This document shows, in pieces, positions 1 to 64,000 of a stretch of DNA of 64,000 bases. The stretch spans positions 18,146-82,145 of the forward strand of contig JADIIU010000056.1 in the NCBI GenBank assembly GCA_027603945.1. The letters run 5' to 3'. The notes beneath the pieces were generated by a model that saw only the letters and a program-made list of their open reading frames with translations, was not told the origin of the DNA and did no database searches. This DNA comes from Terramyces sp. JEL0728 (lineage: Eukaryota > Chytridiomycota > Chytridiomycetes > Rhizophydiales > Terramycetaceae). Both the position numbers and the translations under genes were made by a program. The number at the start of each line of letters is the position of its first letter. Position 1 is the first letter of the stretch.

Positions 1-3000
1 ATCTCCAAGCGGCTTGAGGTTATTCCAATCTTCAACCAGGGTAGATATCTGGTCATTCGTTGCCTGATCTTCTTGAACAATTTTCTCTTTTAACGGTTCA
101 ATTTGGTCTTGGATTAATCTGGTTTTGCGCTCCAAGATTTCTTTGAATGCAGAATGTTCACCATTCACTTGGTCATAGTACAGCCAATCCTGTGGGAATT
201 TATATCTTTGACGTTCAAGAATACGCTGACCGTTATAAAACTGCTTCATTTTCAAATCAAAATTGGTAGTTTCATTGCCCAGTTCTTGAATCAACAGTAA
301 AAAGTTTACCAGATCGTGGGTTGTTGAATAAGCCAAATTCTTTTCCAAAGATTCCCGATAGTTTTTTAAATCAGAATAAAACTGCTGCATTTTTTGCAAC
401 AGGATAGTTGAAAACTTGTTGATCAAATCCCGTTGCCAAATATCATATTGTAGATTGACTTTTTGTTGGACATTGCCATATTCAATCGCCAAACCTCTAA
501 ATTCTTGTCTTGTTTCCGTTGTATCAAATGTGGACCGCACTCTCTTGACATCCAGTAGCGTATTACACCACTTTTGCAAATCATCGCCGAGTGTATCAAA
601 TACTGTCTGTGGTTCCAAGTCCCAAAGCGACTGATATTGTAGCCACTTGTCAACGTACAAACTCAAATCATTGTACAAGCTATCAATGCATTCAAATGCT
701 TTCACCAAATCCTTTGGATCAAGTTTAGATACAAGGTTGAATGTCTTTTGAGTCTGTTTTTCAAAAGAGAACACTTTGATTCTAGGCAACAGTGTAACAA
801 CAGACAGCAATGTCTGGAATTTTCGTGTCCACATTGCTTTCGCACTTTCCATTGGTGGATTCAAATAAATTGCCTGGTTGCGCATCTGGATTGAATAAAC
901 TACTTCGGTATCAAATTCAATATTCCCAAGATTCCAGCTCTTTACCGCTTGGCCAAGTCTACTAAACAAAACATTTTCAATTCTAGCATCTAATCCAATA
1001 ATCCATTCATTCAAGTTGCTGAAACTTTCAAACGCAAGTAAATCAACATTCTTTTGTATCTTGTCCATAATAACAGATAAGACTAGTTGCTCATACTTGC
1101 AATCTTCAAGTTCGCTGATCAATGAATCAATTTCGTTCGTTTTTTGTAAGGCTAGATTGATTTTATCTTGGAATTGGAATACCGATTGAGAAAATTCACT
1201 AACGAATTCCACATACCGTCCTTCATTGTTTTCTTCATACGTATTGATAAAGTAGTCCCATTGCAGTTGGATCCCTTGTTGAACCAGAGTTTGAACTTTG
1301 AGGTGGAATTCACCGACGAGCAACCCGACTTTGTCAACACTAATCAAACACTTTTGGTAAATCCGAAGCGATTCATTTAAAGAGACTGCAAATGGATATA
1401 CTTTCTTGCTATCAAGAGACGCATTCTGTATTTGCATTGGCACAGAGTACCCCATATTCATCAAATTTCGTACTTCCTTGAACACAGATATACTCTTTGA
1501 ATCAAAATTGATTCCCAGCTCCAATTTGTTTAATAATCTGTTTTTGGTGATTGTGAATATTCGTCCACCTATGAACGCTCTATTCATTTCCTCGTTTAAC
1601 CAAGTTTCAAATAAAGATGAAGTGTCGAGCTGTTTTTGGAATGACATTTGTTCATTGTATAGTTTCTGTCCTTCTTGGTATTGTTCCCAGCCTTTACCGA
1701 GGATATACTCTACTTTTTTCATTAATTCATTCAATTGCCGTTCAATCATTTTGATCCAGAGTAGATGTCCGGAAAGTAAAGGCACATCTCTTAGTCTAGT
1801 CAATTGCGAATCGTCGCTATTTTCATACCTCTTCATGAATTTCAAATGCAATTCTTTCAGATCTTCCTTTACCTTTTCAATCAACTGGCTTTGGTACTCA
1901 CGAATCGCACCTCGGATTTTAGGTCGAACAAATAACGCATTAAACTTTGAAAAGATCCGAAACATGTCGTTTGCAGTCTCACATGTTCCCAGCAAATCTT
2001 TTAAATTGGAAATAATCATTGATTCTACTTGGGAAATGTTTGAATTGTAGTTTTGTTGCGCAATTTGCCAATTTAAAGTCCCTTGCTCGGATAAATCCAA
2101 AATATCAATATGTTTAATATGATCAAGTGCTCGAAGGACTAATTCGGTTGAATCAGATATTCCCAGGTCTTGTTTTCCGCCAGTTATTTTCTTCAAAGTA
2201 GTTGATAATTGGTCGTGCTGGACCCGGAAATTGTAAATAAAATCCAGTCGTTCTTCTAGTAATTGATGGTACTTTTCTACTTTGACTGGAATCAATTTTT
2301 CAACGCGCTTTCGAAGTAAATCCCTATGGTTAATAAATAAAACCTTCCGATTGAATAAAATTCTTTAATGCTGTCTTCCCAAGTGCCAAAAATCTTTTTA
2401 CATTCTTCAATGACAGTTTTGAATTCATTGATTTCTAAATACATGAGATTCTTTTGTTTTAAAATCAGCAAAATCTGATTGTTCACATCGCGGGAAATAG
2501 CTTCTAATAGCAATAATGTCTTTTGTATTGGATAAGGTGCTAATTTGAGTTTCTTGTTGACATGGTTGAAAATTGCAGATACAGAGTCGTTTACTTTTTG
2601 CAAATCAGTAGAAGAGAGCAACTCATTGACTGGGAATTCCTTGAACAGAACATTGTATTTTGTCACTTTTTCAATCGCCTCCTTGATTCCAGTGTCTGCA
2701 ATGAACCTATCGTTAGCAATGTCCTACCTAATAGTCAGCCAAAGAAATACCTATAATTAGAAGCTAGGGTACCCTACGGTAGCATGAAATCTTTTAGCTT
2801 GTTTCAATATCTCCAATGTCAACAACACCTTTTCATCATTCAACTGCATCTCAATCAAATGCAAATGCCGCTCCATCTGAATCCAAAACTCAATCTCATT
2901 CCTACTATTATCAATAATCTGATTTTCCAACAATGTGACTTTATGAATTTCGTTTATCCATATTTTTACATCTTTTTGGATTGAATTAAGAAAAGTGGTG

Positions 3001-3513
3001 TCTTGTAATAGGTTGTCGAATGGCTGCTTTTGTTCTGCCAGTCCAACTATGGTTGGATTGAATTTCAGTTGGATATCTGGTATGTTTACTGTTTGCTGCG
3101 ATTGCGCCAGTGATAATTCCAGCTCTGCTAATTTCTTTATGGTTTGCTTATCCTTGTCTTTATTAATTCCAATGTACCTGGAGATTAGTTGGGTGTACCT
3201 GGAGATTAGCCAATCTAATACCTGGAGATTAATCACAAAAACCTTGAATAAAATACGGAGTGATGGCATAATGCAAGTACGAATACAATTCCTTTTCATT
3301 TGGCAAATTCAAAAACAAGAATTCATTCTTTGGATCATTTTCCAATCCTCCTTTTTTAATAAAAACAATCGAATCTGGAATTGGTTTTACTGAAGTTTTG
3401 TCTTTTGTAGTGTAAATACTTTTAAGTGATTGGTCGGTTAGGAAATCTAAAAGAATTTCCTTTTCAATTGGGTTGAATGTTTTGAAATACTCGTAGTAGA
3501 TTTCAAAATCCAT
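1..3513 (-). CDS. DYNC1H1: Cytoplasmic dynein heavy chain, N-terminal part (runs off left edge)
   Basis: Minus-end microtubule motor heavy chain; only the tail (N-terminal) 1114 codons lie in the window and the AAA motor domain is outside. The ATG at 3513 opens a reading frame aligning along its length with animal cytoplasmic dynein 1: FHATV...DTG, YPIQKTLLLLEAISRD, NEMFRIFSKFNALFVRP-like (here NDMFRIFSKFNALFVRP), RGAIREYQ, and KVNLQYD. Reading it through needs three intron loci: an 85-nt locus (3158..3242), a 66-nt locus (2707..2772) and a 20-nt intron (2324..2343). After removal the joints read YFIQ/DKDKQ, FHATVG/FIADTG and SIGR/DLLRKR, all matching the family. The two larger loci are arrays of intron-like units, listed separately. 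The call as cytoplasmic rather than axonemal rests on the conserved tail. Confidence 0.93.
2707..2772 (-). other. Head-to-tail array of three mini-introns in dynein
   Basis: Minus-strand units 2772-2751 (22 nt, branch-like CTAAT), 2750-2728 (23 nt, CTGAC) and 2727-2707 (21 nt, CTAAC) are contiguous, each GTA...AG. Total removal joins GTA GG to G TTC, giving HATVGFIADTG, which lines up with dynein HATVSFDTDTG. Partial removals I tried gave a stop or the wrong frame. Unlike the first array, the units are not obviously copies of one another. Confidence 0.78.
3158..3242 (-). other. Head-to-tail array of four mini-introns in dynein
   Basis: Reading the minus strand, four units abut with no exon between: 3242-3222 (21 nt), 3221-3199 (23 nt), 3198-3178 (21 nt) and 3177-3158 (20 nt). 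Each begins GT (units 2-4 GTA), carries TTAAT or CTAAT near its end and closes in AG. Units 1-3 share the 3' end TAATCTCCAG followed by GTA, which suggests tandem duplication. Removing all 85 nt restores the dynein frame (CAA G + AC AAG). Whether it is spliced as one intron or stepwise cannot be seen from DNA. Confidence 0.8.
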
Positions 3514-3584
3514 TTTTTAAAGATCTTTTTGAGGTTCTGGCCAATTCTCACATAATTCAATACCGTAGAAAACTAATATTTTTA

Positions 3585-3887
3585 TTACAGATTAATGTCT
3601 ACATCAACTTTAGATTTGAGCAGTCCAAAAGCAGGTGCAACCCAGACCCCACAATTACACTGATCACCAGTTAGATTAAAACTGCCGAGCTTGGAATTAC
3701 AATGCTTGCAGTTAATTTTACCCTGGATCTCTGTGGTTTCATATTCCTTTAGAAATATTGTTTGGCAGTCGTTTATTGGCTGTGATCGTTTGCGGTAGTT
3801 GAAGGACTCCTGGCCAACTCCTTTTTCATGTTTGGTTTCATTGTCTTTGGTTGTTATTGGCTTTCTACAATTTTTGCATTTTATCAT
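3585..3887 (-). CDS. Zinc-binding protein resembling the C-terminal domain of Yvh1/DUSP12
   Basis: A 100-residue protein with an N-terminal CxxC (CKNC), then CKHCNSKLGSFN and a CNCGVWVAPAFGLLKSKVD segment. This is the pattern of the C-terminal zinc-binding domain of dual-specificity phosphatase 12/Yvh1 (KLGSYNW...QCSCG.W.TPAF...KSRVD). The phosphatase domain (HCxxGxSRS) is absent and there is no room for it: dynein starts at 3513 and an empty spacer lies upstream. In Yvh1 this domain is tied to 60S ribosome maturation, so a ribosome-related adaptor role is possible but inferred. ATG at 3887 is the only good start. No intron seen. Confidence 0.7.
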   Translation of the reverse strand: MIKCKNCRKPITTKDNETKHEKGVGQESFNYRKRSQPINDCQTIFLKEYETTEIQGKINCKHCNSKLGSFNLTGDQCNCGVWVAPAFGLLKSKVDVDINL

Positions 3888-4309
3888 TGGGTTTGCACAA
3901 AAAAAATTAATTTTTGAATTGGGAAAATGTGGATTATTTCATTCAGTTGGCTATTATCTTCTCTTGTGGCCACAGAGTACATGTAGGATACGCAATGTAT
4001 TTAAAAGCACTCGAGGTCCCGCACGCAACTGATGTAGCCATTTCCAGTTTACAATAAAGCACACATTCATGGCTCACAGATCCTCCAAGATTAATCACCA
4101 GTCGTTCCATTGTTCAACTGACATTCATGAGCCTCGTTATCAATGACGTAATGCATGGATTTAGATTGTGTACCAACAGTGATTAGTGACAAATTATGAG
4201 ATCATCCTTGGCATTAGTTATGGAATGTCAAGCAAGCAGTCAAGATCGCGTTCGTGTTATTAATAGAATACCATGAGATACGATGACGTGTTATGTACAA
4301 ATAGAGAAA
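3888..4309. other. Intergenic spacer, no gene seen
   Basis: About 420 nt between the 5' end of the zinc-ribbon gene and the 3' end of the GATA gene. No conserved reading frame, tRNA or repeat was recognised. It must hold the promoter of the zinc-ribbon gene. Confidence 0.5.
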
Positions 4310-5014
4310 TCACGATATTATATTAGATAAAGACATTATAGAAGAACTTTTCGATGTCGCAATTTCAGCCAAGTACATCAGCGACTCTTTCTTTTGCGTT
4401 TCCAAAGGCGACATTTTAGGTGAAGGCAGATAATCCTGCTGGATTTGCTTTGGCTCATTCTTTACTATTACAGGAGATATAGGCGTATAGCGAGCTGCTT
4501 GGCATAGCTGCTGCAGAGGCGGCAATTTACCACCATTCATGACCTGCATTTTAATTGGTGGTAAAATTAGGGAATCGGTGTAGAATGAATCGCTTCTGGC
4601 CATATGAGCTCGTTTCCTTCTTCTAATTATTGGAGTTTTCATCTCTTTTGGTCTATGCGAACCATGAAGTTTATAGTACAGACCACAGGCATTACAGATA
4701 CTGTTGCCCTCCAAGTCTCTTCGCCATAGCGGAGTATCGGTAGTATTACAGTTGAAGCACTTGTTTGATGGGGTTGATTGGCGTTCAGGTTGAACAGCAG
4801 GATGGCTCCAATGGAACTGGAAGCTCCGCTCGTGCGGTTCAGCATAATCTTTACGCAGGTATTTAGGTCTCTTTTGCTGATTGGATTTCAGATACAGTCC
4901 TAATATTAACAATTGATTACCACAAGCATTACATACAACCTCACCCAGATTATTACGGCGCCAAAGCGGGGTAGATGTAGTTCCGCAACCAGTGCATTTT
5001 CTAACTTTTGACAT
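4310..5014 (-). CDS. GATA-type transcription factor with two zinc fingers
   Basis: Two class IV (GATA) fingers: CTGCGTTSTPLWRR...CNACG near residues 8-32 and CFNCNTTDTPLWRR...CNACGLYYKLHG further on, followed by a basic tail (RRRKR). They bind WGATAR DNA; fungal relatives control nitrogen, iron or light responses. The first finger is interrupted by a 21-nt intron at 4900..4920 with no stop and no frame change, so a plain translation carries seven false residues (NQLLILG). Splicing restores CNACGLYLKSNQ. The mature protein is 227 residues, start ATG 5014. A 1.1-kb non-coding region lies upstream. Regulatory target unknown. Confidence 0.9.
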   Translation of the reverse strand: MSKVRKCTGCGTTSTPLWRRNNLGEVVCNACGNQLLILGLYLKSNQQKRPKYLRKDYAEPHERSFQFHWSHPAVQPERQSTPSNKCFNCNTTDTPLWRRDLEGNSICNACGLYYKLHGSHRPKEMKTPIIRRRKRAHMARSDSFYTDSLILPPIKMQVMNGGKLPPLQQLCQAARYTPISPVIVKNEPKQIQQDYLPSPKMSPLETQKKESLMYLAEIATSKSSSIMSLSNIIS

Positions 5015-6159
5015 TTAACTGCGGTAGGGAAATGTTGTCTTTTTATCATCATCTAAGAGCCCCGACCAAATTATTATTTCCATTTTCGGTTTGGCCAAGA
5101 GGCGCAATCAAGTGAAACGATTCAAAGATTACGATCTGGCCAATCAAATCGCATAAAGTTCCGCAGGCACTATTGGACACAGTGGGCTCCATGTAAAATG
5201 TTTTAAATAGCTGTCAAGCCATCATTGCAAAATCACATACGATGGAATAGCGAGGCAGTAATAGCCATATTGTACGCTATTTGAAGGTAAATAATAACAG
5301 AAAAGATCTTGTGATGGGTCTCGAGTTTCACATTGAGGATCAATCTTTTGATTGATTACTGAATCAAGGTGGCAGTGTCAAGCCCATTATTAACACTACC
5401 CCAAAATTAAATTAAAATGAAAGGGAGAATACAAGTGTATATCACAGCTGAAAATTGGCACTACTGTATTCAGAAACTTGTTTTTCCTTTCTCCGCCCTA
5501 CGTTGGCACTTCCGATTTGGAAGCCTAAAGAGGATGGTTACACACAGTTTTATTCACATGAACCAACTAATACTCTGGCTTCAACGAACCGCAAGTAATA
5601 CCAACCCCAACTAGAGATGTATTGTAACCAGTAGTGTTTTCCTGGACGCACTTGGAATGTCGTTCGTTTCATGTTGATGATATCAGTTTGGTGGCAGTGA
5701 ATGTGACAAACGAGATCCCTGATTATCAGGCTAATCAAATCAGGCGGGCTCTGTTGTTCCATTGTTAATTTGCTTTGAATTATCAGTGAAGCCAAGTACA
5801 TGAATGATCTAGTAAGAATGATCTCATGCTACTTTTGAAACCGCAGAGCAGTAGATTTGTTCTTTGTGTTACCATTGATATCGGACATTGATGGTCTTTG
5901 AAGATGAACTGATTTGATCAAATCAGCACAAATCAAATTCATTCAATCAGCGGCAAAATTAATGCTCAATGAACTTTAACCTCTTGGCATTGCGCAGCAA
6001 TCACTGCCGTTTATAGTGCTCTGATTGGGCAAGTTGTTTTTGCCGCCTGGAATGATCGCAGTAATAGCCAAGTAGAACAATTAGGCTTCCGGACCAACAT
6101 GGACTCTTATGGCACAAAAAGAGGACTATTTCTGAGAAAAAGTACACTGAAAACTTTAT
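5015..6159. other. Long spacer upstream of the GATA gene
   Basis: About 1.1 kb without a convincing gene. Two opposing open frames overlap here (about 5417-5614 plus and 5550-5801 minus; the minus one has an ATG-started stretch MEQQSPPDLI...). Neither resembles a family I know and they are largely mirror images, so neither is called. It probably contains the GATA promoter and possibly the 3' end of RAD51 transcripts. Confidence 0.45.
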
Positions 6160-7281
<1,122 letters not shown>

Positions 7282-7431
7282 TGAGATTAGTAGATTTCGG
7301 ACAAAAATTTCGAGTCACTGATTAATCCATTGATTGGATGATTTCAATGAGAATAGAACTAATTTTACCCAGGTTCAGAAATAATTCTACTGCTATAATC
7401 TGCCGATTGACAACAAATAAGTACAACTAAT

Positions 7432-7962
7432 TTATTCTGACAGTGTCCATCTAGTAAGCTCCTTGAATTGGTGGCGCTGCAACAAATCAATGCTTTTAAC
7501 GACATCATAAACAACCAAGTCCCATTCTTGATTTCTAATATCAGTCCATGTCTGGCTCGCTATAGCAAGTAGCTCCTCCAATTCAGCACCGTTGAACTCC
7601 CTTGATTTAATCCCATGGTTCAGATAGGCAAGGGATATATGATCCATACGCTTTACCCTTATTTCTGGAAATATGCTTTTCAAGCTGATCAGTGTTTCAC
7701 CGGCAAATACAGTTGGGATTATAATACTTTTTGCGGTTTTAATTGGTGGGTAGAATGTAGGCGGCTTTAACTGGTGAATATTTGCTTTAATTTCATCAAT
7801 TACTGCAGAAATAATTTCCATATCAGCCTCAAAAAACCCAGTCAGTGATATATGGGGTGGATACTGATGGGCTTCATTAGGTATTGATAGAGTAGAGTTG
7901 AAGTAATCCAGACAGTATTGCTTTAAAATTCCATTTGGTTCTAAATAAATAATGAATGCCAT
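7432..7962 (-). CDS. 2H phosphoesterase-like protein
   Basis: 176 residues with two H-x-S-L motifs (HISLTGFF near residue 38, HISLAYL near 107), the signature of the 2H phosphoesterase superfamily (cyclic phosphodiesterases, RNA ligase-like, UBASH3 N-terminal half). It probably hydrolyses a 2',3'-cyclic or 2'-5' phosphodiester; the substrate cannot be told. No signal peptide, no intron. Start ATG 7962; separated from RAD51 by 150 nt. Confidence 0.65.
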   Translation of the reverse strand: MAFIIYLEPNGILKQYCLDYFNSTLSIPNEAHQYPPHISLTGFFEADMEIISAVIDEIKANIHQLKPPTFYPPIKTAKSIIIPTVFAGETLISLKSIFPEIRVKRMDHISLAYLNHGIKSREFNGAELEELLAIASQTWTDIRNQEWDLVVYDVVKSIDLLQRHQFKELTRWTLSE

Positions 7963-8430
7963 TTATTTTTGTGAAACAAAATTCCTTTTGCTTCCACGTA
8001 AAACTCGAGATACTATTTTCCAGATGAGTAACCATCTATAAAATGGTTTGGTTGCCAATCTGGAATTGAAATTTACAAGTTTCTCAAGTTATCCTTATTT
8101 TTAATTTTTTCGTCTTAACAGCAAATGACCGTTTTAATCTGCATATGGAAATTGCTTGTATTTCCTTCAATGGGGTCAAAAATTTATTGAAAATGGGAAT
8201 ACTGGTATATCAGAGCATAATAATTCCTTTATTAGCTGTTGCACATTGCAACTCTCGCGACGATGAATTCGGCTACTCAACTATTCCATCCATCGCTTGG
8301 ATAGGGTAGGTTATCACTCGGAATTGAGCTACGAGAAGTTTAGAGCTGTATATTTGAGTAGTTATGTCTTGATGGACGACTAACGAGCATTCGGGTAGAT
8401 GAAATGAAAAACATGATATATTTGCAAACG
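7963..8430. other. Spacer with one doubtful short ORF
   Basis: About 470 nt. A plus-strand ORF at 8193-8309 (38 codons) has a hydrophobic start resembling a signal peptide (MGILVYQSIIIPLLAVAHC) but nothing else supports it. Otherwise nothing recognised. Confidence 0.3.
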
Positions 8431-8661
8431 CTAATTCAACATAGTCGCAAGTAGGACATCAGGAGAAACCGATTTAATCTCTTCGTATTTCTTCCCGAAA
8501 TCGTATCCTTGTGTTTCTAGCTGCAAGATTTCATGGATAGTCAGGTTTTGAAGATTCAATGATACTTTGAGCATCGCATATTGAAGTAGGTCGGGTAATT
8601 GGATGATTTTCTAATGTTAGAATCATTTTACAGTGTGAGATAGATGGTTCTGTTTAGACAT
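8431..8661 (-). CDS. Orphan micro-protein of the DVLEATRL family (hidden by an intron)
   Basis: Spliced product of 69 residues starting MSKQNHLSHT. A 21-nt intron (8611..8631, branch-like CTAAC) falls after codon 10. The body reads LLQYAMLKVSLNLQNLTIHE then ILQLE, and it ends with VSPDVLLATMLN. This matches the micro-proteins at 28081, 30225, 31041 and 31881: a core Y-A-M-x-K-x-x-L-x-L followed by [ST]-I-x-E-L, an acidic step, and a C-terminal V-S-x-D-V-L-x-A-T. No known domain, signal peptide or TM segment; predicted helical. Function unknown. Confidence 0.7.
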
Positions 8662-9287
8662 ATTTTGGTAAGGCGTTTTTCACTTATCACTCTTATTTCC
8701 CGTATTGTCTGTTTTTGGAAACCAGAAAAGGTCCCTTTCTAATGATGCATGAAGTACTACATCAATAAATGGCCGGACATTTGTGATTGTTTTGAATCTA
8801 ACTAGCTGTTTTATTGACGTCTAGATTGTAAGAGAAGCACCGAGTTTTGATCCACCACCCGGCAAACAGTCGTAGGGAATAAATAGCGAATTGCACAGGA
8901 AATTAATATTCAATTGAAATATGCAACTTCCGAGATATTTCTAGGAGTGCGGGTAACTGTTGATGCTTCTTGCTGATAATTACAGGCTTTGTTGGTACGT
9001 AACACAATAATATTGGTTTTTATTACAGATGAGCATTCAACTTTTATTAGAAATCGTATCAATTTGACTTATTTTCGGGACTTTTGACCATGTGAGTCAA
9101 ATCAACAATTTTCTTTCGGTTAATTTCGCTCAGACAGTAATGGGTGATAAAAATTCAACAACAACTTTAAATTCATCCTTCAATCACTTTAAATTGACCA
9201 GAAATACTTTTATTTTTGAGTTTCAAAGTGTTTCATTGTCTCTTTTCGGCTTGGTTTTCTTGGGCGGAGTTTTCAAAAAAGCTGACG
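8662..9287. other. Spacer between divergent genes, no gene seen
   Basis: About 625 nt between the micro-protein gene (minus) and the kinase-GTPase gene (plus). Open frames at 9092-9334 overlap the kinase start in another frame and are not supported. Confidence 0.45.
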
Positions 9288-12066
9288 ATGGACAAATCAA
9301 ATTCATTGTTGGCAAACATTGCCCTAAGCATTAATAAGAGATTGGCAGGCAGAGGCGGCTGCGGACAAGTCTATTATGCGATTTATTCAGGACGGGAAGC
9401 TGTTGCAAAAGTAGCTACGCAAACAAAGCATGAAGATATTATTTTAAGGGAATACAAAATGATGAAGGAGTTGACTTCAGAATACACTGTAGCGGCAATT
9501 GTGTTCTTGCATGGCGCTTCCATTACCTTGCCGGAGGAAGAGGATAAAGTCCCCGTCCCAAGATCCTGTTTATTCATGGAGTGGATGAACTGGGGTAGAC
9601 CGACGCTAATAATAGGTACACTGGGACAGTATATTGTCAAGGAAAGTAAACTGGACGCAATGGAGCCGGAATTCATCAAGAAAAGAAGCGTTATTCTTCA
9701 GCAGCGAGCAGGGATAATGCTAATGGCCTGTAAAGGGATCGAATATATTCACAGAAAGGGATATGTGCACCTGGATATCAAAGCAGAAAACGTGTTGCTG
9801 GATTATCATAACAATAAACTTCAGGCAAAGATATCCGATTTTGGGTCTGTGCTCAAGGAGGGGTCCGTAACTGGAGTTTTTCAGACACCAGGTTATGTGC
9901 CTCCAGAATCAAAGAAATCCAATTCGGTACATTGCTATTAACATAGAAAACCAACAAATATGATATCTTTGCGTTTGGGAGCATGTTGATTCATATTGTC
10001 ATGCTGGAAAACTTTCCATTCATGTGGAATGGAACTCCAAAGACTTTTGAAGGAAAGGAAGACTTTTTGAAGGAGCATTTGACAGATAGAAATTTGTTGC
10101 AAATTATACTAAAGGCCATTGCCCCAGAACCATTCAACCGTCCCTCCATTTTGTCTGTGGTTGACATGGTATCCAAACTGAATGAAACTTCATTCAAATT
10201 AGCCAAGCCTGGAGAGTCACCATTGCAGAAAAAGAATATCGTAGCTGGTACATTTGTATTCATTTAGGTATGAGTGTAATGTCGGTTGTAAATGAAATTT
10301 CCGAGATGACGCAAGATACTGCAGCAGGATATTTATTCCAAGAATTGGGGATTTCAAAGTCCAAATGTTCGTGGAGTCAGTTTTGGGAGAAGTATTGCGC
10401 TAGATTCTTGAAGGATGCAAATTACATCAATCAGGAACGATTTAGAGTCGAATTTGGAATCAACAGAAACTATGTTTCTATTGCAAACATTAATAATACG
10501 CTTTTTAGAGAACTTCCAATGAAACAGGAAATGGGAGACGAGCAGATTTGGAAAGACCAAATAATGGATACCCTTCAACAAACTCATGCCAAGTGCAAAC
10601 AAAACAACGTTTATGTCTCAAAGATGGACCTCGACGGGTTTAATCTAGCACCGGAAATCAAAAACAACCTCAACAGTAACATGGTGTTCAAGTTTGGAGC
10701 TCCTCAAAACCCCAAAACCAAAACTCCAAAGTTAAGCGATGGAGACGAGGGGAGAGTTGCTAATCTGATTATTCTAGGCGCAAATCAAACTGGGAAATCC
10801 TCACTAATAGGAAGTTTAATGAATGGGCAAGTGTTTTGTTAATCCAAGTGATGACACCAAGGTGGTTGCTGCCAATCTGGTCACAGGACAAGCTGTTAAA
10901 TCTACTATGGAGCAGGCTTGGGTTTCTGGAGAAGATAGAATTGCCACTTGGGAATTCAAGACGGAAAAGTACACTGTAGCGATCAATGATACTCCTGGAC
11001 ACAATGGATTTTTGAGAAATTTAGTTACTGGTGCTTCAATTGTAATTATATTTAACAGCAGGCTGATTTTGCACTCATTTTGATTTCTCCAAACTTGGAT
11101 CAATTCGAACTAGAAGACCACCCCGGAAGCGAAACCAGGAAACAACTACTTTTGGCGAAACACTTGGGAATCAATCGTTTGATTATTGTTGTGAACAAAA
11201 TGGACGAGAGTAACTATTCGGAGACTGTTTTCACTGACATTCAGATGAAATTTAAGAATATCTTGTCTATAATCGGGTATTTCCCTCAATCGTGCCCGTT
11301 TGTGCCTGTATCTGGACTAACGAGCGAAAATATCCTGCGCAGCTCATCGAAAATGCCTTGGTATCATGGATGGAAAGCTGATACTTTTTATGAGCCTTCA
11401 CACGGCCTGTCGCTCAGGGAAGCGGTCAACTCGGTTGAAATTGTATCTGACAATAACAAACCCTTGCGGCTGCCGATACAGAAAGTGGTTGCTGACGCTA
11501 CTGGAACCACAATTTTTGGAAGAATCATGTATGGGACTCTCACAACTGGAATGAAGATCAAACTAAACCCTGGATCAATTGTTACAGAAGTAGAATCTAT
11601 CCATTCCAACGATGGCGTTCCATACACGACAGTAAACAAGTATCATCAGGGATTCATTAGGGTGCGCTTACCTCTCATGAATGCCAATATTACTACAAGA
11701 ATGGTTATATCCAATCCAAAAAGGGGGCCAGCAGTCGATATATCTTCGTTTATAGCGATTTTAACTATACTCCCGATTCCAGGAAAGTTGGTGTCGAAAA
11801 CAGCACTGCAAATGCTTACCTCAACATTGACCAATTACTGTCAGATTACAAGGTTGATTCAAAAATTAGATCCGCATACTGGTAAAGTACTTCAAGAACG
11901 TCCTCGATACCTGGTGCATGACGATGTTGCAGTAGTTGAGTTAGTAAACTTGCAAACTGTTTGTTTAGATACCTTTACCGAGTTTCCAGAACTGGGAAGA
12001 TTTACGCTGCAGCAAGATGGACGCGCCATAGCAATTGGTGTAATTACATCCATTAGAAGAGCTTAA
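9288..12066 (+). CDS. Protein kinase fused to an eEF1A/eRF3/Hbs1-like translational GTPase
   Basis: Residues about 1-320 form a protein kinase: glycine loop GRGGCGQVYYA, catalytic HLDIKAENV, DFG, PGYVPPE. About 190 residues follow of unknown type, then a translational GTPase: P-loop GANQTGKSS, DTPGH, NKMD, MPWYHGW, PLRLPIQ and a C-terminal LGRFTLQQDGRAIAIGVI. Switch I lacks the usual GITID, so nucleotide-driven switching may be altered. Introns: 9927..9946, 10248..10267, either 10833..10848 (16 nt) or 10827..10848 (22-nt GC-AG), and 11042..11061. The second is decisive: unspliced, the kinase stops at 10267 and a new ATG follows 2 nt later; the 20-nt intron joins both in frame (900 residues). 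Two separate genes remain possible. Confidence 0.75.
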
Positions 12067-12159
12067 TTAATATAATACTAGTCAATGAATTGATCTCATG
12101 CTCAATCCAGATATTTCCGAGCACAAAAACTCTTATCGGAACCTTTATTCTACTTTATT

Positions 12160-13515
12160 CTATGTTTGTACAGCATTTCCAACTTCATTCGCTTCTTCCT
12201 TGACCACATCTTCCTTGTTCCTTCTGTTTTCATTCTTGAAGAATAAAGATGTGACAGCCGCTATTCCTGCGCCAATAACCAACAGCAATACCCCATATTT
12301 CAAATTGCCATCAAAGGAAAGTGCATTAGATACAAACAAGAAGAATATCCCTCCAGCATTGCCGCCCAGTAAGAGGAACCCTGCAGATGTCCCTTCATCG
12401 ATGGGAAAGGTTACTTCAACCCCCAATTCAAGAACCATCGGGACAATAGGAAACCCGCCTAATCCAAACAACACAGATCCAATATACCACAAATACAGGC
12501 TATCTGGCTGGCATCCAATAAAACACAAGATTGAACCGGCTGTTGTAACAAAGCAGCAGATCTTTAAAACCATTGCATGATTCTTTGAGAAATCCAAGTA
12601 CGGACCAATAACGGCTGCAGATACAATCCCAACTACGATTGTCACTACGCCTAAATTACCAGCATCAGACTCTGAATATCCAAAGGGTGTAACGTAATTG
12701 GAAATCAAAGTGATATAAGCGTTAAACATCCCCAGCATTGCTGTGAGGATCACAAACAAGTATACAAACTGTCTCGTAGAGAATAATCTTTTCAAACCTT
12801 CCTTGAAAGTAATTGGAGCGATATCAGCTGAATGAGAGGGTGGGGTTTTTGGTTTATCCTCAACCCAGAATGCTGGAACTACTGGAATAAACGAAATTCC
12901 CAAAATAATCAGGTTCTGCATTAGTAAACACTTACATAATACAAAAAGGTATTTGGGTCAGAGTCAGAAACGATTCCAGGACCAAGGGCCAGTGCGATAA
13001 TGGATCCAAGGGTTTGTGCGAGTGACATAACAGAGTTGGCCATCGTTCTTTCATTGGGCCCAAACCACAAGGCGCACACTTTTGTTGGAGCTAAATTAGA
13101 GCATATCAATACCATCAAGCAGGAAAGGTTGTCCAGATCCTGACAGCACCTGCCCCATAAAACACAAAATATATTTCGTAATTCCACCAGTAAAATCCCC
13201 AATTACTCTTATGAGAGACCCAAGGAACGTCAAAAACACTCCAACAAATATCGAAGCTCTGGTTCCTTTGGTGTCCAGAACCCAGCTTGAAACAGGACTA
13301 ATCAGTACAAAGAGTATAAAGTAGATTATCGATAGAAAGTTGATTGCGAACGAAGATACTTGATAGTACTTTTCCGAGGATGGGGTGATTGAGCCAAATG
13401 ACGACCACTGTGTTGCGTTGGCGATGTTGGCCATGGCCACCACGAATGCTATGAAGAAGCGCTTGCGGTATAGGACGAATGGTTGCTCAATCATTAAAAA
13501 GTCAAATTTCCTCAT
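12160..13515 (-). CDS. MFS transporter of the SLC49/FLVCR type
   Basis: Twelve-helix major facilitator; spliced length 437. The motif sequence LLDAPTKVCALWFGPNERTMA matches FLVCR/SLC49 (APT...WFGPNER), a family moving haem, choline or related small organic solutes. N-terminus YRKRFFIAFVVAMANIANATQW is also SLC49-like. Introns 13091..13112 (22 nt) and 12916..12935 (20 nt) restore LLD/APTK and LYY/NLIIL. Start ATG 13515. A cytosolic loop (WVEDKPKTPP) separates the halves and the C-terminus is charged. Substrate not predictable from sequence. Confidence 0.82.
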
Positions 13516-13641
13516 TGTTTTTCAAAAAGCCACCAATGGATCGCGGCTGCTCACGAGATGTTGCACAAGTCCAAAAGTTACCAAGGATATATAAATAAGC
13601 GTGCTGGATATTACATCATTCAAAAAGTGAAAAATTTATTC

Positions 13642-16278
13642 TTACTTCAAGGATTTGGAAAGTGCCATCAAAGTACCAACAAAGGTCAAGATCATCTTTG
13701 GCTTGACTTCAACGATATCTTCTGGCAATACGAAAATGGTAGCACCCAATTTACGAGCAATAGAGATTGCATATTTGGCATTCAATTTAGACAATTCTTC
13801 TAATATTAATGAGGATTACCTGTATCACCCTTGGAAACGAGTTCATAGTTGACAATACCTGGTTTAATTGCGTTCAACAAGTCAAGGAAGAATACAGCGT
13901 TCTTCAACGATGAGTCTTTGAAATTAGCCATAGTGGAGTGCTTTCCATTGTTCTTTACAGCGTGGTTGGCCCAGTTGATCATATCATTATCTGTGATTTC
14001 AACACCGCCTTGCGACAAGGTTTTCAAAGTTTGGATAATATGCTCTCTCATCAATTGCCATACCAAAGCAAGTGTGAGTTTCTTGTTTCCGTCAACAATA
14101 TCAGAACCGCCAATACCAACTAGGGAGAACTTTAATGCCTTACCCAAGATCGTTACATAGTTGCAATTTTCTACTTTTTTGAATTTAGAAGCGATTGGGG
14201 CTGGTTTGTTTACTTTTTTCCAATCAACAAACTCTGGTTTTACTTTGTCAATTGCTTGCAAAAGAATGAGACCATCAGTCAAATCATCAAACAAGTTGTT
14301 GACGAATGGATCAACACCTAATGAGTTGAGCCATAATGCAAATGCTCTAGCTTCACGATCACCTTCAGAATCAAACAAGCTGCTATCTAATCCAGCCATT
14401 TCAGCTTCAGTCAATTTTTCTAGTCCAGGATGAGTGTTGAACAAGTGAGCAACGAATGCAAAGTTCAATTTTTGGTTTCCTTCTACCAAAGTTTTAGGAG
14501 AGATATACTTTCTACATCCAATTTTGTCTGCATTTTGTAAAATCTGTTCGGCTCTTTGCAACAAGTCAGAGGTTTGCAATGGGGCCTTTGAACATTGGGC
14601 TGGAGCTAATTGATTCAACAAGATCGTATAGTTTTCACCATCTTTTACATCAGACCCAAAGTTCTTTACAGTTCGTTTGTGGCCAGCTTTTCCCAAGTGG
14701 TAGTTGAACCATCTCAACAGGATTTGTTCAACTGGTAATTTGAGGAAATCTTCGAGATTTTCTCCATTAAGCAGCAATCTGAACAATTCAGGATGAACCT
14801 TGATATCGATATTTGCTTGCAAACCAATTTTGATGATTTGCCAAATTAGCCCCAAAATCAAGTGTTCTCTTCCTTCAATCAAATCGTTAGCCCCAATGTT
14901 GACAACGGAACAGCCAATAGCCTTGGCACTATTAACTACGACGTTATTGTTTTCAGTCATTTGGAAGGCGTTTAATTTTTTGTTGACGTTCAATACACGT
15001 TCGTCAATAGTTCCAGGGACAGAGTCGTTGATAAGTTTTGCTAAAAGCAAACCATCTACATTAAAATGGATTACCTTTGCATTCAGAAAAGATTTGCATT
15101 GATTTTGGATCGATAGGCAGTCTCGACGCCAATAATTTATCCGAGCCAAGTTGTTGGTTGATGTGGATAGTGAAAGATTCCTTTTCGTCCTCATTGATGG
15201 TGTGCGTAGTGTTTTCCATGTGTCCGTGTAAAACAATCTTTTTGTCATCTCTATGGCCAACATGAGATGCTCCCTTTTCTTTACGCACATCAGAGACTGC
15301 AGTCAAGAAACCTTCAAAGGTTACTAATCCTGCATCGTTAGTGAGCGATAATTGCGCGATTTTAGAGATAACCGCTTGAGCGCTTTCTCCAGCTTTAGTA
15401 GCAATAGCAGATAATTCGGTAGGATGAATACGGTCTATTGTTAAATTACGCGATACCTGATTTATCTTTATCAGAAGCTGCAAATTGTTGGTGGAAAGCA
15501 GCAATTTCGGAGGCTGTAAAGTATGGATATTTTGATGCTAAACTAACTGTATTGATTCCCATATTGTTTTTATAATTTTGTTCTGATTCAAATGTTTCCA
15601 AAGGTTTCGATAATGAGACAGGAATTGAAGTTGGCAAATTGGCGTGTCTATTTGTTAGAAACCCGTGACTTTTAATCCACGTTTCGCGGTTGCAACTTAC
15701 ATTATAGGCTTTGTTACAGATACTCTTTGCGGAACAGGTTCTGGCTGTGGAATGACTGGTTTTGGCGGGAGTTGATAGGTTGTTGGTGCCGGTTTTGGAA
15801 CAGATGCAACTGGAGGAGAATAGGTATTTGCAGTGTATGAAGGAGCGCTATGCTGTAAGATTGGAGTAGTTCTCGGTAATTCCGGTACAGCAGGAGTCAT
15901 TTTCTGCATGTTATTTGGTTTTTCGGCTGCACTTAGTCTTTGAACTGCCGGTGCTTGATGACTCTGATAATTGTTTGAATTAATACCAGATTGTAAGAAA
16001 GGCGAATTAGAAACACTAGTCCTAGTTTCTTGCTGGTAGTTGTTTGAGTTAATTGTGGATTGCAAGAAAGGTGAATTAGTTACACTGCTTCTGGTTTCTT
16101 GATGAACGCTATTTCTGTTTGATGCATTTGACGGTCTCTTTACTTGCAATGCTTCACTTGGAGCAGTATCTCCAACTGGAGTATCGTCAGTTTCCCAGTC
16201 ATCCTCATCTAATGAATTCCCAAGCGTCTTTACTTCCTTTCCTAATGGTGCTTGATTAAAATCTCGAAATCCTGACAT
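13642..16278 (-). CDS. SAC6: Fimbrin/plastin, probably with a disordered N-terminal extension
   Basis: Actin-bundling protein. The sure part starts at ATG 15562 (619 residues): an EF-hand (DKDKSDRIHPTE loop) and four calponin-homology domains ([45 protein letters not shown]) ending [22 protein letters not shown]. Introns 15435..15456, 15056..15074 and 13800..13819. Upstream, an ORF from ATG 16278 (Pro/Ser/Asn-rich, with a repeated NSPFLQS..INSNNYQ) reaches a stop at 15697, just where a GTAAGT donor begins. Splicing 15648..15700 (53 nt, branch CTAAC) or 15669..15700 joins it in frame through an open 5' region to fimbrin, giving about 840 residues. A TATA-like TATATAAAA sits 36 nt before ATG 16278. 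If the fusion is wrong, these are two genes. Confidence 0.8.
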
Positions 16279-16313
16279 TATTGTTTGTGATCTCTTGAAT
16301 TTAAAATTTCGCC

Positions 16314-16322
16314 TTTTATATA
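16314..16322 (-). promoter_or_regulatory. TATA-like box upstream of the fimbrin locus
   Basis: TATATAAAA on the minus strand, 36 nt before ATG 16278. Spacing matches the boxes before the zinc-finger and ATP sulfurylase genes. Confidence 0.5.
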
Positions 16323-16702
16323 TGGTGGCTGGTTCTATTCCCCTCTTTTGAAACCTTTTGATCGGCAAAATATAAAGTTACAGCCAAGTTTTTCAAGGGA
16401 TAAAGAAATGGTAGAGCATGCGGTTGAAGTTATAATGGCCAGTTGGAAATAATTATCTCCACTTGAAAATAATTATCTCAGCACTTGCTGATCAGATATT
16501 CCATAAAAATCGACTCAAAACACAGATTCTCTGGTACCGCATTTTCTTTGAGATGCAGGATCTATAAAAGTCAATTCACAGAGCTGCTTCTACTACAGAT
16601 GCGGCAACAGATTGGTTTGATTCATCAGAGCATCTGCGGTTAAATCTTGATCCAAATAGCACTCCAAAGTTCAAAAGTATTAAATTTATATTAAGTTAAA
16701 AA
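16323..16702. other. Intergenic spacer, no gene seen
   Basis: About 380 nt containing a short direct repeat (AATAATTATCTC about 16447-16480). No reading frame supported. Confidence 0.4.
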
Positions 16703-16866
16703 TTATTGAAGCCTTTCCTGTAATAATTTCTTGAAATCAAATCCATCCTTCTCCATTTGTAATAGATCGTGTATGCTCTTCTTTTCCATTCCAAGGGTGA
16801 TCTTTAGTAATAAATACTCCATATTCTGTTTAAAAATCTATGTTAAGTGGGTTGTACTTGTTCCAT
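16703..16866 (-). CDS. Very small orphan micro-protein related to the DVLEATRL family
   Basis: Two exons, 47 residues: ATG GAA CAA, a 20-nt intron (16838..16857, gtacaacccacttaacatag), then IFKQNMEYLLLKITLGMEKKSIHDLLQ in short steps, ending KLLQERLQ. It shares the core MEY-x-L-x-K-x-x-L-G-x-E-x-x-S-I-x-[DE]-L-L of the micro-proteins at 28081, 30225 and 8431 but lacks the C-terminal DVLEATRL tail. Amphipathic helix expected. The intron in so short a gene, dividing it exactly in frame, argues that it is a real gene. Confidence 0.62.
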
Positions 16867-16955
16867 CGAGATCTAACGCGAAAAATCAAAAAACAACAAC
16901 GAAGAAAAAACGGGTGGGGATCGGATTTTCCGCCGTTTTTTTAATTTAGAGTCAC

Positions 16956-17144
16956 TTATCTCGGATATGTGTGATTTGATATCACGAATACCCGGTACTT
17001 GATCGCCTTTATTTGCGACAATGCCAGTAATATGAAAAGGAAAGTCGCATGCATGTGGAATGCTAAACCATTTCCGATCAGAGAACCACTAATAATATAT
17101 CGGACGATGTTGAAATAGTAGGAAAATGCGGAAAAATAGCTCAT
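16956..17144 (-). CDS. Small membrane protein, unrecognised
   Basis: 62 residues from ATG 17144 with one or two hydrophobic helices (YIISGSLIGNGLAFHMHATF and LFILLALSQI) and a basic C-terminus. No family recognised. It could be a short ER or mitochondrial membrane subunit, or a chance ORF. Confidence 0.35.
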   Translation of the reverse strand: MSYFSAFSYYFNIVRYIISGSLIGNGLAFHMHATFLFILLALSQIKAIKYRVFVISNHTYPR

Positions 17145-17272
17145 AGATCATGCTTTGAAACCGCAATACCGTGTATTCAGCAAATGAAAGTTTCCAGCTC
17201 AAACTTAAAAAGCATGCATGACCAGATCAGGACCAAATGTCGTCCATTCAAGTTTCAACAAAACTTGAAAAT

Positions 17273-17587
17273 CTAATTGAAGCATGTTTTATTCCTTGCG
17301 GTTATATCTCTTGGCAGCCATTTCCCGAACGATTTCTTTTGACTAGCAGACATTTTCTTTATGGTCTGTTCAGCTTTGCGAGCATTCGAAGACCATACAG
17401 CACCTAATGGTTTAAAAAACTTTCCTTTTCCGACCCAAGATTTGGAATTCAAACACTTTACATTCTTGACGTGTTCGCTCCAACGTTCTTGAGGAGTTCT
17501 TTGGGTCATGCCCGTATAAATCTGTTTTTGGCCATTTGCACGGGTGCTTTCACCCACATATACCCAACCAGCATTGCCTTTGGACAT
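17273..17587 (-). CDS. GIY-YIG-like nuclease domain protein
   Basis: 104 residues from ATG 17587. N-terminal GWVYV...QIYTGMTQRTPQERWSEH has the two beta strands and arginine of the GIY-YIG fold (WVY/IYTG in place of GIY/YIG), followed by WVGKGKF...LGAVWSSNARKAEQTIKKM, resembling small stand-alone GIY-YIG proteins common in bacteria. Whether it is catalytic is uncertain because the catalytic tyrosine pattern is altered. It stands divergently from the CCDC137-like gene with 69 nt between start codons. Bacterial acquisition is possible but not shown. Confidence 0.6.
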   Translation of the reverse strand: MSKGNAGWVYVGESTRANGQKQIYTGMTQRTPQERWSEHVKNVKCLNSKSWVGKGKFFKPLGAVWSSNARKAEQTIKKMSASQKKSFGKWLPRDITARNKTCFN

Positions 17588-17656
17588 TTTTGGATTCGCA
17601 CAACTTAACACACATCACGTGCTGGAATTTTTCAAATTCTTTTTTTTGACATTGCA

Positions 17657-18136
17657 ATGGGAAAGACAAAGAATCCAAAGAGAAACAGAGAAAAGCCTCT
17701 AGAGCATGAGGATATGCCTCGAAAATACAGACAAATAATGAATCTAGAGAAACACAAAGTCCAAAAAGAAACCAAGACTGAAAAATTGCCCATTTCGAAT
17801 GGCAATCAACCAGACATTCAGCACAGTGTAAATAAAGCTCAGTTCAAGCAAACAAACAAATACAAGAAGCGCAAAGACTATTTAAATGGAAAGAACAAGA
17901 AAGTAGAGGAAAGAATAGTCGAAGTAAGAAAGGATAATGTAAAATTTGGCGAGACAGTAAAGGAACCGCCAAAAATCACAAAGTTACCAAAACGGAAAAA
18001 GGAAAAGGAAATGTCCTTGTTGGAGAAGAGCAAGCTGCAGAAACAGCGCGAATTCGCAATTCAAGAATATAGAAAATTAAAGACCAGAGAGCGAATGCAA
18101 AGAGAAAAGAAGAAACTGAATTTATCCTTGAAATAA
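17657..18136 (+). CDS. CCDC137-like lysine-rich nuclear protein
   Basis: 159 residues, extremely Lys/Glu/Arg-rich. The segment RKDNVKFGETVKEPPKITKLPKR corresponds to DTVKFGEVVLQPPELT of animal CCDC137, and the end (QREFAIQEYRKLKTRE) matches its C-terminal helix. Predicted coiled and nucleolar, consistent with ribosome-biogenesis-type proteins. Start ATG 17657, no intron. Confidence 0.6.
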   Translation: MGKTKNPKRNREKPLEHEDMPRKYRQIMNLEKHKVQKETKTEKLPISNGNQPDIQHSVNKAQFKQTNKYKKRKDYLNGKNKKVEERIVEVRKDNVKFGETVKEPPKITKLPKRKKEKEMSLLEKSKLQKQREFAIQEYRKLKTRERMQREKKKLNLSLK

Positions 18137-18319
18137 AAGATATTTGACTGAGATGTATTATGAGGTTATCACTGGTGAATTCTGGTTTGAAAAGTTCCAA
18201 AAATACCTGTAGAATGACAGACTCTTTCGCAATTCAATAAAGACAATTAATCGGTTACCAAGGCTATTCCAGACTTGTCTCAGCACACTGTTCTTGCAGT
18301 TGGAAAAAAGTAAATCCAA

Positions 18320-20496
18320 ATGGCAAATCTACAAATAAATACAAACCTGCCCGCTTATTCCAGCTTAAAAAGCTCCAAACGAAGGATAATATACAATGAC
18401 TTTTCAACGATTGATTGGACGCTTGATACCCAAAAAGAACGAGAGCGACAACAGGAGATTAGAAAACTGACTGGATACTCTGGATTCCTCATCAAGTTAT
18501 TTGAATTATGCCAAGAATCATTTTTAATTATACTTGTAGGCTGTATCACTGGTTTCTTTGCCGGATTTATCGATATTACTGAAGGTACTTTTATCTCATA
18601 AGGCTGGCTGAGTAATACAAGAGAAGGATACTGTAAAGAAGGATTTTACCTAAACAAAAAGTTTTGTTGCTGGCTGCAGGATGAATGTACAGATTGGGTA
18701 GAGTACAACGACTCGTCATTCCTGGGAACAGTGTTTGGGTTTTTTGTGTATAGTTTATTGGGATTACTATTTGCAACAGCATCAGCAATTCTAGTCAAGG
18801 AATATGCCAAATATGCAGCTGGATCTGGCATACCAGAAGTTAAGACGATACTGGGAGGATTTATTATTCATAGATTTCTTGGGTTTCGAACATTGATTGT
18901 TAAATGCTTGGGATTGGTGTTGTCTGTTGCGTCGGGATTATCGGTTGGTAAAGAAGGGCCATCTGTGCATCTGGCTTGCTGTATTGCAAATATAGTCAGT
19001 CGATTGACAAGCAAGTACAAGACGAACCAAGCGAATAGGAGGGAATTGATGAGTGCTGCATGTGCTGCTGGAGTCAGTGTTGCTTTCGGCGCTCCGATTG
19101 GTAACCATGATTAACAAAGGTGGGGTCTTGTTTTCATTGGAAGAAGTGTCATACTACTTTCCTCACAAGACAATGTGGAAGTCATTCTTTATGGCGATGA
19201 TTGCGGCGATTACATTGCAGATTATTAACCCGTTCAGAACACACAAACTAGTATTATTTCAAGTGCAGCTAAATAGAGATTGGTATGGGTTTGAACTACC
19301 GATATTCATATTATTAGGAGTACTGGGAGGGCTGTATGGAGTGCTTTTTATCAAAATGAATCTCAAAGTAATCAAATATAGACGCACCAGCTGGATATCT
19401 AAGCATCCAATAGCAGAAGTTGCTGTAATTGCACTAGCAACGGCTATTATTTCATATCAATTCAATTTCCTCACTGGTGGAACAGCAGAATTAGTTGCAA
19501 ATTTATTTAGAGAGTGTAACGAAATAGATGGCGATTTTCATGGACTGTGTAGCAACGATCTTATTGTACAAAATATCTTCTTGTTGTTACTTGTCGCAGC
19601 AATCAAGGCTATATTCACAATCTTTACTTTTGGTATCAAAGTACCAGGTAATTGTATTTAACTTTAGCAGGTATTTTTATTCCGTCGATGGCTGTCGGTG
19701 CGACTGTTGGAAGAGCAATAGGAATAATTATGCAAGGGTTGTATAATGCATTTCCAAAGTTATGGATATTTGCTAGCTGTCCTGGCGGCGAATGTGTAAC
19801 TCCTGGCACTTATGCCATTCTTGGTGCAGCAGCAGCGTTAGGTGGAGTCACTAGAATGACTGTATCGCTAGTAGTCATCATGTAATCGATATTAACGTTA
19901 GGTTTGAACTTACTGGAGCATTGTCTTATGTCTTACCAATTATGATGACTGTAGTAATAGCAAAGTGGATTGGGGATACATATGGCGGTGAAAGTATATA
20001 TGACGCATTAATCCACTTGAATGGGTATCCATTCTTAAGTAGTGAACTAAAAAGGGGGAAAGCGGCGAGGGCTGCCGATCTAATGACTAGTGTTGAAGAT
20101 TTAGTTGTAATTCAATCGGAAGGCCAGACTATACAGTCTTTAGATGCTGTATATAGAGAAAACAGGTACAAGGGATTCCCGGTAGTTACTGCCGACAATT
20201 TAATCATTGGGTATTTTGGAAGAGCAGAGCTTTTGACATCCATACAAACGTTTACACAATCAACACAGAACCAGTCAAATGCAATTCATTTCCAGCCCAG
20301 CTTCAGTTTATTTGACGATTCGATTGACTTTCAGAGTTGGATGGATACAACCCCCATGATGGTTCACCCACAAATGATGCAAGAAACTGTCCAAGAACTA
20401 TTCATCAAAATGGGGCTTAGATATGTACTGGTAGCACGGAATGGGGTTTTGAAAGGTATTATAACAAAGAAGGATCTACTCCGACATTTCAACTAA
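18320..20496 (+). CDS. CLC family chloride/proton antiporter with CBS domains
   Basis: Spliced 699-residue CLC protein. Selectivity motifs [14 protein letters not shown] (gating Glu) and [17 protein letters not shown] are present, as is the internal Glu of [15 protein letters not shown] expected of ClC-3/4/5-type exchangers; two CBS domains follow (…YKGFPVV…, …[22 protein letters not shown]). Related to yeast Gef1, acting on endosome or Golgi acidification, fitting the Big1-like factor elsewhere in the window. Introns 18585..18602 (18 nt, gtacttttatctcataag), 19101..19119, 19648..19667 and 19882..19901; each splice restores a conserved motif (EGWLSN, PIGGVLF, KVPAGIF, VIMFELTG). Confidence 0.95.
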
Positions 20497-20773
20497 TATA
20501 TTATACATTAAACAACGCGTTGTACCTTAGTTTGTGTATTTGCCAGGCAATTTTTAATTCCGTGGGATTTCAGATTTACGTGAAACAAAACTAGAAATCC
20601 GTTAATACGAAATACCAACTATAACTCGACTTATTTTATCATTATTGCAGTGATTTTCCTTTCCATAACTTGACGGAAAATACACCCGTTGGGCTAAGCC
20701 GCGCGCCAAGATCTGAACCTGAAACAATGACCAGTGAAACAAGATAAGAGTAATTTAAGGAATTAAAACTTTA

Positions 20774-21367
20774 TTAACATAGTAAATCGCTGATTTTGCT
20801 GCCGACCGGTCTTGCTGGTACATCTGGTACTTGAGGTATAATATCTGGCTTCATATCTTCAAGTTCTATAGAATCGATCGGCACAGAGTCTTTACATCCG
20901 TTGCAAAGGTATTTAGCGACGACATTGGGGTGTTTGAACCATTTCATTGATTTCTTGTTGCTGCAGTTTGAACACTCGTGGTTTGGGATAAATCTAACCC
21001 CGCCTGATTTGAGCTTTCTTCTGCGACGATAGCATTTTTGGCAGATGTGTCCATTCTTTACGAATGAGTCTACGCACCAGTGGCCAGAAGTGTGGGTGTC
21101 TAGACAGTCACCGCAAATTCGTTCGTACCAAATACCGTTCTGCAAGACGTCGTACTTTTTCTTGATCTTCTTATCGTCTTTCTCTTCATCTTGCGAAGAG
21201 TCTGACGGCGGGGAAGGTAGCGAGTAGCCCTGGGTTTGATGCTGAGATTTCAAATCATCAATAGTCGATTTCAGAGCTTGTATTTCAAGCTTCTGATCAC
21301 GGAGGATCCTATTTGTTGTTTCTTGTTCAGAAAGGAGCAGGAAATATTTTGTCTTGTATTCTTCCAT
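20774..21367 (-). CDS. Coiled-coil protein with two GATA-like zinc fingers (paralogue 1)
   Basis: 197 residues from ATG 21367. An N-terminal coiled coil (residues about 1-45) is followed by a disordered Ser/Lys region, finger 1 (CGDC...TSGHWC...GHICQKCYRRRRK) and finger 2 (CSNCSNKKSMKWFKHPN...YLCNGC), a C-x2-C-x17-C-x2-C GATA-like layout with Trp. It ends SKISDLLC, shared with three paralogues at 22726, 33987 and 35038. Probably DNA-binding regulators, the coiled coil allowing dimers; inferred only. Intronless, with a 1.36-kb spacer upstream. Stop TAA overlaps AATAAA. Confidence 0.75.
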   Translation of the reverse strand: MEEYKTKYFLLLSEQETTNRILRDQKLEIQALKSTIDDLKSQHQTQGYSLPSPPSDSSQDEEKDDKKIKKKYDVLQNGIWYERICGDCLDTHTSGHWCVDSFVKNGHICQKCYRRRRKLKSGGVRFIPNHECSNCSNKKSMKWFKHPNVVAKYLCNGCKDSVPIDSIELEDMKPDIIPQVPDVPARPVGSKISDLLC

Positions 21368-22725
21368 TTTGGTGTAAAATATTTGGCAAGTCCGCAACTT
21401 TTATACCTATTTTGCCCCAACCTCTCATGCCAATTTTAGCTGGACGAGCCGAACAAAAAGCCGTTCAGCCTTACTATAGAATAAAAAAGTGCCTGTAAAA
21501 TGAAATTTTTCTCAGTGGGTTACGAACCCCTTGTTTAGAGCTGTGCTTTCCACTTGGGCTGGTGATTGTACGTGTCGTTTTCGTGTCAATATCTGTGAAA
21601 TTCGAGTTTCGCCTAAATGACCCTCCGGGTTATGGCTTCAAATGTGGAGTATAGAACTGCTTAACAAAAACCATATGGTATGGTGTAGCACTCAAATCGT
21701 ATGTTCTGGAAAGCTTAAAAAATACGCTGTTTTGCAGAACCTGTTTTATTGTCCGTGTACTGTGTTCAGGTTTATTAAACGCTGGGCAAAATCTGCTCTT
21801 TTTTTGTGGACCCAACATTGTTTCACATTCGGCATTATCGGATGTTTGGGCCCCTTAAATTGAACAGTAGCTCTATTTAGAAGTCAACAATCAAATTGGT
21901 AAGTAGTGAGTGTCCAATCGGAAAAGCCTTGTGATTGGTGAAAACCCTTGTCTGTGGTTAAATGCATAATTTTGCAGGCGAACAAAGATCCACTCGCTAA
22001 TAAGAAACCCCACATCTAAAGTATTTCGCCATATCTTGCAGTTCATTATATTAAAAAGAGGGCCAAAGAATATAATTTTACTCTAATTTCATTCCCATTC
22101 TATCACAATTGAATTTCGCACAGGGATCCAAGGCCTAAAAACGGGGGGTCAGAAAAATACCAGGGAACGACTTAAAGGGACAGCAGTCCAAAAAAAGAAG
22201 GAAATGCCGTTTACTAGACTTACTCCAAAACATCTTGAAACAATATTTGAACTTTGATTAGGCTCAAACTGGTTGCATGTTTAGTTAGCCTCTGGCATGA
22301 TATTTTTTTCGGTATGTACAAGATTTTCATATGACCAAATTAATTGCGCAATTTTCATCGAGATGACACCACACAGATAATACTGGATTTAATATTAGTG
22401 TGCTGGGCTATCAAAAGGCGGTTGAAACCCACACTTACCAAGCAGCCCTTAAAAAGCTTAAAATTTCGTCATTCTGCATTTTTCTTTGCCTCATATTGCT
22501 AGGGCGATTACGTGTGTAATGTAACCAGATACTGCCCGACGGTAAATAGGGCCACTTAATTTAATCATTCTTGACTGTCGCCAGACTCTGATCTATTACC
22601 CAATTTCGTATTTTTCCATCTCGCCCGAATGATATGAACGCCTCATCTTGAAAGTCTGATGATATTATCAATGAACATCTGTGATATTAACAGTGGTTAT
22701 CACTAGAATTTATCAATTGTGTTTA
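21368..22725. other. 1.36-kb spacer between zinc-finger paralogues
   Basis: No gene, tRNA or conserved frame recognised. An ORF at 21642-21863 has no supporting features. This is the longest gap in the window and lies directly upstream of zinc-finger paralogue 1, so a large regulatory region is plausible. Confidence 0.45.
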
Positions 22726-23454
22726 TTAACATACCAAATCACTGATTTTGGATCCTTGAAAAGGCAAACTACTGGAAGCAGATACAGGAGATTCAGGTGT
22801 TTTAATAGCGAGAATATCACAAGTAATTTGAAGTTGATTATTACAGCTTTTGCAATGGTACAGCCCAGCTAGATTTGGATGCTTGAACCAAACCCTAGAC
22901 TGTCTAGTCTTGCAATGATTGCATTCATGAGTCGGCCTGAATAATTGGCCACAATCTAGTGCTTTTTTTCGTCTACGGTAACATTTTTGACAGATGTGTC
23001 CATTCTTTACGAAAACATCAATACACCTATGGTTAGTAGATGATTACCAATGGCCTGAGGTGTAGTTTGCCGAGCAGTCGCCGCAATGTCTAGCAACTGC
23101 TTTGCCATTCGCTAGAGTATCGTACTTTTGTTTAGAAAGGGCAGGCACAGATCTGTGTTTTCTTGCGCGGTACTGGTCACTGTTGGAGGATTTTCGACTT
23201 GCATTAGATTCGGTTTCGCTGTCGGAAGCTTCCTTGAACGACGCATCATTAGGACACTTGGCTTTTGTCATTATAACTGGTGAGCTATTGGAATTGCGAA
23301 AAGGCAGCAACTTTGCGAGTTGCGCATCTTTTTCATAAACCATATTCCTTAGATGCGTGATTTCCTTTTCCTGACTCTTTAGCTGACGATGCAGGCATAA
23401 TTGTTCTTCAAGCACAGTTAGATATTTAGATTTGAAAAGTTCAAGAGTATCCAT
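22726..23454 (-). CDS. Coiled-coil protein with two GATA-like zinc fingers (paralogue 2)
   Basis: Spliced product 235 residues: N-terminal coiled coil MDTLELFKSKYLTVLEEQ, closely like paralogue 3 at 33987, then a Ser-rich linker, finger 1 (CGDCSANYTSGHWCIDVFVKN then GHICQKCYRRRKK) and finger 2 (CNHCKTRQSRVWFKHPN...YHCKSC). It ends SKISDLVC. A 21-nt intron (23027..23047) lies inside finger 1 after GHW; without it translation stops there. The other three paralogues lack this intron. Stop TAA overlaps AATAAA. Confidence 0.78.
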
Positions 23455-23958
23455 AATAAAGTCTGCTTGATTTTCAATTTATACGAACGGCCACCATCTG
23501 CTTGTGTCATTAGCTTTTGTGAAGTTTAAGTGTACAAGGGCACAAAAGCCGCAAAGCATATGGCGAAGGGATTCGTGCAAAACTCTGCGTGAATTGGCCT
23601 CAAATAGTACCATTTAGTGCTGTTTTCTGTCGTTGAACTCATATTTGCATATGGTGTCTTTTGTCGGCAGAAACTCGCTAGAACCAAAGGCAAGATTTCC
23701 CGTAGTTCCTTATGGTTCCTGCAAACCATTCCGCTTGGCTGACTATACAGCATTTCCACTATCAATGTGCTATTGGGATGCATATTCTTATTCGCTCTTC
23801 CTTATTACACAAGCAACCAAGGACTTTCTGTGTACTTAAATCATATGATTAGCAACACAAAAATCGATTTAGTGATACAAGAGCACAAACTGATCAATGG
23901 CTGGAGAGAGCCAACAGCTTCGAAATCATCTGTATCTGTTTGACAAATATTTTTTCCC
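23455..23958. other. Divergent spacer, no gene seen
   Basis: About 500 nt between zinc-finger paralogue 2 (minus) and DPH7 (plus). Open frames on both strands (23526-23839) mirror each other and are not supported. Confidence 0.4.
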
Positions 23959-24965
23959 ATGAAGAGAACAGTTCTGCACACATTGGATACTATATACAGC
24001 GCAGATTCAGTAGAATTCTGTCCAATCCCAGAATACCAACAGTATTGTGCAATAGGTACATACCAAGTACTGGAGCAACAAAAAGAACTAGAAACCAACC
24101 GAACTGGCAAATTCATGATACATGAAACCAATGAGGAATTCACTAATACCTACACAAAAAACACAAGCGCAATTCTGGATATGAAATGGTCATTCCAACC
24201 AATTGAAGGGAAACCGTGTTTAGCCATTGCCACTGCAACCGGAGACACTACCCTCTATCAATTACAACCAAACGGACAAGCAACAGCGTACCAAACATTA
24301 AATAATCAAAAGAATGTATTGAATTTATCAGTGGATTGGAAGAACCGATTAGGCGGTGAACCAGATTTACTTGCAAGTCAAAGCGATGGAAATATTACAC
24401 TATTAACGACCACTCCAGGTGGGCTAATTCAGAAAGAAGAATGGAACGCACATGATTTGGAAGCATGGACAGTCTCGTTCAATTATCACGATACAAACAC
24501 TATTTATACTGGCGGTGACGACTGCATGTTCAAAATATGGGATGCAAGAAGTTTAGAGTTACCCGCAATTACAAACAAGAAGCATTCAGCTGGCGTTACG
24601 AGTGTATCTTGCCATCCAACAAAGAATTTGGTTTTGACTGGGTCGTATGATGACCATATTCGTGTTTGGGATCCTCGATCAATGTACACACCGCTTAGCA
24701 CTGTACACACTGGTGGAGGAGTATGGCGACTACGATTCGACCCATTTGATGACAATAGAGTGCTTGCTGCATGCATGTACAACGGGTTCCATATTTATTC
24801 CATGAACGGTAAGTTACTACTAACTCAGAATCAAATAATTTGTCGCTAGTTCATCGAATGGATCAGGGATCCATAGCTTATGGAGCAGATTGGTCATTTG
24901 ATTCCAAAAGACTGATTGGCACTTGTTCATTCTACAATCGTTTATTTAAACTGTGGAAAATATAG
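23959..24965 (+). CDS. DPH7: Diphthine methylesterase (WD40 repeat)
   Basis: WD40 propeller of 328 residues. The block WNAHDLEAWTVSFNYHD, TIYTGGDDCMFKIWDAR, TGSYDDHIRVWDPR and GGVWRLRFDPF...AACMYNGFHIYSM is the DPH7/WDR85 pattern. DPH7 removes the methyl ester from methylated diphthine on elongation factor 2, a step towards diphthamide. A 20-nt intron (24809..24828, gtaagttactactaactcag) restores the last blade, ending SIAYGADWS...LFKLWKI. Convergent with the MYST gene, with 20 nt between stop codons. Confidence 0.88.
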
Positions 24966-24985
24966 ATAAATCCCTTAGTATACGA

Positions 24986-26048
24986 CTAGTAAAAATTCCT
25001 GGTTATTATTATACACGATGAATCAATAGACATCTTTTCTTCAACTTTAATCTTTTCCATTTCTATACAAACATTTCCATCCTTCCAGTGATCCAATAAT
25101 TCACAGGCAGATAATACCAGTAGGATGTCGCTCTGGTTGATACTAGTTAAAACACTCAGCTCGCCCAGTGTAAAAGTAGTGGTTGGGTTCAGTCCAAGTA
25201 TAGACAGAATTACTGTTTTCCAATAGGATAGATATCCTTTGAATCCCAGGTCAGATAGAGGCCGCTCTGGCCCGCCAATCACCTTTTTCAACTTGCACAA
25301 CTCGTAGCTAAACTCAATGAGTAGCCTTCCGTAACGCTTGTTTTGGTAAGGCGGTAAAACCAGAATACAAGATAAATTATAGCCTTCAACTGAGTATTTT
25401 TCTATCGTTAATCTGCAACAATAGCAAAGCTCTGCAACTTACCTTTGGAAAAGTACCCAACCAAAGTATCATTTTCAAATAATACATAAAACAAGAATGG
25501 ATCCAGGTCGTAAAAAATCGTTTTATGGTCCAGAAACAACTTGGTCATCAGGCAAAGGTTCTGGCAGTACAATTTTGTTTCTTTTCCATCCAATGCAATG
25601 ATTTTCAAATTGTCTTTTTCGTATACTACATTCTGAGGCAGTCTAAAAGCACAGTTCTGTTCATGCGATGTATAGTAATTGTTGTACTTTAGACAGTGCT
25701 TGCAAAGGTAAATCGAGTTTGTGGAATTGGGAAATGGCGAGTAGTACCAGGTGGATATCTTGTAACCTTGGAAATAAAGATACTCTATTGTTCGTACTTC
25801 GATTTCTTTGGCGGTTTCCTGTTCGGTTTCAGTTTCTAGTGTCAGTATTATTGACCATTATGCGCAAGGAGTTTGGTAGAAATCCAAATGTCTTCCCGCT
25901 TATCGCCATCAAGAAAGCGGCAGTAGGCGAGATCACTATTGATTTTTAATACTTTTATTGTCCTGTTGTTGTATTTATAAAAGTTATTGAGATGCGGTTG
26001 TTCAACCATTTTTTTTCTGATAAATGGTAGAGCTTTTGTGGTATGCAT
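24986..26048 (-). CDS. MYST-family histone acetyltransferase (Esa1/Tip60 type)
   Basis: Spliced 333 residues. Short N-terminal chromo-barrel/tudor-knot-like part (CRFLDGDKREDIWIS), then TIEYLYFQGYKISTWYYSPFP, a C2HC-type finger (LCKHCLKY...HEQNC), YCQNLCLMTKLFLDHKT, FYVLFENDTLVGYFSKEKYS, acetyl-CoA loop PPYQNKRYGRLLIEFSY and GGPERPLSDLG. All are MYST hallmarks; Esa1/Tip60 acetylates H4/H2A in the NuA4 complex. Introns 25836..25855 (20 nt) and 25402..25442 (41 nt, long for this genome). Start at ATG 26048, or 26009, which begins MVEQPHLNNF; not resolved. Smaller than most relatives because the N-terminal part is minimal. Confidence 0.9.
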
Positions 26049-26487
26049 TAAGATTTCACTTTAGACGGGAGAGGTTGGCTATTGACCCAGCACAAGCCGG
26101 AAGAGGTTGTTCTGGCTTGGTTCCACAATCAATAGTGATGGTGATGGTAAAAGACCAACGAAAGCTGAGGTAATTATGCATCAATCTGTTTGTAATTAGT
26201 TGCGCCTTTCTAAGGGTATCCGTTATTGACACATTTTAGGATTCAGGAACCGAAGATTGCACGGCAAACCCAAATAAGTTTGCGGCTCAAAATATTTTGT
26301 ATGAATAACGAATTGACATGAAGCCCCATATTTTCCGAACCCTTCTTATCGTCCAGGATCCGTGACTAGAAATCACATTCCAAGCTTGCACTAATTAAAT
26401 CGCAAAATCAGACCTCGTTTCGGGACGCCAGAAAAAAGACCAGTATCAATATGGTATTTAATAAGTCAGCCAGCACATGCCGCAAAT
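26049..26487. other. Spacer, no gene seen
   Basis: About 440 nt between divergent genes. Nothing recognised. Confidence 0.4.
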
Positions 26488-26495
26488 TATAAAAA
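26488..26495 (+). promoter_or_regulatory. TATA-like box
   Basis: TATAAAAA about 26 nt before ATG 26521 of the downstream orphan gene. Confidence 0.4.
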
Positions 26496-26520
26496 TAAGC
26501 CTTGCAGTCTATCCCCTCGT

Positions 26521-26892
26521 ATGAATAATTACATTTCGCTCCAAACTCCACGAATCCAAACACAATGCCAGCCAAGCCAATTCACACTGCTTGCTAATAT
26601 CGAATCCGAATACCTATCATTCAAACTGCCAGAGATCAATACAGTGTCAGTAAAACAAGGCGGTCCAAAAACCTCAAAGATACCTCGAACACGGAATGAA
26701 ATGTTATATACCCTGTTTGATCCAATCAATTGGAATGTATTGAAATCGTCCAAATCAAGTTTAGATGACTTGCATTTGAAGTTGCTGCTTGCTAACTTGG
26801 CAGACGACCCAGCTCAAAGAGATCGAGTGTTTGAAGAATACTGCAAGTTCCTGACTCAGCCAATTGAAGTATTTGAGTGCAAAATTCAATAA
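26521..26892 (+). CDS. Orphan protein with a C-terminal EEYCKFL motif (paralogue A)
   Basis: 123 residues; Ser/Pro/Thr-rich N-terminal half, then a compact C-terminal segment (LHLKLLLANLADDPAQRDRV followed by FEEYCKFL...EVF). The gene at 27255 shares this segment (LNLRLIAANASGD...CVFDEYCAWL...RLF). No known family. Stop TAA overlaps AATAAA. Function unknown. Confidence 0.5.
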   Translation: MNNYISLQTPRIQTQCQPSQFTLLANIESEYLSFKLPEINTVSVKQGGPKTSKIPRTRNEMLYTLFDPINWNVLKSSKSSLDDLHLKLLLANLADDPAQRDRVFEEYCKFLTQPIEVFECKIQ

Positions 26893-27254
26893 ACTTTTTA
26901 AAAATGTATTTATCTTGCGTAGTTAGCCATCCTAAAGCCTGGATAGAAAGAATACATTGCAGTGGACAGAAAGAAGGGAAATGTTGTAGAGTTGCAGGCG
27001 AGTATTTTGTCGGCATTTGAATCCGGGAGCAGCATTCTTGATCACTTGAGGGGAGTATTACAAATTTGCACGCGCAGTTTCCAAAATTGAACACGTTCTT
27101 ATTCCCTTATCAGTTCGAAAACATGCAAATATCAAAAATACCAAAATTGCGGTAAATTATATATGGGAACTTGAATTATGATCGTGTGTACATCTTGCTG
27201 TGTAACGTGTCTTGAATTGCCCAGGTGATTTCCCTAATTTGAAGAAACTGGACA
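26893..27254. other. Spacer between the two orphan paralogues
   Basis: About 360 nt; no gene recognised. Confidence 0.4.
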
Positions 27255-27596
27255 ATGAAGTCAAAAGGAAAGAACATTCGAAATACAAACAGGAATTCGT
27301 TCGCAAACTCTGCAAATATAATTCCAAAGGGTCGAATTTTAGCTGCTCCAAAATTACCCAGTCGAAAGCCAATATACCCTTCTCCAACAGTTACGGAGGA
27401 AACAATCGAAGGAAAAGCTGCTGTAGTTACTGGTGTTCATTCTCTACATCCCAATATTGATGCAGTTGTTGTAAATAATTTAAACTTGAGACTGATTGCC
27501 GCAAATGCTAGCGGTGATCAGTCTGCAACGAACTGTGTATTTGATGAATATTGCGCATGGTTGGTTGATGATCCACGTCTATTCCGAATGAAATAA
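27255..27596 (+). CDS. Orphan protein with a C-terminal DEYCAWL motif (paralogue B)
   Basis: 113 residues; basic N-terminus (MKSKGKNIRNTNRN) and a C-terminal segment matching paralogue A (L-x-L-[KR]-L, AN, VF-[ED]-EYC-x-[FW]-L). The shared part is about 40 residues; the N-termini do not match. Tandem duplication likely. Stop TAA overlaps AATAAA. Confidence 0.5.
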   Translation: MKSKGKNIRNTNRNSFANSANIIPKGRILAAPKLPSRKPIYPSPTVTEETIEGKAAVVTGVHSLHPNIDAVVVNNLNLRLIAANASGDQSATNCVFDEYCAWLVDDPRLFRMK

Positions 27597-28080
27597 ACAT
27601 GGGTTTTATACGTATTTCCTTGTACTTTACATTTCCTACAAATTTTCTCATAATCGAGAGCTGGATAGCAGGGAATATCAACTCCTCTGATTGCTCTTTG
27701 CCTGCTTCATTTGAAAGATTTCAGATTAGATCCAGGGGTGTGAAATATTGAATCCTTGTACCCGTTTTATTGTAAAGGATGAAGAAGAGTAATCTGCTAT
27801 CCTTGATGATACTAGCAGCACGGCATATAGTATTCCTTTGCTTTCGGCATTAGTGTTTGAGACTATCTATAGCTATTTGCTTTGTTTCTCCCTTTTGAAT
27901 GAAAACTCATTTTTCTACTGAGCCTCGGAAATAGCTGCTGGTCACTCACCTCCTTAATCGATAATCGCTATCGACAATAATCACTATCTATAGTATCTTG
28001 ACATGTGGATTTCATGCATGAAATTCTGGCTGCTTGGAACACGTGGCTGAATCTTAAATGCATGAAATTTTCGATATAAA
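27597..28080. other. Spacer, no gene seen
   Basis: About 480 nt. Contains the palindromic run taatcgataatcgctatcgacaataatc-like AT-rich repeats near 27955-27985; no gene recognised. Confidence 0.35.
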
Positions 28081-28338
28081 ATGGTAAAACGGCGAAGCTT
28101 TCTAATGGCAGAAAATGCAAGACTAGCTGAGCTCCGAGCCCGAATGGAATACGCAATGATGAAGGCGTATCTGGGCATTGAGTTGTCCATTCAAGAACTG
28201 CTCGTAAAAGAAAAGTCTAGACCAGTTGCCGTCTATAATCAAGCGTATCCGATCATGGAGCTACATCCATCTAGCAAAAGTATACCCTATTCTCTGGTCG
28301 GTGTATCTGCAGATGTCCTAGAAGCAACAAGATTATAA
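28081..28338 (+). CDS. Orphan micro-protein, DVLEATRL family
   Basis: 85 residues from ATG 28081. Core RMEYAMMKAYLGIELSIQEL and C-terminal VSADVLEATRL. Same design as the micro-proteins at 30225, 31041 and 31881. The linker between core and tail varies in length and sequence while both ends are kept, which suggests two interaction motifs. No TM segment or signal peptide. Stop TAA overlaps AATAAA. The only clear member on the plus strand. Confidence 0.6.
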   Translation: MVKRRSFLMAENARLAELRARMEYAMMKAYLGIELSIQELLVKEKSRPVAVYNQAYPIMELHPSSKSIPYSLVGVSADVLEATRL

Positions 28339-28381
28339 TAAATTATTCGTGTCTGTATTCTCAAGCTTGCTAAAAACAAAT

Positions 28382-29362
28382 TTATTCAACGTTAATGCTC
28401 GTTTGGTTACTCTGTTTCAATCTTTCTAAAATTGTGCAGATTTGAACAAGATTTGGCCGGTTTTGGAGGTCAGCTTGTAATATTGCTGTAATCAGCTTTT
28501 GGAAATGAGAGTTGTAATTTGCATTAGGAAAGGTTATCGTGGATCGAACACTAGTCATTGATCCATCAACTATAATTAGATCGTATTTACATGGTGATTC
28601 GCCATAGGCCATTGCATATAGAGTACATCCAACCGACCATACATCGGTAGCTTCTGTAATTTGACATTCACTAGGTGGATCAAACAACTCTGGGGATCTA
28701 AATGGAGCAGTAACAGTCTCAGCACAGTGTTCTTGAAGAGCAACAGCCTCCTTTCTGCTGGTAATTTTCATTCTTGCTAATGAGACAGAGCCCAAATCCA
28801 TCAAAATACACTTGTAGTTATCTCCAATTAAAATGTTGGCAGGCTTCAGATCTCTAAAAGCCAATGGTGGACTACTCGAGTGAAATGCAGACAATCCATT
28901 GCAGATATCAATTCCAAAACTGCAGATTTGTTCTAATGGCAAATTTCCCTTGTTTTGGTCAATAAGGTTCTGTACAGTCCCATTTCTGCAAAAGGGCAAG
29001 AGTAACAATCCTTCAACAATCTTTCCGCCTTCCTTTTTCAATTCTGAATCGTACAATTTCAAAACATGATCTGAGCGCACTTTTTTGTGGGCTTCTATTT
29101 CCTGTAGAAGCAGTTTCTGTTGTTCTTCCAATTGAATTTTAATTTGTTTCAGGGCAAACTCCTTTCCGTCCTTCTTGTCCTTGACCAAATATACAAACGA
29201 GAAGCCGCCTTCGCCCAATTGTCTTTGAATAACCAACTGGCGGTGGTTTAGTGCAATTGTTTGGGGTACGAAAAATGTGTAACATGACAGTAATTTTGAG
29301 TATATCGATGCTAATATATCTTTGAAATGTGTACTGATTCCACCCCTATCGCGGATATCCAT
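28382..29362 (-). CDS. ENV7: Serine/threonine kinase of the STK16/Env7 type
   Basis: 326 residues. Kinase motifs LGEGGFSFVYLV, ALK, FRDLKPANIL (Phe replaces His of HRD), DLG instead of DFG as in STK16, APFRSPELFD, TDVWSVGCTLYAMAYGESP. STK16/MPSK1 and yeast Env7 are acylated Golgi/vacuole-associated kinases of the NAK family. Start ATG 29362, no intron. A Cys in the N-terminal leader (LLSCYTFF) could be acylated, but this is inference. 43 nt separate its stop from the micro-protein gene at 28338. Confidence 0.85.
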   Translation of the reverse strand: MDIRDRGGISTHFKDILASIYSKLLSCYTFFVPQTIALNHRQLVIQRQLGEGGFSFVYLVKDKKDGKEFALKQIKIQLEEQQKLLLQEIEAHKKVRSDHVLKLYDSELKKEGGKIVEGLLLLPFCRNGTVQNLIDQNKGNLPLEQICSFGIDICNGLSAFHSSSPPLAFRDLKPANILIGDNYKCILMDLGSVSLARMKITSRKEAVALQEHCAETVTAPFRSPELFDPPSECQITEATDVWSVGCTLYAMAYGESPCKYDLIIVDGSMTSVRSTITFPNANYNSHFQKLITAILQADLQNRPNLVQICTILERLKQSNQTSINVE

Positions 29363-30224
29363 TTGTTTGAGATTAAGAAAAAATTGACACGATGCATAAA
29401 TAGCTTACCCAAGGGAAGATTGCAGTGTAATAAAGACTCAATTGATAGTAATCACAGTAGCCGCTCTGGATTTGCAAAAAACTTTTGCTTATTTTCACTG
29501 ATGAATAAAGCATTTAATCAAACACTTGATGTCAATTGCAATCAAAATGAAATCCAGGTTCGGAAAGATAGGTCTGGGCTTTAGAACAACGTACAGTAAA
29601 GTGCATCCATGAAAATCTCCACAACATCCAAGTGTCTGATAAATACCTTCAAGTTAGTATACCAATCAGGATTCTCGGTACTGCGCTGGCTCTCCAACAA
29701 TGTGTCTGTTCAATACAATAAATATTGAAAGATCCCTTGAAAAAGTACCCTTAAGTACCCCTATTTATCCCGTCCAATTACCATTTGGAAGCCCATCTTC
29801 CCTGTAAAATGGAGATGTTCTCGTTGATCATCGGATTTGGTAATGGGTAGAATACGGATATGGAAGGAGGTTTGCTTGTTTGATGGAGGCATTTTCTGTT
29901 CAGCAATCCTAACTTTTCCTGAGAACTTTCAACCGCGCTTGAGATTAGCGGATATGACAAGATGGTTCAAACTCTCCCTTCAAAAATGACAGTCGATCAG
30001 CGGATTTGGTTATTGCCATTGATTGGAAGACTAACCAGCATTTTCAGAGCATTATGTTACTCAAAGTTTGTGCTATGATCCAGAATAATACCTAGGGTAG
30101 TTGCAAATAACAGCAATTGCTATAAATCAAGCAGTTACCAATCCAAATCTGGATGGATTTCACAGTGCAGCAGAAACTCAAACATTTAATCCAAATATCC
30201 GACAATAAAAAGAATTTACATTTA
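29363..30224. other. Spacer of 0.86 kb, no gene seen
   Basis: Open frames at 29327-29584 and 29778-29960 show no family resemblance. No RNA gene recognised. Confidence 0.4.
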
Positions 30225-30413
30225 TTATAGTAATCGAGTTGCTTCTAGTACGTCGGTGGAGACAGCGGATATACTGTGCAGGTGGTATAAACTGCGGAAA
30301 GGAAACCGCTTCCTTTCCATCTCTACTAGCTCTTTGATAGAAGTATGTTCAAGACCAAAGTATACTTTGAGCATGGCGTACTCCATCCTGATCTGAAATT
30401 CTCCTGGAAGCAT
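30225..30413 (-). CDS. Orphan micro-protein, DVLEATRL family
   Basis: 62 residues from ATG 30413 (MLPGEFQI). Core RMEYAMLKVYFGLEHTSIKEL and tail VSTDVLEATRLL. Closest in sequence to the copies at 28081 and 31041. An upstream 5' exon joined by a mini-intron, as in the 8431 gene, is possible but not demonstrated. Confidence 0.6.
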   Translation of the reverse strand: MLPGEFQIRMEYAMLKVYFGLEHTSIKELVEMERKRFPFRSLYHLHSISAVSTDVLEATRLL

Positions 30414-30484
30414 TATTTGGTAACGGTAACTTGACCAAGTAATTGATGGAGCTAATGAACAATTATTACCAGAAGTGAGTAAGA

Positions 30485-30628
30485 ATGAGTAATCCTTTAC
30501 AGCAAAAAATTGGGATGGAAAAATCTACCATATTGGATTTATCCAGAGTGGATTATGATATTCGCCAGGGTTACAAACAGAAACTTGTTCAAGCGGAAGA
30601 TCGACATCCCACTCACCATATGTTGTAG
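30485..30628 (+). CDS. Doubtful micro-protein
   Basis: 47-codon ORF from ATG 30485 with IGMEKSTILDLSRVDYDI, faintly similar to the GMEKKSIHDLLQ core of the gene at 16703. No C-terminal DVLEATRL. It may be a decayed family member or chance. The rest of 30414-31040 holds no other supported feature. Confidence 0.25.
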   Translation: MSNPLQQKIGMEKSTILDLSRVDYDIRQGYKQKLVQAEDRHPTHHML

Positions 30629-31040
30629 GAAAGTTGAAGGAAAGCGGAAACACCGATTAGGAAATATTTGTAAAGATATCCTGTATCAAGATATCATCCT
30701 CGAGTTACAAGTCCAATCAAGGGTGACAAAACCAATACTTTGTATTTTTCCGCCAAGTGAAAATTCTTCCCACACTTCACCAGGGTTTGCAATTAATAAG
30801 CAATTGGGAACACCATTTACGACCCGCATTATTAGCAGAATGAAAATTTTCACTTGCCATTGTGATTCAGGAGGATCATTTGTGAAATCCACTGAAGGTT
30901 GCGAAATTTAAAATTTATAGCGAGTTGAAATCCAAACAGTTTCGCAGTGAGGATACATGGAGAATACATGGCTAATGAAAATACTTGAGAAATAGTAGCG
31001 GTTACCATAAAACCACACGGTTCCAGCTGAATAACATTTA

Positions 31041-31232
31041 TTAGATAAGCGACAATCTGGTAGCTTCAAGAACATCCTGTGAAACGTTGCTGAGTGGAGG
31101 AGTATACAGATCTTGCCGCATAAGCAGTTCATCCGCAGAGAAATGTTCTAGTCGCAGATAAGCTTTACACATGACATACTCCATGCATATTTTGAACCGC
31201 TGCAGGAGTAAATCTTCCTTTTCATTCCCCAT
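31041..31232 (-). CDS. Orphan micro-protein, DVLEATRL family
   Basis: 63 residues if ATG 31232 (MGNEKEDLL) is used; the frame is open upstream to 31286. Core CMEYVMCKAYLRLEHFSADEL, linker MRQDLYTPPL, tail VSQDVLEATRLSLI. Start chosen because the preceding stretch is Lys/Ser-rich and unlike the other members. Confidence 0.58.
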   Translation of the reverse strand: MGNEKEDLLLQRFKICMEYVMCKAYLRLEHFSADELLMRQDLYTPPLSNVSQDVLEATRLSLI

Positions 31233-31880
31233 GTTAATCAAGATTGATTTGCGGGTATAATTTTGGGAAAAGGAAAACCGAAGCAAAAAAGGGAAGCAGT
31301 CGAGCTAATCTTGCCAGAGTATATCCCATCTTGCGAGATAAACAATCAAGGAAAATGCGTACTTTTAATAATACCTTTCAACAATTACTGAATGTTGGAA
31401 ATTTCTCCATTGCCAGTTGGAACATAGTCCACGCTGCTAGCCTACCTCCTTATTGTGATATGTAACTGCTCGCGGTCAATTGCTAGGCACACAATCACAG
31501 ATTAAGTGATTTTAGTCACGATTGCAGAAAAGGTGCTATTTATACTCGCATTAGCTTTATGCTCCTGTCCTTTATTGTCCATCCGAGAATTCCCCCAAAA
31601 GAACCTTGTCTTGAATTGGGCTGAGAACCGCAATCAACAAAATTACTCATCATGACTCATCCACAAACGACTAATACAATACTTCATCAGCAATAAGCCC
31701 ATTATAAAGCACATTTGGAAAATGTTTAATATTTCTCTATTTGGATCTCTGATTTTTACTTGGAAACTATAGCAACACGCATACCAACATGAGGAAAGGT
31801 CCAAGATACAGCCAACTTGCATAAAAAAGAAATAGAAAGCAACTAGAGAACCAAGATACACAAATCAGTTGCAAAAATCG
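31233..31880. other. Spacer, no gene seen
   Basis: About 650 nt between micro-protein genes; open frames at 31244-31465 and 31643-31861 have no support. Confidence 0.4.
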
Positions 31881-32129
31881 TTAGGTATTTATTAATCGTG
31901 TTGCTAGCAGCACGTCCAGGGACACCAGGTTATCTGAACCATAGTCGATAGCTTTTGGTATCTTTGTGCTTTCGCAGTATTTAATTGGAAGCTGTTCGAG
32001 TTCCATCTTCATCAAATCGCTGACACTAAAGTTCTCCAGTCCAAGCGACACTTTAACCAACGCTAGCTGCAGCCGTATCTGTAATTTACGTGCCAGTAGT
32101 TTATGATTAGTCTTCTTTTGTGTTTTCAT
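31881..32129 (-). CDS. Orphan micro-protein, DVLEATRL family (divergent)
   Basis: 82 residues from ATG 32129 with a lysine-rich start (MKTQKKTNHK). Core RLQLALVKVSLGLENFSVSD then LMKME; tail VSLDVLLATRLINT, closest to the hidden gene at 8431 (DVLLAT). The linker is the longest in the family apart from 28081. Confidence 0.58.
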   Translation of the reverse strand: MKTQKKTNHKLLARKLQIRLQLALVKVSLGLENFSVSDLMKMELEQLPIKYCESTKIPKAIDYGSDNLVSLDVLLATRLINT

Positions 32130-32724
32130 ATAAAAATATTAAAATCTTCATTGGGTTTATATATCAGCCACCTATCCAAATTTGTTTTTGACCACACTTG
32201 TAGGTGCGTTCCACAGAATGAAAATACTTCAACTTCCAACTAAAGAGATCTTTGACCTGGCGAATCATTTTCTCGTTACCCGGGGCATCCTTTCCGCCCA
32301 ATCTTTTACTAAAACTTTTATATTTTCTCGCTTTGATTTCGAAGGGTGATTTACGAGTCAGCGGAAAATAAAACCCGATAGTTGAAAACGATTGAAAGAC
32401 CCAGCGCTAGAACCCCCTGAAAAAAAAACTCGAACAATACCCGCTGCATGATTATATTTAGTGTTTGTTATACTAAATAGTAACACAAAACGTTCACTTG
32501 CAATAATCATATGGATACATGGACCAACAGTGCTTGGCGGGGCTATCGATAACATAAATTTGGCATGTTCTGGGATCGAGCAGAAGGGGCGTAATCAATA
32601 GCAGTCATTCACTAAACGGCGATCATATAACCGCTATTTCCTTGATTCATGGTTTCTGTTGGATAAATTCTTGTTATGGATGTCATTAATACGTACCGCC
32701 ATTTACGGTAACTAAACCGCTCAA
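32130..32724. other. Spacer, no gene seen
   Basis: About 600 nt upstream of two divergent small genes; nothing recognised. Confidence 0.4.
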
Positions 32725-32949
32725 GTGCTGATAAAAACGTTTTCGTTGATAACAATCAAAAGATTTCGGCTAGACTTCCTGATTAATACAAATACCCAAT
32801 TGGACAGGGTAGATCAAAACAGAACTTGGCAATTACTAAGTGCTGCTGATCTAGCCAGCCTTGGATTATTGCTGGCTATTAAGGCAGTAGAATGGTCAGA
32901 GTCCGAACTTGTGGAAAACGTTCCTAAAGATTGGAAATACACTAATTAA
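32725..32949 (+). CDS. Small protein, possibly a remote micro-protein family member
   Basis: 74-codon ORF. The C-terminal half SAADLASLGLLLAIKAVEWS followed by ESELVENVPKDW has the hydrophobic/acidic rhythm of the micro-protein core but no DVLEATRL tail. The N-terminal 30 residues may be untranslated; a later start is possible. Confidence 0.3.
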   Translation: MLIKTFSLITIKRFRLDFLINTNTQLDRVDQNRTWQLLSAADLASLGLLLAIKAVEWSESELVENVPKDWKYTN

Positions 32950-33953
32950 TTATCTAGTGATGTTGAACATAATTATATGATTTCGTTAATGAATAGAGGG
33001 AGAATTGCTCAAGCATCGCCAGCCTCAATTGAGGGCTGCTTGGCTTTATTGTGTTAGTTACAATAGTGTAAACAGCAGTAGTCCTTTATAACCCTCACTC
33101 GATGTGATTGAATAACATCTCCAGTGTAATTGTAATATGCCAGTCGCTGCTGGAAAATGAATCAGGTAAAAGATCAGCAAGTTTCTCTTGACCCACCTCA
33201 TTTTCTCTTTGATGGATTCGTACTACAGGACACTGAACATTCCCAAGTAAAAATATGTATGCGAAACACACTCACTGGCTCATCCTGCATTTTTGGTTTT
33301 GAAACGGCTAATTAACCATTTGCATTCCATTTTCGGACCTTGTTGCAAACATGTGTTTGTTGAAAGGGAAAACTTCGGAAATGCACAGCGATATTTGCTG
33401 TCTGCTACTGAAAGAGACCGAGAGCGAAGGCTGCGATGTAAGGCTGGAGAGAGAAGGAACAAAGCAGAACTGGTCTGATTGAACCAAAAACACAATTTAG
33501 TATGGATTGTGTCACATTTGACACACATGTCACAAAACACCAAACAAAATTTCAAAGAGTAGCAAGTATAAGATACTAATTCCAAGTAGCATCAAAGGGA
33601 CAAAAAGTGATTTTCATTATAAAATCAAATGGCCCAAGAAATTTCCAGATTGCTAGAGTTGAGCGCTCTCCTTTGTGTCGAGTAGGCCGTAATCAGCACA
33701 CAGCCAAATTGCGGTTGATGATCGAGTGAGTTCATTAAACAAACAAAAAAACATAAACTGGCAGACGCAAAGGAGATATAATCAATTGACGGCTAGGCGG
33801 ATGGAATCAAAGTGAGTTTGGACAAGAAAAACAGCCTTGCCCTTGGTTTTGTGCTTTTTTGTCCTCTGTACCAATTCGTTCTACAATCTAAAAAGGCAGG
33901 CGACAGGGGTATCACCCACTTACACAACGACCATTTTGTGTGCTGGGCTGAAG
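32950..33953. other. 1-kb spacer upstream of zinc-finger paralogue 3
   Basis: No gene recognised; the open frames at 33280-33585 mirror each other on the two strands. Likely promoter and regulatory DNA of the zinc-finger gene. Confidence 0.4.
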
Positions 33954-33961
33954 TATAAATA
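33954..33961 (+). promoter_or_regulatory. TATA box of zinc-finger paralogue 3
   Basis: TATAAATA, 33 nt before ATG 33987. The same motif and spacing recur before 35038 and 43518. Confidence 0.6.
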
Positions 33962-33986
33962 GAAAGACAAAATCTCCCTTCACAAA

Positions 33987-34658
33987 ATGGAAACGCTCGA
34001 ACAGTACAAGGCAAAGTACCTGATGGTGCTCGAAGAACAGTTACATCTGCACAGACAACTAAAGAACCAAGAGATGGAAATAGCCCACCTAAGGAATCTA
34101 GTATACCAAAAAGACAAGGACATTGAACAGCTGCTGCCAAAAACAAGACCCATTCCCCGATTCCCAACCCCAGCAAAAGAAATCTCTGATACCGAAAGCG
34201 ATAAATTTATTGGCTATACTCACGAATCTGATAAAGAACGAAAGCGCAAGCCGTCTCTAAACGCAAACAAGCCAAAATTCGATGCTCTTGCCGATGGCAC
34301 CAGCATACCTAGACAATGCGGCGACTGCCATGCAACTCATACTAGTGGACACTGGTGTCTCGACCAACACGTAAAGAACGGCCATATCTGCCAAAAATGC
34401 TACCGTCGTAGAAAAAAGATGATTGTATCTGGTATAGAATTCATCCCTACCCACGAATGCTCAAACTGCACCTCCAAGACATCTCCAATGTGGTTCAAAC
34501 ATCCCAATCAAGGCGGCAAGTATCTCTGCAGCGGCTGCAAAGACCAAATCAAAATCACTTGTAATATATTGTCGCCTAAAGAACCGCAGTCGCCTGTGTC
34601 TACTTGTTCGCATGAATCTACGCATCGCGGGTCCAGAATCAGTGATTTGCTTTCGTAA
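33987..34658 (+). CDS. Coiled-coil protein with two GATA-like zinc fingers (paralogue 3)
   Basis: 223 residues. N-terminal coiled coil METLEQYKAKYLMVLEEQ is nearly the same as in paralogue 2; DALADGTSIPRQCGDC leads into finger 1 (THTSGHWC...GHICQKCYRRRKK) and finger 2 (CSNCTSKTSPMWFKHPN...YLCSGC). The tail has PQSPVST and ends SRISDLLS. Intronless. Candidate dimeric DNA-binding regulator; DNA target unknown. Confidence 0.78.
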   Translation: METLEQYKAKYLMVLEEQLHLHRQLKNQEMEIAHLRNLVYQKDKDIEQLLPKTRPIPRFPTPAKEISDTESDKFIGYTHESDKERKRKPSLNANKPKFDALADGTSIPRQCGDCHATHTSGHWCLDQHVKNGHICQKCYRRRKKMIVSGIEFIPTHECSNCTSKTSPMWFKHPNQGGKYLCSGCKDQIKITCNILSPKEPQSPVSTCSHESTHRGSRISDLLS

Positions 34659-35000
34659 TTTATAATAAACTTTGTTTTTAGTCTTGGAGACAGCGTTGCA
34701 CACTCTTTGGACATGCCATTGAAAAGTTGGCGCTTCCTTTGTAATTGCTGGAATCTCCAATTACACCCCAAACAAGCTCCTGTTAAGTTGGCTGTCCTTT
34801 TAAGTTGGACGTTTATGCTGCTGGACTTTAGCACTGGTCAAGTAGAGAGTTCCTACTTTGGAGTGCTACCATGCACCTTTCATTCACTACAAATGACTCG
34901 AGGGTCTTCATCGCCGCTGATTTTTGACTCATCTTGTGCCCCGGCCACCACGTATTGTCGGTATAAAATCGGAGCTTTTTCCGAGGAAATGAACTGGCGA
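34659..35000. other. Spacer between zinc-finger paralogues 3 and 4
   Basis: About 340 nt; open frames present but unsupported. Contains the promoter of paralogue 4. Confidence 0.4.
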
Positions 35001-35008
35001 TATATAAA
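35001..35008 (+). promoter_or_regulatory. TATA box of zinc-finger paralogue 4
   Basis: TATATAAA, 37 nt before ATG 35038. Confidence 0.55.
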
Positions 35009-35037
35009 CTGCAAAAACAAAAGCGGTTAAACTACAA

Positions 35038-35646
35038 ATGTGCGATTTAAAATACTACCAGTCGCAATACTACACGCTGCTAAAAGACCAGGAAAGTCTT
35101 AGAAAACGACTAGCTGACCAAGAAAACGAGCTGTCGCTTCTTCAACAGCTGGTTTACGAGCAAGACATTCAAATTTCAAATCTACAAAACAAGCAAACCT
35201 TTCCTGTACATGATAAACCACAATCCCCGTTGCAAAATGACAAGTCTCCAATACAGAGGTTTACAGGGTACCTAGCCCTGAAAGAACACCAACAGTCCAG
35301 CTCGGCTTATCAAATGTATGATACTCTTGCTGACGGGACTACTGTCCCTCGCCAGTGCGGCGACTGCTTCTCCACAAGAACATCCGGCAGATGGTGTCTA
35401 GACTCATTCGTAAAGAAAGGACACATTTGCCAAAAATGCTACAGACGCAGACGTAAATGCGCTTCGGCTGGTAAAAGATTCATCCCAGCGCACACTTGCA
35501 CCCACTGCAAAACAACTCATTCCGAAATTTGGGCAAAACATCCAAACCAAGTGGGTCTGTACTTGTGCAAACAGTGTAAAGATAAACTGCGGATAACTTG
35601 TAATATCATGCCTGCAGAGCCACAGTCGCCAGTTTCAACAACTTAA
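35038..35646 (+). CDS. Coiled-coil protein with two GATA-like zinc fingers (paralogue 4)
   Basis: 202 residues. Coiled coil (residues about 5-60), DTLADGTTVPRQCGDC, finger 1 (STRTSGRWC...GHICQKCYRRRRK), finger 2 (CTHCKTTHSEIWAKHPN...YLCKQC) and PQSPVSTT at the end, lacking the ISDLL tail of the others. Tandem with paralogue 3, so probably a local duplication. Intronless. Confidence 0.77.
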   Translation: MCDLKYYQSQYYTLLKDQESLRKRLADQENELSLLQQLVYEQDIQISNLQNKQTFPVHDKPQSPLQNDKSPIQRFTGYLALKEHQQSSSAYQMYDTLADGTTVPRQCGDCFSTRTSGRWCLDSFVKKGHICQKCYRRRRKCASAGKRFIPAHTCTHCKTTHSEIWAKHPNQVGLYLCKQCKDKLRITCNIMPAEPQSPVSTT

Positions 35647-35652
35647 TATATT

Positions 35653-38434
35653 TTATTTGCCTTTTGCATAAATAACTTTGCGGAACCGTACTAGATCACT
35701 TGGGCAGTCTTTCTTTAGCCTCAAGCTGCAGCTGATTGCATCACGGAGGACCATTTTTACACTTTGAACAACGTTTTGTCCGCAGGAAACCAGTTGCACT
35801 GCTTTATCCGTGTCTTTTGGCGACGACGCTTTAACTGCAGCAATAACTTTAAGTGTTTGCGCCAAAGTTACTAATCGCGCCAATGTATTTTGTATTTGGT
35901 TGCATAATCTCTTGTCTGCACACCAAGTAATAAGAACTTTGACAGTCTCTTCTAGTTTATCAGTTTCGCGCATGATATCTTGTGCAGTTTGGATAAACGA
36001 TCTCTTGGCTTGTGGATCATTGTGGCGAGAAAGCTTATTGTGGTACTCGGAAAGGTCTAGAAACTTTTGTGCGATTTTGTTGACAATCAACACAATGTCA
36101 TTTTCTTGCTGTGCCCAATGAGAAGCCTCGACCACAAGCTCTTGGCCAGCAGCCTAATATTAAATAATAGCACCTTGATTGGATCTTGCTGCGCTTCAGT
36201 TTCACTGAGGACTTTTGGAGCTTCTTCTTGTACAATAACCAATTCTTTAATCGCAGAGGTCAACGATCGTAACTGATCATCCTGCTGCTTTTCTGCTTCT
36301 TTTACCAATTGTGCTTTTTGGTCATCAGTCAGTTGGTTAGGATCAGACGCAGGAATTGGTTCTGGTTCAACTGGTGTCGGTTTCTCTTTTTCATACAATA
36401 CCACTGCTGGTAGCTGTAAAGCATCTTTAGAAATGTTATTGTATTCCCGGACCACGTTTCCAACTGTGGACAATCCAGCAACGATAGATTTGACAATCTT
36501 GTTTAATTCTTCCTTTTCATTTTCAGATGAAGTATCCAAGTGCTGGAACAAATCATTTGCTCTAGAAATCAATTGTGGCAAGGCTGAATTAACAATAAAT
36601 ACCTCCTTTGATGAATGCAATTTCGGTAGTTAGGGCTTGTTTGTAATTTGGATCTTCGGTATTCTCCATTTCCTGTTCAGTGATTCTTAATAGTTGCATA
36701 GCTGAAAGACCAGTCAAATTCATTTCCTTTGAAGCGTTTGGCAAGTCGTTCTTTGCAATAGCATCCAGCAGGGACTTTGAATGGTGAGAAAAGGCAATGT
36801 CTACGGTCAAGTATTCGTTTACGGCCAGATTCAATAAGCTGTGGAGCAGCAAATACCCCTTCTTGAGAAACAAGTGTTTTTGTAAGGTCTTTGACAGCAT
36901 CTGCATACGAATTGATGGTCTTTGTAGCATAATCCTTGGCTAACTCGTTCTCTGGATGATTTTTATACAGATTAGTGGCAGCAATAACAGCGGGCAATGC
37001 TTTTTGACATTTTTCAAACTGCGCATTGGCAACAGGCAGGGTTTGATTGGTAGGATCAACGGATTTCAATGCTGCAGTGACCAACTCGCCCAATTTCTTT
37101 GCTTCATCATGAAAAACAAGTGATTTCTCCCCAAGTAATTCTGGGTTGGTGCATCTGACTTGCTCTTGCATTTGTCCTACTACGGTAGACAAATTGGCAG
37201 GATCGGATAAGTTGCCAAGAGTAGTAATAAGTTCTGAAATCACTCCACTGGTGGCATTAGCTTGGAGAATATCTCCGCTCTTATCAAGAGCATTAATCAA
37301 ATGTGCTGAATCGTGATCTAGCTGGTTTTCGTTGAACATTACATGTTGATCCTCCAATAAGGTTTTGAATAATTCGATATTCGTTCCAGTGGCACTATTG
37401 ACTTCTTTTGCTTTGTTATGAACATCGTCCTTTCCAACTCTTTCAAGTATACCTTGATTAGAAAAATATACCGTCGATACTTTGATTTCTCTTTAATACT
37501 TCTCCAATGAATTCCTTGCACAATTGATCGGTATCAGCACTGGATTTCTTCCATTGCTCACTTAATGGTTCCGCTAACAGTCTTGCTTTGACTTTTGCAT
37601 ATCTGAATTAACAGCAATTACTTGTTATCGTCTTCTTCATTTTGCTGCTTCTTGGAATATTCATCATAGTCCTTGCAAGTGACAATCTCATCAATCTTGA
37701 TTGTATTATTTTCAATATTCTGTCGTGAAATTGTCAAAATTTCTTTGGCGTTGCGCGCATTTGGTAACGACAAAAACAATTTACAAGCCTGAATATAAGG
37801 CCCGCTTTCATTTTTTATATTTTCAATCGCGTCTTTTAAATCCAGCGCCAGTTGGTCTGAAACGATATCTCCGACACGCTTTGAACATAGCTGACAGGTT
37901 GCAAAAATTGACTGAGTAATACGCTTTACCGTATGGATATACTGCGATTGGTTGTTTAAATCCCCATTGAAATTCTCCAGTCCCAAGAGCAGATTTCGCA
38001 ACAGCGAAGTTTGTTGCAATATTTTCAATCTACATTAGAAAAAAATACATTTCAGAATCGTCAAATACATCCAAAATCCTAGTAGTGCCTTCCAGGATCC
38101 CTTTTACTGATTCTAATAGATCCTGTCTCCCCTTTGATGAAAATGGATCCCGTGCCAATAAACTTGTAGAAGAAACCAATAGATTTGAAGCATCGGACAC
38201 TTGTTGACAAGCCAAAGGCATCAATTCCTTTAGCGTCAAATCAGCAGTCGGCTGATTCGTAATCTTCTTGGCAACAACTATTAAATTCTGTATTTGCGAC
38301 TCTACTGCTTTTGACAACTGCGACAGGTCTGGAGTGGGGGTTGAATTTATATCCGAATCGGAAATGATTATTATTAGAGCTGAGACTGCGTCTGCTAGTG
38401 GCGAGAGTACTTGTTTTGAAGTTTTCGTGTGCAT
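35653..38434 (-). CDS. VCL: Vinculin
   Basis: Spliced product 887 residues. The N-terminus HTKTSKQVLSPLADAVSALI and LARDPFSSKGRQDLLESVKGIL matches vinculin FHTRTIESILEPVAQQI and LQSDPYS...GILSGT. The middle has LRITEQEMENTEDPNYKQ (vinculin REVENSEDPKFRE), then a Pro/Glu linker and the five-helix tail: AAGQELVVEASHW, AQDIMRETDKLEETVKVL, CADKRLCNQI, KVIAAVKAS and QNVVQSVKMVLRDAI. Vinculin links actin to membrane or adhesion partners. Introns (all 19-22 nt): 38030..38048, 37603..37621, 37453..37471, 36801..36822, 36584..36602 and 36154..36173. Known from animals, amoebae and some early-branching fungi. Alpha-catenin is the alternative but fits less well at the N-terminus. Confidence 0.9.
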
Positions 38435-38612
38435 TCTGATTACGCGAAATTTTTGAGTTCATATTTAGCTTTGACCATTCTTTGGTCATAATATTCCATG
38501 CAATAAAGTGCGCTCTTGGTATAGAAATTAGCTGGCACAAGACGAATGTTCCGCGAAAGCACCACAGCAGTTTGAAAATACACTTTTGGAGGATTTGCAA
38601 TAGAGATGCACT

Positions 38613-39941
38613 TTATTTAATATTTTTCTTCAAATCTTTAAAGAACTTTGCAAACGTTCCATCATTCTTTTCCTCTTTAGTTTCTGCTGGTTTTGCTTTC
38701 TCTGCTTTCTGTGGTTTCTCTTCACTCTTTGCTCTTTCTGGTTTCTTTTCCGCAAACGCTTCCAAGAGCAAATCTTTCTGTTTGGAGGTAAGAGAGGTTG
38801 GAAGCTTGACTTTAAGAGTAACGATTTGGTCGCCTTTTCCTCTTTGATTGACATTAACAATTCCCCTCTGTCTTAATACCTTGCGATCTCCAGGTTGGCT
38901 ACCTTGTGGAATGTTCAATTCAACATCACCATCAACTGTTGGGATATGTATTTTCCCACCTAATATTGCTGTAGTTAATGGCAAGTCCACATCCAATAAA
39001 ATATTCGCTCCATCTCTCTTGAACTGTGGATGTCTAGATACATTGATTTGAATTAAAAGATCACCAGGTCTTCCGTTTCCTTCTACTGGTTCATCCCCTT
39101 GCCCTTGTAATCTTACCCTCATGCCATCATCAATACCTACAATTAAATAAAAAGTACCAGCAGGAATATTAACAGTGATATCTTTGCGTTCTCTTATTTT
39201 ACCTTGCCCTTGGCAGGTGGTACATTCATTTCCTTTCATTAATAAAAAGTTACCGCGTGCAATCGTCTTTCCTTTACCACCACAAGCAGGGCAGCTAGTA
39301 GCCATCTGGAAACCGCCTCTATTAAAGATAACCTGTCCAGCACCACCACATTGACCACAAACAGTGGGCTTCTTGCCTTGCTTGGCACCATCCCCACCAC
39401 AAGGGCTGCAAGTCACAATCTTCTGATATGATAATTCCTTTTTTGCACCATGACAAGCTTCCATAAATGTGATGTTCATTCTCTGCATTATATCTTCACC
39501 GATATTATCCATTTGACCGCCAAATCCTCTAAAGCTTGAGAATATATCATGGAATGGATTACCACCACCGCCAAATCCAAATGGGTTTCCTTGGAATGGA
39601 TTGCCTCCGCCTTGGAAAGGATTTTGCGAATCCTGGTGTCCAAATTGGTCATAATCCTGCCTCTTTTGTTCATCAGAAAGTAATTCGTAAGCGGACTGAA
39701 TTTCAATGAATTTTTCTTTTGCTTTAGGGTCTTTGTTTGTGTCCGGATGATATTCCTTTGCAAGCTACGTCAATAACAATTGTACCTGATAGTATTTCTT
39801 TTTTATTTCGTTTGCCGACGCTTGCTTCCCTACACCAAGCACTTGGTAAGGATCCTTTTTAAAATAATTAATTGCGGATGAATGGAATGAATTTGCTGTA
39901 ATTTTTTGTAGCAACGGTTTCCTTAGTAGCCTTGGAATCAT
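38613..39941 (-). CDS. MDJ1: Mitochondrial DnaJ (Hsp40, type I)
   Basis: Spliced 428 residues. An Arg/Leu-rich presequence ([20 protein letters not shown]) suggests mitochondrial import; then J domain with HPD (YHPDTNKD), a Gly/Phe/Asn region, four CxxCxGxG zinc repeats ([32 protein letters not shown]) and the C-terminal substrate-binding part. Co-chaperone of mitochondrial Hsp70. Introns 39765..39785 (21 nt) and 39137..39157 (21 nt); the second has no stop and inserts false residues into IPAGIDDGM when left in. Start ATG 39941 chosen because the 40037 ATG would overlap the divergent MTU1 gene. Lys/Glu/Ala-rich tail. Stop overlaps AATAAA. Confidence 0.9.
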
Positions 39942-39992
39942 AAATAATTTCAAAATTTTTTTTCCTGCAGAGTTCGAGAAAAAATAGAGCAC

Positions 39993-41124
39993 ATGAGATG
40001 TAAAGGAGATTTCAGTTATATTAATAGATATTTCCATTCACACACGGACAGGGGTTTAAGGAAACCAAAAGTTATTGTCGGGCTATCAGGTGGAGTAGAT
40101 TCCACAGTCTCTGCTTTACTCTTGAAAAATATGGTAAAAACTACAACTTACATAGGGATATAATGTTCATGGAGTATACATGAAGAACTGGGATCATAAA
40201 TACGAAACCGGCAACTGCCAAGATGAATTCCCAGAGATACAAAAAATAGCAAACCAAATAGGAATACCAATTGCCCAGTTTGATTTCACTAAAGAGTATT
40301 GGAATTACGTCTTTGATCCGTTTCTCCAAGAATTGATGAACAAGAATACGCCTAATCCGGATATATCTTGCAACCAGCATATTAAATTCGGCTTATTTTA
40401 TGAGCGGGCTGTCAAAGAGCTAAATGCAGATTATATTGCCTTTGGACACTACGCCAGAACAAAACTGATTGGTGGCAGGACTCATTTGATGAAAGCAGTT
40501 GATGGAAACAAGGACCAAACATACTACTTGACTCACATTAAATCATCTGTGCTGGAAAAAACACTATTTCCAGTTGGCGGGTTGATTAAGCCGCAAGTCA
40601 AGCAAATAGCTAAAGACAACGGGCTTGAAGATGTCGCGTTTAAAAAGGAAAGCATGGGAATATGCTTTATAGGCCAGAGAAATTTCAACAAATTCATTTT
40701 GGATTACATCCCCTCCAATCCCGGTAAATTCGTTACAAAAGATGGCCAAGTACTTGGTTCGTGCAAGGATTTGTCAATGTACACTGTTGGCCAAGGTGCA
40801 CGCATACCTGGATCAAAGAAATGGTTTGTAGCTAAAAAGAATATTGAAAAGAATGAGCTTATTGTAGTGGAACGAAACGATGACCTTTTGAAAACATCTA
40901 AAATACGGTGTAGTATGTGGTGGATCAATGATTGCGTGCAAGGTGACTACCATATCAAGTATAGGTATCGTATGGATCCCGTCAAAGCGCGTGTATCTGC
41001 CTTCGATGGCTATATGGAAATTGTATTTGATGAGCCTCAAGAAGGGCTAGCAGTTGGCCAGAGCGTAGGTATTTATGATGACTGTATTTGTTACGGCGGC
41101 GGAATCATTCGGCAAGTGTATTAA
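39993..41124 (+). CDS. MTU1: tRNA 2-thiouridylase (MnmA/TRMU family)
   Basis: Spliced 369 residues. PP-loop ATPase motif SGGVDST, VYMKNWD, catalytic Cys in NPDISCNQHIKFG, second Cys in SMGICFIGQR, and the C-terminal barrel domain. MTU1 (yeast Slm3) makes 2-thiouridine at the wobble base of mitochondrial tRNAs. A 22-nt intron (40134..40155) restores LLKNM/GYNVHGVYM. ATG 39993 gives a basic N-terminus (MRCKGDFSYINRYFHSH) compatible with a presequence. Only 51 nt separate its start from that of MDJ1, so the two mitochondrial genes share a bidirectional promoter. Confidence 0.93.
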
Positions 41125-41368
41125 GTTTTTTGGCAACTTTCTCATTTTGTGCAACAATCAAATTTGATTGACCGTAAATCAAAGAAACTCTGCACTGCAT
41201 TCCAAGATAAATAGAATAAACACTTGTGAACAGCTATATGGGTGATTGATGAATAGGAGTGAGTGTGTTTGTCAATGTCTAGTCATCCCAAGGCGAGTAT
41301 CTATGAAAAACACTGACTTGAAATCAGATCCCTTTAAACGGCGACCTTGCTTCGAGTTTCCAAAAAAT

Positions 41369-43092
41369 ATGAACGACCAAGTAGACTCTCTAGATACCCA
41401 AGAGAAACTAGAACAAATTACTGAAATCGCAACAGAGCTATCTTCGGTAGCCCAAGAACTCGACACCCTTTCGTCCTCTGCTGGCGAAATCCAACAAGCT
41501 GCAATCGAAGTTACTGAAATCGCAAAGGAATTATCTTTTGATTTTGATGATGAATCAGTTGAATTACAAAATGTTGCCCAGGAATTAAACCGCGTTGCAC
41601 AAGATAGCCTTGTAATTGGCGAAATCGTTGGTGAAATTAAACAAATTGTTGATGAATTAGATACAATTAAAGGTACATTTGATTTGATTTAGATGAGCAA
41701 ATTATTATTGAAGAAACTTATGTTCAAGCTACAAAGGAAATTGAAGCTCATGAACAACGCAAAGTCAAAGTAGTAGAAACTGTTCAAGAAACGCCAGTCG
41801 AGCCAGCTACTGAAGCAGTTGTAGCGGAACTAGTCGCTGAAACAGCAGTTGATCAAGCAGCTGAAGTCGTGAACGAAGAGCAACCAGTAGAAACCGTTGT
41901 AGAACCTGTCCAAGAATTGGTAACTGAAGAAACAGTAGCGGAACAAGTCACTGAAACTGTCCCAGAGCCAGCTGAACAGAAAGTAGAAATGCAAAAAGCA
42001 GTATTTGAAGAAGCCACTACCATTGAAATTGTTGAAAGCGAGCAACATATTGAAACTCGTGAACTTTATGTAACACAGGACGTAGCAGGGGAAGTTGAAC
42101 CGGTAGTCGCTGAATCGGCTGTGGAAGAAACTGTTTCTGAACAAGCAAATGAGGAACAGATAGCAATTACAGAACAAGAAACAGTTGTCATTGAATCTGT
42201 CCAAGCTGATGTTATTGACGAACTTATTCACGAACGCGTTACTGATGAATCTGTCCAAGATGATGTCATTGAAGAATCTGCCCAAGATGTTGTCAATGAT
42301 AAGGAAGTTGTAGAAGACATTCAAGATATAGTTGCTGACGAACACACTGAAGACAATGATGTTGATGAAACTCCTGTTGAAGAAACAGTTCAAGATATAG
42401 TTGCTGACGAAGCTGTCCAGGATGTTGTCAATGATAAGGAAGTTGTAGAAGACATTCAAGATATAGTTGCTGACGAACACACTGAAGACAATGATGTTGA
42501 TGAAACTCCTGTTGAAGAAACAGTTCAAGATGTTGTTGACGAAGAATCTGAAGACGTTCAAGGTATTGTCGTTGAAGAAGTATTGGTAGAAGATGTAGCT
42601 CAAGTCAATGTTGTCGAGAAAGTCCTTATTGAAGAAGTTGTTCAAGGCAATGTCGTTGACAAGACTGATAGTGAAGAAGCAACTCAAGAACATGTAGAGA
42701 TGACTGCTGAACAAACGGTCACAGAATCTGTTACCGAACAGGTAATCATTGAGGAATCGGTCATTGAAAAATCTGTAGTCAAAGACGATAAAGTTATAAC
42801 AGTAGAAGCAACCCAGGCTGGAGAAACTACCACTGAATCCAATATTAATGAAGCTAAAGCGGTAGATATCCAAAGTTTAGAATCTATTAACAACCAAGAA
42901 AAAGATGCTGAAACCGTTCGTGAAGTGGTAATCGAAACCGTTTACGAACAAGTACCAGAAATCACCAAACCGGAAGCTGCTGTATTGCTAAACACCTCAT
43001 CCACCTTAGATATTATAGACGACGAAACACATGCAGCTCCCGAAGTAAAACCTCAAGCAGCTCCATCCTATGGAAGATGCCTCATTCTCTAA
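41369..43092 (+). CDS. Acidic repetitive protein with a C-terminal CaaX-like box
   Basis: Spliced 567 residues from ATG 41369 (MNDQVDSLD). The N-terminal 100 residues look coiled-coil (EITELSS-type heptads); the remainder is Glu/Val/Asp/Thr-rich with degenerate ETVQE/EEVV/DVV motifs, including one exactly duplicated block. A 20-nt intron at 41673..41692 (gtacatttgatttgatttag). It ends SYGRCLIL: a CaaX-like box predicted to be geranylgeranylated, so it may be tethered to a membrane by its C-terminus. No family recognised; reminiscent of acidic scaffold proteins. Start could be an upstream in-frame Met. Confidence 0.7.
42286..42531 (+). repeat. Exact 111-nt internal duplication, period 135 nt
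   Basis: 42286..42396 and 42421..42531 are identical over 111 nt (37 codons, starting DVVNDKEVVEDIQ). The lack of silent differences implies a recent duplication or conversion. Confidence 0.9.
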
Positions 43093-43484
43093 ATTTTAAT
43101 AAATCATTCTGATCATTTGTTTGATATTGTGGGGTTAATATTAACACGTGACACAACGTAGGCAATACACTGGCATACTGTCTCAATGTCTCGAGTGTTG
43201 CTCTTTTATACGCTAATTCCCCGCTGCAAGTGTGATAAGTCTTTGATAATCTCCCTATCGCGAAATCACGCAATTTTCACCTCATACTAAGAAATGGAAA
43301 ATCCAACAGAAAAATGGAAATTAATAAATCTTACGAACTGGTAAAGGCAAATCGATCCAAGGATCGGATAGCGGGTAGGAATAGCATGCATTCGCAAAAA
43401 ACCACTAATTTTTCCCTCGGTTTCTTGTGTTCCTTTTTACCTCCAAATCGTTTGTGGCTGGAACTCAAGGCATCACACCCACAG
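43093..43484. other. Promoter region of ATP sulfurylase
   Basis: About 390 nt with a CACGTGAC box at 43145..43152, about 370 nt before the start codon; CACGTG is the core of Cbf1-type E-boxes at sulfur genes in yeast. It could equally belong to the 3' side of the upstream gene. No other gene seen. Confidence 0.35.
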
Positions 43485-43492
43485 TATAAATA
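43485..43492 (+). promoter_or_regulatory. TATA box of ATP sulfurylase
   Basis: TATAAATA, 33 nt before ATG 43518; it decides that the start is MSNQPHGG rather than the upstream in-frame Met at 43314. Confidence 0.55.
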
Positions 43493-43517
43493 TCACCAAC
43501 AACGATCAGCAACCAAA

Positions 43518-45182
43518 ATGTCTAATCAACCACACGGAGGCGAGCTAAAAGATTTGATTCAAAGAGATGCCCCAAGAAAGGAAGAGTACATTGCGCTGGC
43601 AGCTGAATTGCCATCATTAACCCTCAATGAAAGACAGTTGTGCGATTTAGAGCTGTTGTTGAATGGTGGGTTTTCTCCTCTCGAAGGTTTCATGAACCAA
43701 CAAGACTACGAAGGCGTCTTGTTCAACCTTAGACTTCAAAACGGCTTGCTATGGTCCATGCCAATCACTTTGGATGTCAGCCAACAACAAATTGATGAAT
43801 TGGAGCTAGCTGCCGGCAAGAAGATTACCTTGCGCAACCCACAAGATGACGAGCCATTGGCTATTTTGACTGTTCAAGATATCTACAAGCCAAACAAGTC
43901 GCTGGAAGCCGAAAAAGTATTTGGAAAGGATGATTCTGCCCACCCAGCTGTCAACTATCTGCACACTGTTGCCAAGGAATTCTACGTCGGTGGATCATTG
44001 GAAGCAATCAGCTTGCCTGCCCATTACGATTACACCGAATTTAGATTCACCCCAGTCGAACTCCGACAGAAATTCAACAAGCTTGACATGTCTAGAGTAG
44101 TCGCATTCCAAACTAGAAACCCAATGCACCGCGCTCATCGTGAACTCACAGTCAGAGCAGCTCGCGAAAACAAGTGCCATGTGTTGATCCATCCTGTAGT
44201 TGGAATGACTAAACCTGGCGACGTGGATCACTTTACTAGAGTTAGAGTGTACAAGACCATCCTTCAAAAATATCCTGAAGGTATGGCGATTTTATCTCTG
44301 CTGCCATTGGCAATGCGTATGGGTGGACCAAGAGAAGCTTTATGGCATTCCATCATCAGAAAGAACTTTGGATGCACACATTTTATTATCGGTAGAGATC
44401 ACGCTGGCCCAGGCAAAGATTCAAACGGAAAAGACTTTTATGGCCCTTATGACGCTCAAGACTTGGTCAACAAGTACGTGGACGAGCTTGAAATTACTGT
44501 AGTTCCATTCAAGATGGTTTCATATATCCCAGACACTGACGAATATGTTCCAGCTGACCAAGTTCCAGAAGGAGTACAAACCCTCAACATCTCTGGCACA
44601 GAATTGCGTAGAAGACTAAAGACTGGTGGCCATATTCCCGATTGGTTTACTTATCCTGAAGTACAAACAATTTTGCGATCTGTATATCCAGCCAGGACAA
44701 AGCAAGGATTTGCAGTGCTGTTTGTTGGACACTACTCTCAAGCTCTTACAACAGTTGCAAATGCGCTCGACTCTGTTTTAAGCCAAGGAGGCCAGCGTCC
44801 AACCACCTTGCTACTTCCAAATGAAAAACAGTCGTCTGCAACCGAACAAGATGTTTCTACCTTGTCGTTCATTGCTGGCGAAGTTTCAAAGAATGGCGGT
44901 GCTGTCATTGCTGCTCCATTGATTACTAAACAGTCTCAACAAGACCGATTCGTGGCAACCGTGTCAAAGAATGGAGGTGGTATTGTCTTGGTTCATGTTG
45001 CTACTCCTTTAGAATACGTCAAGGCTACTGATAGAGCAGGACACCACTCTAAAGGATCGAGCGATTTTGAGGCTCCATCCAAGCCAACTTTGGTTGTTGA
45101 CTTATCCACACAGTCGATTGGTCAAGTTGTACATGAAGTCGTCCTTGAGTTGGAAAAGGAAGGATACGTTGGTTCACGTTAA
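43518..45182 (+). CDS. MET3: ATP sulfurylase (sulfate adenylyltransferase), fungal type
   Basis: Makes adenosine 5'-phosphosulfate from ATP and sulfate, the first step of sulfate assimilation. 554 residues: N-terminus [29 protein letters not shown], active-site [18 protein letters not shown] and [12 protein letters not shown], followed by a C-terminal APS-kinase-like domain ([13 protein letters not shown]) whose P-loop is lost, as in fungal enzymes where it acts as an allosteric domain. No intron, unusual among long genes here. Stop TAA overlaps AATAAA. Start chosen from the TATA box and family N-terminus. Confidence 0.96.
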
Positions 45183-45239
45183 TAAATTGTTATTTATAGT
45201 CAATTTCAAGTGTGCTTTAGCTTCTGCAATAAGGTCCAT

Positions 45240-46573
45240 CTATTTTTTTATTTTTAAAGAAATGGAAAAGAGGAAGGCAGATACTAATAGTACAGCCAAA
45301 CAAATTCCCCACATGTAGAAATACCCGTAGAATTCATACACAAATCCACCAACCGTATTTCCAATAATCCCCCCAGCGTTGTTGGAAAGAGAGCAAAATA
45401 TTCCAATAAACGTCTGGACATACTGTGGATGAGCTAACTGCTGCGTTAGTTCAATACCAGCAGCCCATTGGAAAGCAAATGAAGCACCATGTGTAACCTC
45501 AATCAACAAAATCAAATAGTTGCCTCCTAATATTAGCACGGATTACCTTTTTCCATTAAATCTCCTAGAATATTTGGCAAGTACATGTAGATGAACATTC
45601 TGGCAATCAAACACGCATGAGAAATGAGAATCATCCTTCCTTTACCAACTTTTTTAATCAAATAATCTACAATAAGAATGAAATTACCTGAGTAATAGAA
45701 TACTGGCAATTCCATCACCACTGAGAATGGCGTTGTCGATCCTAGTAAGGTCGGAGACGCTTTCCAGACAATTGACAAGTAAATGAATAAATAGGCACCA
45801 ATAATTGCAAACACAAAGCCTAATAATGAAATTGTAACAAAGAATAATGCGGTTTTAGGTGCAAATACAGATGAAAGCAAGGCTGGGGTTGGTTCTCGTT
45901 GCAACAGTGCAGTTTCTTCATTGGCTGTATCCCCAGCAGTGGTAATGGATTGATCTGTATTTCCAATACTTTGTTCTTCATCCTGCGATCCAGAAGATTC
46001 TTGTTCAGTAATATCTTCTGGCTGTTCTGGCAAGCAGCAAATAATCGAAACTTGAATCACATTAAAGAATATAAATAAATAAATAGGTATCCAGTAATTT
46101 TGAGTTGCATCAATCAAATATCCGGTTAATAATGAAGATAGTCCCCATGATATCGAAGCATACAGTCTTTGCTGACCATATTTATCCTTGTCCTTTCCAA
46201 GTACTGTGAGTGTAAGAGCGTCCTGGATAGTTCCGCATGAAGATAATGAAATAGCAGAGAGCACTATAATCGCAGTTAGCATGTAGATTCTCATTGGCGA
46301 ATCTTGCGGAACAAACAAGTGGAGGGACCAGAATACAGTCCCGATTATCGTACAAATCAACAGCAGGCGCTTCATTGTCAACCATTTAATTGTGTCCCCA
46401 AGGTACATTACACATGGAATTGCAATCAATGATACCAGAGGAGTTATTGAAGTGATTGTCCCCACCTGATCTTTGGATAACTGAAAATACTGAAAGTAAA
46501 AGTATGAAGTATACAGATAGGTGTTTGCACTAGCTGCTGCCCCAAAGAAATTTAGCGCTTTGAGTATGAGCAT
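45240..46573 (-). CDS. MFS transporter of the MFSD6-like type
   Basis: Spliced 430 residues, 12 predicted helices. ATG 46573 begins MLILKALNFFGAAASANTYLY. Features typical of the MFS_1_like/MFSD6 group: YGQQRLYASISWGLSS, VVMELPVFYYSDYLIKK, and HGASFAFQWAAGIELTQQL near the end. A long acidic cytosolic loop (TEQESSGSQDEEQS) separates the halves. Introns: 45667..45687 (21 nt, stop-free, so it hides inside FYYS/DYLI) and 45527..45546 (20 nt, gtaatccgtgctaatattag). Substrate unknown. Confidence 0.78.
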
Positions 46574-46754
46574 TTTCAAACTTTTTTTTTCACAACTTTG
46601 CTGAAACAAATGAGACTTGTTTGGCAGCCTCGACAGGAATTATAGCAATGTTATCTCATATTCTACGCCAGTTTAATTAATGGGAGATCTTGTGAGTAGC
46701 AAATCATAAGCCACATGCAATTTAAATTCTATCCGTCCGATTAATTTTTCAATA

Positions 46755-47834
46755 ATGAAGAGATTTGGAACGCTGGCTACTGCATTACCATCCAGGGAGC
46801 TGATCAAGCATGCTATATCCCTGCAAAAACCAAGAAATAACTGGACCTTTGAAGAGATTGAAACCATTTACAACTCCCCTTTGATGGAACTATCGCACCA
46901 GGCAGCCATTCAACATCGTAGATTCCACGACCCTTCCGTTATTCAACAGTGCACTTTATACAATATCAAATCAGGAGGATGTACCGAAGATTGTTCCTAC
47001 TGCGCTCAATCGTCAAAGTACAAGACCGGGCTAAAACCATCAAAGTTGGCTCAAGTGCCTGATGTGGTTGAAGCAGCTAGAATAGCCAAACAAAACGGGA
47101 GCACCAGATTCTGTATGGGTGCTGCATGGAGAGACATGAAAGGAAGAAAAACCAATTTGAAGCAAATCAAGGAGATGGTTAACGAAATTCGCAGCATGGA
47201 TATGGAAGTCTGTGTCACTTTGGGAATGCTTTCAAAAGAACAAATCGAGGAATTAAAAGAATCTGGACTAACAGCGTATAATCACAACATTGATACCTCG
47301 CCAGAACACTATCCTTCAATCATTACCACTAGGTCATTTAGCGAACGCTTAGATACTATTGCTAACGTTCAATCAAGCGGAGTAAAGGTGTGTACCGGTG
47401 GAATCCTGGGTCTAGGAGAAACACCAAAGGATCATGTTTCGTTCCTAAGAACACTTTCCAACTTGAGTGAACACCCAGAATCGCTACCAATCAACACGCT
47501 AGTCCCAATCAAAGGTACTCCGCTTGGCAAACAAAAACCGCTTCCTTTCTCAAATCTGTTACGCACAATTGCAACCGCAAGAATCATTATGCCAAAATCA
47601 ATAATTAGATTAGCAGCTGGCCGAACTGAATTAAGCGAAGAAAAACAAATCTTGTGCTTCAATGCTGGCGCCAATGCTATTTTCACTGGTGAAAAGATGT
47701 TGACTACTGACGCAGTTGGATGGGACGTTGATGCCGAGATGTTCAAGACTTGGGGATTAAGACAAATGAAGTCGTTTGAAAACGTTGAATTGAAGGAGGA
47801 TGAAGCTGCAGGTGAACAGACTGTTTCATTGTGA
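46755..47834 (+). CDS. BIO2: Biotin synthase
   Basis: Radical SAM enzyme converting dethiobiotin to biotin, in mitochondria. 359 residues, intronless: short Arg-containing presequence, CTEDCSYCAQSS cluster motif (CxxxCxxC), FCMGAAWRD, YNHNIDTSPE, VCTGGILGLGE, and RLAAGR with the Arg and Cys ligands of the second cluster. Full length for the family. Start ATG 46755. Confidence 0.96.
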   Translation: MKRFGTLATALPSRELIKHAISLQKPRNNWTFEEIETIYNSPLMELSHQAAIQHRRFHDPSVIQQCTLYNIKSGGCTEDCSYCAQSSKYKTGLKPSKLAQVPDVVEAARIAKQNGSTRFCMGAAWRDMKGRKTNLKQIKEMVNEIRSMDMEVCVTLGMLSKEQIEELKESGLTAYNHNIDTSPEHYPSIITTRSFSERLDTIANVQSSGVKVCTGGILGLGETPKDHVSFLRTLSNLSEHPESLPINTLVPIKGTPLGKQKPLPFSNLLRTIATARIIMPKSIIRLAAGRTELSEEKQILCFNAGANAIFTGEKMLTTDAVGWDVDAEMFKTWGLRQMKSFENVELKEDEAAGEQTVSL

Positions 47835-48030
47835 TTAATAAACATTATTCTTCTTTTGATATTACATTTACCTTGGAACTGGTTGCCATCATTAGGGTTA
47901 ATTGAGTTTGACGGCGGACATGTCATTTGATGAGACTTGCATGAAAAGCTCAAGTTGGCAAAGTCCCTCAACTCAGTCACTAAGAATAAATACAATATAG
48001 CTCTAGTTTATCAATACCAAACGATTCCAC

Positions 48031-48982
48031 CTACTCGTCACTGGACGAGGTCCTTTTCACCTTTGAATCGGTCTTACTTTGAATAGTATTCCTTTTTCCA
48101 CTAAAATCAGCAAGAATTACTTTGAACTGACACTATAGTCTTGCAACATCTGTTGAGGGGCATTGAAACTGCCATGGACAAAGATGTACGTTGCGAAAAT
48201 AGCGCTTGAGAGGCCAATGCCATTGCCAGAGAGATAGATATTATTGGCAACGAAATTGTTTTTGATAACCAAAATATACCCGATGCAAGCGTAGATTTTG
48301 AATCCAGCCATAATGATATAATCGCAAGCAGCGTATTTCATTGCAAGTTCGTTCACCAATGCCCAACCAGGGATATTCAATTTCGTAGCGATACTATAAA
48401 TGAATACGCAAGATGCTGGAATCATTATCGCAGCTTCAAAGAAAGCAGCCACGATAGTAATAATCGATTGGGGCTACATTAGAGAGAATTACTCTTGCCC
48501 ATGGACTTGCTAGCTGGGTTGCATAAGTGCCATTGATGATACCAACATTCAGAATCACACCTACAACGATATTGACCAATTTGAGGAGAATTCCAAACAC
48601 GCAGGCTCCGAGAAATCCTTTATAAGTAAGCGTTTCTTTCTATATTAAACCGGAATACTTTTGCGACGACAGGCAGCCGAAGGATGATCAGGTAGAATAA
48701 AATCATGTGTACCAAATGATAGCACATTCCCGACAAGAATTGATAGACAGCGTAGGTTGATGGCGGTAAATTATACGGCGATACTGTGTAATCCTGCATA
48801 ATAATCTGAAACAGCAGCAAAAAGAAATTCAACACCACACATATCCATCCAATTATAGTGAATTGAGAAACAATTTTGATATTGTTAAGCAGTATATGCA
48901 CCGATTGAAAGTTCTTTTGTAGTGCGGCTCCAAAACAGATTACCACTGGAACGAGGTAAGAGGAAATCAATCTGTCGCTCAT
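48031..48982 (-). CDS. Orphan seven-transmembrane protein (paralogue A)
   Basis: Spliced 297 residues, seven hydrophobic helices with a short N-terminus MSDRLISSYLVPVVICFG (no signal peptide) and a hydrophilic C-tail (NGKRNTIQSKTDSKVKR). Paralogues at 58958, 60056 and 61118 share KNFQSVHILL, FTIIGWICV, SPYN, F-Y-H-x-V-H, the AxxDYIIMAGxKI helix and FVHGSF. Introns 48640..48658 (19), 48474..48492 (19) and 48101..48120 (20); the last joins the hydrophilic tail, otherwise lost to a stop. Layout suggests a receptor- or TMEM-like membrane protein, but no family was recognised. Confidence 0.72.
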
Positions 48983-49380
48983 TTTTGGAAACTGTTTTAG
49001 AACGCGTCGGAAAATGACCTCATAATTTCATTTTAGATACGCAATGTCCAAATTGGTAACTTGAGATGATAATAGTTCAAGAATTTTAGGCAGAAACTAC
49101 TTTCTCAATAGATTGAGCCAAGGACGGCACTGCATTTTGGTAGTAGTTTACGCGTCATATTATACTCCGCTTCAAACCGGAGTAGCATAATTGTTTCTGC
49201 AATGCGAGTATCAGTGGCATATTCCATCTCTGCCGAAATTGTTATTGCCTGGAATCAGGATATTTTGCATCTGCTGAGAATATAACCAATTCTGCTATCA
49301 CGCTCAACTTTATAATATCTGACAGAGATTTTCCCGTTCCAGTCATGGTTCGCCTCAACAACCACGAGAATTCCAATTAC
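48983..49380. other. Spacer, no gene seen
   Basis: Between the divergent seven-TM and Rab7 genes; nothing recognised apart from the repeat listed next. Confidence 0.4.
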
Positions 49381-49449
49381 TCCTCAATTGAACTTGACCC
49401 ACCATCTCTCCAGTTATTCCTCAATTGAAACTTGACCCTCCATCTCTCC
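49381..49449 (+). repeat. Imperfect tandem repeat of about 31 nt upstream of Rab7
   Basis: Two copies, 49381..49411 and 49418..49449, of TCCTCAATTGAACTTGACCC-like sequence ending CCATCTCTCC, separated by 6 nt, 63 nt before the Rab7 ATG. Possibly a duplicated regulatory site. Confidence 0.7.
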
Positions 49450-49511
49450 ACTATCAATTCAAGCATTTTTCAGTGATTTCAAAATCGTGACTCGAAAGTT
49501 TGCGAAAAAAC

Positions 49512-50243
49512 ATGGCAAATCCAAACAAAAAAGTACTACTGAAAGGTAAGAGAAATTTAAACCCAGCAATTATATTAGGAGACAGCGGGTATTTATAGCG
49601 TAATTTAGGGTTGGAAAAACATCTTTAATGAATCAATACGTAAACAAGAAATTCACTGGCCAATACAAGGCAACAATTGGAGCAGATTTCTTGACAAAAG
49701 AAGTCCAAATTGATGACCGGACAGTCACTATGCAGATATGGTTTGTTTTGCTAATAGCAGGGATACTGCTGGCCAAGAACGTTTTCAAAGTTTGGGAGTT
49801 GCGTTTTACAGAGGAGCAGATTGTTGCGCGCTCGTTTACGATGTAAATCATGTAAAAAGTTTCGAAGCTTTGGATGGATGGAGAGATGAATTTTTGCTAC
49901 AAGCTTCACCCAAAGATCCAGACAACTTTCCGTTTATTTTACTAGGCAACAAAGTAGATATGGAAGAAAGCAAAAGACAGGTACTATTGCTTAATCAAGG
50001 TTACTCAAAAACGAGCAATGACTTGGGCACAACAAAAGGGAGGGATTCCGTATTTCGAAACGTCTGCAAAGGACGCAATCAATGTCGAACAAGCGTTCTA
50101 CAGCCTCACCAAAAATGCAATTAAACAAGAAGCGCAGGTAGAGTTATACAGGTATGCTTATATTTGACTTTAGTGATTTTCCCGATCCAATTCGAATTGA
50201 TGGCGAAGCTACAAATACCAATATAAAAGGATGCGAGTGTTAA
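49512..50243 (+). CDS. YPT7: Rab7 small GTPase
   Basis: Spliced 209 residues. [21 protein letters not shown] then KTSL (P-loop), effector [41 protein letters not shown] and a C-terminal CEC prenylation motif. Directs late endosome/vacuole fusion. Five introns: 49546..49566 (21), 49589..49608 (20), 49741..49760 (20), 49981..49999 (19) and 50152..50173 (22). The second exon is only 22 nt. The splice sites sit within invariant motifs, so this gene is a reliable calibration of the intron rules. Confidence 0.96.
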
Positions 50244-50323
50244 TAAGCGGTGGGTTGTAAATCAATAAAGCCTTTAATCTGTTAATTATCACGGATGAGG
50301 ATAACTAGTGAGGAACGTATTTA

Positions 50324-52954
50324 TTAAGCCCATAATGAAGAATCGAATGCAGAAAATTCGACAATCTCGTCAACATTGTTACCTCCAGTTTCATAACTAA
50401 CTTTGATTCTTAAACGGATTTGTTGACGAGTGGAGTTTTCAATTTTCAACAACTGGTAAGCTGGCTCACTCGGGGTTACAGTTGAATTTGAGCTTTGTTG
50501 CATCATTAGTTTGAAATTCTTAGGAACGGCTACCTGGAATAGCAAGTTATTGATTGTGGTAGTTGCAGAGAAATTTGCTTTGACTTGGGTAACAGTAGGC
50601 GATTCCTTGTTTGGTAATAGAGTAACCAAGAGCCCATTCTTTTCATAACATTTCAATGGCTGGTAAGAAACCGGAGTAGGCGCTGGGGTAGGTGTAGAGC
50701 CAAATAAATCACCAAGGAGATCAACCGCGTTAGAGTTTGCTCTCACTGGACTAACAGTTGTAGCTGCAGGCACTAGTCCACCCAACAAGTCCATAATATC
50801 CTGAAATTAGCAATATTTACGTCTGGTTTTGGGGCAGAGGTAACCCCAGGATTGATAGCCAGCCCTTCCAGGTCTCCAAGTAGATTCACACCAGTATCTT
50901 TCTTTACTGGAGCAGCTTCTACAATCAGCTAATATTACCTTGAACAGCCGCGCCAGTTCCTTTTAGGCTTTCTTCTTTAACGGCACTTTCTAAAACAGGC
51001 ATATGTTCAAGTACAGCTTGTCTGGTCCCTAAATCCAGTTGATAGATTTCATCATATTCCACGGCTCTTTGTTGTATTTCAACATCGATATTAGTTTTGC
51101 TGGATTGAATGTAGTCCCTAATAGATCTAGGATTAGATTAGATTACTGAATGACAGAGTGGGTCTTGAACCTAACCGATAGCTTGATTAAACTTGTAATT
51201 CCATATTCTCTGACAAAACTAGTAGCATATGGACCTCTTAAAATGGCAATGATTTTGTCCACTATTTCTTGTTCAGTAGGTATAATCTCTTGTTGATCAT
51301 CCGCATCTTCATCGTGGCCAAAAGTATTGCCGGTTCCTTCTTTTGTCAAGATGTCCCCATATTCTCCTAAACACCAGAATGTCGCCTGCAACAACCCTTC
51401 TTGTAATAGAGTAGTATCTTGCAGAGGCTTGATTAGCAAGTATAGCTTCGCAACCGCATATTGGTGAACTTGATGATCGCCAGTAGTGACTAGTTTGACA
51501 AAATGGTTGATGACAGATTGATCCACATATGCTCCGACAACTCGAAGCACTCTGATTATTGTGTCAATTTCCCATCTCTTGTTTGGTCTATATCTTCCAG
51601 CATATTCACAAATTCTTGATGAAACTGATGATTTTTGATCTGCTTCCGTAACTTCCAAGTAAGACAGCAACTCTCTTGTTAATATTCGGATATTGGCAGG
51701 TGTGATCAAATAAAACGACAGATCCAATGCTCTTCTTCTGATTGAGACATCAGGGTCTTTTAAGCAGTCTAGGACAGTTGAACGATGCCTTTGTAATGCC
51801 GTAACGTCAGTAGATTGTGCAGTTTGAGAAGTCTTGGTCAAAGTCGTCAACGCTACATACCTACAATCAAAAATTAGATACTTTATGTTGTTGTCCTTAT
51901 TTTGCAAGAACCTTCCCAAGATGTTGATTGCCAATACTCTTAGTGACGAATCACTTTCAATATTCATAATTGTCAGAACGGTTTCGTACAAAATTGCATT
52001 GCCTACATTCTTGGAAGCTTCTGTGGTCGTAGCCACTTGAGCAAGCACATCATTCATGGCTTCACTAGCCTGCTGATTTCCTTTACCTAATACGCGCAGC
52101 AATCTCAATATTTTGACTTGAAGGAATGGATCTGTTATTCCATTGACATCATGTTCTGGCGAAGATCCGCCGGCAACTAGCGTTTTCAAATGTCTTGCCA
52201 ATACCGGGACTGATGGTCTGATAACTTTAGTGATATCTTCATGATCGGCACACATTTGCTCCAAAAGAGTAACTCCAGTCAACAAAACACCGTGGTTTCT
52301 CTCGTTCAACAGGGTTTGAGCTCGTTCAACAAAATGCTCTGCCAAATCCGGCACTTTGCGCACAATCCTGAGGGCTGTCAAACACGCCTTTTTCCTAATG
52401 TATGAATTCGAACTCCCCAATAGCCTTTCAACTTCTCCAGACAAATCTCTTGACATTTCCGGAGATGCGATATTTCCCAAAGTACACAACGCTAAACCTA
52501 CAATATACATGTTTTGGTTATTCATATCACTGTGATTAACACAAAAGGTACTTTTTCAGGCAATTGGTAACTAGAGTCAGTGTAGCTTGATTTTCATCCA
52601 AAAGTAGCATAGTTCCCAAGTACGCCAATCGCTTGTCAGTGAATTTTGGAGAGGCGGCTTCAATTAATACGAATTACCTAAGCATTAGAATCAAATCATA
52701 CCTAACTTGAGACATTCAATTTGTCCAAAATGCGCAGGATACCCAAGCATATGAATGTAAAGTAACTTTTCAATATTAATATATCTAGTCAGATTATTTT
52801 CCTCCTTGAACGCAGTTCTAATATTTGCTGATTCCTTTTGAATCACTGCTCTTTCATCTGCTGCAGTCTTACAGAGTCTAATCGATTTAATCAGATCCTT
52901 GAGTGTTGTTTGCCCGATAACGGGAATCATTTTGGTCAAATTATTGAAATCCAT
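50324..52954 (-). CDS. APL4: AP-1 complex subunit gamma (gamma-adaptin)
   Basis: Large subunit of the AP-1 clathrin adaptor (trans-Golgi/endosome). Spliced 827 residues: trunk starting [101 protein letters not shown], a hinge with two DLLG motifs, and a C-terminal ear ([13 protein letters not shown]). Introns: 52658..52701 (44 nt, two units), 52530..52551 (22), 51861..51881 (21, stop-free), 51127..51146 (20), 50919..50938 (20) and 50801..50820 (20). Start ATG 52954. An overlapping upstream ORF to 53150 is not supported. Confidence 0.95.
52658..52701 (-). other. Head-to-tail pair of mini-introns in gamma-adaptin
   Basis: Minus-strand units 52701-52678 (24 nt, CTAAT near the end) and 52677-52658 (20 nt, gtaattcgtattaattgaag) abut at AG|GTA. 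Removing all 44 nt joins TTA G to CC GCC, giving [15 protein letters not shown], as in gamma-adaptins. Confidence 0.78.
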
Positions 52955-53231
52955 CGAGATGGGTTTGTGATTTGGAAAATCTTGCGAGCAAAAAGTAGAA
53001 TGAAACGCTGATTTTCAATGACAAACCACTACGCCTAGTTGCACCAGAAATAAGATGGATTATTCGGTAGTGAGATTCATTTCCCCCAGTTAATTCCAGC
53101 GTAGATTCAGCAACTGAACCCAAAAGTTGGACACGCTCATCATAATTCATGAATGGACAAGCTCAAACTACAAAATGGTTTATTGGTAAACTTGCGATAT
53201 AGAGGATGTCAAGCTTTGAATGGTATTTCTT

Positions 53232-54194
53232 TTATTCACGGATAATAGATTCTTGTCTCTGGGTTTGGGGATTCGGATCAGTGTTTCTAGACAATGAAGA
53301 TAGCCTACCAATGTCAAACAGCTCTCGTATATTCCCCTGAATATTGAAATCAAACAAGTACAGTATTAGACAGTTTGCGCAGCAATTCATTAAAGCACAT
53401 ACATTGGCGAACCCGTCCATCCATTCCAGCTGTAGATGAGTAACAGTTTCATAGAGTATAGAGACAAAGTAAGGTGTCCAAAACAGCAGCTGTGTACCGC
53501 AGATTATGATTGACTTTACTAGCAGAAGCCGCTCTTTGGTATTAATCTTTTTCCCAGCCTTTCTCTTTGAAAAATACATCTGAATGATTCTGTAGTAAGC
53601 GTAGAATAAAATTGCAGGAACTGAAAATAATAGCACAACTGCTATTATCGAGATTGGAAGTGATAGCGGCTCTTTCGAGTACCACTTGAATTCACAATTT
53701 AGCTTTGCGTATCCAAGGACTACCAAGATATCCATTGCATCAACGAGATATGGATATAAGCCAAAAAACAAGGAAAATAACCACAGACCAAATAGTATCT
53801 TTACTGTCTGGTTGTATGTCAGATTAATCCGGTGAATGATTGCCAAATATCTTTCCAGTGTAATTGCAACCAAGGACAGATTCGTAGCAACAGAGAACCC
53901 ATCATCAATCAGAATCGTGGCAATGCAACCTTCTATTCCAACCGCAAAAGTTTCACTAGTGGTATTTATAGTCGCTACTATACTGTGCAGCAAACATAAT
54001 CCAAAATCGGCAATTGCCAGTGATAATATAAATAAGAATCGGGGATTGTCCATTGGTCTGAATGATGACATAAATATTGGAATGTATCCTAACAATCCTA
54101 GTACTGCGAAACACTGTGAGATACGTGCATATATGGCTTCTTCTGTGGATAGCTGTATTGCTGACGATACCTTATCAAAATCTATGACCTGCAT
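53232..54194 (-). CDS. Rhodopsin-like (class A) G-protein-coupled receptor
   Basis: 320 residues, seven helices. Helix 2 LSLAIADFGLCLL (the D2.50-type LxxAD), helix 3 ending LERYLAI (ERY for DRY), helix 6 QLLFWTPYF, helix 7 NCCANCLILYLF (relaxed NPxxY). A cysteine after helix 2 (EGCIAT) and one in loop 2 (NCEFKW) could form the usual disulfide. No lysine in helix 7 at the retinal site, so not an opsin. Ser/Gln-rich C-tail. Class A GPCRs are absent from yeasts and moulds but occur in animals and some early fungi. Ligand unknown. Intronless; stop overlaps AATAAA. Confidence 0.82.
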   Translation of the reverse strand: MQVIDFDKVSSAIQLSTEEAIYARISQCFAVLGLLGYIPIFMSSFRPMDNPRFLFILSLAIADFGLCLLHSIVATINTTSETFAVGIEGCIATILIDDGFSVATNLSLVAITLERYLAIIHRINLTYNQTVKILFGLWLFSLFFGLYPYLVDAMDILVVLGYAKLNCEFKWYSKEPLSLPISIIAVVLLFSVPAILFYAYYRIIQMYFSKRKAGKKINTKERLLLVKSIIICGTQLLFWTPYFVSILYETVTHLQLEWMDGFANVCALMNCCANCLILYLFDFNIQGNIRELFDIGRLSSLSRNTDPNPQTQRQESIIRE

Positions 54195-54367
54195 GTTTCG
54201 GAGAATTATAAACGAAACTAAATCACAAAGAAAAATTCATGTGCATTCTGTTTGATGCTTTTTGACGTACGGACTGGTTTCTAATTTAACCGCCTTTCGA
54301 TCGCGTACAGTAGTTGAATTTGGGTTGGAAAACCCTGTCAGCTTGACCCCATGAGTTCAAAAGTAAT

Positions 54368-54853
54368 TTATTTCTTGACAATCAATACCGGTGCTTTACA
54401 GTTGTCAAGCATGTGTTTGCTAAAACTGCCCCAAATCAGCTGCATCAAACCTTCACCGCGTTGCCCCATTACAACCATATCACAATTTAAACTATCAATG
54501 AATTCAACCAAATCATTAATTTCACCAACACCAATATAGAATTCTACACTGAAATCTTGAAGGTCTTTACAATACAATTCCATCATTCTTTCTTGCTGTT
54601 GATAATGAAGCGCTTTCATCTTTGCATTCAAATCGTGGTCGTATCCAGTCAATTCTACGTAAGGCAAGATATGGGGTGGTTTTTCTGAGGGAGCTCTGAT
54701 ATTAACCAAAATGATTTTGTCCGTAATATGAAATAGTTTTTCTTTACACCAGCTGACAGTGTGTTTGCTGAAATCAGAATTATCAAGTGGGAGTACCAGT
54801 GTTCGTTTAACTTTAGTGTCTTTCAGGTACTGGATGTGAGTGATATCTTTCAT
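54368..54853 (-). CDS. Universal stress protein (UspA) domain protein
   Basis: 161 residues. Start VKRTLVLPLDNSDFSKHTVSW and the ATP-binding motif VVMGQRGEGLMQLIWGSFSK then HML...APVLIVKK (GxRGxG-x9-GSxS...PV) are diagnostic for nucleotide-binding Usp proteins. Single domain, no intron. Stress-associated, biochemical role not known. Stop overlaps AATAAA. Confidence 0.88.
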   Translation of the reverse strand: MKDITHIQYLKDTKVKRTLVLPLDNSDFSKHTVSWCKEKLFHITDKIILVNIRAPSEKPPHILPYVELTGYDHDLNAKMKALHYQQQERMMELYCKDLQDFSVEFYIGVGEINDLVEFIDSLNCDMVVMGQRGEGLMQLIWGSFSKHMLDNCKAPVLIVKK

Positions 54854-55004
54854 TTTCGGTGAAAAATATTTCGTGATTCCTGCTAGTAATAATTACACAT
54901 GGAGCTTTTTATCGTTCTGTTGAGTGTAATAACACTTGCAGATTGCATTCCACGGCTTTCTTTTCATGAACTACTCAAAACAAAATTCTCGTCGCTTAAC
55001 CGAT

Positions 55005-55530
55005 TTATTTCTTTGCAGTTTCAAACCTAGAAGGGGTTTGTAGATTTGTCAAGATTCGAACGCCAATAAGAGAAAAGAATAATACAACCAGAGTTGCAAA
55101 GATCCCCATAAAGATTCCAGGTGAAAAGAATTGGTATGTCTGGAAAGTAACAGGCGAGGTGTACATTACCGCTCGCTTTTCTACGTCCCTCTTTTCGATT
55201 CCCGATCGCTTACCTACAATAATTACAGTTTGTTCCAAATCAAGCCTATCCAAGAAACTCTGATCATTAATTTCAACTCTTTGAGCTTCTGGGCAATCGT
55301 AACGGCTGTAAGGCAAGTACTGCTTGTGTTCAGCAGAATCATAAACATCCTTTAGTAGCGGCAACTCGTTTTTCAAATTTGAAGCGTGTAAATCCTTGTA
55401 TTCGTAAATTATTGTTTCCGGAGAGCATTTCAACCTAAATTAGGATAGCGTACTCGTTGTTACTGAGCTTTAGTACTGGCACAGAGTCTTTGAATCCCAA
55501 GGCAAGTGTAATCAAGAACACGATTTTCAT
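55005..55530 (-). CDS. V-ATPase assembly/accessory protein, Big1/Voa1/Ac45-like
   Basis: Spliced 168 residues: cleavable signal peptide MKIVFLITLALGF, a luminal part with dibasic sites (EKRDVEKR) suited to furin/Kex2 cleavage, then FQTYQFFSPGIFMGIFATLV and LFFSLIGVRIL, the C-terminal TM segment typical of Ac45/Voa1/Big1. These proteins help assemble the V-ATPase Vo sector. A 19-nt intron (55435..55453) joins exon 1 (ATG 55530) to the remainder. The luminal domain is much shorter than in relatives. Start codons of this gene and NDUFA12 are 21 nt apart. Confidence 0.68.
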
Positions 55531-55551
55531 TTTTCACGAAAAAACTTGCAA

Positions 55552-56022
55552 ATGGCATCACTTCAAAACGGAGTTTCTGCACTAGTACAAGAAAAACTAA
55601 TGTTAGCTTCAAAATTTCAGCAAGCATGGAATCGGAAAGACAATAAAAATGATGTTGACAGTGTCTTCACCGAAATACGGAACTCTTGTCGGGAGTGATT
55701 TCCATGGAAACGAATATTTTGAAAATAGAAACGATATTTCAGGTAGAGATCGGTGGGTGGTTTACAACAAATGGAATTTCGATGCATCGCAAGTTCCGCC
55801 TGAATGGCACCAGTGGATCCACAGGTATTTTATGCTGATGTAGAATGACTGATGAAGTACCAGACGGGAGGAACTTTCGGAATTCATTTTATACTCCCGC
55901 TCATGTTGAAAATCCTACTGGAACCAAAGGTATTTTGGATTAACAAAGGCGCATTCAAAACTTATTCTACAGTGAGACCAAAAATACAACAATGGGAACC
56001 AAAAGTATTGAAAAGAGAATAA
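55552..56022 (+). CDS. NDUFA12: Mitochondrial complex I accessory subunit NDUFA12 (B17.2)
   Basis: Spliced 136 residues: KYGTLVGSDFHGNEYFENRN, GRDRWVVYNKWNFDASQVPP then EWHQWIH, and NPTGTKGAFKTYSTVRPKIQ then QWEPKV, the classical B17.2 signature. Part of respiratory complex I. Introns 55585..55606 (22), 55825..55843 (19) and 55930..55948 (19). The exon 1/2 joint restores a family-like N-terminus. Evidence that this organism keeps complex I. Stop overlaps AATAAA. Confidence 0.93.
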
Positions 56023-56102
56023 ATTGCATGGAGTTTAGTTTCAGTAGGGCTGGATGGAATTGATTGTGTTTATGCAAGTTTTGAGATGCAGAAGAATATT
56101 TA

Positions 56103-56600
56103 TTAAGATTCGATAACAAGAATTATAGATCCGGTTGGAGGCACAAGCGATAACTTCCAGTACATTGCCAGTGCTTCCAGTCCCCACACGATAAATATAA
56201 AAAGATAATCATACGCAGTTACTCTGTCAAAGTACGAGTCGCAATAAAGAAAGAGAAAGCTGAAAAAGAATTGTCCAGTGAATGGAATCAAGTAAGAAAG
56301 CAAGTACTGTATCCGTGGCAGATATTCCTGGTATTCATCTGGATGGTATTTCCAATAAATCCTGTTGGGGATGCTGATGTACTGAATCGGTATTCTGGGC
56401 ATACTGCATATGAATGCGGTCATTATAAGGGCTAGCACCAATCCTGAACCAATGATCAAGCCAAACGCTAGTTGTTTCGGTTTGCTGTGTGGATACTCTG
56501 GCAGTAGCGGATTATAAATTACTGCTACTATAATAGTTGCTACGAGAAATAAAAGGTAAATCACCAGCGGTATCGTTCTTTTCAAAGCGGATGGTTTCAT
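56103..56600 (-). CDS. Four-helix membrane protein (paralogue 1)
   Basis: 165 residues from ATG 56600 (MKPSALKRT). Four hydrophobic helices; shared motifs with the neighbour at 56670: IYNPLLP, [VI]PN-[RK]-[IV]-YW, HP-[DE]-EY, YLPRIQ. No family recognised; the conserved NPLLP and YLPRIQ lie at the membrane faces. Tandem duplicates, with 69 nt from the upstream stop to this start. Stop overlaps AATAAA. Confidence 0.6.
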   Translation of the reverse strand: MKPSALKRTIPLVIYLLFLVATIIVAVIYNPLLPEYPHSKPKQLAFGLIIGSGLVLALIMTAFICSMPRIPIQYISIPNRIYWKYHPDEYQEYLPRIQYLLSYLIPFTGQFFFSFLFLYCDSYFDRVTAYDYLFIFIVWGLEALAMYWKLSLVPPTGSIILVIES

Positions 56601-56669
56601 GTAAAGATTTTCCAGTCCTCGATTTGGTGAATCACAGACTGGAGATTGCAAGATGAATAAACTTTATTG

Positions 56670-57234
56670 CTACTCTACCACAATAACTTTAGTATCAGGC
56701 AGCTGGTTCAAGAAATAGTAGACTGTTCCGATTTCGCCTAGTAGGATAATAATAAAGATAAAAATGTACTTTATCCGGTCATCGTTCTGGACAACAGAGT
56801 CAAAGTACAACCACATGATGCTGCAGAGTAGCTGTGCAACAGCGGGAACCAAAAACAACATGCAGAACTGTATCCTTGGCAGATACAATTTGTATTCCTC
56901 CGGATGGCCAATCCAGTAAACTTTGTTTGGTACGTTAATGTACATGACATTAATCTTTGGCAAGAAATAAATTACAGCTGACAATATTAGTCCTAGACCG
57001 AATTCCAATCCCAAAATTACTGCATAAATAGTTATTTTTGGGTTGTTTTTGTGTGGCAGGTTGTCTGGAAGCAGTGGGTTGTAGATTGCAATGAGGATTG
57101 CGGTTACCATTACAATTAATATGTAGAGAGCTAGCGGTACTAGTTTTTAATATACAGCTGGCATCAGTGAAATCGGCATGTTTTTCCACGCGTAATAGTT
57201 GCTCATCGATAATGATCATTCGGTTGAGTAGCAC
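56670..57234 (-). CDS. Four-helix membrane protein (paralogue 2)
   Basis: Spliced 182 residues: ATG 57234 (MIIIDEQLLRVEKHADFTDAS), a 16-nt intron at 57140..57155, then LPLALYILIVMVTAILIAIY and NPLLP. The splice is needed because helix 1 is open only in a frame with a stop just upstream, and it gives the helix seen in the paralogue. Shared motifs: NVPNKVYW, HPEEYKLYLPRIQ. Function unknown. Confidence 0.62.
57140..57155 (-). other. 16-nt intron
   Basis: gtatattaaaaactag between AGC T and TA CCG in the four-helix gene. No other GT within 25 nt upstream gives the required phase. Confidence 0.6.
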
Positions 57235-57262
57235 AAAATGAACACAGCTGAATGATGGTTGT

Positions 57263-58658
57263 TTATTTTAATGGAAGCACAGCATTTGGCAATGCAGTTG
57301 GTGAATCAGTTCTTAATTCATCAGAAAAGATGTCATCAAACTTGCCAGCCCATTTGGTTCTATTGGTCAGTCCGATTCCATCTCCTCCAAGCCCAAAGAT
57401 GGAATCCAAAGTAGCAGGAATTGAAGAGTGTTCAAACTGCGAATCTTCAAAAGGTTTTGAAGTAGGTCGGTGTTTAACAGAGCCTTTTTCTACCCAAGGC
57501 GAAATGAACAATACTGGGACACGAACTCCTAATCTTTTGAAATCGAATGGATATTCTTTTGGTCCAAGGATCCCGTCTGGCGAAGGGACATTGGCTGGTG
57601 GAGGTACATGATCGTAGAACCCACCTATATTAAATAAACTTACCATGTTCATCAAAAGTAACTAGCAAAAGGGTTTCATTCCACTGCGGCCCGTTTCTAA
57701 CTGCTTCGTAAACTCTTTTAAGCAAATCTTCAGCCCTGCCAAACAACCCAGGTGAACTACCATCATTTCTCAAAGCAGTGGTATTCAAATCCGGATTAGC
57801 TGCGCCAGCAAAATCACCATAATAAGGATCCAAGAATGAATACTGTGGAAGAATTCCCTGTTGCGCATGCTTCATAAAATCAGAATCCAAATCAAATGCA
57901 TTGACTCCAGGGTTAAGAATCTGTTGCAAATCTTCCATCAAGATCAAAGTTGGGATTTCTAGGTAGTAATTGGACCAAGTTTTGTTTTTTGCAATCATTA
58001 CATCGATAATATTCTTTTGAGGGAAGCCGCTGATTGCTGTTTGAGCAGTAGAGTCTATAACCCCATTCGAAGTGCCAGAGTGTGAAAATGCTCTGTTTGG
58101 CTGAGTATCGCCTGGACCACTAGCAAACCAGCGATCACACACCATGAATTCTTTTGCCAAAGTAGTGAATATAGGAATATCGGTTGGGTTGAATGCAGCC
58201 ATGACCAAATCAACATCTTTTTGCGGGAATGATCCAGTGCGAAGCGCGTTCTGAACAAATCCATTCATTGGTGCTTTGGTGTCGTAGTCCTGCTGGGTAA
58301 GAGTGCTGGTCTTTCCGTACAACTACATTAGTTTTGTTTACTTGTTCCTGGGTGCTTTGGAAGGAATGGTCGGGTCCGTATTGCGAGTACCATTCCTTTG
58401 CAAGCAATTGCTTGGAGGTGCAGACTTTTGGCGAATTCAAATCAGATACGTTAATGTGATTGCAAAACGTTTTGTCTGCCAAGTTGTCTATATCAGAGTT
58501 ATGGTCCAGATAGCCAAAGATTGTATCAAAAGCCCTGAATTACCAGAAAGGTACCTGTTTTCAAACATGATGTGGACAACATTCTTGATTGGTGTATTTT
58601 GGGCTTGTCTATTCTCGATTGGTGTTGCAGCAATAATAGGAAGCAAAAAGTTTATCAT
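57263..58658 (-). CDS. Secreted phosphoesterase, phospholipase C/acid phosphatase family
   Basis: Spliced 445 residues with a signal peptide (MINFLLPIIAATP from ATG 58658). Motifs of the phosphatidylcholine-phospholipase C/acid phosphatase (Pfam Phosphoesterase) family: NVVHIMFENRAFDTIFGYLD (metal ligand and N-R-x-F), CDRWFASGPGDTQPNRAFSH, PQYSFLDP, LLVTFDEHGGFYDHVPPP and RVPVLFISPWVEKG. Probably extracellular or wall-bound, hydrolysing phospholipids or phosphate esters. Introns 58535..58554 (20), 58323..58341 (19) and 57625..57643 (19). An upstream in-frame extension exists but the signal peptide decides the start. Stop overlaps AATAAA. Confidence 0.86.
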
Positions 58659-58957
58659 TGCCGATGCTTTATTGTTTGGCCATTTATGTGCCAGTGCAAA
58701 GACCCACATGTAGCGGATTGCGCACGAGGCTACCATTTCCAGAAAAAGAAATACCTTCAATCAATGGAAAATTAAAAAAGAATAGAGATTCGTGGACCGG
58801 ATTGCTCAGAGCGGCTGGATGAAGAGCGGCTTGCATCCAAACAAGAGTTTTCCGGTATTCGGCAAAAAGTATAATACATGTTTTTATGATCTGTCAATGT
58901 ACTTGTACAACGTTCCCAAATGAAACGAATGTAACATGATAGGTTGATGCGGAGAGG

Positions 58958-59871
58958 CTATGGCACATGTTCCAAAAGTGCGATTGTATCCTGCTGTTCA
59001 ATAGACACTCGTGGAGGGGTAGCAATGCTATAAGTAGAAATCATGTCTTTGGATACAATAAAACTGCAGTGCAAAAATACATATGTTGATTGTGCCACAC
59101 TTGCAAAGCTACAGTCTAGTTGTTAGTTGGCAAATACAGAACCCGGCCATGTAAAGACTATTCGGCACAAAATCGTTCAGCGCCAGAATTGTAAATCCAA
59201 TAGACGAAAAAATCTTTAATCCAGCCATAATAATGTAATCAAACAACGAGTATTTGGCGAAACATTCCATCAATAATTCTGGTTTCGGCACTTTTAATTC
59301 CACAGCAATTTCCCAAACGAAATTCATTGAAGAAACAATCATGCATACCGTTTCGTATAATATTGATAGCACAACCATTGATAGCGTCAAATGTGCATAA
59401 TGGCTTGCGAATACCGTTTGGACTTTGCCATTAATTACTTCAAAATTCAGCAGACATCCAAGTATAATATTCGCCAGTTTAACCAGTATCCCAAAAATAT
59501 TTACCACAATCAAAATTTTTTTGGTAAGGGTAGTCTATATTAGAACAATAAACCTTTTTCAGGGCATACAGTCGAAAAATGATCAATGAATAGTGGAAGC
59601 TAGTGACGATGTGATAAAAAACCCCATACAGAAATGCATATATTGCTCTGGTTGTTGCTGAAATATCGTACGGTGTAATACTGTATTCCAATATCGATAA
59701 GCAAAAGTACAAGATACCAAAATGTAAAAAGACACATATCCAGCCAACAATCGTGAATTTTGTAATTTTCCTCCTGTTTTCCAGCAAAATATGTATACAG
59801 GATAGATTTGTCTGCAGTGTGAAGCCAAATATTACAATGACAGGCACTATATAAGAATTAGTCCTATCCAT
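58958..59871 (-). CDS. Orphan seven-transmembrane protein (paralogue B)
   Basis: Spliced 290 residues; begins MDRTNSYIVPVIVIFGFTLQ, keeps FTIVGWICV, SITPYD, VFYHIV, FDYIIMAGLKIF and TYVFLHCSF. Introns 59535..59553 (19) and 59116..59137 (22). The second restores the last helix and a tail (STYSIATPPRVSIEQQ). It lacks the middle intron found in paralogues A and D. More similar to paralogue C next door than to A or D. Confidence 0.7.
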
Positions 59872-60055
59872 CTACCGACGCGTGAAACTATTTTCAAAAA
59901 ATTGCACCAATAAACAAACGAAAATATTTGAAAAACTTTCCAACAATAAAAATGTTTGTAATTTGGAATATTCTAAACCAAGTTGGATAAATTGGAATTA
60001 CCATCGTGAGGCAATACTAAACAATAATATAATTCTATTATACTTGCAGAAGCTG

Positions 60056-60982
60056 CTATTCAATTGGAAGTAATGATAAAGTTTCTTGTACTTGAAGTTC
60101 TTGTGATGATCGAGGAGGCACGAATTGCTTGCCAATACTGTATGTAGATATCAGCTCTTTGGAAACGGTGAAGCTGCCGTGAAGGAAAACAAACGTTGCA
60201 GGAATAGCGCTTGCAAGGCCGCACTCTAATATTATGGCAAGCTACCTAATCCAATTAGATACATAACACTAGGCTTGAAGTTGTTGCGTGCCAATATTAA
60301 AAACCCTATGCAAGAAAATATTTTCAATCCAGCCATTACGATATAGTCCATTAACGCGTATTTTGCAAAGCATTCCTTTAGCAGCTCAATCTTGGGAACA
60401 TTTAGCTCTGAGGAAATGTCCCATATGAATTGGATTGAAGACGAAATCATACAAATCGCTTCGTAAAACACAGTTACTACTAACATGGCCAATGTAAAGA
60501 ACCCGTATTTGCTTTGATAAACCGAATTTGCATTCTGGTTGAGAACATCAAAATTTAGCAAGTTTCCCATGATGAAATTGATTAACTTGATTAATAATCC
60601 AATGAGATTCACAACGAAAAGAATCCTTTTGGTAATTGTAATCTGAATTAGATTGCAGTACTTTTTTGACGGCATATAAGCGAAAAATGATCAACAAATA
60701 GTGGAAACCAGTGACAGAGTGGTAAAATAGCCCTGCAAAATACTGATATAGTGTGTATGTTTTAATTGCTGAATCATACGGAGTGAAGCTGTACAATATC
60801 CAAACCCTAAAAAATATTATTCCAAAGTTAAGAAAGACACATATCCAGCCGATAACTGTAAATTTTGTAACCCTATGGCCATTTGCAATTAATATATGTA
60901 TACAGCTAAAATAATTCTGGAATACAAATCCGTATATTACACAGGCTGGAACTATATATGAGTCAAGATCTCTATCTCCCAT
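60056..60982 (-). CDS. Orphan seven-transmembrane protein (paralogue C)
   Basis: Spliced 295 residues from ATG 60982 (MGDRDLDSYIVPACVIYGF). Shared motifs FTVIGWICVFLNFG, FTPYD, FYHSVTGFHY, MDYIVMAGLKIF, TFVFLHGSFTVSKELIST. Introns 60643..60661 (19) and 60226..60245 (20, gtagcttgccataatattag). C-tail VPPRSSQELQVQE is hydrophilic. Function unknown. Confidence 0.7.
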
Positions 60983-61117
60983 ATATAACGCGTCCAGCAA
61001 AATGATGTTGAAAAGGGAAGAAATTACTCATGCATTGTAAAATGTAGCTAGGCTCTGTAAATAAGCACAAGATAACTGCGAGAAAGAGATGCTAAAACTA
61101 TAAGGATATATTACACC

Positions 61118-62070
61118 CTAATCAGTCATGGTCTTCTTGATACTAACAGAGTGACTGCCAGATCCGCTCTTTTTTCTAACGTCAACATTAATTACTGTCC
61201 AACACTATAGTCACTCAACAATTGCTTTGGAGCGTTGAAACTGGCATGGATAAAGATATAAGTAGCAAAGATCGCACTGGCCATTCCAGCACCTAGATTA
61301 ATGCAAGTTACCATTAGCAGAGAGATAGATATTGCTTGGAACAAAATTGTTTTTAATTACAATTCCAAATCCAACACAGGCGTATATTTTCAGCCCAGCC
61401 ATAATAATATAGTCGAATGCTGCATACTTTATGAATAGTTGGCTGAACAATTCCATTCGAGAGATTCCTAATTTGGATGCAATAGAGTAAATAAAGATGG
61501 CTGACGCGCTTACCATTACCACAGTCTCATAAAAGGCAGCAATAATTACTGCGTAGGATTGTGGCTAATTACTGCATAATTACCTTTGCCCATGGACTTT
61601 GCAGCTGCGAGGCATACGTCCCACCAATTACTCCAGCATTCAAAATAATAGCGAGGATAATATTGACCAGTTTCATAAGAATACCGACAACAGAAGCAGC
61701 AAGTAATACCTTGTATTTCGTACTGGATTTCTAATTAGAATATTATTACCTCCATGAACAGAGAAAGCCTGATAATAATAATATAAAAGAGAATACAATG
61801 GACCAAATGAAAACACAATCCAGCTACAAAATTATACACTGCATAGCTTTTAGTCGATAAATTGTATGGCGACACTGTAAAATCCTGCATAACAATTTGA
61901 CAGAGCAGCAGTACAAAATTAAGTGCGATACACGTCCAGCCAATTGCATTGAATTGAGACAGTTTGTTGTTAGAGAGTAGGATGTGGACAGATTGAAAAT
62001 TCTTTTGTAGTGATGCTCCAAAGATGATTACCACTGGAACAACATAGGAAGAAATTAATCTGTCTGTCAT
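61118..62070 (-). CDS. Orphan seven-transmembrane protein (paralogue D)
   Basis: Spliced 291 residues; nearest relative is paralogue A 13 kb away (MTDRLISSYVVPVVIIFGAS, QKNFQSVHILL, MQDFTVSPYNL, QSPWAK, FDYIIMAGLKIYACVG, APKQLL). Four introns: 61731..61749, 61565..61583 and 61293..61311 (19 each) and 61176..61195 (20). Two are at the same positions as in paralogue A. The last adds a Lys/Ser tail (KKSGSGSHSVSIKKTMTD). Confidence 0.72.
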
Positions 62071-62330
62071 TTGTAAAAGATTTCACGTCAGATTCATGAC
62101 ATCACATCACTTTTGGCAATTCATAGATCCGCACAAGCATAAATAAGAAACCAAAATATGTCTGAGCACCTAGTATTCCTTATTCTTTATTAAAATAACT
62201 AAAGTGCCTTGGCCATCGTACTGCTGCAGTTATTTCAAATCTGCTCAGGTATAGTCAGGGAGAAACGCATGAATTGCTCAAGTACAATCAAGCTCAACTG
62301 TTGTGTGTATACTTTTTTTTCTTGGCAAAA

Positions 62331-63269
62331 ATGCATAAAATTGAATCGATAAAACTCAAGGACGGACGCAACTTGGCATTCATCAGTTACGGAAATGTTG
62401 AATCGACAAAAGTGGTATTAGAGCACCACGGGTTTCCTTCCAGCAAGAATGAAGGATTGCTGTTTCATGAAAAAGCATTGGAAAAGAACTTGCGACTCAT
62501 TACAATAGACAGACCCGGATTTGGAGATTCAGATATTGACAATGAACACTCTATAAAGAAATTTGTTGCAGAGGATTTGGTGGAATTAGTAAAGCAGTTG
62601 GAACCGCAGCCAACGGAAATTTCAATGCTGGGAATAAGTGGAGGAGGGCCGTATGTTGCTGCTTCTCTCCTGCACTGGCCAAAAGAACTACCTCCTGTAA
62701 AGAATGCTGTGTTTTGTGCGGGCTTGACTCCAAATGATGCTAAAGTTGCAAACTGCTCATTCAAATTCCGCATGATGTTTAGTATGTTTGGCTGGTCTTG
62801 GTATGTATTGTATCCGATGTTTTCATTACAAGCCTGGATGATGAAATCGTTCTTTACTTCTTATTTGGAAGAATCGGACAAGCAAAAGGAAAACCAAGAA
62901 AGTATCAGAAACAAAATGAAAAGCGCATTGCCTGCTGCAGACTATGAAGCACTATCGAAAAACGACAACTATTATTTCAAAGTGTTCATGTTGTTTTTGC
63001 AAGATGCATACAAGAATCCTGACTACTTGAATGTGTTTATCAAGCAAGCTTGGGTATATACGGCTGATCCTGGCTACAAAATGTCTGATATTGAAACAAG
63101 TGCCAGAGTTACAGTTTTTCAAGGTGGAATAGACACTCAGGTCCCAAAAGAAGTTGGAGAATTAATTGCTTCGGAAATTAAAGGAGCAGAGCTTAAAATG
63201 TACCCGGATGAAGGACATATTTCATTGTTGGTCAATCATCAAGATGAAATTCTAAATTCATGTCTGTAG
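62331..63269 (+). CDS. Alpha/beta hydrolase
   Basis: 312 residues from ATG 62331 (MHKIESIKLKDGRNLAF). Oxyanion segment HHGFPSS, nucleophile elbow GISGGG (Ser), DRPGFGDSD before it, and a catalytic His in DEGHIS; the acid is probably the Asp in GGIDTQVP. Resembles small fungal and bacterial esterase/hydrolase proteins. A helical cap (residues about 150-220) is amphipathic and rich in Phe/Tyr. Substrate unknown. No intron. Confidence 0.85.
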   Translation: MHKIESIKLKDGRNLAFISYGNVESTKVVLEHHGFPSSKNEGLLFHEKALEKNLRLITIDRPGFGDSDIDNEHSIKKFVAEDLVELVKQLEPQPTEISMLGISGGGPYVAASLLHWPKELPPVKNAVFCAGLTPNDAKVANCSFKFRMMFSMFGWSWYVLYPMFSLQAWMMKSFFTSYLEESDKQKENQESIRNKMKSALPAADYEALSKNDNYYFKVFMLFLQDAYKNPDYLNVFIKQAWVYTADPGYKMSDIETSARVTVFQGGIDTQVPKEVGELIASEIKGAELKMYPDEGHISLLVNHQDEILNSCL

Positions 63270-63342
63270 TTTACCAATTCACTGCTTGACAATAAATTTT
63301 ATTTCCCTTTCATTGTTGGTGCTTTAAACATTTTGTTTATTT

Positions 63343-63525
63343 ATGGACCTCAATCACAAGAAACTTGAAGGGTTAAATTTGATTATGGAGAGTTTGAAAA
63401 CTTTAGATTTGAAAACTATAGATTGCGTAGAGTATTTGAAAATCAGGATCAACAAGAGAGGTCCAATGATCCGTGTTAAGGAATTAGTTTCAACAATGGA
63501 TAATCTGACTGTGGAATTTGCTTAA
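63343..63525 (+). CDS. Small helical protein, possibly related to the micro-protein family
   Basis: 60 residues from ATG 63343: LEGLNLIMESLKTLDLKTID then CVEYLK has the x-[IM]-x-x-[SA]-L-x-x-L-x-L-x-x-[ST]-I pattern of the micro-protein core, but the C-terminus (STMDNLTVEFA) does not carry DVLEATRL. Placed at low confidence. Confidence 0.35.
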   Translation: MDLNHKKLEGLNLIMESLKTLDLKTIDCVEYLKIRINKRGPMIRVKELVSTMDNLTVEFA

Positions 63526-63603
63526 CCTCCTATGTGACTTGGATCTAATTTCATAGTCAATATTTATCTCAACTGTATATATTATTGTTTTCGAATTGAA
63601 ATT

Positions 63604-63734
63604 TCAACTGCGAGGAAGCGTACCACGTTTGATATTATCATTACAACCTTCATTATGGTTTGATGTAGCGTTTGGAACTCTGTGATTTGGTTTCGCGACT
63701 TTACTGCTACCGAATCCATAAGTTGATCCCATTC
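63604..63734 (-). CDS. Doubtful small ORF
   Basis: 42 codons from ATG 63734 (MGSTYGFGSSKVAKPNHRVP), Gly/Ser/Asn-rich. No relative known; may be chance. Confidence 0.2.
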
Positions 63735-63844
63735 TGAAATTCGTGAAATGATGATTGAGAGCGAAATTAAGCAAAAAAAGGCTTACAATGAAACGCTCAA
63801 GGAATTGATCCAAGGCACTACTTTTCGAATGATTAGATATTTCA

Positions 63845-64000
63845 ATGAAACGTTTGGTAAAATTCAAACTAAACCGCGAAAAAGCAGAATTGGAGGTGAT
63901 TATCTCGTGCCAAGGGCTGTATAAGTTCAATCTTTTGGGTGAACAATACCTCATTAAATGGGATTCTGGTTCAGTAGGAGAGAATAGTCACGATAGGGTT
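63845..64000 (+). CDS. Partial gene running off the right edge, unrecognised
   Basis: From ATG 63845 (MKRLVKFKLNREKAELEVII) the frame stays open to the edge, with GLYKFNLLGEQYLIKWDSGS looking like genuine protein. A different frame just upstream (63750, MIESEIKQKKAYNE) is also open and may be an earlier exon joined by an intron I could not place. No family recognised. Confidence 0.35.
   Translation, partial: MKRLVKFKLNREKAELEVIISCQGLYKFNLLGEQYLIKWDSGSVGENSHDRV

Follow-up and report, generated by a model that had tools for sequence, protein, structure and literature searches.

Introduction

Spliceosomal introns of 15 to 25 nt are already known from ciliates and nucleomorphs. In the ciliate Stentor coeruleus, introns of 15 to 16 nt occur in 18% of genes (PMC9505925). 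The introns predicted here in the chytrid Terramyces sp. JEL0728 resemble them in forming one narrow length class with GT-AG ends, a conserved GUA and a small predicted lariat; the commonest Stentor intron starts GUAAUUUU, and a 5-nt tail follows the branch A in most, as in the chytrid (PMC9505925). They differ in size and density (18 to 23 nt, ∼3 per gene model) and in carrying a clear YTRAY motif with the branch A mostly at nucleotides 14 to 16, whereas Stentor is described as having no strong branch consensus and a branch A mostly at nucleotides 10 to 11. In addition, Slu7, listed with Prp18 as not found in the Stentor table, is encoded by the chytrid (PMC9505925).

The introns of the Bigelowiella natans nucleomorph are near-equal in length (19 nt) and share a donor mostly reduced to GT(A), but they belong to a relict endosymbiont nucleus and are described as having no branch-point signature, which the fungal genome has kept (PMC2483917). 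Paramecium and Nyctotherus likewise have an ultrashort class genome-wide, at ∼25 nt and in ciliates (PMC5014332). A branch motif a few nucleotides before AG with no pyrimidine tract is also found in Yarrowia, Trichomonas and Giardia; however, these are intron poor, and Yarrowia introns are rather long, while those of the chytrid are numerous and wholly minimal (PMC2483917). Cryptococcus neoformans also has intron-rich genes, with introns averaging 63 bp, approximately three times longer, and the available part of the same survey of fungal introns names no fungus near 20 nt (PMC8476143). The original prediction, made from a 64-kb stretch of chytrid DNA (the window), had emphasized the rarity of such introns. 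Size alone is not new, as 15 to 16, 19 and ∼25 nt are known elsewhere; the fungal host and the retained branch motif are. The novelty lies in an intron-rich fungus whose usual predicted intron is ∼20 nt long and bears a branch site.

Intron length and distribution

The Terramyces sp. JEL0728 genome comprises 15.0 Mb in 231 contigs, and the window is part of it. A sample of 264 kb was analyzed on both strands, consisting of the window and twenty 10-kb stretches from 19 other contigs (21 sources). Counts of GTA..[CT]T[AG]A[CT]..AG by length reached 117, 110, 64 and 44 at 19, 20, 21 and 22 nt, respectively, over a background mean of ∼30 per length at 23 to 65 nt. Nine other start triplets gave no peak in this sample comparable to that of GTA at 19 to 21 nt; GTT showed a small rise at 17 to 21 nt (43 to 46 versus ∼37). 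Three scrambled middle motifs placed within GTA..AG gave lesser peaks at 19 and 20 nt (64/58, 57/56 and 43/32), as would be expected if, with the same GTA and AG ends, they pick up the same introns. Across the whole genome, the intron pattern matched 1,603 times forward and 101 times when reversed, and this count suggests a genome total of ∼19,000 to 20,000 introns.

A join test that used a dynamic-programming gene finder with no inner motif and no preferred length placed 76 of 118 GTA..AG joins and 70 of 143 GT..AG joins at 18 to 23 nt, versus 2 to 15 for each of eleven control end pairs. Among the end pairs tried, the length peak was seen with GT(A)..AG only, these being the ends of U2-type introns. 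Some controls were not clean zeros because one end was common with true introns; AGT..AG, which overlaps true donors, had 13 of 54 joins at 18 to 23 nt, six of them at 19 nt. Blind to the motif, the finder nevertheless recovered YTRAY in the right place in 52 of the 70 GT..AG joins of 18 to 23 nt, compared with 18 of 73 outside this range. Control joins at 18 to 23 nt carried it in 0/11 (GT..AC), 0/12 (CT..AC) and 0/9 (GTA..AT) cases; for GA..AG the figures were 9/15 at 18 to 23 nt and 31/101 at other lengths, and for TTA..AG 0/9 and 24/73. The 70 motif-blind joins were drawn from 18 of the 21 sources, with none in L003, L008 and L011. This finder took the place of a first junction test based on hexamer coding scores with a strict threshold, which gave no signal (three GT..AG joins at 18 to 23 nt, nine controls 0 to 5) because codon bias was weak at that window size. 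No second length peak appeared among coding joins searched to 60 nt or with the motif searched to 250 nt. The chytrid thus has one narrow class of ≤∼25 nt, peaking at 19 to 22 nt, with no long class within the 250 nt searched, as in an ultrashort-intron genome.

Applied to the 264 kb, the trained gene finder yielded 442 intron calls in 153 genes, 32 of these genes lying in the window; 417 of the introns were 18 to 23 nt. Its final form excluded 15 nt and down-weighted 30 nt, since calls of these lengths (16 and 10, respectively, in the first model's last round) were treated as noise from multiples of three. A strict set, from which open-frame calls of length 3n and genes scoring 15 or less were removed, retained 351 introns, 332 of them at 18 to 23 nt. 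All three codon phases were used (153, 115 and 83 in phases 0, 1 and 2), and each of the 21 stretches contained at least three strict introns. The window held 56 strict and 27 other calls, figures that bracket the 65 to 70 introns originally counted there. The observation of ∼20-nt introns therefore holds both in the window and outside it, and the genome-wide splicing first proposed from the window is supported as a predicted pattern there and in the 20 other stretches by spectrum, joins and homology.

Homology audit of conserved genes

In an audit of nine genes with 51 calls, nine junctions lay outside the aligned parts and 42 were testable, of which 38 were supported, three refuted and one undecided. 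Supported lengths were 18 nt (n = 1), 19 nt (n = 12), 20 nt (n = 12), 21 nt (n = 9) and 22 nt (n = 4). Conserved genes built with such introns were those for Rab7, Rad51, U2AF65, Slu7, IFT121 and Upf1. The Rab7 gene (49512 to 50243, plus strand) has five introns, at 49546 to 49566 (21 nt), 49589 to 49608 (20 nt), 49741 to 49760 (20 nt), 49981 to 49999 (19 nt) and 50152 to 50173 (22 nt), and its protein aligned without gaps to Rab7 (9wes; E value, 5e−99) over residues 4 to 199, with all five junctions inside. On the minus strand, the Rad51 gene (6160 to 7281) was gapless against RAD51 (5jzc; E value, 1.5e−166) at five junctions, namely, 7177 to 7197, 6975 to 6995 and 6558 to 6578 (21 nt each), 6733 to 6752 (20 nt) and 6284 to 6302 (19 nt). 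A sixth Rad51 call (7050 to 7070, 21 nt) is coding, as splicing leaves a 7-residue gap relative to 5jzc.

The vinculin gene (35653 to 38434, minus strand) has six supported introns; at each of these junctions, two or more of four relatives align gaplessly. These lie at 38030 to 38048, 37603 to 37621, 37453 to 37471 and 36584 to 36602 (19 nt each), 36801 to 36822 (22 nt) and 36154 to 36173 (20 nt). The counts of five introns in Rab7 and six in vinculin given in the original prediction were both matched. Two further vinculin calls were rejected, 37322 to 37342 (21 nt), which is coding, and 38392 to 38410; the start codon, an ATG at 38434, was set by comparison with relatives. In alignment searches the vinculins nearest to this one came from Terramyces and Boothiomyces, chytrids of the family Terramycetaceae, a match that led to rejection of an aphelid or sanchytrid identity; strain numbers in this family include Terramyces sp. 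JEL0728 and Boothiomyces sp. JEL0866. Three of the four public vinculin models of relatives each deviate at one such junction where the others retain residues.

All four junctions of a CLC-type chloride transporter gene (18320 to 20496, plus strand) were gapless against H(+)/Cl(−) exchange transporter 3 (8jev; E value, 9.8e−172). Its introns are at 18585 to 18602 (18 nt, the shortest with homology support here), 19101 to 19119 (19 nt), 19648 to 19667 and 19882 to 19901 (20 nt each). The AP-1 gamma adaptin gene (50324 to 52610, minus strand; 5′ end of the model uncertain) was aligned with 1w63 (E value, 9.1e−156), which supported three junctions, at 52530 to 52551 (22 nt), 51861 to 51881 (21 nt) and 51127 to 51146 (20 nt, with a 2-residue gap at most three residues away); two others were beyond the aligned part. 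A search for a further copy of the Rab7/AP-1 stretch found none. In the NDUFA12 (complex I) gene (55552 to 56022, plus strand), 7zm7 and 9cwt supported two 19-nt introns (55825 to 55843 and 55930 to 55948), with a third junction lying at the limit of the alignment. Fimbrin (minus strand) contributed introns at 15056 to 15074 (19 nt) and 13800 to 13819 (20 nt) by alignment with 1rt8.

Three paralogues within a minus-strand span that also includes other genes (48031 to 62070; paralogues at 48031 to 48982, 60056 to 60982 and 61118 to 62070) carried introns at common codon positions, with differing intron sequences. The first intron occupied the equivalent codon, to within one residue, and was in phase 0 in all three, and the second was common to two and absent from 60056 to 60982. 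In two genes of the near-identical contig copies L022 and L023, the proteins were identical, all 15 exon substitutions were synonymous, and the only two indels, of 1 nt each, lay inside one of these introns each.

Intron consensus and splicing machinery

The donor is GUA, most commonly GUAAUU; among the 332 introns, +4 A occurred in 51%, +5 G in 14% and +6 T in 55%, and the 70 motif-blind joins showed the same trend, degenerate past GT(A). YTRAY was in place in 223 of the 332 introns versus 10 of 524 GTA..AG segments within coding sequence, a figure that is partly circular, as the finder was trained on the motif; the motif-blind 52 of 70 is not. In 204 of the 223, 5 or 6 nt followed the branch A, in agreement with the GTA donor and branch-like motif near AG first described from the window. 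A clear YTRAY at a fixed place constitutes a branch signature, unlike what is stated for Paramecium and Bigelowiella (PMC2483917). U12-type introns have an ATATCC-type donor and a TCCTTAAC branch; the consensus of the chytrid introns is not of this kind.

The genome encodes a canonical U2 snRNA (140.2 bits) with GUAGUA intact. Slu7, read unspliced through stops, matched as two pieces (139.2 and 104.2 bits) and after splicing as one full-length match of 289.2 bits; U2AF65 rose from 251.7 bits unspliced, with stops read through, to 334 bits spliced, above the curated cutoff of 310.3. With U2 snRNA, U2AF65 and Slu7 encoded, the introns predicted from the genome sequence are very likely U2-type spliceosomal introns. 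Neither Rfam nor pattern searches recovered U1 or U6 snRNA; the positive controls were also silent, so that this does not establish their absence. Two weak U6 matches corresponded to coding exons plus an intron. Of four U6 pattern matches, L025 and L028 had no Rfam U6 match, and L026 and L027 were judged by eye alone. RED_N had no match in the genome search, where its control was likewise silent.

Alternative explanations

Taken together, the length peak, the consensus, the restored homology, the paralogues, the intron-confined indels and the U2, U2AF65 and Slu7 genes are best explained by a Terramycetaceae genome that is, with high confidence, split by ∼19,000 to 20,000 U2-type spliceosomal introns, nearly all of 18 to 23 nt and each a minimal unit. 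One rival reading treats the ∼20-nt inserts as errors of sequencing or assembly, or the genes as pseudogenes; in its favor, the assembly has 231 contigs and includes near-identical duplicate stretches in one pair or more. However, errors would not be expected to share a GTA start, an AG end and YTRAY 5 to 6 nt before the end, all six conserved genes named above are so built, and the exon differences between L022 and L023 are synonymous only, leaving this reading a negligible probability. Scarcely more credible is removal by another route, such as translational bypass or DNA elimination; in ciliates, the latter acts on short inserts with fixed ends, which speaks for it. Yet the segments bear spliceosomal marks, namely, GT..AG ends and, at a constant distance, a branch motif matching the GUAGUA of the encoded U2; U2AF65 and Slu7 are encoded, and the assembled DNA contains the segments.

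A real core with artefactual margins is, by comparison, probable; here, the tails (16 nt and 24 to 30 nt) and many open-frame 21-nt calls would derive from gene finding. Four of the six strict 16-nt calls had low motif scores (3.5 to 7.2 versus a median of ∼9 at 19 to 20 nt), the call at 10833 to 10848 admits an alternative reading, a 22-nt GC-AG intron (10827 to 10848), and the lack of a second length peak points the same way. A few outliers score well (16 nt, 9.9 in L003 and 9.2 in the window; 28 nt, 10.6 in L021), both 16-nt cases being in low-scoring gene models. Of the 16 to 24 nt originally proposed, 18 to 23 nt is thus supported, with homology cases at 18 to 22 nt, and 16-nt introns are unsupported. 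Among 21-nt calls, 42 contained a stop and 49 were stop-free versus ∼35 expected, so that the true share is uncertain; of six open-frame calls with homology, four were real and two coding. The whole codon counts first cited for all spliced models are accordingly weak evidence at 21 nt, where Rad51 7050 to 7070 and vinculin 37322 to 37342 proved coding. Paramecium selects against stop-free 3n introns, whereas in the chytrid 4 of 10 homology-supported 3n introns were stop-free.

Implications

For the minimal U2-type introns favored here, the GUAGUA of U2 would pair with a YURAY branch site, and the first step would give a lariat loop of ∼14 to 16 nt with a tail of 5 to 6 nt. With the reacting groups ∼13 to 15 nt apart, there would be hardly any room for U1 and U2 to sit next to each other, as they do on large introns; the donor would then probably be handed over to U6 early, with relaxed U1 pairing at +4 to +6. 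The introns may be ancestral ones that have been reduced to a steric limit rather than new insertions. A modified major spliceosome in this chytrid family, with a donor lacking standard U1 pairing (no +5 G), U1 and U6 too diverged, or U6 interrupted, for standard models, and U2-branch pairing, U2AF and Slu7 kept, is a speculative and rather unlikely extension. If true, a fungal spliceosome would have been refitted so that U1, U2 and U6 act within ∼14 nt.

For human introns, efficient splicing reportedly requires ∼50 nt from donor to branch, and the factors Smu1 and RED where this distance is short (PMC6692369). Gene finders tuned to longer introns may mis-splice genomes of this kind, as the three deviating vinculin models of relatives illustrate. 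Lineages with very short introns are reported to tend toward degenerate intron sequences with no branch signature, a trend that the chytrid would break (PMC2483917). A fungus with thousands of introns of ∼13 to 15 nt from donor to branch would open the minimum intron size tolerated by the spliceosome to direct tests beyond ciliates and nucleomorphs.

Length peak and coding signal of the short segments

The window occupies bases 18,146 to 82,145 of contig C56 in a genome that comprises 15,016,339 bases in 231 contigs. A 264-kb sample, consisting of the window and 20 stretches from 19 other contigs, was scanned on both strands for GTA..[CT]T[AG]A[CT]..AG, the middle motif of which is abbreviated YTRAY. 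Matches numbered 117, 110, 64, and 44 at total lengths of 19, 20, 21, and 22 nt, respectively, relative to a same-motif background with a mean of ∼30 per length between 23 and 65 nt. A stricter motif gave 31, 22, 8, and 3 matches at these four lengths and ∼1 per length up to 250 nt. Nine other start triplets yielded no comparable length peak across the 264 kb, with GTT slightly elevated at 17 to 21 nt. Smaller peaks persisted when the middle motif between GTA and AG was scrambled, a result that GTA..AG introns, if they exist, necessarily produce. Over the whole genome, the pattern GTAATTN{5,7}TAAYN{2,3}AG had 1,603 matches versus 101 for the reversed pattern.

A second test, blind to motif and length, used a gene finder that held only the coding statistics of long ORFs and could skip any 10- to 60-nt segment with set end letters. 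Skips of 18 to 23 nt made up 76/118 of those bounded by GTA..AG and 70/143 of those bounded by GT..AG; each of eleven control end pairs gave 2 to 15 skips in this range, and the controls that carry the true AG (GA..AG and TTA..AG) catch genuine 3′ ends. The 70 GT..AG skips of 18 to 23 nt had A at +3 in 81% and G at +5 in 17%. YTRAY lay at the expected place in 52 of them, compared with 0/11, 0/12, and 0/9 control skips for GT..AC, CT..AC, and GTA..AT, respectively.

Gene models and homology audit

A trained finder predicted 153 genes and 442 introns, 417 of which were 18 to 23 nt long. As this finder over-calls open-frame 21-nt segments, all stop-free calls with a length divisible by three (3n) and all genes scoring ≤15 were set aside. 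This removed 91 calls and left a strict set of 351 introns (332 at 18 to 23 nt). Each of the 21 sources contributed at least three, and the number per kb of coding sequence ranged from 0.38 to 4.00. A simple density estimate places the genome total at ∼18,900 introns, and scaling from GTAATTN{5,7}TAAYN{2,3}AG, which recovers 25/332 strict introns in the sample, gives ∼19,900; both totals are rough, since the sample was nonrandom (mostly bases 10,001 to 20,000 of contigs).

Eight genes (Rab7, Rad51, NDUFA12, AP-1 gamma, CLC, fimbrin, IFT121, and Upf1) were aligned with solved structures, and their junctions were judged by eye. Alignments crossed 32 of the 43 called introns gaplessly at the junction, including AP-1 gamma 51127-51146, counted as supported with a 2-residue gap no more than 3 residues from the junction. 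One call was refuted, one in IFT121 (residue 468) was decided neither way, and nine lay outside the aligned regions or on their margins, two of them owing to the trimmed N terminus of the fimbrin model. The refuted call, Rad51 7050-7070, would cost seven residues that RAD51 (5jzc) has. For vinculin, a scripted comparison with four relatives supported six of eight calls and refuted two.

Across all nine genes, 38 of 42 testable junctions were supported, 27 in the window and 11 in two genes located outside it, IFT121 (eight junctions) and Upf1. The supported introns were 18 (n = 1), 19 (n = 12), 20 (n = 12), 21 (n = 9), or 22 nt (n = 4) in length. The original prediction had named Rab7 (five introns) and vinculin (six) as test genes, and the audit returned both as predicted. 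Profile scores also rose upon splicing: Slu7, whose unspliced gene matched as two separate segments scoring 139.2 and 104.2 bits, covered the whole profile at 289.2 bits, and U2AF65 increased from 251.7 to 334 bits, exceeding the curated threshold of 310.3. The genome-wide occurrence of ∼20-nt introns, initially proposed from sequence alone, is real by motif counts, coding test, and homology audit, and reading the short segments as spliced introns is very likely right on these computational grounds.

Stop-free 3n introns are counter-selected in Paramecium. Here, 4 of the 10 homology-supported 3n introns were stop-free when read through, and this small number gave no sign of such counter-selection.

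Among 8,000 scored candidates of a protein collection, spliced vinculin had four relatives, from Terramyces sp. JEL0728 (96% identity over 84%), Boothiomyces macroporosus and Boothiomyces sp. JEL0866 (87% identity each), and Globomyces pollinis-pini (48% identity). Boothiomyces and Terramyces belong to the Terramycetaceae (Rhizophydiales, Chytridiomycota), and the genome is placed there by this one protein. An IFT121 gene is present, in keeping with a flagellate fungus. The public vinculin models from the two Boothiomyces and from Terramyces (P0001 to P0003) are each off at one short-intron junction, at residues present in other relatives; these deviations are possibly annotation errors caused by the tiny introns. 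The relatives' public gene models hold largely spliced proteins, and annotators may therefore already know of such introns.

Intron anatomy

The consensus of the 332 introns was exon..AG/GTAATTTTT..TTAAY N TAG/exon. On the donor side, G occupied −1 in 50%, A occupied +3 in 85% and +4 in 51%, G occupied +5 in 14%, and T occupied +6 in 55%; acceptors were TAG (194), CAG (82), AAG (52), or GAG (4). YTRAY was in place in 223/332, with the branch A at nt 14 in 128, nt 15 in 66, and nt 16 in 22; in 204 of the 223, the branch A was followed by 5 or 6 nt. The motif was absent from that place in the other 109, and a looser T-N-A fitted 285/332. The 351 strict introns were distributed over the codon phases as 153, 115, and 83. 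In a GTPase gene (EF-Tu/Hbs1-like by eye), a candidate 22-nt GC-AG intron, GCAAGTGTTTTGTTAATCCAAG, lies at 10827-10848 (+); this reading matches the typical intron geometry more closely than does the 16-nt GT call at 10833-10848.

Variation between copies and paralogues

Two near-identical copies (98.9%) of a two-gene stretch, L022 1-3106 (contig C199) and L023 1-3105 (contig C111), show that one or more duplicate or allelic stretches remain in the assembly. Their predicted proteins are identical, so the 15 exon substitutions are synonymous. Only two indels fall within the genes, each of 1 nt and each inside an intron (21 versus 20 nt both times), even though introns account for just 121 of the ∼2,360 gene bases.

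Three window paralogues share a first intron that sits at the matching codon in the same phase, its inner sequence differing among them; a second intron is found in two and is missing from the third. A hydrophobic family, probably of multipass membrane proteins, lies at 48031-48982, 59109-59871, 60056-60982, and 61118-62070 (all −), with three members aligned and 59109-59871 assigned by eye. The one member searched, the 61118-62070 product, matched no Pfam family at an E value of 0.001.

Other genes in the window

Four small, paralogous-looking proteins (by eye) with cysteine-rich zinc-finger-like motifs are encoded at 20774-21400 (−), 23044-23478 (−), 33963-34658 (+), and 35008-35646 (+); the one searched (33987-34658) matched no Pfam family at an E value of 0.001. 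A rhodopsin-family receptor (7tm_1, 87.4 bits) is encoded in this fungus at 53232-54194 (−). A long valine/glutamate-rich protein at 41369-43092 (+) contains an internal direct repeat (42243-42412/42378-42544; 171 bases, 90% identical).

Splicing machinery

The genome encodes a canonical U2 snRNA with GUAGUA (140 bits), as well as U2AF65 and Slu7, whose own gene models contain such short introns. Canonical U1 and U6 sequences are ACUUACCU and ACAGAGA, respectively. Whole-genome searches matched neither U1 (Rfam and a 5′-end plus loop pattern) nor U6 (Rfam and three patterns); these misses may stem from assembly gaps, divergence, or, for U6, interruption, and do not indicate absence. The branch site would be recognized by U2 in the usual way, with a lariat loop of ∼14 to 16 nt and relaxed donor pairing. 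Human splicing, according to excerpts of PMC6692369, needs ∼50 nt from donor to branch, with Smu1 and RED required at short distance. A search for RED_N, run with the positive control absent, gave no match.

Comparison with other ultrashort introns

Stentor introns, as described in extracts of PMC9505925, are 15 to 16 nt long, and their branch A usually lies at nt 10 or 11; the snRNAs are canonical, and Slu7 and Prp18 were undetected. Nucleomorph introns are 19 nt, and in these and in Paramecium introns the donor is mostly limited to GT(A) and a branch signature is absent (PMC2483917, in part). The chytrid resembles these systems in minimal length and weak donor but differs in retaining a strong branch motif and in having many introns. 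A literature search, with subscription papers and preprints outside its scope, found no chytrid introns near 20 nt among the matches listed, and the available portions of PMC8476143, PMC5364385, PMC8371127, PMC9698843, and PMC13391722 mention no such fungal introns. With its distinct combination of features, the finding extends the known class of ultrashort introns to fungi.
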